Positions 1-34,506 of a DNA stretch of 34,506 bases are shown here, in pieces (positions within the stretch are counted from its first letter, which is position 1; each line of letters begins with the position of its first letter). Source of the stretch: Dentipellis sp. KUC8613 (taxonomy: Eukaryota; Basidiomycota; Agaricomycetes; Russulales; Hericiaceae). The notes beneath the pieces are model-generated. The model was not told where the DNA came from. It did not search any database and was given only the letters and a program-made list of their open reading frames with translations. The stretch lies in the NCBI GenBank assembly GCA_002286715.1, contig NSJX01000112.1:1-34506 (forward strand). Direction: 5' to 3'. Made by a program: the position numbers and the translations under genes.

Positions 1-519
1 GGTGCGGGGCGTCGGATGGTTTCACAAGGCACCACTTACAGGCTCGAGAGCCCTAAGCTTTTGCCGAGTCCAGCCTTTCCAGACAGCACATCAAGGGTAT
101 CTCGGTCGCGGAGCACCTCTGCAAGATAGTGGCGCCCAAACGAACACTTGCGGAGCACTTTATGTCTTTCCACCAGCTCCTCAGCGCCGTTCGTCAAGAC
201 AAAGATTATCTACGCACCCGACTGATACCCGTCCCCAGCCAGCTCCGATGCCCGTCCCCAGCCAGCTTCGGTGCCCCGTCAAAGTCAAAATGTTTGGTCC
301 ATAGCAACAAAGGGCATTTGAGGAGCATATGAGGGGTTAGCGCGGGATGTCGGATGCTTTCACAAGGCACCACCTATGGGCTCGAGAGCCCTAAGCTTTT
401 GCCGAGCCCAGCCTTTCCGACGTAGAGTACACCAAGAAGGACGTTGACACTCAACGTGGCGACACGCCCAAGCGCACTGACGGGTATCACCGTGCGAACC
501 TGAGTCACGTGCCTTTGAG
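1..519 (+). repeat. Left terminal inverted repeat, 519 bp visible
   Basis: Read by eye, bases 1-519 match the reverse complement of 33775-34293 without a difference. Identity stops sharply after base 519. Inside it a motif of about 60 bp beginning TTTCACAAGGCACCAC and ending CCCAGCCTTTCC or TCCAGCCTTTCC occurs twice, near 20-80 and 359-420. A 23-bp direct repeat lies at about 229-275. The motif holds a near-palindrome, GGCTCGAGAGCC, followed by AAGCTT. The copy may extend left of the window. Confidence 0.95.
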
Positions 520-634
520 GTGGTCCGAAAGCGACGAACGACAACAGCGTAATTTAAATGACACAGAAGAAGCACCTCCGCGGCCGACATAGAAAACCGG
601 GGGGTAGTGTTTTCGTGGGGAAGATATTATGCAC

Positions 635-640
635 TTTATT
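635..640 (-). terminator. Polyadenylation signal AATAAA of the left WD40 gene
   Basis: On the minus strand AATAAA begins 14 nt after the TAA stop at 654-656. It is the only canonical hexamer noted close downstream of this gene. Assigned by motif only. Confidence 0.4.
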
Positions 641-653
641 TCCTCGCGTTCTA

Positions 654-2104
654 TTACTGAGGCTCAGAAAGTCTGTTAGTGGTGGTAGATAGAATGCAGA
701 TACAGGTCGCTAACGCCGCGAATGCAAACACGGATCCCCATATGTAATGTGCGAAGACTACAGCCTTAGAGAGAATATATATGTTAGAGTGTGAAATGAT
801 ACAAAAAAAAACGGAAACGCACCTGGTCGTTAGAGGTAGCGATTGTAGACATTTTCCAGACTTTCACAGCAGTCTGCTCATTCATCTCAGCAGTACCGGT
901 CGCAATAAATTGACACGCGTTCTTATGATACGCCTGTCAATTTTATAAGCGCATGCAACCCGTGCTGGCTTTGATGTGCATACCAAGGCGGAGATAATTG
1001 GCCCTCCTAAAAGTATTGTCAAGCGACGTACTATACTCATAACGGTATGTTTACACTTACCAAGATGGTGCAAAACCTGCAGTAGTTTTTTGCCATTTAT
1101 ACTATACAAGGCGACAAATCCACATGAGCTTCCACATAAGAGGACACTATCGTTGTGAATGAACATGACTGGCAAAATGCAATTGTGAGTGATAGCAGTC
1201 GGGAAGTGGAGAAGGTGGATGCCATCGCTGAGCCGATACACATCGAATCCACTGCAAAGATTGGAGACTGCGACAAGCTTCTCATTAGACGAGAGTGTCG
1301 CGTGGCCACTTGAAACATCGTCAGCATATTGGCAAGTTTTGAGAAAAATTGCGCACATGCGGCGGTGAACAGGCATGATAACCCTTGTAACAGTCCTCGA
1401 AGAGAGCGACCATATCCTGATTTATTGTCAGAGGCGTGCACCGAAAAGCTAGATGGAACCGACAATATGCCATCCTCGAAGTATGCGGCAAGCAGAGAGC
1501 GGCCCAGATTCATAAAAGCTGCATAGCGAGGTATAACCGGGCTGGTCACTGTGGTGGTAGCGGTGTTGTTCGGTGGGGGTAGTATTTGTCCAAAGTATTG
1601 AATATCTAGGGAGCGGGCGTTGATAATATTGTAGGCTTGACGAACCGCAGGCAGTACGCACCTTTTCCCAAATCGTCGAAGATGACTATTTCAGGACCTA
1701 CAACGGTAGCTAGACGTCTCAAGTCGGGGCAGAATGCTAAGCTCTCGACAGGAGCCACCACTCCGGTCCTTAATTGAACGCTTGTCTGGCCAGCACCCAG
1801 TTCATCAGTTCGGCTTAATGGTGTATAGTCCATTTATTCGTACCTGTATGCCTCTGAGGTCAACACACAGCACCCGACCATCGTGTGTTCCAACAAAAAT
1901 GCTATCTCTCCGTCCGTTCTGCCATAAGAGACAGGTCACCGAACATGAAAGTTGTAGTTTTCGCACTACTTGGCCACTGGCTGGATCTACTATACGCAAA
2001 GAGCCGTCGTCGCTACCAACCGCCAGGTACTCGCCATCGGGCGAGAATGTTAAACAGTTGATGGTATCCTTGTAGTCACTTAGGACACGATAGCCAGTAT
2101 ACAT
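654..2104 (-). CDS. WD40-repeat protein with C-terminal membrane segment (copy 1)
   Basis: Seven exons can be spliced with GT-AG introns at 1786-1843, 1606-1661, 1417-1463, 1007-1060, 934-983 and 765-822, giving 375 aa. The N-terminal exon has WD40-type blades (CLTFSPDGEYLAVGSDDG, then VTCLLW and IFVGTHDG). Later blades include SLAFCPDLRRLATVVG, GILIWSL and FIATGTAE...VKVWK. The last exon encodes a hydrophobic segment (AHYIWGSVFAFAALATCICIL) just before the stop, so the protein is probably anchored in a membrane by its tail. WD40 propellers act as interaction platforms; the partner is unknown. The ATG at 2104 was chosen because the paralogue at 26635 starts at the equivalent point. It is the outermost gene on the left and is transcribed toward the left repeat. 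The frame is intact over all exons. Confidence 0.8.
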
Positions 2105-2327
2105 GCTAGATGATAATCGGCAAGAGTTCCAATAAGCTAGTGACATATAGACTCGCGATTCGTCCACTTGTACTTCTCGTTGATGATGTACGAATGGTAG
2201 ATGCCGACGGATGGGAAAAGGTAGCACGCTGAGGGCGACAATGACGGGAGCCCCATCGCACTCTTAGTGCTTGAGCCACCTGAAACGCTGAGCCACTCAC
2301 TGGTCCAGACTGACGGACACGTGATGG

Positions 2328-2372
2328 AAAGCTTGAAGCTCGAAGCTTGGCTTGAAGCTTGAAGCTTGAAAG
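2328..2372. repeat. GCTTGAAG minisatellite upstream of left WD40 gene
   Basis: Short degenerate tandem copies of GCTTGAAG (also GCTCGAAG and GCTTGGCTTGAAG) lie about 225 bp upstream of the start of WD40 copy 1. The reverse complement of a very similar array lies at 25649-25677 in the right arm. The rest of 2105-2447 shows no gene. Confidence 0.7.
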
Positions 2373-2447
2373 CCCAGGCGTGGAGCATTACGAATTACCA
2401 TGTGCATTCACCAGCCACTACTGAGATACTAAAGCTACTTATATCTA

Positions 2448-4664
2448 CTAGGACCTCGACCTGCGGCTGCTTGTACTCGCTTTGCTCGTTGTCGGCTTGC
2501 GCCCGGGTCCACTACTCCTTCCAATCCCACTCGGGCCGGCCATATTGGTTGTTGGCTTATTCCCGTCTTTAGCACTCGTCTGACCTCCCTTTGGATGCGG
2601 CTTCGTACTAGCGGGACCTGCGTTGGATCTACTAGGACCCGGTTGACTTCCACTCGGGCCAGCCTCGCGCTCGCTCGGACGCGCCTTACTCCTATTACCT
2701 GCCTTACTCCCACTCGCTTGGTGGCCTCTCTTTTGCACCAACGCCTGGACATATCTATTGTGATTTCTGTCAGATGAAGCCTTCGTGCATGCGAAAGTCA
2801 ACTCACGACTGCGTTTCCGGGTTATGTTCGAAATGGAAAGATTCGTGCTCTCGAATCATGTACTTGTCCTTTTCGAACGTATTGAGTCTTTGCAACCACG
2901 TGCCTGAATATGCGTCCACCGGAAGATTGGGGACTACGATATCCTTATCTTCGGACGAGTATAGAGCTGTCTCAACGCGGATGCGGACCTGCGTTGGATG
3001 CTTCCTCTGTTTCTTTTCCCGAGCCTGGAGATATTCAGGGTAGAAAGTATCCAGAATGCGGAGCCACGTAGTCACGCGAGGATTTCTCCAGCGCTTCTTG
3101 AGAATGCGAAAGACCGGAACATCAGCAGGATAGCCCCAATTGTGTTCCGCGTCGGACCCCGGGTCTGAATCGTCTTCGCTCATGCCGTTGATCTGCAAAC
3201 GGCGCAGCATCGTCACTCCATGTCGCAGGGAAGGGAAAAACTCCGCCACATCCTTTCGACGATGGAAAAGCTACGTGTAAAGATGAGATAAATGTCTCAC
3301 TGAAAAGGTAGGGGTAAACCCACATTCTTTTGCCTTTCGCGCATGCGAGCCCTCTTCGCATCCTGCATTAACTCGTTTTCCTTCTTCATTTCTTTGAGAA
3401 ATTTCGACCTCAGTGTTTCTGCATGGGTCAAGAAGCCTTCCACAGCCGTCTTCTTCTTCATGTTCGGAAATCTGGCGATAGCGCGGGGAATGTACCAGTC
3501 CGCGAAAACCCTGGCTGCGGACTGGTTCCAATCGCATCTGGGCCCAAGATGCACGCTAATGCGGAAGTTCTCAATCGTACAGCAAGGTGCGTCCGCTTCT
3601 TTCAGATTGAATCCCGCAGCTTCAGCAGGGTCGGCGAGCCCCGTCCGCGGGTTGTCTTCGTCAGGTCCCTTCATCAGCATGTGTACGTGAGTCCGGATAT
3701 CGCCCTGACGAGTCGTTAGATAGTTCTAGAACCAGAATAATTCATGGAAGAGGTATGTACCTGGAATTTACAGACGAGGATCGGTCGGCGCCTCACATCA
3801 CCTGTCATCTCAAAGTCTTGATCGTTTTTGTCGTTGCCGTTGGCTATCCCCTTATACACATCTCGACAGTGGTAACGACGAGTCTTCAGCCCCGGGGCAC
3901 CCTGTCCGTCTGAAGGCACATTTCTGTCCTTTTGGATTCCATCGAGCTTCCTATCGACTTGCTTGTAAAACTTCTGATTCTGTTTCTTCATCTCCGCCAT
4001 GTCCCGTTTCATCTCCCGAATGAGAGAGATGCCTGTGTCCCTCTTGGATGGGAACATTCAACGAGCCGAAATGCTATAGAATATGGATAACGTACCTCGT
4101 CATCGTCCTCCCCATCGGCATACCCGCCCTCCCCACCCTTGTACTCGTCATCCTCACCCTCGTACCCGTCGTCCTCACCCTCGTACCCGTCACCGTCACC
4201 CTCATACGCGTTTCCCTCACCCTCGTATCCTTCGTCCTCACCCTGGTATTCGTTATTGCTCTCGCCGTCGCTTTCATGATGGCTTTGGCTTTCGCGCTCG
4301 TGTTCACCCCCTTCCTCTTGTAAATTGATGTCCAAGGTGAGTCCAATAGGGGTAGGTTCCTCATCCACATCCATGCCATTGAAATCCAGATTGTAACCAG
4401 AAAAGCCTTTCCAGCTTTCGCACGAATCCTGAATTTCAGTCGATTGAGTAAGGCAAACGCTACCAGCGCATACGGAGCCCATACGTCACTATTGTCACCA
4501 CCGTTCAAATTGACAGCCTCTTCATCCGCACGCGCGCCATTGGAAGTCGAATCATTGGGTAGATACTGGGTTGAGATAAGGTGAGCATGAAAATTCGTTC
4601 GCAATCGGGGTGATGGCCATACGTTGCCATTATCGCCATGATCTGAACTATGATATGATGCCAT
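2448..4664 (-). CDS. Agaricomycete hypothetical protein with acidic heptad repeat
   Basis: Six exons join with introns at 4429-4484, 4043-4095, 3705-3760, 3271-3323 and 2767-2806 to give 652 aa from the ATG at 4664. An acidic tandem repeat (about residues 115-170, 7-residue units like GEDDGYE) precedes a Lys-rich helical stretch. The conserved part follows: a segment with FADWYIPRAIARFPN, a basic helix (MRERQKNLFHRRKDVAEFF), then MSEDDSD, VTTWLRILDTFYPEYL and WLQRLNTFEKDKY. The tail is low-complexity Ser/Pro/Lys. I recognise this layout from unnamed proteins found in many copies in mushroom genomes, but no function is known to me. The last intron is only 40 nt. Introns have good GT-AG ends and the frame is unbroken. 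Confidence 0.75.
4126..4262. repeat. 21-bp coding minisatellite (acidic heptad repeat)
   Basis: On the plus strand this reads as repeated CTCACCCTCGTACCCGTC-like units of about 21 nt. On the minus strand it encodes repeated G-(E/D)-(D/G)-(D/E/N)-(G/E/A)-Y-(E/K) heptads in the 652-aa protein. The plus-strand open frames here are shadows. Confidence 0.75.
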
Positions 4665-5007
4665 GAGAACATCAGGGTCTGGCTATAAGATAGTGGCAAG
4701 ATATCATTATTGGCTCGTACTGGGAGAGTCGCATGCCGCAAACCTGCGTCGGCTGGTCCGGGGAGATATCCTCTCTCGCATCCGGGTGTCCAACATCGGC
4801 AGTATTGTTCCGCTGACTTGGCTGGGTAAATTTCGATTTGCGTGGAAAGTTTCGGCCAGCGCGTTTCTTTCCGTTCGTGAGCGGAGTGGTCAATAACTAA
4901 GATCGCCATGAGTCTCACCACAGGACTCTTTGGCCGCTTTGATATCATGGCCTTGCTTCTTCTAGAACGACGCCGATCCTTCTGTAACGAGCGTTAACGC
5001 AGGTTCG
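4665..5007. other. Intergenic, no gene seen
   Basis: This 343-bp gap lies between the start of the acidic-repeat gene and the stop of the next minus-strand gene. Open frames in it (4505-4948 minus, 4663-4896 plus) do not look like a protein and have no matching splice sites. It presumably holds the promoter of the acidic-repeat gene. Confidence 0.5.
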
Positions 5008-8000
5008 TCAAGGGGTCAGATGAGGCACCTGTCGTTCATCCGGCTGACGTGCCACCCGAGTCTGTGATATGCTTTCATTGTCAAGCCCAAGCGGAAAATG
5101 AGAGAACTTTTGCTGCTGGTTGCTTGAAATTTTCTGGAAACATGTGTTAAGAACAATCGTAGACACTCAGAGAACATAATAAAATATCCACCCGGTTTTC
5201 ATCGTCATGATTGTCGAGACGAACGTGCTGATTCGGGCGCCCCGATCGCACAGGAGACTTCGAACCCGCGGGTAACCGGGTCATGTGAGGCGACATTGAA
5301 AGAAGTGAACGAGAGTCTTACCTTGTAGTCGATAGCTTTCCAACCTGGAGGTGGACTTGCTCTGGCCTTGCCCTAGAATCGGATTGTAAAGGACGGGGTC
5401 ACGCGAGAATATCGTGACATACCTTGACTTTCGCACTTAGTCTCTCAGGCTGCAAAACATGATATCCAGCTAAGTTGAGGTCGAGGATGCGATCGATTGT
5501 GCACTCACCTCGCAGTTCATTTCAGTGTCTGAGTCCACTGATGCAAAATATTTGTCCTGTGTGTTTGACGAGGACGGAAGATCCGACGCAACAGGAGCAG
5601 CCGAAGGCGGCACGGGCTGAGACGAAGGAGGCTCGAAGTCGGCTCCTGCCGTCCTATCTGTATGCTGAATATGTGTGGATATTGCCGGTTCTGCTTGAAA
5701 TGACTTAAATACAGGTATAGAGGACTTGAGATAGGTCATGGCTGTCTGCCAAGAGCTCGGGCGATTTACATCTTGACGAGGAGCATCCTGACATCTATAA
5801 GTACACGCGATCATGAATAGCTGCCGCAGAACTCACAGGTTGTTGCATTTGTACTGAGGAGCTGAAGTCGCCGGGAGGCTAATCGGTAGAGTTCTGAACC
5901 TCTGCTGATATAAACCATGAAGAATCAACACGTTACCTCAGTGACCACATTCAATGCATTTGGACCATCGCCATCCACGGGCCTGGAAGTAGAAACGGAA
6001 ACAGAGGGGGCATAGTCTTTTGTGGGAGAACGATAACTTGGGTCTCTGTTCTCGGCAAGGTCGCTCCTCTTCTCAACCAATGCGGATAGGGAATCCATTG
6101 AGGCACTCGAATGTTCGAGATTGAGCTGCGACTGCGACTGTGCCATTACTACAAGATCGTCTTGATCATGATCAGGAGGGTGGTCAGTAGCCAAGCTCTT
6201 ATTCTCCGACTTCTCCTTCGAGACTGACGGCTGGACGCTTGGGTACGTACTCGGTCCGGGGGTTTCATCCGTTCGGGATTCTCCATGCGGCTGCGCGTGA
6301 GCATTCGTCGAAGATGGTTGGAGATTATCCGTCTGTGCTGCCGTCACGGGAAGTCCAATGTCTGCACTAGGTGCGATAGATGCGGGAGACGGAGGCGGCT
6401 TTCCATGCGGCTGCGCGTGAGCATTCGTCGAAGATGGTTGGAGACTATCCGTCTGTGCTGCCGTCACGGGAAGTCCAATGTCTGCACTGGGTGTGATATA
6501 TGCGGGAGACGGAGGCGGCAGACTCCCCGACAATGCATAGTCCTGATCCCTTTGCAACAAAGGAGATGGATTGCGACCAGAGGTTTCTTGGTCTCGCTCG
6601 CCCCCCTGCGCTGAAGGAACATTGACAGAAATAAGGGGAGCGTTGCGCTGACGGAGGCGCTCTGTAAGGGTCGGGCGATCCTTGACGGCAATGTAAGGAT
6701 GGTACGCATGCGACCCTTGGACATCGACGGGCTTCCGATGCGGACCGGTGGCCTGAGGCACGTCTGAGCGGCAGTCCCCAGTGACGTCCGCAGTCCCTGG
6801 CGTGGATGACTCCCATTGCATTGAGGTGGGGGAGACGGCGGGTTCCTCAGCATACGGAGCTGCCGATTGTCCCGCGGGCTCAAGAGGTGGATTCAAGTCG
6901 ATTGATGCTGCATTTGCAGAGGCAGCGCCTACCAGATCTGTAAGAGATCTCATGGGAGGTGATCGCTGCTGGGGCGATACCAGTAGCGAGGCTTCACAGT
7001 CACTGAGCAGAGGAGCGGATCGACTATCGCCGGCGGAATCGGCTGCCGGATCTAGCCCCGAGATCTCTGTCATAGATCCGATCGCGCCAGAGGGTGTTTC
7101 TGCTTCTCCAGACACCGACATGCTACGAGGTGAAAAGGCGGAATCAGACCACGGATTCTCGGTAACGTCCACCGGAGCTTCCTGAGGAATCTCTGAGGCC
7201 GCAGCAATCTCAGGAGAGGGAACAAGGGACTGAACAGCCTCTGCATCCATCGGCGCGTAGGTCTCGTCTTGACGCAAAAAAAGAGGCTCAGCAGCACCGG
7301 GCATCGAATCTGCATGAAAAGAGTCTGCTGCACCCTCAGCGGGGAGAGCGGATATATGTTCGATTTCTGAGGGCACTGATGTATCAAGCCCTGGTGGGAC
7401 AACAGACCTGGGCCCAGTCTCTTCCAACGCGGGCATCGCAAAAGCTGCCAGCATAGTATCTCCTGGGTCTGAAGCGAGGTGTTCAGAAGCCTGCACGACC
7501 TGCATGGACGCCAATGAATCAGGTTGTTTTGGGAGGTCAGACTCGACGGAAGGATTTTCCGGGTTCTCAGTAACGCCCGCCAATCGAGCTTTCCGAGGAA
7601 TCTCCGAGTCCGCCACGACCTCAGAGGCAACGAGGGAAAGAACAGCCTCCGCATCCCTCGGCGCATGAGTTTTGTCCTGACGCGAGAAAAGAGATCGAGG
7701 GTTGTCGACAGCCTCGGCTTCAGAGGGAAGAGCAGAGACATGCGAGGGTTGGTTTGGGAAGTTGCACTCCAAGGAGGGACGTTGAGCAGCCGGAATGAGC
7801 ACGTTTTCTGCCTGTGCACTTGCAGTTTGTTGGGCAGAAACTCGAGAGTGCTGTATCTGTCCGTGAGGTTCATAAGAAAGGCCACAAATGCTAGGTTTGT
7901 ACACTCACTGAATGCACTTCGACTGGTGCTCCCCTTCGTTCCAATACATCCTGACTCAGAACTCCTTTGACCGTAGCAGACGTCCTCGCGGCATCTTCTC

Positions 8001-8838
8001 CGGCCTCACCCTAGACACCAGATTCAGCGATTAGAACGTAGCACAAACCTATAAGATAAGTGCATACCATCTGAACGTCAGTGTCTTCTTCTAGGGTGAA
8101 CTCCATCTGTGAAGGGATTGGAACGGAATGATTAGGCCAATCTAAACCTGAACAGTATGAGTACAGTACCTGTCTCGCCCATATTTGTTCTGCTTCCGCA
8201 TCATTGACGAGATAAAACCCAGAAGCGCCTCTAGTCTCTTCGCGGTGTCCAAGGAAATCCTAATAATTTGCGTACATGAATCTGTATCGCACGGCGTAGT
8301 AGTATGGAACCTACCAAATGATGGGGGTTAATGACAGGTTTCGTGACGTGCGTCATTGGGACTGCGGGCTCCCGATTACACTGGAAATGTGCTCAGAAGC
8401 TTCAAAATTCGAGGTAGACGTGATATCGCACCATGGGCGGTGAAGGCAATTCAGGAGTAGATATATTGCGCGCCGGCCGAAGCTGTTGAGAGACCTGAAG
8501 TCCCGCCTAAGACGGCAGTCAATCATGGGACTTGATGCACATAAAGATGAACGAACTGTGTCTGCAGTCGGTATTCCAAGCTGGCCCACCCTGCTCCTCT
8601 TTGTGACTGTCTCAAGATCGTCGTCGGTGCTATACTCCTCCTCCTCCTCCTCCTCCTCCTCCTCCTTGTCGTTGCTGTTTCCCGAAGATATCGCATCCCG
8701 CGGTCGTTTTTCAGACAACACTCCTGTCACAGCCGACGTATCTTCGGTTTTCTTTGTTTTGACTACCCTAACATAGCGTCGCTCAACGTAAGGATGGTTC
8801 AGAGATCCTTCATGTGAAGGATCGGGTGGATCCTGCAT
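5008..8838 (-). CDS. 1,050-aa low-complexity protein, 13 exons, function unknown
   Basis: Thirteen exons splice in frame to about 1,050 aa from the ATG at 8838. Introns: 8495-8556, 8381-8431, 8260-8314, 8107-8169, 8011-8067, 7857-7908, 5879-5936, 5788-5836, 5450-5508, 5373-5422, 5258-5321 and 5134-5191. The N-terminal exon has a poly-Glu run and a basic patch (VTKRSRVGQ) that could be a nuclear localisation signal. Small exons 3-4 carry the most structured sequence (VTKPVINPHHL, then DFLGHREETRGASGFYLV). Exon 7 (640 aa) is rich in Ser, Pro, Ala and Glu and probably disordered; it holds a repeat of about 140 aa (SRQDKTHAPRDAEAV and LRQDETYAPMDAEAV) and an exact-period 40-aa repeat. I do not recognise the family. 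Several introns flank exons of only 9-22 codons, yet the frame never breaks, which supports a real gene. Confidence 0.7.
6282..6521. repeat. Two tandem 120-bp repeats inside exon 7
   Basis: The unit beginning TCCATGCGGCTGCGCGTG starts at 6282 and again at 6402, with only a few differences. It encodes two 40-aa copies containing PSADIGLPVTAAQTD and QPSSTNAHAQPHG. The high similarity indicates a recent tandem duplication that kept the frame. Confidence 0.9.
8636..8672. repeat. (CCT)n/(GAG)n microsatellite coding poly-Glu
   Basis: A run of CTC triplets on the plus strand encodes about ten consecutive glutamates in the first exon of the 1,050-aa protein on the minus strand. Confidence 0.9.
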
Positions 8839-10097
8839 AAGAAAAGGAGGTAAACGGACGGACGATGGCGACAATAAGAGGGTCAAAAGATTACGGAAGG
8901 AAGAAAGGGGAGCGAAGGCTGGCGAATGCCCACGCCAATCGCTTGTCCTTTGTTCTCTAACGCATCACGCTTTTAGGACGGACATGGGGACGATCGGAGT
9001 TCGGGTCACGTGGAATCTGCAACGTGTTCAAAGATGATCTATGAGGTTGGCGAGCTAGCGAGTTAGCGGCGGGGGCAAGCCTACGTTAGCTGAATCGAAT
9101 GATCAGAGAAGGGGTCGAATTTTACAAGTGTTTGAGTTCATCTTTAAAGGGGAGGAGGGAGGGGGGGCAAGAGGGCACGATGAGTGTGCGAAGACGGGCA
9201 AGCCATAGAACGTGTATGATTTGGGTGCTGGGCATTGCAAGATACCTGCCTGTTCGGACGGACATTTCTCAGCCCTGAAGACCGTAATCGGGTCAGAACA
9301 AAAACATCCACTCACCAAGGCCAAGAGCTAGCTTGCATTGTCTTCCCGTGGGCCCAATATCTCTTGAGTCTCGACTTCCCCAACGGTAGAAGAGCAGGGG
9401 ACGTACTGACGCTCAGGCGACAGGACCGCGTTCGAATATCGTGATGCAAAACTCAGATATAATTCGTTGAAGAGGGACCGCAAAGAACTGCGTGAGCACC
9501 CTAGCGCGCTTGAGACTGTTTGAAACAAAAGGACGGTCTTCTCAGTGATAGTGTTCTCGCGCACAAAATTGCGGTAATTACATAAGCTACGTCGATGATC
9601 GATGATCGTGCAAAGTCTGAGATCTGAGATCTCAGATTTAGGATCTGCGATCTGAAGTCTAAGGCCTCGATCGAGATAAACTCATAAAGCTTCAGTCCAC
9701 TCGAACGCGATCACGTGATCACGCGCCTCAGTGGTCACCGAGCGGCTCAACTTGCTTTCAACGAATTCGCCTCGCCGTATACACCCACAGTGAAAGGCAA
9801 GAGCAGGTAACATTTGACTAAAAGGATATGTGTGTATAGTGTGTGCATAGGGCCGGTACCAAGTCGAAATCAGCATAGGAAGAGGATAGAGGAGGTATGT
9901 GTATATTTGGGGACAACGTATGTGTATAAATGTCGAGACCGAAGTACAGAAGTCAAAGTGAAAGAAAAATCAAAGTGGATTGGTGGTGAGGAAGGTTCTC
10001 GTTTCAAAACGGCCCAAACCGAATCGAGTGCACGCTAGGAAGTGGTCAATGAATATTTATCCAATCGAACTGACGCCGATGACTCACAGTACGCGTT
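8839..10097. other. Intergenic, 1.26 kb
   Basis: No convincing gene is seen. A pyrimidine/purine-rich stretch lies at about 9144-9180. At about 9611-9655 there is a cluster of GATCT-containing palindromes (CTGAGATCTCAG is a perfect 12-bp palindrome) which could form a hairpin or bind a factor. About 9810-9930 is rich in TGTGTGTATA-like steps. The first part should contain the promoter of the 1,050-aa gene. Confidence 0.5.
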
Positions 10098-11101
10098 TCA
10101 AGGGTGCATGGTCACATTCATCCACTGCTTGGCCTCCGCGCTGTTTGTAAGCGCGGCAGTCAGACCCAGGAAGCTCCTGTTCAGAGAATGGACGCCAAGC
10201 TGAAGCGCAATCCATGTCCCGTGCTCAAGGATTTCGGCAGCATCTTTCCGCATCTCCTGCATGCCATATTCGAATTCTTCCAGTCGCCAGAGGATGCCAT
10301 CGGACGCTGTATCCAGGGACCTAATGATGCAGCAGAGCGCTCGTAACGCTTTGAAGCGGGCGCTTGCCACTTGACGCTCACGCCACAGAGACAAAGGACT
10401 CAATAAGATGGTCTTATGGCCTGCGACTAGGTCCCGGAATTCGCGGAGGGATAGGTCTCGAGCGTTGTCAATGTTGGCCCTAAGACGCATGAGGTATTGT
10501 TGAATTGCCCCAGTCCAGTACAAGATGTCGTCCACTCTGTCGACGACGCTTTCGACGGAAGAGCGATGGGAGTCTTGCAGCCTCGCGTTTGCCTCCAGAT
10601 GAGGCACTCTGTTCTGCGGCCACGGGAATTGGGTAGCAACAGAATGGTTCAGGCTAGAATAGTCCTCATTAGACGGATTCGAAGCTTTGAGCACAGGTCG
10701 TTACCTTTCGGCACCAACATTGAGGGCGCGTACGAACGCGTGCAGATCGTACCCCAGATGCAAAATACCTCCTGGTAGGGCCTCAAGCTTGTTCGCGATC
10801 ATCTCGGCGCGGACGAAAGGACTGGTGCGCGCTTGCGCGGAAATGTTACTGACGGCGACCGCATAGGCGATCCCACGAGGATGGATGCGAGCGCGGTCAC
10901 AAGCAACGAAATTGAAGGCCTATCGGCAATGATCATCACTTTCAGCATGCTGTCAGACGCACAAAGGCCCAGGGAAACACTTACGGAAATTGTCTCCGTC
11001 GTCCGGGCAATTACAATCGACGTGACGCAGTAGGATATGATATAAAGCAGAAGAAACACCCGCAAGGTAACGGATAGCAAGCTCGTTCGCTGAGGAGGCA
11101 T
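10098..11101 (-). CDS. Helical protein with N-terminal membrane anchor, unknown function
   Basis: Three exons (introns 10920-10984 and 10654-10704) give 295 aa from the ATG at 11101. Residues about 8-31 are strongly hydrophobic (VTLRVFLLLYIISYCVTSIV), which fits a signal anchor or signal peptide. The rest is predicted mostly helical with regular leucines and charges (VVDRVDDILYWTGAIQQYL, LRALCCIIRSLDTASDGILW, EFEYGMQEMRKDAAEIL), like a coiled-coil bundle. I recognise no family. The next gene starts 275 bp away on the same strand. A splice into a frame beyond the stop at 10098 is possible but not needed. Confidence 0.65.
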
Positions 11102-11376
11102 GATTGTCCGTAGAGAGAGGGTAGATGAGAGACAGAAGAAAGGGAGGCAGGCGAGGTGGGAGGCTCGAGCCGGAATTTAAGGTTGCCGAGGACAAAGGGA
11201 GCAGTCGGAGATATGCAGATAGATGAAACGTGGACTCCACGCGTACGAGTGACGAGCATGCTAAATGGCCTCACGCCGAAGTCGACGTGATCCACTATAC
11301 GATGTCAAACAGAGATGGCATAATGTAGATGGGCAAAGTAGGGATGGTATTATTAAACAACGGATCTCACGCGCTA

Positions 11377-12570
11377 CTATCTAATCACGTTTCTCCTGTG
11401 ACAGCTTGACGATAAATCAATTTTCTGAGGGGACCCAAGATCTGAAAAAGGACAGACCTTATCCCTTTTCTCCTTTCCGCGATAATTCGTAATGGTCTTC
11501 CTCAGAACCCAGCTAGGGGTACCATCAGCTGTCACACGTAGGCGATGCTTGAGCAGTAAAGGGTGAGCCTGTCCCTCTCTAGCCTGAACCCACTCCTCCG
11601 CTTTGTTCCACAACCATACTTGAGTGGCATCGCCTGCTCGGTGGATGAAAAGGTCTCCAACCTCGACTGCCTGGCAGGACGGAGGAGACGTCAGGGACTG
11701 GCCTCCCACAGACTTGAACCAGCGCAGCAGCCCGTCTACGCCACGGATCTTCTTCTCCACAAACTCCGGGTGGTCGTCGCGGGAGGAAAAAGCAGGAGTG
11801 TTGTATAAGCTAGGGAGAGGGCTAAGACGGTGGAGGGAGCTTGATGATGACGAGAGGGATTGAGAGCCGTCATTTTGTCCAAAGTCAGTTCCGTTGGCAC
11901 TGACAGAGAATGGGACTGGACTCTGCTCCGCACCGCGAGAGGAAACGTCTTCCCTCATGACCAACGCACGAGGGGACCTGTGTGGAGTACGCGGCCCACT
12001 GAGCTTACGGAAGTCGATGTGAATCGGCTCCTTCATCTTCGAAATTTGCGTTTCAGAGGTTCTGTAAGAGGAAAGCGTGAGAGATAGACCTATAGAAGAT
12101 ATTCGAATTGATACTCACAGACTACCGGATGAGCTGGCAAGGGGCGAACTTCGACTTCCTGCGATCAATGAGTCGGACAAAGTTTCCACTGGCCTGCTTC
12201 GAATAAGCAATGGGAATAAACGATGTCATAGGGAAGTGTATGCTTACCCTCCAATAGATGAGACAGAAGAGGTGAAAGAGAAGCTAGTAGAAGTGAAGCT
12301 AGTAGAAGGACCGGTGTCATTGATCTCGCCCAGAGTGAGCTCAGGGACCAAAGTCTTGAGACGCCTTTCGGAGAAGGGTCGCGATAGATCGCGGACAGAA
12401 CCATCCGAGGAAGACGGGTAGCTCTGTCGATGCAGGGGGATTCTCTGCGGACGCGTGATGAGACTAAGACGACTAGACAACGATCTGCCACTTACGTCTC
12501 GCTGGCCTTCCCGATTGGCAGCATACGGATGCAATGAATAGCGATGAGCTCTGAAGTGCGGCGACTTCAT
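11377..12570 (-). CDS. Unknown protein with a short Trp-rich domain (copy 1)
   Basis: Three exons (introns 12197-12247 and 12062-12118) give 361 aa from the ATG at 12570. The first 250 residues are Ser/Arg-rich and probably disordered. The C-terminal part (about 255-325) has a compact domain with VEVGDLFIHR, QVWLWNK, EWVQA, AHPLLLKHRLRV and DGTPSWV. The same domain is found in the gene at 22488 on the other strand. I have seen such VGDLYxH...W...GxPxWV segments in mushroom hypothetical proteins, but no function is assigned. A further 62-nt intron near the 3' end (GTCTGTCC to CACAG) would give a shorter tail, ending KEKRDKEKRD. Confidence 0.65.
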
Positions 12571-13571
12571 AGTAGAAATGTAGTGCGGTGGAGAATTGAG
12601 AGCGAAGAGGCGAAGCAATGTTCGTAACGTCTTCAGCGGGGAATGGCTTTAAATAAAGGCTACTCGAGCATACACGTGTAGTCTGAAGACACCACCACCA
12701 TTGATGCCAAAGGCTCCATCCAAAAGACAACATAGATTGAAGCGACACGAATGGCCATAGAGCTGAAGGAGTTCCGTTCAATGTAAAAGAACGAGGAGAA
12801 CAAATGGCCTAACAATAAGATCTTCTCGCATTTGATTCCTTTTGACCTTTCGTTCGACAAGGCCTCAGGCACCATTTGAGCGCGACGCAAAAGAGGCATG
12901 AACAGCTCCATTCAATGATCGAGATCGGCCCTCAAGAGCGAGGAGGAGGAGGAGGATAAGTAAAGGAAAATAGAGGACTCCAATTGCGCGCACGGGACGC
13001 TAGAGAGCTCGCGTGCACGTCACGTGACTCTATGTGCGCAGCACACGCCCGACGCGTTGCAGCAAAGCTGCCGAACCGCGAGCTACCTGCGCAGCAGGGA
13101 TGTCCGGAAAACGCAGCCCTACCGGTGAGGTATTGGGAAAAGAGACACCACCAGCGCGCAAGTGCTACTTGTTTGCAGAGCAAAGGGAGGAGGGAAGGAG
13201 AAAAAGGGAATCGCCTGCGTGCGGGAACACGTGGGGGAAGCAAGGAGCGTGGAGATCCCTCTGACTCATTGTGACCCCATATGCCTGAGGTCCGCGGACC
13301 AGCGGTCCTGCGGACTTGACACCGCGACCCCAACGAGCTGTTGCTACACGGCTGACGCTCCTGTGGAGCTAGCTTTTGGTTCACGACGCTTGAGGAAAGC
13401 TGAGGAAAACATTGTGGGGTTGTCCGTCGCCCTGCGAGATCCTCTCTGCATTGACCGTGATGACGGAGCCGACACAGACAGGAAATCTGAATTCTACCGT
13501 GAAAAATAGAGTACCGAAGTGGCAGGCAAGGCCCATTACCGCACTCGCTCAGCACCCATGTACTCATCAAA
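12571..13571. other. Intergenic, 1.0 kb
   Basis: The stretch lies between the JmjC stop and the start of the next minus-strand gene. It has a GAG-rich tract at about 12939-12957 and a 12-bp palindrome GGTCCGCGGACC near 13289-13300 followed by AGCGGTCCTGCGGAC. A 212-codon open frame on the minus strand (12932-13570) looks random in composition and was not called. The promoter of the 11377-12570 gene should be here. Confidence 0.5.
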
Positions 13572-16159
13572 CTACATCGCGATATTTAAGTACGGCTGTA
13601 GTAAATCGTTGAACGCAGCACCGATAGCGCTCGTATTATTCTTGAGCTGCAAGAGAGATTTCCTATCCAAGGACGCAAGAGGATTTTCGGGATGAGCGGC
13701 ACTCTGTCTGAAATGAATTGAGTCCGGAGGAATGATCATGTATAATATGAGTACCTACAAATGATCGACCAACGCGAAAGGACTCGTGAATCGTTTCTCG
13801 CATTGTGTTGTGGGGCAGAAAAACGGAAACCGGTCGGTGTTTGGATTTACCTGCTTCCTGAGACCTTTCCTGTGAAGTCGGTTGCGTTCCTTCTGCCTTG
13901 CAGCGCCTCTCGAAACTGACCGAATGGGCCCTACTCTAGACTTGCCAGAGTCAAACGCCAGGGTCTGCGGGTCAGATACCTTCGCAGCATCACGAGGTGA
14001 GATGCTGATGTCCTGACTCGCGTCTAAGGAAGGGGCAATGTCTCCGAGAGTGTCGTCGCGTGAGTACTGCGACTCCCGGTCATAGTTGGCAGATGGCGTT
14101 GGCTTGCACTGAACGGATCCGAGGGAGAGCCAGGCATACCAAATGGTAGTATAAAATTGCAAGACATCGTCACCTTCTCGTGTAAGCAATCTCTGGTCGC
14201 GCAATTGCTGCCGTACTGAGAAAGTGTCTTCCAGATTGTCAACTGATAGAAAATCACTGGCGATCTTGATGGAGTCGGTGATATTCGAGACCTATGTGCA
14301 CATCAATCAGACACAACAGAATGTGAGAGACCTTCGTTACCAACCTGGTGAAGACAACCGGCTGGGATGAAGACAGCTTCCCCGACTCGCTGAATAATGG
14401 TCCATGGTTTTACATTACATTCTCTCTCAAGGCGATCAAGAATATCGGCCGTCAGATAGACCGCATGCGCTAGTACTGGTCCATCATCAGGAGATGCCAG
14501 GCCGCTATCTCGGAGAAATGAACTGATAATGTCGTTGTCTTCTCGGCGAAAGATATGCCACAAAGCGCCACCCTCTTTCTCGTCTTGCGTAGGCGCCGAC
14601 CAAACCATCAGGTTGACCGCATCAGTCATATCAAGGTGGGCGAAAGTGGATCCGCCATGTTTGCCCCCGAAGACAGTGGCGAACGCGTTGTACATCTTGG
14701 GTCCTGTTCAGAGATTCAGGTATGCTATACTCATAATAAGAAGGCGACTAACCTAAGTCCGGAAAGATCCCATTCAAAGGAAAATGTGCAGCCACATTAT
14801 ATATACCGTTTCGATGTGTAAAGTCGGGGAACGGGACGGCATCTCTGAATGCATCGTACAGATCAGGAAACTCTGCCTCGAAATTGGCTTGAGGTGGCCA
14901 ATCCTTCCCGGTGTATAATAAATACTTCAAGATAAATCAGGAGAATAAAGATGGTATACCTTTAATTTCCATCCGTAGAGTTGCTCGCTGTTCCGACCAA
15001 ATTCGGAAAATAGTTCTTGCACAGTCATTTGCTTCTCCGTTCCTTCAATGCTATGTACTATGTTCACCTTTTGGGTTTTGCGAGGGCCATTGACGAAGTA
15101 CTCGGGGCCCCATGCGCCTTGTAGTTGCGTTTCGACGCCCTCGACCACGATCGGAATGCCATGCTGGAGACTACCTCGGAACATATCATGGAACTGAGCA
15201 TACTGAGGCCCTCGAATTCTAAGAATCTCGTTGGTTTCGGCAATGCTACTAGAGAGATTTCTGAGTGAAGAATGTATCTGAGCCGGTCGGACAATATGAA
15301 CGTGATCATTGCGCACCTATTCGCCCTATCTTCTACCAACTTCGACATCTCGGATATTATCTGCCTCAACTCTTCGGAAGGATGACGATATATGGGCCGG
15401 AAGTCCTCCTTGAAATGTGGTCCGTCTCGATCGTATGAGCAGTCGGAAGCAACAGAATCCTAGATCATACAAGCATCAGAAGCCCGTAGCTTAAAGCCGA
15501 AAAGATCTTGCTTACTCCGACCATATCAGACAAGCAAGACTGACAAAACTCACGGCCACATATAGTACACTGAGATGTCGATGAAAACAATTCGGTGGCG
15601 CAATTATCTACGACGAAGGATAATTACCTCTCCCGTCTTCCTGATAGGCTGAACATACCACATGTTACTCGGAGGCTCACTTCGCGTTGGCGGTATACAG
15701 CACCCGGTTGTAGACCGTGCAAAAGCTCGGCTCGAAGTATTGGAAGAAGGATTCGAGCACACGCGACCTAATGAAGAACGATTGTATGAGATTCTACGTA
15801 GAGCCAAGAATGACTGACCTTTTTATTTTCAAGTACGTCCGAGGTATGCCAGGTTCGATATGTCTGGCGGAAATGCGGTTCATCACCGACGCTGGTGGAT
15901 TGGTGATCGAAGGTGACAACCCCAGTGGATTTGTGAATGATACGAACACCTGAGATGAGAAGGATATGATACAGTGTCTTCAATCAATATGCTGGAGATA
16001 ACACGCACCTTGAAAGCGACAAGGCTCTCGGCCAAGCTCCCCGACCGTGTTTGGAGGCCGACACCCAACACATCGAGACTTGAGGCTCGCCGTTTTGAAC
16101 TCTTTACGGCATCTGCCATCACCGCATGGCAGCTTCTGCCTGATTACTCCCGTGTTCAT
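13572..16159 (-). CDS. JmjC histone demethylase, KDM3/JHDM2-like, with three zinc-binding motifs
   Basis: Ten exons join in frame (introns 15950-16008, 15768-15818, 15608-15658, 15460-15515, 15261-15316, 14904-14959, 14704-14752, 14292-14344, 13708-13758) to 701 aa. The JmjC core matches KDM3-type H3K9 demethylases: HGIPIVVEGVETQLQGAWGPEYF, then WKLKDWPP, FAHLDMTDAVNLMVW, ALWHIF, WTIIQRVGEAVFIPAG and CLHQVSN...IKIASDF. The iron ligands H382, D384 and H478 are present. Cys pairs occur at C12/C17/C30/C33, then a C-x2-C...C-x2-C-x4-C-x2-C array (C130-C155), resembling the Cys-rich finger before JmjC in KDM3 proteins. A C-terminal C2H2 finger (C638, C643, H656, H662) may bind DNA. Members use Fe(II) and 2-oxoglutarate to demethylate histone lysine; the substrate here is inferred. 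The first ATG is the least certain part. Confidence 0.85.
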
Positions 16160-16527
16160 GAAAGGCGACACGAGGGGCCTGATTCAGGGTAATGAAAGAG
16201 CTCAGTCCCGATGAGACTCCGAGTCGGTTCGAGCTTGGAGCTTCAAGGAATATGGATCACGTGAGTTCAGCCACGGCGGTCACCGTCAGCACTTCAATGT
16301 TTAGGGAGATATTTATGTACGTATAGCCACAATTACCAAGAGAGTATGTATATTTCCAAGGTCGCGAAGACAAGGTAGACTTCCCGTACTTCGAAGGTAC
16401 CGTGATAACCTTAGGCTGGCACGCTGGTCTCGTCGCCCTCGCTTAAGTATTTGCTGACGAACAACCATAATGTCCGATGCTCTCCGTTTGTCCGTGACTA
16501 GGCAGCGCCGTTACATGCAATGCTCAT
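16160..16527. other. Intergenic, no gene seen
   Basis: The 368-bp gap lies between the Ulp1 stop and the Jmj start on the minus strand and should hold the JmjC promoter. No open frame with sensible composition was seen. Confidence 0.5.
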
Positions 16528-19047
16528 CTACAGTTCCTCGGACGTGTCGGACACGTCGGCACTATCTTGCTTAATGAAATCCAGGAACCTTATCCGAAGC
16601 TCCGAACGAAGCTGAGCGATTGCGGAGTGCTCTTTCCAGAAACCATAGGCAGAGCCGTCCGAGGATGAAGACGGAAGTGATGACTATTGTCAAAATCGAC
16701 CATAATTCGGAATTTCAATAGCGAAATAAGCGATAGACCCACCTCCATGGCGCGACAAGCACCTTCTGGGTCTCTCATGAATGTCTTCACGAAGTGCAGA
16801 AGATAAACGCCACAGTCATACGTATTTGGTTGACGAGGCACCTGGATGTAATGTTACGCTTTGATTCCAGTTATGAACATCTAGGCATGATACGTACTTC
16901 GACCAGATGACACCTCAGACCACGAATATCTCTCTCCTTCAAGTCCTTTTTCTCGAGCGCAACCAATCGAAAGTATGCTATCAGATTGTCTGCGGCCGGA
17001 TACTTACCAGTTCCGGAAGAATCAAGAATAAACAGAGTAGCTCTAAATTCGTCAATTCTCCGCCAGAAGGGATCGATTTTGTAACATCATTTGCACGCTT
17101 ACCTGTCCGCACTCTTGGCTGCTTCCGGAATGTCGTCGGAACAACGTGCATCCTTGACCTGAGCAGCATTCACACAGAGTGGTAGCATGGTCGCTGGTCT
17201 CACAACTATCGTCAAGTACCAGTGGTTCCTGAGTGGAGGATGAACGAAGAAAAGGGCTACAAGAGGCCGGCCGGCATACCTCTCATGTATTGGAGTGATG
17301 ATATACTTCTTCTGCATCAAATCGGTACCCTTTGTCCATGCGGCGAGATCCTCAGGCAGATGCTTCAGCCCTAGTCTGTGAGCAGTCATTGAATGAGTGC
17401 ACACTAGCTCGAAGGTGAAATATAAGGGAAGGACGAACATGCCAACGGCCTTCAACTTCTCGTTTAGAAAGCTATTGAAAAAGAAAGTATCTCTTTCTAC
17501 TTCCGGCCGTGACAAGCGCGTCTCGTCAAAGTATAGCCTATCTTTCTTGTTAGGTTCCGAGACCTGAAGGGCAATGACACTGCGCGCCTCATTCCGAATT
17601 CTATCAGGTTGTCGTTGAACCATTGTCCCGGCTCCAAACATAAGAGGCTTCTCTTTATAACAGAGAGGCTTTCAGTCGCACTTGAGAACTTAGGCAGTCA
17701 GACACATCGGAGAATATATTGCAAGACCATACTTGGGATCGCTCGACGTGGATGATATCGCCCCAGAGTCTTTTCCATCCTGGGTATCTGAGTTGCTACT
17801 TTGTTTCAGTCCGGAAGTTCCAGAGATGAGGCATATACATACTGATCTGAAAGCCGGACTGTAACCCCCTGAATTGGGTTTTCGTGGTCCATCTGTGACG
17901 TACTAGATGACGCAATTTTTCTGGTGTATGATTCCCAAAAATGCTACCAGTCACTAGTGGAATCGGAACGACAGCGACAAACGCACCGCTTTTGAATGAG
18001 AGGGCTCATCACAACCTGCAAGCGTTCAACAAATAGTAGGTAGCTTTCCGGTTTCCAGGCATCGTCATCCTTCTTAAATTTGAGAACCAGTGCACGCTCA
18101 GCGTCGGCAGCCTGAGGCCCTGGGAATGATTAATGAAGGATGAGCCTGTTCATGTCGACGCGTTTAATTGAAACATCATCTACCTGTACTCAATGACTTT
18201 TGAAAGAACCCGTTTCCTTCCCAATGTAGCGTGAACAGGAATCGAATGAGTGGTGCGGGAGGCCCATTTTGCTAGAGGGAAGATGCGTCTCTCGATGATC
18301 ATCTATCGGCAGTACGATACTCACCTGCAGATCTATCGCATGGACGCTATATAGATAGCGCCTCTGCAGCTTGAACGACAGAAGACCGTCGCTATCGTCA
18401 GGAGAATGAAGCAGTTTTGAATATAATTTGATCACGTCGCTTGCTGGATACCACGCAAGCCAGTAAGGAAGCTCCATCTCTGGCGTATGACAAGAGTTGG
18501 CTGTGCCGATAGCCCATGCAAGCACAGGAAGAATGATTGGTTCGTCATGACCCTTCATATTCCCTGTATGACTACCTGGACACGGGTACTTGAACAAAGA
18601 GGAGGCCCATAGCACTCAGGCGACTGCGGGGCGCTGAGCCGCCGAAGAATTAAAGGTCCGCTTCGGTAGATCCCTGATCATGAAGGCGGATCTGACGAAT
18701 TTATTGAGCTTTTCAAAGGTCAAAGACGAATAGCATTCCACAAATGCATACGACGGTACAATTTCACTGAGTTGCGCGAACAGGACGGTATATTAGTTAG
18801 CATAGACCAAGATATCTAACAGTAAATCTAATGGAGGCAGATATGTGAACGCGTTGTGAAGGTATTCTAGTACGCTGATAGTCGCGAGTCGCGGTGTTCT
18901 ACAATCGTATGGTCTTCAAGTAGCTAGTAGACACAAAGAAGTGAGCTCATGCTCACGAAGCGGTGAAGAAGAGAATAGGAAAAGAATTGCGCAAACGCCG
19001 AGACTCCGCTGGCAACGTGAACACGAAGCTGGGGGGCGATGATTCAT
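16528..19047 (-). CDS. Ulp1-type SUMO protease (peptidase C48) with long N-terminal region
   Basis: A 15-exon model gives about 592 aa. The C-terminal half is a C48 cysteine protease: LEPGQWFNDNLIEFGMR, FFFNSFLNEKL, QKKYIITPIHERNHWYLTIV, LFILDSSGT and RQPNTYDCGVYLLHFVKTFM. The catalytic residues H420, D467 and C518 and the upstream Q512 are all present, so it is probably active in removing SUMO or a similar modifier. The N-terminal 350 residues contain no domain I know (EIVPSYAFVECYSSLTF, ELPYWLAWYPASDVIKLY). The catalytic exons are well supported. The N-terminal exons (18589-19047) rest on two 36-nt introns and the start is uncertain. Introns 17522-17580 and 17376-17438 were chosen because they restore the family's spacing. 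Ulp1-like genes are known passengers of CACTA, MULE and KDZ transposons. Confidence 0.8.
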
Positions 19048-19088
19048 ATTAAAGTAGCACCAAATTGAGAGGAGGCTTACATCATTGA

Positions 19089-20229
19089 TCATTCGTGATT
19101 GACAGTCTTCGTCCATGTCGTGTCCACGATGTTCCACTGCCTGTCATACCATGAATCTTCTCTTAGGCGTGTCGACACCCGAAGGAAGTTCAAGAGTCTT
19201 CCACGTAGAATGAACGCCGGAAGAGGAGGCAACAGCGTGCGGAGGTAAGCGTCCTCGTCATGCTTAGTGGGGGCCAACTCGTCGTTAATGGAAATGTCAA
19301 GAAGGGACAGATCCTTGAATAGATCTACCTGCCGGCGCCAAATGGGCCGACTGACTCTAGCCTAAGATACGATGATTGAGTAGAGGTTAAGCAACGTGAC
19401 ATTGGAAGACGTACCGAATAGCACCACACGCTCTGGCGGAGGTAGAGTATCTGGAGGTCGGGAGCAATTTTGAACAAGAAAAGTAAGAAATCCGAGTCTG
19501 TCGGGTCGAAATCGGCGTGCAATCTGGTGATGGGTACTGTCGATAGGAAAGGGCCTTGCCTAACGACGGTCGAGGTTGAGAATCGCATGTCCTCCGGAGA
19601 CTGGTACTTCATAACAAGATCTGTGACAGGGTTGTTGTTCAACAGGCCACGAACACACCCGGGTGGGCACACGAGGTAGGCCAGGTGCGGGAGCACAATG
19701 CCTTGGAGCGGGCAGGAGGTCCTGCACCCGCATGCACCCAAGCTAAGGTTGGTGATCGCTTTGTGTGTCGAAAGGAAAGGAACCAAAGCATGGTGCTCGA
19801 CGGTGATATGAAGTATCGTGAGGTTCGCAAAAAACATGCCAGGTGGACACCAGCGATGAGTGTTGGCAGGAATTTCGAGCTTCAAGGTATCGGCGGAGCC
19901 GGCGTGCGATAGGAAGGCGCAGATAGTCATCAGACTGACATTCGCCTCCGGAAAGGTGAGCAGCAGAACTTGAAGGCCAGTGGCGTAGAACGGGTTGCTT
20001 TCGCAACGCCGAAGCTCATGTTGAAGGACGACAGGGGAATGAATATGGCAGATAGACTATGTTGCGTCAGTAGGAATCATCGAAAAGTGAACGTGACACA
20101 GTACATCGATCTCAGGCCCTTCACCGTCTTCATGTTGCTAAAGTGTGCTCGTCAGTCGAGCCAGTCAGCAAGTAGCACTGGTCTACGTACTGCGGCTAAT
20201 TGAAGCAGGTTCTGAGCACGCGTCAGCAT
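19089..20229 (-). CDS. Leucine-rich-repeat-like protein
   Basis: Four exons (introns 20138-20190, 20057-20104, 19362-19414) give 328 aa from the ATG at 20229. The first coding exon is only 13 codons. The body has irregular leucine-rich segments (LTILHITVEHH, AITNLSLGACG, VLPHLAYLVCPP, LQILYLRQSVW) like the repeat part of fungal F-box/LRR proteins, but there is no F-box at the N terminus. It ends 41 bp before the presumed Ulp1 start on the same strand. Role unknown; LRR parts usually bind a protein partner. Confidence 0.6.
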
Positions 20230-21015
20230 AACTACAAAAGAACGAAGAAAGGAAGATAGAGTGGAGGGCGAAGTGGGAAGGACGTAGAAAGAGAGACCAC
20301 TACGGGTGGCGACATGTCATCGGTTGAGCTTTAAAGGACCAAGCACAAAGGTTGCCCAAGCATCCGGGGCACCCGAAACACACAAAGGCGACCAAAGGCA
20401 TTGGTCGAGCGCCCGACACTATGGCCCACAACCACGTGTTGAGACTATCGCGCTAGACCCTAAATAGAACTACAACCATGACATTCAGGCCGTCGACGAG
20501 CAAGATGCTCGACGAACATCGAGCGTGACTGAAAACACGAAGTGTCCTGGATGGTCAAGAGACATATGTAGGCTTGTTCCGGCCCGCGTGCTCGGCTATG
20601 TATCGAAGCGTGAGTAATGAGCAGGGATGTGGATAAAATTGACTACCCTTGTGAGTGCATCTGAATATATGTTGGACAGGTACACGCACACACGTTGCTA
20701 CGAAGCAGCAACCCCGTGGGACTGACTGGTAGCGATTCGATAGGCTAGCCAGATGATCTTCCTATCTTGCCCCCAGAAGCGCAGGACAAGGCAATCGAAT
20801 ATACGTGGATATTGATAATGGCGAGGAATGTCTACCCCTGAGCGAATTCCTCGTGCAGGCGTCAGCACCGCGACAGAACAGGGTGTAGATATACGAGGAA
20901 GGCACCCCTGATCCTCCGCCATCTTCACGAAAGCAGTAAGTGTGCGTGCGCGCTTACATCAATGTGGTCGCGTGGATGAAGGATAGGCAGCCGAAATACA
21001 AACCGGAGTCGACGG
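20230..21015. other. Intergenic, 0.79 kb
   Basis: No gene is supported. A 76-codon minus frame at 20698-20928 is not flanked by matching splice sites and was left out. The part next to 20230 is the likely promoter of the LRR-like gene and is purine-rich. Confidence 0.5.
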
Positions 21016-21347
21016 CTAGTCAGAACTATGCCGCATGAAGTCACTCGGAGACGCCACTTGACGGCACAACACCTCAAGGCTCTGCCGAACCTGCAGCTCC
21101 GGTAATAAGCAACACTGTCGCGCTCATACAGGTGGTCTAACCACAATGACCTAGAGCGTATTGAGACCAACATCCAGGATAAAATAAGGACTCACACCCC
21201 CAGACTGAACTTCGCGCGGTATATTCTCCCGTAGTACTTCTAACGCAGGATCGTTCATCTGCGAATCACTGAGATTCCTTCCGTCAGCTCACCAACGTAG
21301 CTCATCGCAATACGTTTAAGTACCCACCTAACGATCCCAAATGACAT
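21016..21347 (-). CDS. Possible tiny four-exon gene, 62 aa
   Basis: Exons 21347-21328, 21268-21196, 21150-21130 and 21090-21016 join in frame to 62 aa containing MNDPALEVLRENIPREVQ and VRQSLEVLCRQVASPSDFM. The helical, Leu/Val/Arg-rich sequence looks protein-like, but introns of 39 and 45 nt and the short length make this weak. It could be a remnant of a larger gene. No family recognised. Confidence 0.3.
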
Positions 21348-21401
21348 ATTGTAGTGGATACGGTAGGCTAACATATCGCTGGCGAGCGTCTCCTTCAGAT
21401 A

Positions 21402-21550
21402 GTTTCACAAGGCACCACTTGCAGGCTTGAGAGCCTCAAGTTTTTGCCGAGCCCAGCCTTTCCGAATGGATAGTACACCAAGAGGAATGTCTAAATCGTG
21501 AAGTACTTCTGTAAGACGTTGACGCTAAAACAGGTGTTTGCAGAACACTG
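21402..21550 (+). repeat. Degraded internal copy of the terminal repeat
   Basis: From AGTTTCACAAGGCACCACTT to about GTTTGCAGAACACTG this matches the motif and part of the following unit of the terminal repeats, with many substitutions (for example AAGTTTTTGCC for AAGCTTTTGCC). It has the same orientation as the left terminal repeat. It lies where transcription changes from leftward to rightward, which suggests an old element end. Confidence 0.8.
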
Positions 21551-22487
21551 TAGGAGAGTACCTGGAGTCAACGCTTGAACGCGGTTGGTCATGAGAGAAG
21601 ATCATGTGCGGACCTGATTGAACCGCCGTCCATGCCTTGTCAAAGACAATCTGCATGTGTTGAAACAACATCAGGCGTGGCCTGACGAGTAAGCGAGCGA
21701 GCGGTTGAAGAGACGGGCTGGGCAAAAGGTCTGAATCCAGCTCGGGAGCCTCATGACGGGACAGGTGGCTGATGGTAAACCGGCCAATGCCGCGACACGT
21801 GGCCTGCAATGGGCTGTGGTGAATTGAAGCTCCTCCTCCTCCTCCTCCGGCAAGCAGACGGTGGCTACTCAATTGCAGAGTTCCGTCTTCGCAATCTCCA
21901 TTGCGACTAGAGCCTTCCGCGAGGGTAGTGTTATCACGTACGTGTCTTGAAGTCTATCTAACATCGCTCATAACTCATCATGCTATATCGGGATAGTATT
22001 CCATAGACCTTTCGCAGCATATTACGCAAGTACTTAGATGCTCTCTAGGGAGGAGACATTGTATGTCGGGGACAGCAATCGTTATGTGCTGGAGTACGAG
22101 CTGAAGGTTTTTTATACCCAATTATTCCGTTTGTGGCTCTTAATAGACTGACGTGTCTGTTTCTTTGTTATCGCGAAGAATAATCCCATGAGACGGCGAC
22201 GCTTTTCTGTCAGATGCCCCGAAGATCAACCCTCCTTCCGATGTGGTTCAGCTCCACATGAAGAACGGTGATTAGGACTTGGTAACTGATCTTGGCTCGT
22301 CGTGATACTGATAGCGCTCACTCAGAAAGAGAAAGTGCCTTCCTTTCTCTCTGGCCCAATTACTCGATGTACTCCTCGCTGCCATCAAATCACCGGTCAC
22401 AATCCCAACAGAGGGTTTAGAGCAAGCCGGTTTGGATGTGCCGATCTCGAGGCAACCGTTTAATGGTATGTTCATCCTCAGAACGTG
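21551..22487. other. Intergenic, 0.94 kb
   Basis: There is a (CTC)n run at about 21830-21849. A 115-codon minus frame (21525-21872) overlaps it and the repeat copy, has poly-Gly from the microsatellite and was not called. Otherwise nothing is recognised; the right end is the likely promoter of the gene at 22488. Confidence 0.5.
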
Positions 22488-22955
22488 ATGTCTCACCGGC
22501 GCGACGTATGTAAACACTCTGCTTCAGACTATAGCGTTCCGAATATCGTTGTCGACATCAAGCCAGTGAGCTCATCTGTCCAAGAGACGAAGAATGCCGA
22601 AAGCAGCACTGCCATGCCTCAACGCCTTGTCCGCCGAACACGTCGATTTCCTGCAGGCACTGGCGAAGGCAGTACAAGTTGGTATTGTACTGAGGGAAAT
22701 GCTAACATTCCTGTCCCACCGGATGGGCTGAGATTTGTCGAAGTTGCTGACATATACGTCCACCGCAATGTGGAAACCGGTCGTTCGCAATTATGGTGCT
22801 TCAACAAAGAACAGTGTTGGCAGCCGACGTACGTAGGAGGCGAGCACCCTCTTCTAGTTGGACGTAGGCTACAGCTGAGGGATAATGGAGAGCCAAGCTG
22901 GGTCAAACCACGCTCATTCTCGACCATGAAGTCTCGGTCACGTTATTCACAGTAA
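22488..22955 (+). CDS. Unknown protein with the short Trp-rich domain (copy 2)
   Basis: A single open frame from ATG 22488 encodes 155 aa. Residues about 80-143 align with the C-terminal domain of the gene at 11377: VEVADIYVHRN against VEVGDLFIHRA, QLWCFNKEQCW against QVWLWNKAEEW, EHPLLVGRRLQL against AHPLLLKHRLRV, and GEPSWV against GTPSWV. The Ser-rich N terminus of copy 1 is largely missing. A splice from TATTCACA with a 50-nt intron could add about 30 more residues ending near 23097. It is on the opposite strand to copy 1. Confidence 0.6.
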   Translation: MSHRRDVCKHSASDYSVPNIVVDIKPVSSSVQETKNAESSTAMPQRLVRRTRRFPAGTGEGSTSWYCTEGNANIPVPPDGLRFVEVADIYVHRNVETGRSQLWCFNKEQCWQPTYVGGEHPLLVGRRLQLRDNGEPSWVKPRSFSTMKSRSRYSQ

Positions 22956-23195
22956 GCTTTCCGAGAATATCTCCATAGTTTGCTATTTACTCAATTCTCA
23001 GGCGGCAGAAGCTGTAACCGCGCGTCCTTCGGTGACTTCGTTTTTTCTCCTCTATTCGTACGAATGTATTTTATCCAATCGACAAGGAATGTCATAATCA
23101 TTTGTGGTCTATGCACATCAATTGACGTCAACCCCGAGCCGACTTGCACTCTTGGAGATTCGAAGTCAAACTCACGGCGGCCGACTGCGAACTTC

Positions 23196-23354
23196 ATGGC
23201 CGGGCCGTCCGGCGGAAAGAAGCGAACTACGAATGCACTCAGCCAGCAGCAATTGCTTCGACAGCACCTGAACATGGTCTGTACACTAAAGAGGGTGTTC
23301 CCGAAAGGTGTGAAAATGAAAGATTATAACAAACGGGTATATGCACAACAGTGA
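23196..23354 (+). CDS. Doubtful small basic ORF, 52 aa
   Basis: An ATG at 23196 opens a basic, Gln-rich frame (ALSQQQLLRQHL, VFPKGVKMKDYNKRVYAQQ) that stops 12 bp before the convergent BTB gene ends. There is no recognised family and it could be 3' untranslated sequence of the upstream gene. Confidence 0.2.
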   Translation: MAGPSGGKKRTTNALSQQQLLRQHLNMVCTLKRVFPKGVKMKDYNKRVYAQQ

Positions 23355-23365
23355 CTAAGGAGAAA

Positions 23366-24165
23366 TCAGTCCTCAATATCGAAGATTCGAGCCACAACCC
23401 TTCGCAGATAAAGAGGCGTAAACGGAATTCTCTCTCGTGCTCCCATCCTGCAGATCTCTTCCCTAGCCCTCACTATCTTCTCCAATGCGCACTCGTTGAA
23501 GCCGAAATATCCCACCTCCGAGCCGCTGAGGTGCCGAGGCCTCTGCACAAGACGTTGGAGATTATGCCTCGAGGACGAGGGATCGTAATTCCACTGTGCA
23601 CATCGCCGTGCGTCGTTTTCAATCCATACAAGACGCGTTTCCACGGCGTTCATTCGCGGAACCAAGTCGTCGTATCCCACGAGGAGATAGTCAGCAATGC
23701 GCCGAAGGGCAGCACTGCGTTCGGGTGTGAAGTACACGTTGGATCCAAAAAGGTCCCTGGTCAATCAAGTCAGCCGAGACCAAAGAGACAAGTACTGTGT
23801 ATACTCACGGGTTATAGAAACCATCGACGAAAGTCTCAAATTCTAGCACCGATACGCAAATGTGAATCGGATTCTCATCGCAGGTACCTTCTCCTGCCAT
23901 GCCTACGAGGGGAAGAGAGAACATGGACTCAAACACAATTGAGTAGTCTTGGAGGTAGCGACGATGTACTCTGAATAGTTCATTTTCCACCTGTGCCAAG
24001 ACGCTTAGCGCTCAAATCAGCTGAAACCTTAGTGACGTGAGCTACCTGAAAGACGACAGCTTCCGGTCCCGCGAAGTAGCGTTCGTTGCGGATGCACGAC
24101 ATCTGCTGATAGTGAGTGAGGTATTGTAGGCGTGAAACAGTGGTCGAAGGGGAGAATCGTAACAT
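23366..24165 (-). CDS. BTB/POZ-domain protein (copy 1)
   Basis: Three exons (introns 23991-24045 and 23757-23808) give 230 aa from the ATG at 24165. The BTB core is clear: YFAGPEAVVFQVENELFRVH, RRYLQDYSIVFESMF, then TCDENPIHICVSVLEFETFV and FYNP. The C-terminal part (RRIADYLLVGYDDLV and Cys/Trp-containing helices) matches fungal BTB proteins of this type. BTB domains mediate dimerisation or Cullin-3 binding; the role here is unknown. It is head-to-head with its paralogue at 24787. Confidence 0.8.
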
Positions 24166-24786
24166 CTGACCTTAAAAGTCTGAAGGTCCTTTCATCGTGC
24201 TGGCCTTTGAAACCTTCTCAAAGACACGCCACGTTTACATGTTTCTTTATCTGGGCAGCGTTGATGCGACCCCTAGAACCTTTTCGTACCATGGATAGAA
24301 TGGAAGGAATGACGCACAAGTTATGTCTTCTCCCTCCATCTGAAGTAGTAAGCCAGGCATGACACTTGTGAACCGTATGCATGTGTGCGTGGTAGTAAAG
24401 ACATCGCGCATGGGGACTTGAACATTTGAGTCGGAGTCTGTTAGTGCCGAGGTTCCGACAGGCGCAATTGTGGCGTCTAACGTACACGATCGAAGCTCCG
24501 CATTAATATTGAAAGTCCTCTCTGCTGGGCGGTTATCCCGTCCAAGCGGCCTATTGATCTGTAAACGGCTGTAGTAATGGGTAACGACCCTTCCCCAAAG
24601 TCTCAGCAGTTTCATCCTTATTGCGACGCCTTTGGCGCTTCAACAACCTCATGCGCTAGCGACAATGGCCTTTGACGTGCAATGATGAGTATGTGCATGT
24701 CGTTCGTATCGCGCCAAAGACCTTTGCCATGTCACTTGATATATAGGCCGCCGTTCGCCGTTCTCGTCGTCTTCATTATGGTCATC
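24166..24786. promoter_or_regulatory. Shared promoter region of the divergent BTB pair
   Basis: About 620 bp separate the ATGs of the two head-to-head BTB genes, so both promoters must lie here or overlap. A 122-codon minus frame (24247-24615) starts with ATG but has no BTB or other family features and no splice partner, so it is treated as chance. No clear TATA box was singled out. Confidence 0.4.
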
Positions 24787-25594
24787 ATGGACCGCACGCC
24801 TTCCCGTAGTAGCAGGCATTATTATGTAGGGGTGGGAACTATCGTTCTCAAGGTAACGTCCTTTTCCACTGCTCTGAACTGGGCCTAGTGATGACAGTGT
24901 ATGCATTCCACGACAGGTCGACGACAAATTCATCAGAGTACACCGTTACTTCCTAGAAGAATATTCGACCTTTTTCCGAGATCTGTTATCGCACTCCCCC
25001 GAAGGCGAAGGCCAAGCAGGGACCTGTGACGAGAACCCGGTTGTCATCAACGAATTTCGCGTATCGTCACTCTCGTTTGAGTTACTCATGGATGTGTTTT
25101 ATGAACCGTACGTAGAATGCTTGCCTATTACATCCTTGGCTTATGCTTATTTGTTGCTCAGTCAAAATATCCATTCTTTTTGTTCCCTTAACATCGCGAT
25201 TCTTTTCGATGCCGCTCGCGCCTTCGACATATACCTCGACCATATTCGTAAGAACATCTGGTCCGCCGAATTGCGCCCGTCTGACTCAGAAGAAGACGTC
25301 AAGACTGTTGAGGAAAGGGGCTACCTTTTCTTGCCTAGCTCGTATAGCGAACCCGAGAAAGCATGCCTCAGGGAGATCCGTGCATCTACATGCGGACCTG
25401 TAATGTGCAGGTTGATAGAAAGGAGTGAGTGTCCATCGTGCTGGGAGCTCCGTAGGATGTCGCGGTCATCCGACGTTTTATCTGGGATTCTTCGGGGGCG
25501 CGAGGAGGTCGCTAGAAGGAGGAGGAATGTGTTACCTATATCTCTGCGTGTTCGAAGAATCGTTGCAGAAGCCCTACACGTCGATTCCATATAA
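24787..25594 (+). CDS. BTB/POZ-domain protein (copy 2)
   Basis: Three exons (introns 24853-24916 and 25108-25161) give 229 aa; an in-frame ATG at 24778 would add three residues. The BTB core parallels copy 1: HYYVGVGTIVLKVDDKFIRVH, RYFLEEYSTFFRDLL, TCDENPVVINEFRVSSLSFE and FYEP, with introns at equivalent positions. Compared with copy 1 the C-terminal half is well diverged, with Arg/Cys-rich stretches. Equal length and intron positions indicate an inverted duplication followed by divergence. Confidence 0.8.
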
Positions 25595-25648
25595 GTGCTG
25601 TTGTAGTTATTGCATTACATCCATATACTTCGTATGCTGTTTCTCTTC

Positions 25649-25677
25649 AAGCTTCGAGCTTCAAGCTTCAAGCTGCC
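25649..25677. repeat. AAGCTTCAAGC minisatellite, inverted counterpart of 2328-2372
   Basis: TTCAAGCTTCGAGCTTCAAG and similar units repeat here. The reverse complement resembles the array upstream of WD40 copy 1. Both arrays lie upstream of a WD40 gene, in opposite orientation, though here about 950 bp away. Confidence 0.6.
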
Positions 25678-26053
25678 AGCCTGAGCCTTCCCAAACAGGA
25701 ACAACGGAGACTTCTAGGGCGTCGTCTTTGTCATCAAACTCACTGCCGCTTCACGGTTTGTTACAGTATACTGCGCAACCGCTCTTTCTCGTATTAGACG
25801 GCTTCAAGGGCCTCACGGACCTCGCCGGAGGGTCTGTGACCACTCAACGCAGGATCTCGGGTGAGATACTGCTCCAAGTGAGTCTGACTTTACCGCTGTC
25901 TACATTCACGTCGGTCTGATTGTGCAGCGCGTATACTCGGTGTTCATACCCGAAAAGCAACCGCTGCTGTCACATCGCTTCAGCGCCCAATTGTCTTACC
26001 GGAAGGACGACTTTGGACACCCGTTAAAGGATGAAGAGGTTACAGTGCGCTGA
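25674..26053 (+). CDS. Possible small gene, 5' end unresolved
   Basis: Two exons with a 50-nt intron (25878-25927) give an in-frame C-terminal sequence: a Ser/Thr-rich part, then LFLVLDGFKGLTDLAGGS, RISGEILLQ joined to RVYSVFIPEKQPLLSH and RKDDFGHPLKDEE before the TGA at 26051. The composition is protein-like, but no start codon was found in frame without running through the minisatellite. No family recognised; it may be the remnant of a larger gene. Confidence 0.3.
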
Positions 26054-26634
26054 CTCTGCTCATGCAGACCAGAATGTACTATACGACGATCAACTGCGAA
26101 TTTCAACAGACAACAGCAACGCAAACTCCACGTGCAGCTCCACTCTTCAACTCCTACTCTGATTTCTGTAATATAAGCATTTGAGTCTCGCACTAGTAGG
26201 GCTCAGATTTTCATGACCAGGGTTCGACGATATGTGATGGACGTGCGCAACAGTAGATGATGTCATTTGGGTGAGCTTCCGGTTCAGCCATGAGCACCAT
26301 TCCGGGGCAGTTAGTTCAACTCCCAATGGTGCACTATGGTGTTTCTGAGTTTTGTAATAGCCCTCATAATCTATGATGAAAAGGTGCAATAAGCTCGTCA
26401 GGAAATGTACTACCATCTAACGCATTGGTCCCTCTCTTCAATCATGCTGATATTCCTTCGCAGGATTGTTTTCTCTCCCATCCGACGAGCAGACAAAGGC
26501 ATGTGCGCCTGCGCTGACCCTTGAGGCAATCGATCAACACGTGTGCGCCGAGTTGAAAGGCTTGACGCGTGAGCCACTGCTGCATCTTTCATTCGCACCA
26601 TCCACTCAGACCCTTTGGCTACACGCTGAAGACC
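26054..26634. other. Intergenic, likely promoter of WD40 copy 2
   Basis: The 581-bp stretch before the second WD40 gene contains only short frames (26147-26416 minus, 26410-26688 minus) that are shadows or chance. No clear control motif seen. Confidence 0.4.
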
Positions 26635-28493
26635 ATGCTCGACTTTCTCGACGACCCGTACAGCAAGTCTCTTCAGATCGGCCATCAAGATGGTACTAGT
26701 TTGAAGTCCATCTCCTGCCTCGAGTTCTCTCCGTCAGGCGGCTATCTTCTTGTCGGAGGAGACAACGGCGAGCTTCGAGTATTTGAAACCTCGACTGGCG
26801 CAGTCGTGTACAACACTTCTGTAGAAGATGGCATCATGACCGCCATGTGGCATCCCGCGGCCAAGAGGGATTTCTTCTTCGGGACGACCCAAGGCGCCTT
26901 TCTCGTCAAAAACTTTGAGGTCAGTGCGCTCAGGCCCTCTGATCAGTGGGCGTGCAGGCTCTGACATATTTTCATTATCTCCCTGGACACTCAGCAAGAG
27001 GGGCATCCGGTGTTTTCCGGTCTGAGAGGACAGGTGTACGCGTTAGCTTTCAACAAAAATCAAGGATTCCTCGCCGTAGGGATCTCGGAGGAGGTTCATA
27101 TAACCAAGCGCTTGGCGAATCGTATGTCCTTCACTCTTACCAGACAACATTTAGCTCATGCCAGACAACGTCTCTTATTGATTCCAGTGCCCGGATATTC
27201 TACGGCCGTCATCCTCAGCAGCCCACCTGCCGAGAAACTTCATGCACCCGCGTTGGTAGATGATCGCGTCCGCGCGAAGTCGCTTCACTTCACCCGTAAG
27301 GGTCGTCAACTCATTGTATCTTACTTAGCTCATGGCGTTGTGTGAGCACACATTCAAGATATCGATATTCCTACTTTGATCGTCTAATCTACTTTTTTCC
27401 GACAGGTGCTGGGACACGAAGACGGGGGATATTCTTTGGAGAATCGTGCCTAGCCATGAAAGTCAGCTGATGTAAGTTCCTCGGGTGCCAAAGGTGCTCC
27501 TTCATGACTCTCACCTCGCTTGAAGTGGATACACCGCATTGTCGCCGAACTGTCGCTATATGCTACTATCCAATCTCACAGATGGGATGGATCTTTACGA
27601 GGTTGGGAAGTCTCATATCGCTCGTTCTTTCAAGAATGCTGGCGTAGACCAGGACAACAATCTTCCTCTTATGCCTCGCTTTTTGCATGGCGGGAGTTCC
27701 GTCGCCTGTGGAACATCGGATGGACAGGTCAAAGTTTGGAAGACGATGTCAGGGAAGCACGTTGAAGACCTTGATCACGAGCGTGAGCTTCGATCGCTCT
27801 GTTTATAGTATAGTCTCGCAGAGCACTCACCGTCCTCATAGATGATCGCATCCAGTTCATCGCTGTAAGTTGATATATGTACCTTTTCTCCCTAACCAAC
27901 TGATCTACTATCCAGGCGTCGGAGGGTCGCGTAAGCCGGCTCCTTGCGACCGCATGCTTCGATCCCTACGCAGAGGAGACCACAATTACCCTCTGGAAAG
28001 CTCGGAGAGGCCAGCGTCTCGCTCGAACCATGACAAAGTATGTCATTCTTTCCATTGGAAAGATCATTCTTGTAACACAGCTCCTTAGGTTCATGCCTAC
28101 GATCACGGTGAGACCATTGAATGGCACGTGAAACGAGTTTTGCTCATAATCATGCGAAGATCCGTGAGCTTCGCACATCAATTCTCATTGTGGCCTGTGC
28201 ATACTTCATGTATGCTTGCACTCAGCCTCCTCTGTACGACCATGTAAGATAACTCTCATCGTCCCGGTTCAGGTAAACCATATTGACGAACAACAACCTA
28301 GATCTCGCTGTTGATGGGGTCAATCCGCTCGCCAGCCGCTGCTTTCGCGACGGCCGTCCACCTTTGGGTCAGCACCTTCGTCGGGAACGGAGTCAGCACC
28401 CTTCGTCATTGGGCTGTAAGGTTTACTGTTTGGGCATTAGAGATACTTACTTTGCCAGGCACCCCTGGCGACATCGCGGCTTTGAACGAGTGA
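26635..28493 (+). CDS. WD40-repeat protein with probable C-terminal membrane segment (copy 2)
   Basis: Exons with introns at 26920-26994, 27122-27187, 27342-27405, 27472-27525, 27783-27841, 27865-27915 and 28038-28088 splice in frame for about 345 aa. Blades parallel copy 1: CLEFSPSGGYLLVGGDNGEL, DFFFGTTQGAFLV, VYALAFNKNQGFLAVG, VVCWDTKTGDILWRI, YTALSPNCRYMLLSNLTDG, SSVACGTSDGQVKVWK and ITLWKARRGQ. The 3' end is uncertain. Reading on gives a stop at 28129-28131; an intron from 28108 to 28301 (or a multi-exon path) would add a hydrophobic tail (SPAAAFATAVHLWVSTFVG) ending at 28493, like the membrane tail of copy 1. I prefer the longer form because of that parallel. It is transcribed toward the transposase gene and the right end. 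Confidence 0.7.
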
Positions 28494-28924
28494 TGGGTTC
28501 ACGTGCAAATGTAAACTTACTTGGCCCCAGATACGTGTTATATGCAGACGATGTACAATTATGATCTCCGGCTTTATGGATATGATACATGATGTCTCGA
28601 AGTGTGCCATACGTACGTCAGGCGGCTTCTGTGGGCGCGTGTAGGCGCGCGAAGGCAGAGTACCCATGTTTTTATCAAGGACCCCGAACACCGCTGCGCA
28701 CCGCTGCTGATATATGCTACCAATGCCGCGGCCGGCCGCAAAGTCAGCGCTTCAGTTTCATTACAGCACTCAGATCTTCCGGACCGTGCGGTCTATTTGT
28801 CTCGGAATCAGCTAGAAAAGAGTAGCTCGGCCCTATTCACGCCTCTTCCTAATCAGAGCGCACTGTCAGAAGCGCCTTTTTGCCTTCCTTCCTCTTGCCG
28901 CTTCTACAGTCGACTATCCGCTCG
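28494..28924. other. Intergenic, promoter region of the transposase
   Basis: The 431-bp gap lies between the WD40 tail and the Tnp2 start. Short plus-strand frames (28589-28825, 28602-29033) are not supported by splice sites or composition. Confidence 0.4.
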
Positions 28925-31900
28925 ATGCCAATCGACTATGCCGATTTATCCGGCAGCGATGCCACTTCCAGCAGTGGCCAACATTTCTGCTCATGCGATG
29001 TTTGTCGCGCGGAGGATGAAGAGAGTCAATTAGGATTAGGTGGTACAATGGTCAGTCGGGCCACCTTGCATAATCATCAGCGCGATCAAGAAAGGCGGGG
29101 AGTACATTCTAGACGGAGAGTCGATTCCTTCGAGAACGCCATCTACCGAAAGACTTTGGACATCCACCTTCCCCAGCTCGAAGAGTTGCGCGAAGGAAGA
29201 AGGGGGGAGCCACCGCCCAGAAGTCGTGGTAGGCGGTGTATAACAGATTCCTCTGAGGAACTAACTAAACCAATCTGGCAGACGGTAATCTTGAAGACCT
29301 CGTCGGTGCGGGCCTTAACGACAGTGAGCTGCAGCATCACTGGTGCATACGCCGATTCCAATGACGGATTTATAGATGTCACAGCCGCTCATACTGAGGC
29401 GCTCAAGAGCCTCGAGGAGCTACACATTGCAGTCACGAAATGCATCAACTCCTACTCTCCTCCAATTGGTCGACTGAACTTTGCTCGCGATCCTGTCGCT
29501 CACGGGCCTTATACTCGGGTGCCTGTACAACATCTGCCAGAAATTAACACAGGACCGCATGCACTGACGCCTGGCACTCCCAACACGAATAGTATACTCG
29601 CTCATCAACGCGAACTCAGATCTCTCCTGGACATAGCCGACGACATCTCTGTTGACCATCCTGAAGTCAGAAGAAAAAAGACAGCAGTTGTTCATGCTGT
29701 TATCGCTGCCCTCGAATCACTCGATCACAGAAAAGAAATTGAGTGGAATACGCAGCGCGACGAATCTAGGGAGATGAAACGCACCAAGCAACATAGTATC
29801 AACTGTGGTAAGATGTTCTATCCGACAATATTGACGTAGCATACTATGTGTTGCTTACCTTTTCTTCGTGCAGATGTTTATCACCTACGCCCCTACCATT
29901 ACTGGCATCCCGCTTTACTCGGGGTTTTCATCACAGTGCTACTGCTTCATTTGCTTTGCGGTCTTTCGCGCAGAGCAAGTTCATTGCTTTTGGTGGGCAT
30001 GTCGTGCCTGATCAAGATCCTGAGGGCCGACGGTATTTCCGACGGGAGTAACGGCGGTCTTTTTCTTACAGAACTACCGAAGGATCTTCGAACCGTCGTT
30101 CGTGCTTTTGACCTGGAACCTCGGACCCACTCGTATGCTTGCTGCCCTCAATGTTTTGCATTGTACGACCCCGAAGCTTGTCCTGAACGGTGTGATTTCC
30201 GCCGTACTTCTGCTGTTCCGCGTTGCGACGCGGAGTTGTTGCGAACACAAACTATCATGGGTAAACAGAAGACGTATCCAATCCGCACTTACATACATCA
30301 GGACATGAAGGAATGGATCGGCCGCCTTTTTTCCAGACCGGGTATGGAGGACCTCTTGGATAAACCCCTCGATGGAGGCTTGGAGAGTAGCGGGACGGAT
30401 GCTCACGATATCTGGGATTCGACAACACTCAAAGAATTTTTAGGACCCGACGGCAAGCCTTTCTTCGAGTCGCAAGGGGACGACGCTCGCCTCGCATTTG
30501 CTTTAGCAGTGGATGGATTCAATCCATTCCAAAACAAGACAGCCAAGCATTCGGTCACTGTAACAGGCATGTACATGATATGCTTGAATCTTCCGCCTCA
30601 TCTTCGATACCTTCCGGAGAACATGTACCTTGTCGGCGTTATTCCGGGGCCAACCAAGCCTTCCGGTCCGGAGATCAATCATTTTCTGAAACTTCTCGTC
30701 GACGATCTACTTCTCTTTTGGGAGCCAGGTATCCGACTCTCCCGCACCGCGCGATACGAGCGGGGCCGTTCAGTGCTCTTGGCGCTTATCCCTGTCGTAT
30801 GTGATCTCCTTGCTGCTAAACAGGTCACTGGATTCTCGGGCCACCAGTCAACATTTTTCTGCACATACTGCTGGTTAAAGCTCGGCGATATTGAGAACCT
30901 CGAACGCAGTACATGGCCAAGGCGGGACTTTGAGGAACATCTCAAGCTTGCTCGCGCCTGGAGAGATGCACAAACAAAAGAAGAACAGGATCAGATATAC
31001 GATGAGCGAGGCGTCCGTTGGTCAGAGCTTCTACGTCTTCCTTATTGGAACCCTTTTCAGCACACTGTCATCGACACCATGCACAATCTCTTCCTAGGGC
31101 TTCTCCATCATCATTGTCGGACACTCTGGGGGATGGATATCAAATCAAATGACAGCGACCTTACTTCTGCAATACCAACAGCCAAGATACCCGCGCGTCC
31201 TTCGCAGGACGTGATGCAGAAAGCCGTGTCGATCCTCGACAGCAATGACCTTTCAGGATTGACAAAACTCAGAAAACCCGTGCTCTGGCATCTATGTGCC
31301 GACAAAGGTATCCGCGTAGCCAGTACGATCAACCAGCTGGTCAGGAATCTCGTTCAATGGGTACAGTCTCATTTTCGTCGATGAGTTGTGCGTGCTGAAA
31401 TTTCCCGCAGAGAAAAGGATACGACGAGAAGAAGGATGCTAGTCATGGTGGTCAAACCCGAACATTCAAAGGACCGGACCTCGGCGGTCGAAAGAGAGAG
31501 GCAAAGCTCGGCAAAAATGATCCACAGTTATATGCTGCTACCCAGCAGACGTTGGGCGCAGCTCGAGACCTGCTATACTGCAAGTCCCCCATTCGTAAAG
31601 AGGACCTCCTTGTTTTCCATAAGAAAATACTCGTCAATCTTTGCAAGGAAATCGCCATCAGCCACTCGGGAAATAAGGACCCCATGGTAGAGCGCTTAGT
31701 TCAATGGGTATGTATGCGAACTCTCCCTCATCGGTGATGTCACTCATATGTTTGCTCAAGCGAATAAGTGCTAATTTACCAATGGTATCTTCTGAACCGT
31801 CCACCATCCCATCGTCGGCGGGAAATGAAACTGCAGATGAATCAGGAGTCCGAAACCCGGGCCGGTCCGTCGAAGAGGTCGTGGCATGGTTCAATCATGC

Positions 31901-33516
31901 AACCACGGTTACTGGTGCTGAGTTGCAGTCTCTGACCGTCGTCATTCTCCGTGTATTGTGTAAACAAAGCCGATTAAAGGTGACTGGTAACAAGGCTGCT
32001 TTGATAACGAGGCTGATCGATCTGGTATGATCAATAAATCCTCATAAGAGTGTATAACTCATTTCGACATTCTTTTGCAGAAAAACACCTTCCCGTTCGC
32101 CGGGGATTCGACCACAGACATTCCGGTCAGTGAGAAGGGAAAGATCGGCGATGATCCGGCTGGCGACAAAGGCATGGATGAAGGAACTATGAAGAAATCA
32201 GTGCTAGGAAGAAATATTTTGTCCGAAATCAGGAAAGACATGGCGAAGACGCAACTTCCTGCATGGATAAGCCCAGCGCCAAGAAATATGGGTTCAACGC
32301 TCCACGGTAAACTCACCGCCGATCAGTGGAAGGTCGCTTGCACCATACACCTTCCTATCACGCTGATCAGAATCTGGGGTGGAAAGCCTGAGGGTACGCG
32401 GCTCGCCCGAATGCTGGCAAATTTCATCGACCTGGTCGTTGCTGTGGAAGTCGCAACAATGCGTATCATCTCAGAGGAGGACATCGAATTTTACGATACG
32501 CTCATGCTCAGATATCTGGAATCTATGAAAGAACTATACAAGGATGGCAAGGTGCTACCCAATCATCACCTTGCTTTGCATCTTCGCGAATTCCTTCGGT
32601 CCTTCGGTTCGGTTCATGCCTGGAGGGCGTTCGCATTTGAGAGATACAATTATATCCTTCAGCACGAGAATACGAACCAGAAATTTGGTAAGTACCTCCC
32701 TCCCGATATCCCTCGAACGCGAACTGAAACTTCGCGCTCAAGGTGACATGGAAGGCACCTTCATGAGGCACACTTGCCGTAGCGCGAACCTGCGACCGCT
32801 CATGCAAGATCCTGTAGTCAAGAGTACTGTCAATGATCTTGTCGACGCCTATGACGCTATGGCCGCTGAGGACAGGCGGGGGACTCGTGTTCAGGACGCA
32901 ACTGCTCGCAATGACGGGGGCTGGGCTGTCACCAACCCTCCACCTAATTCAGACCTCGTGCAGATGGAGAAAGAGGTATACAAAGCATACGGGAACGCTA
33001 TTCAAACTATCTATCCAGGTAAGTATGTTCCTGAAGGCTACTCGAAGAAGACCCCCCAACAGGAGTACCTGCCGCGAGCTGTTATATCATGCCCCAAGAT
33101 CTTCATCGCAGGCGTCACATACAAGCCACACAAACTGTCGGCCAAGGATAGTAACATCATAACTCGCACAGGGCAAGCCGGTCGCCTCGAACACATTTAC
33201 AGGCAATCTAACGGGCCTCTGGCATCCGAGGTCCACCTTGTAGTCCGCAATCTATGCGACTTGTCAGCAAGCGATGCTGAATACGACCATTATCGCAAGT
33301 TTCCCAGAGGGACCGGAAAACTGTATTACGACCAATACGTGCCAAAGGTCACAGTGCTCCAACCCAAAGATATTACATGCCACTTCGCGAAGACACCCAT
33401 GGATGTCCCTGATATCAAGCAGCCATGTGTGCACGTCTTGCCTTTGAATATCGTACGTCTCCCTGTTTCTCGGACCGCGTCATCATGATGGCTTATAGAC
33501 ACATCCAAATAGATGA
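28925..33516 (+). CDS. tnp2: Tnp2-type transposase (CACTA/EnSpm superfamily), apparently intact
   Basis: Seven exons (introns 29808-29873, 31361-31410, 31708-31760, 32025-32080, 32688-32742, 33453-33498) give 1,421 aa from ATG 28925. The N terminus has the Cys motif HFCSCDVCR followed by MVSRATLHNHQ, typical of basidiomycete Tnp2 proteins. The transposase core follows: ALAVDGFNPF (D508), YLPENMYLVGVIPGPTKPSG, GIRLSRTARYERGRSVLLAL, FFCTYCWLKL, YDERGVRWSELLRLPYWNPF and VIDTMHNLFLGL (D695). Three SAP-like helix pairs come next (near 756-790, 855-889 and 945-977), which may bind DNA. The C-terminal part has WKVACTIHLPITLIRIWG and VLPNHHLALHLREFLRSFG. The third acidic residue was not assigned. No stop or frameshift was found, so the protein is probably functional. 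If the last intron is retained the stop is at 33486-33488. Confidence 0.9.
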
Positions 33517-33774
33517 CAGATGCTGGAGTGTTGCCTGAGCACGACGAAAGGTTGTGAGGAAAGGGCGAGGGGTACTAATGCTACTCGTCGAAGCTCATGA
33601 AGATCTCCAGATGGCATTTATGTATCGATTATTCTCTTAGAGCTGTCGTCTTACACAGTCTTGGGTCTCTAGGCAGCGACGACGAGTTGGCGTTTGAGAC
33701 CAGGACTTGCGAACTACCGTAGCGCATACATTCGGTGTATTGCGTAAATAACAATGTAATACGCCATACGCAGA

Positions 33775-34293
33775 CTCAAAGGCACGTGACTCAGGTTCGC
33801 ACGGTGATACCCGTCAGTGCGCTTGGGCGTGTCGCCACGTTGAGTGTCAACGTCCTTCTTGGTGTACTCTACGTCGGAAAGGCTGGGCTCGGCAAAAGCT
33901 TAGGGCTCTCGAGCCCATAGGTGGTGCCTTGTGAAAGCATCCGACATCCCGCGCTAACCCCTCATATGCTCCTCAAATGCCCTTTGTTGCTATGGACCAA
34001 ACATTTTGACTTTGACGGGGCACCGAAGCTGGCTGGGGACGGGCATCGGAGCTGGCTGGGGACGGGTATCAGTCGGGTGCGTAGATAATCTTTGTCTTGA
34101 CGAACGGCGCTGAGGAGCTGGTGGAAAGACATAAAGTGCTCCGCAAGTGTTCGTTTGGGCGCCACTATCTTGCAGAGGTGCTCCGCGACCGAGATACCCT
34201 TGATGTGCTGTCTGGAAAGGCTGGACTCGGCAAAAGCTTAGGGCTCTCGAGCCTGTAAGTGGTGCCTTGTGAAACCATCCGACGCCCCGCACC
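33775..34293 (-). repeat. Right terminal inverted repeat, 519 bp
   Basis: This is the exact inverted copy of 1-519, with position n matching 34294 minus n. It starts 258 bp after the stop of the Tnp2 transposase gene. The absence of differences over 519 bp points to recent transposition or to gene conversion between the ends. Small open frames inside it are not considered genes, because both copies carry them and they consist of repeats. Confidence 0.95.
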
Positions 34294-34506
34294 AACCAAA
34301 TGGTCTTTGTCTCGACGAACGACGCTGAAGAGCTGGCGGAAGGACACACAGTACTCGACAAGTGTTCATTTGGCCGCCACTGTCTTCTAGAGGTGTCTTG
34401 CGGCGGGGATGTCCTTCTTGGTGTGCGTTTCGGAAAGGCTGGGCTCGGCAAAAGCTTAGGGCTCTCGAGCCTGTAAGTGGTGCCTTGTGAAACCATCCGA
34501 CGCCCC
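34080..34506. repeat. Tandem subterminal repeat, units of about 214 bp, running out of the window
   Basis: The stretch at about 34089-34293 is repeated in diverged form at about 34303-34506. TCTTTGTCTTGACGAACG at 34089 matches TCTTTGTCTCGACGAACG at 34303, and both units end in the conserved motif that closes with GGTGCCTTGTGAAACCATCC. Only the first unit lies inside the inverted repeat. Subterminal repeat arrays that bind an element-encoded protein are typical of CACTA elements. The array is still running at the window edge, so the outer end may be farther right. Confidence 0.7.

What the first reader, a model, noticed from the sequence alone, without database searches (positions are those of the whole stretch)
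1..34293. A 34-kb CACTA-type transposon carrying a dozen spliced genes
Exact 519-bp inverted repeats at both ends plus an intact Tnp2 transposase enclose JmjC, Ulp1, WD40, BTB, LRR-like and unknown genes, all with open spliced frames. Cargo-carrying giant elements are known in ascomycetes (Starships, tyrosine recombinase-based). A Tnp2-based basidiomycete counterpart of this size with chromatin-modifying cargo would, to my knowledge, be new.
Basis: partly seen in the sequence, partly recalled or inferred. Interest (0 to 1): 0.9.

Follow-up and report, generated by a model that had tools for sequence, protein, structure and literature searches.

The report
Giant fungal transposon with demethylase-like gene
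The window looks like most of a very large "jumping gene" from a mushroom; besides its own cutting enzyme it carries about a dozen other genes, including one resembling a histone demethylase that might counter the host's silencing, and diverged relatives of the package sit elsewhere in the same genome.

Summary
The window is an entire 34,506-bp contig that begins inside the repeat and runs 213 bp past the right arm, so true ends and any target-site duplication are not visible. Partial copies of the repeat were found only on contigs with the same genes (a capped search). Diverged versions of the gene set occur on C30, C39, C105, C125 and C162. C105, inside a 260-kb scaffold, shows the same layout at about 52 kb: inverted arms of 1,729 bp with 6 mismatches enclose Tnp2 and JmjC genes. 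Nine other genes compared between C14 and C30/C39 are under purifying selection (dN/dS 0.12-0.40; transposase 0.11), so they look like core element genes. Element-type JmjC proteins form a 100/99-supported lineage apart from the host's KDM3 genes, 11 of 15 with an extra zinc finger. Best reading: a family of giant Tnp2/EnSpm-type DNA transposons with a conserved chromatin-directed toolkit. Mobility, CACTA termini, target-site duplication and anti-silencing function are not shown.

The parts
1..519 (+). left inverted arm (truncated by contig start)
   Evidence: 100% inverted match to 33775-34293
33775..34293 (-). right inverted arm
34304..34506 (-). further outward unit of a ~215-bp tandem array, 84% like 6-205; cut by contig end
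21395..21466 (+). internal copy of the ~70-bp subterminal repeat
   Evidence: an internal copy of its own repeat is also seen in C105
882..2263 (-). second WD40-like gene (two open stretches 882-1421 and 1805-2263)
   Evidence: WD40 E 2e-10 for 1808-2263, none for 885-1421; both similar to the C105 WD40 region
2803..8838 (-). large unknown gene(s), uncertain 1704-aa model; the 3297-3725 part recurs on C105, C125 and C152, the 8.2-8.8 kb part on C30
   Evidence: no Pfam hit for the pieces scanned
10098..11101 (-). unknown gene, dN/dS 0.34 vs C30
11377..12648 (-). unknown gene family, found on more contigs (8) than any other non-transposase family searched; dN/dS 0.26
13570..16159 (-). KDM3-like JmjC protein, 701 aa, 10 exons, C-terminal C2H2-like finger; HxD...H conserved (H382, D384, H478)
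16528..17623 (-). Ulp1/C48 SUMO-protease-like, 306-aa model (5' exons uncertain)
   Evidence: PF02902 E 2.3e-13; dN/dS 0.15
18190..20229 (-). unknown ('LRR-like') gene region; dN/dS 0.40 vs C30 for 19325-20056
   Evidence: no Pfam
22464..22955 (+). paralogue of the 11377 family; dN/dS 0.23
23366..24165 (-). BTB gene
   Evidence: PF00651, 21.0 bits against a cutoff of 20.5
24878..25594 (+). BTB gene
   Evidence: PF00651 E 3.8e-6
26566..28243 (+). WD40 gene next to the transposase; dN/dS 0.18 vs C39
28925..33488 (+). Tnp2 (Transposase_21) transposase, 1420 aa, 6 exons; D508, D605, C624/C627, H1133/H1137, E1157 conserved

Best explanation
The contig is most of one member of a family of giant (about 34 to 52 kb or more) DNA transposons in a Russulales mushroom (most likely Dentipellis sp. 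KUC8613). A Tnp2/EnSpm-type DDE transposase is inferred to cut and paste the whole unit by acting on long inverted arms built of subterminal repeats. The other genes are mostly conserved parts of the element. The JmjC-zinc-finger protein is inferred to remove H3K9 methylation from the element, perhaps steered by its finger; the Ulp1 protease (deSUMOylation) and the BTB and WD40 proteins (possible ubiquitin-ligase adaptors) are inferred to act against silencing too. Shown by calls: inverted arms, co-occurrence at several loci, purifying selection, conserved catalytic residues, a separate JmjC lineage. Inferred: mobility, enzyme substrate, targeting, anti-silencing role.
For: Inverted arms in C14 (519 bp, 0 mismatches) and in C105 (1,729 bp, 6 mismatches, about 52 kb end to end), the latter inside a 259,773-bp scaffold. 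C14 gene order from 8.2 to 22.9 kb recurs on C30 (reversed), and WD40 plus transposase on C39. Of 10 Tnp2 loci found in the genome, three (C14, C105, C125) have an element-type JmjC within 30 kb. dN/dS 0.11-0.40 in 10 of 10 genes compared (the BTB value rests on a saturated dS of 3.8; not all C14 genes were compared). CMCT-type transposase residues present. JmjC H/D/H invariant with bird KDM3A (that these bind iron is recalled). JmjC clade 100/99, apart from the host KDM3 genes on C51 and C1. Sparassis crispa (Polyporales) JmjC SCP_1603190 and Tnp2 SCP_1603320 are both listed with a contig of 969,073 bp. A WD40 stretch similar to the C14 one is joined to Tnp2 in gene models of Grifola and Antrodiella.
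Against: No TSD or CACTA terminus found in C105; C14 ends are missing. No near-identical second copy and no empty site, so no proof of recent movement. Tnp2 stretches on C125 (2), C162 (1) and C1:1515k (1) show in-frame stops, so some members may be dead; I did not trace whether these lie in introns. C162 carries Tnp2, WD40 and other shared genes but no JmjC hit. C81, C87, C93, C139, C152 and C161 each carry one shared family without Tnp2 or element-type JmjC. Four of 15 JmjC-clade rows lack a visible finger, and the finger label needs 5 changes on the tree. CpG observed/expected is about 1.0 also in C162 and in the C1:1515k Tnp2 locus, which have no JmjC, so normal CpG content is no evidence for protection by JmjC. 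All 6 differences between the C105 arms are CpG transitions, hinting that this element was methylated despite its JmjC.
Confidence: 0.7

Rival explanations
1. A small (about 12-13 kb) Tnp2 element lies next to, or is nested in, a duplicated host gene cluster; the JmjC half is not moved with it.
For: In C14 the internal repeat at 21395 and the right arm bracket a 12.8-kb Tnp2 block in inverted orientation; repeat pairs about 12.0 kb apart bracket Tnp2 in C39, C105 and C125. C162 has Tnp2 and other shared genes without JmjC.
Against: Outer arms in C14 and C105 enclose both Tnp2 and JmjC; the ~12-kb pairs in C39, C105 and C125 are direct, not inverted; JmjC and Tnp2 have similar dS (1.53, 1.68) and dN/dS (0.12, 0.11); element-type JmjC forms its own clade.
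Confidence: 0.17
2. The exact C14 inverted repeat is an assembly fold-back or collapse.
For: The window is the whole contig, with both ends in repeat; NCBI proteins matching C14 genes are listed on a 45,553-bp contig, so this assembly is incomplete here.
Against: A similar layout is found in C105 with 6 mismatches and flanking sequence on both sides.
Confidence: 0.07
3. An endogenised large DNA virus or Polinton-like element (long inverted repeats, Ulp1-like protease, JmjC).
For: JmjC is the most enriched domain of giant-virus insertions in Amoebidium (PMC11244446, passages read); long terminal inverted repeats.
Against: No polymerase B, integrase or capsid family among the window ORFs and models scanned (ORFs under about 120 aa were not scanned); genes are intron-rich; a Tnp2 with conserved residues is present.
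Confidence: 0.04

Closest known systems
TET/JBP-carrying EnSpm, Plavaka and KDZ transposons of fungi (Kojima 2025, PMC12730594: abstract, passages and section 4.2 read)
   Same: DNA transposons, some of the CMCT group, carrying a dioxygenase thought to counter silencing; C(2)C and H(3-4)H transposase motifs; present in Agaricomycetes
   Different: There the dioxygenase acts on DNA (TET/JBP); here it is a KDM3-like JmjC lineage, with many more genes in the unit. That paper's CMCT ends (5'-CA..TG-3' in most cases, 2-5 bp TSDs) are not shown here
Plavaka giant repeats of Amoebidium (PMC11244446, passages read)
   Same: Up to 50 kb, many genes, usually flanked by a transposase that PMC12730594 places in the CMCT group
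   Different: Tandem clusters of intron-poor genes, many encoding tyrosine recombinases; the JmjC genes reported there lie in endogenised viruses and are KDM4-like
Enlarged 16-20 kb En/Spm with 4-5 ORFs in Chondrus (cited in PMC6431247, one passage read)
   Same: En/Spm element grown by extra ORFs
   Different: Red alga, smaller; no chromatin toolkit described in the passage read
Starships (listings; Tremella cases in PMC13066641, passages read)
   Same: Giant fungal elements with many genes, now also reported in a basidiomycete
   Different: Defined by a tyrosine-recombinase captain; here a DDE-type Tnp2 and long inverted arms

Membership tests
EnSpm/CACTA (Tnp2) DNA transposon | Transposase_21/Tnp2 domain | tested here: met
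   PF02992 E 2.6e-15, 56.7 bits against a cutoff of 28.6; Plavaka model only 13.6 bits, below its cutoff of 26.3
EnSpm/CACTA (Tnp2) DNA transposon | DDE residues with C(2)C and H(3-4)H between second D and last E (motif as given in PMC12730594) | tested here: met
   D508 18/18, D605 17/18, C624 and C627 18/18, H1133 and H1137 18/18, E1157 17/18 rows; the assignment of D508/D605/E1157 as the catalytic residues is my reading of the alignment
[quoted passage not shown]
   C14 ends lie beyond the contig; in C105 arm homology ends at CGCCTTCACTC...GAGTGAAGGCG without a clean TSD
EnSpm/CACTA (Tnp2) DNA transposon | Subterminal repeat arrays (feature recalled) | tested here: met
   About 70-bp units at both ends and inside, on C30 and C39 in pairs about 207-217 bp apart; similar layout in C105
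KDM3-type JmjC histone demethylase | KDM3 similarity and HxD...H triad | tested here: met
   KDM3B chain E 1.6e-42; H382, D384, H478 invariant in 8 of 8 sequences
KDM3-type JmjC histone demethylase | H3K9 demethylase activity | not testable with these tools
   needs an enzyme assay
Starship | Tyrosine-recombinase captain | tested here: inconclusive
   No such family among the window proteins scanned against Pfam, but small ORFs were not scanned and the contig ends are missing
Polinton/Maverick or large DNA virus | Polymerase B, integrase and capsid genes (features recalled) | tested here: inconclusive
   None among the ORFs and models scanned; small ORFs were not scanned

The most novel reading that the evidence does not exclude
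Agaricomycete giant Tnp2 transposons carry a private, old lineage of JmjC-zinc-finger histone demethylases that the element aims at its own subterminal repeats, with a SUMO protease and BTB/WD40 ubiquitin-ligase adaptors: a multi-layer, element-encoded counter-defence against heterochromatin, the histone-level equivalent of transposon-borne TET.
Probability: 0.4. Interest if true: 0.92.

Novelty: new variant of a known kind. Interest (0 to 1): 0.8.

Why it matters
Giant gene-rich transposons in fungi are known mainly as tyrosine-recombinase Starships. A DDE/Tnp2 counterpart in mushroom-forming fungi, with a gene set kept by purifying selection, would widen the known routes by which multi-gene blocks move. 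A transposon-borne KDM3-like lineage would make the question of how eukaryotic DNA transposons escape histone-based silencing directly testable, next to the TET/JBP case at the DNA level.

Full report
What the window is. The window is the complete contig C14, 34,506 bp, of a 34.1-Mb genome in 171 contigs. Its JmjC protein matches DENSPDRAFT_109473 of Dentipellis sp. KUC8613 (Russulales, Hericiaceae) at 100% identity in the best local alignment, 92% of the query part covered, so the organism is most likely that mushroom; the remaining differences to the database models look like splice choices. Three database proteins matching C14 genes are listed on a 45,553-bp contig and one matching C30 on a 31,001-bp contig, so more flanking sequence exists elsewhere than in this assembly.

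The repeats. Bases 1-519 and 33775-34293 are exact inverted repeats. They hold about 70-bp subterminal units, and a 215-bp tandem unit continues beyond the right arm to the contig end. The contig starts inside the repeat, so arm length and unit length are minima. Searching the genome with the 519 bp gave 11 matches: the two arms, the outward unit and one internal copy in C14, and seven short (about 70-bp) matches, three on C30 and four on C39 (only the best candidates are scored, so this is a lower bound). Both of these contigs carry the same gene families as C14. The repeat was thus not found without such genes.

A family of related loci. C30 (17,439 bp, reversed) matches C14 from 8.2 to 22.9 kb in the same gene order; C39 (21,043 bp) matches the WD40 gene and the transposase. 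Protein-level comparison finds Tnp2, WD40, the 3297 family, the 11377 family and JmjC on C105, Tnp2 and JmjC on C125, and Tnp2, WD40, the 11377 family and the LRR-like gene on C162. Counting contigs with a match, C14 included: 11377 family 8, of which 6 also carry Tnp2 or element-type JmjC; 3297 family 4, of which 3; Ulp1 3, of which 2; LRR-like 3 of 3; WD40 4 of 4; BTB 4, of which 2; the 10098 gene 2 of 2. By my own arithmetic, with 10 Tnp2 loci in 34.1 Mb, two of the four element-type JmjC loci other than C14 lying within 30 kb of one is expected by chance about 0.2% of the time; the other two sit on short contigs (C30, C35).

The best-delimited member. The C105 left end (128140-128780) has a near-identical inverted partner at 177487-178127 of the same 259,773-bp scaffold. 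The arms match over 1,575 bp with 5 mismatches in the part first compared and inward to 129020/177247, 1,729 bp with 6 mismatches in all. After bridging a 10-N gap whose sides overlap by 95 bp, the match continues outward at about 85-90% to 127041 and 179113, making a unit of about 52 kb. Tnp2 lies near one arm and JmjC further in, and there is an internal copy of its own subterminal repeat, as in C14; the C105 and C14 repeats do not match each other. No clean target-site duplication was found. C105 from 171,001 to 176,600 was not read, and 157465-158404 is a run of N.

Genes and selection. The JmjC model is 701 aa in 10 exons and the transposase 1420 aa in 6. Pfam finds JmjC, Ulp1/C48, BTB (twice), WD40 (twice) and Transposase_21; nothing above a curated cutoff for the other window ORFs and models scanned (ORFs under about 120 aa not scanned). 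Comparing C14 with C30 or C39 by a home-made Nei-Gojobori count, dN/dS is Tnp2 0.11 (1392 codons), JmjC 0.12 (642), Ulp1 0.15, BTB 0.17 (dS saturated), WD40 0.18, the 22.5-kb gene 0.23, 11377 0.26, the 8.5-kb gene 0.30, 10098 0.34, LRR-like 0.40. Nine of ten had no stop in the aligned subject stretches; Tnp2 had two, which I did not trace. dS is 0.9-1.7 except for BTB, near saturation, so the ratios are rough, but they agree that these genes have been kept, and JmjC, Ulp1 and Tnp2 show similar dS. Some other Tnp2 copies show in-frame stops: C125 two, C162 one, C1:1515k one, so not every member need be active.

The transposase. Across 18 rows D508, D605, C624, C627, H1133, H1137 and E1157 are invariant or nearly so, matching the CMCT signature given in PMC12730594 (passages read). 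In the tree of 38 rows C14 and C39 pair at 100/99, next to Hericium and Artomyces with weak support; C105 and C125 pair at 100/99; C162 lies far away.

The JmjC lineage. The best solved relative is KDM3B (E 1.6e-42), and H382, D384 and H478 are invariant through bird KDM3A (8 of 8 sequences). In a tree of 40 rows, 15 rows including C14, C30, C105, C125 and C35 form one side of a 100/99 branch, while the host KDM3 genes on C51 and C1 fall with canonical mushroom KDM3. Eleven of the 15 have a basic tail with a C2H2-like finger; I labelled this by eye from at most the last 110 residues, the C14 finger from its full model, and the C1 tail was not examined. The finger label needs 5 changes on the tree (shuffled mean 9.8), so loss, truncated models or several origins remain possible. 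In Sparassis crispa the element-type JmjC (SCP_1603190) and a Tnp2 protein (SCP_1603320) are both listed with a contig of 969,073 bp, tags 130 apart. In Grifola and Antrodiella gene models a WD40 stretch similar to the C14 one is joined to Tnp2.

Silencing traces. CpG observed/expected is 1.01 in C14, 1.02 in the C105 part read, 1.02 in C162, 0.98 in the C125 part and 1.00 at the C1:1515k Tnp2 locus, against 0.88 and 0.63 in two Tnp2 fragments (L047, L048). Loci without JmjC thus also have normal CpG, so this does not speak for protection by JmjC. All six differences between the C105 arms are CpG transitions (about 3e-5 if differences fell uniformly over bases, 9e-4 if over C and G bases), a trace expected of methylated cytosine; in a shared C30/C39 repeat it is 3 of 8. 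So at least the C105 element was probably methylated after its arms became identical. This fits an arms race but does not prove that the JmjC protein protects the element.

Mechanism, with steps marked. Shown: inverted arms, conserved transposase residues, repeated co-occurrence, selection, separate JmjC lineage. Inferred from family knowledge (recalled): Tnp2 enzymes cut and paste DNA at terminal repeats; KDM3 enzymes remove H3K9 methylation; Ulp1 proteases remove SUMO, which supports heterochromatin; BTB and some WD40 proteins serve as ubiquitin-ligase adaptors. From these I infer a counter-silencing toolkit. Not shown: movement, target-site duplication, enzyme activity, targeting.

Novelty. 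In the titles and abstract starts listed by searches of the held open-access library (listings capped at 8 to 20 papers, with up to 2,937 papers matching) I saw none describing a JmjC gene on a Tnp2/EnSpm element or a giant Tnp2 element in basidiomycetes; subscription papers, including the original KDZ/TET paper (recalled), were not available. Known relatives in kind are listed under Closest known systems, so I rate this a new variant of a known kind.

Noticed in passing
C39 8746/20740, C105 128621/140609, C125 80010/92100 (loci L012-L014, L049-L050, L053-L054); window 21395/34214: A repeat pair brackets Tnp2 at near-constant spacing (11,994; 11,988; 12,090 bp, direct) in three diverged loci, and at 12.8 kb (inverted) in C14, although the genes between differ.
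   Followed up: partly
C105 127292-129020 vs 177247-178975: All 6 differences between the inverted arms are CpG transitions, suggesting cytosine methylation of this element.
   Followed up: partly
L059:2624-3691 (C162 10624-11691, - strand): A SUN-domain (Sad1_UNC, E 2e-21) gene lies next to Tnp2 in C162; a Pisolithus protein matching Tnp2 (P0183) is also named SUN domain-containing.
   Followed up: no
L051:6154-7803 (C105 154154-155803, + strand): F-box-like gene inside the C105 element (PF12937, E 1.2e-5).
   Followed up: no
window 6282-6519: Near-perfect 120-bp tandem duplication inside the long open frame of the 2803-8838 gene.
   Followed up: no
C1:1515502 and C77:611: A further Tnp2 lineage in the same genome, sister to each other (100/100), with no element-type JmjC hit on those contigs.
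   Followed up: no
L049:2484-2742 (C105 about 130484-130742): A stretch inside the C105 element matches short (about 40-65 bp) dispersed repeats on many other contigs; these are not the arms.
   Followed up: no
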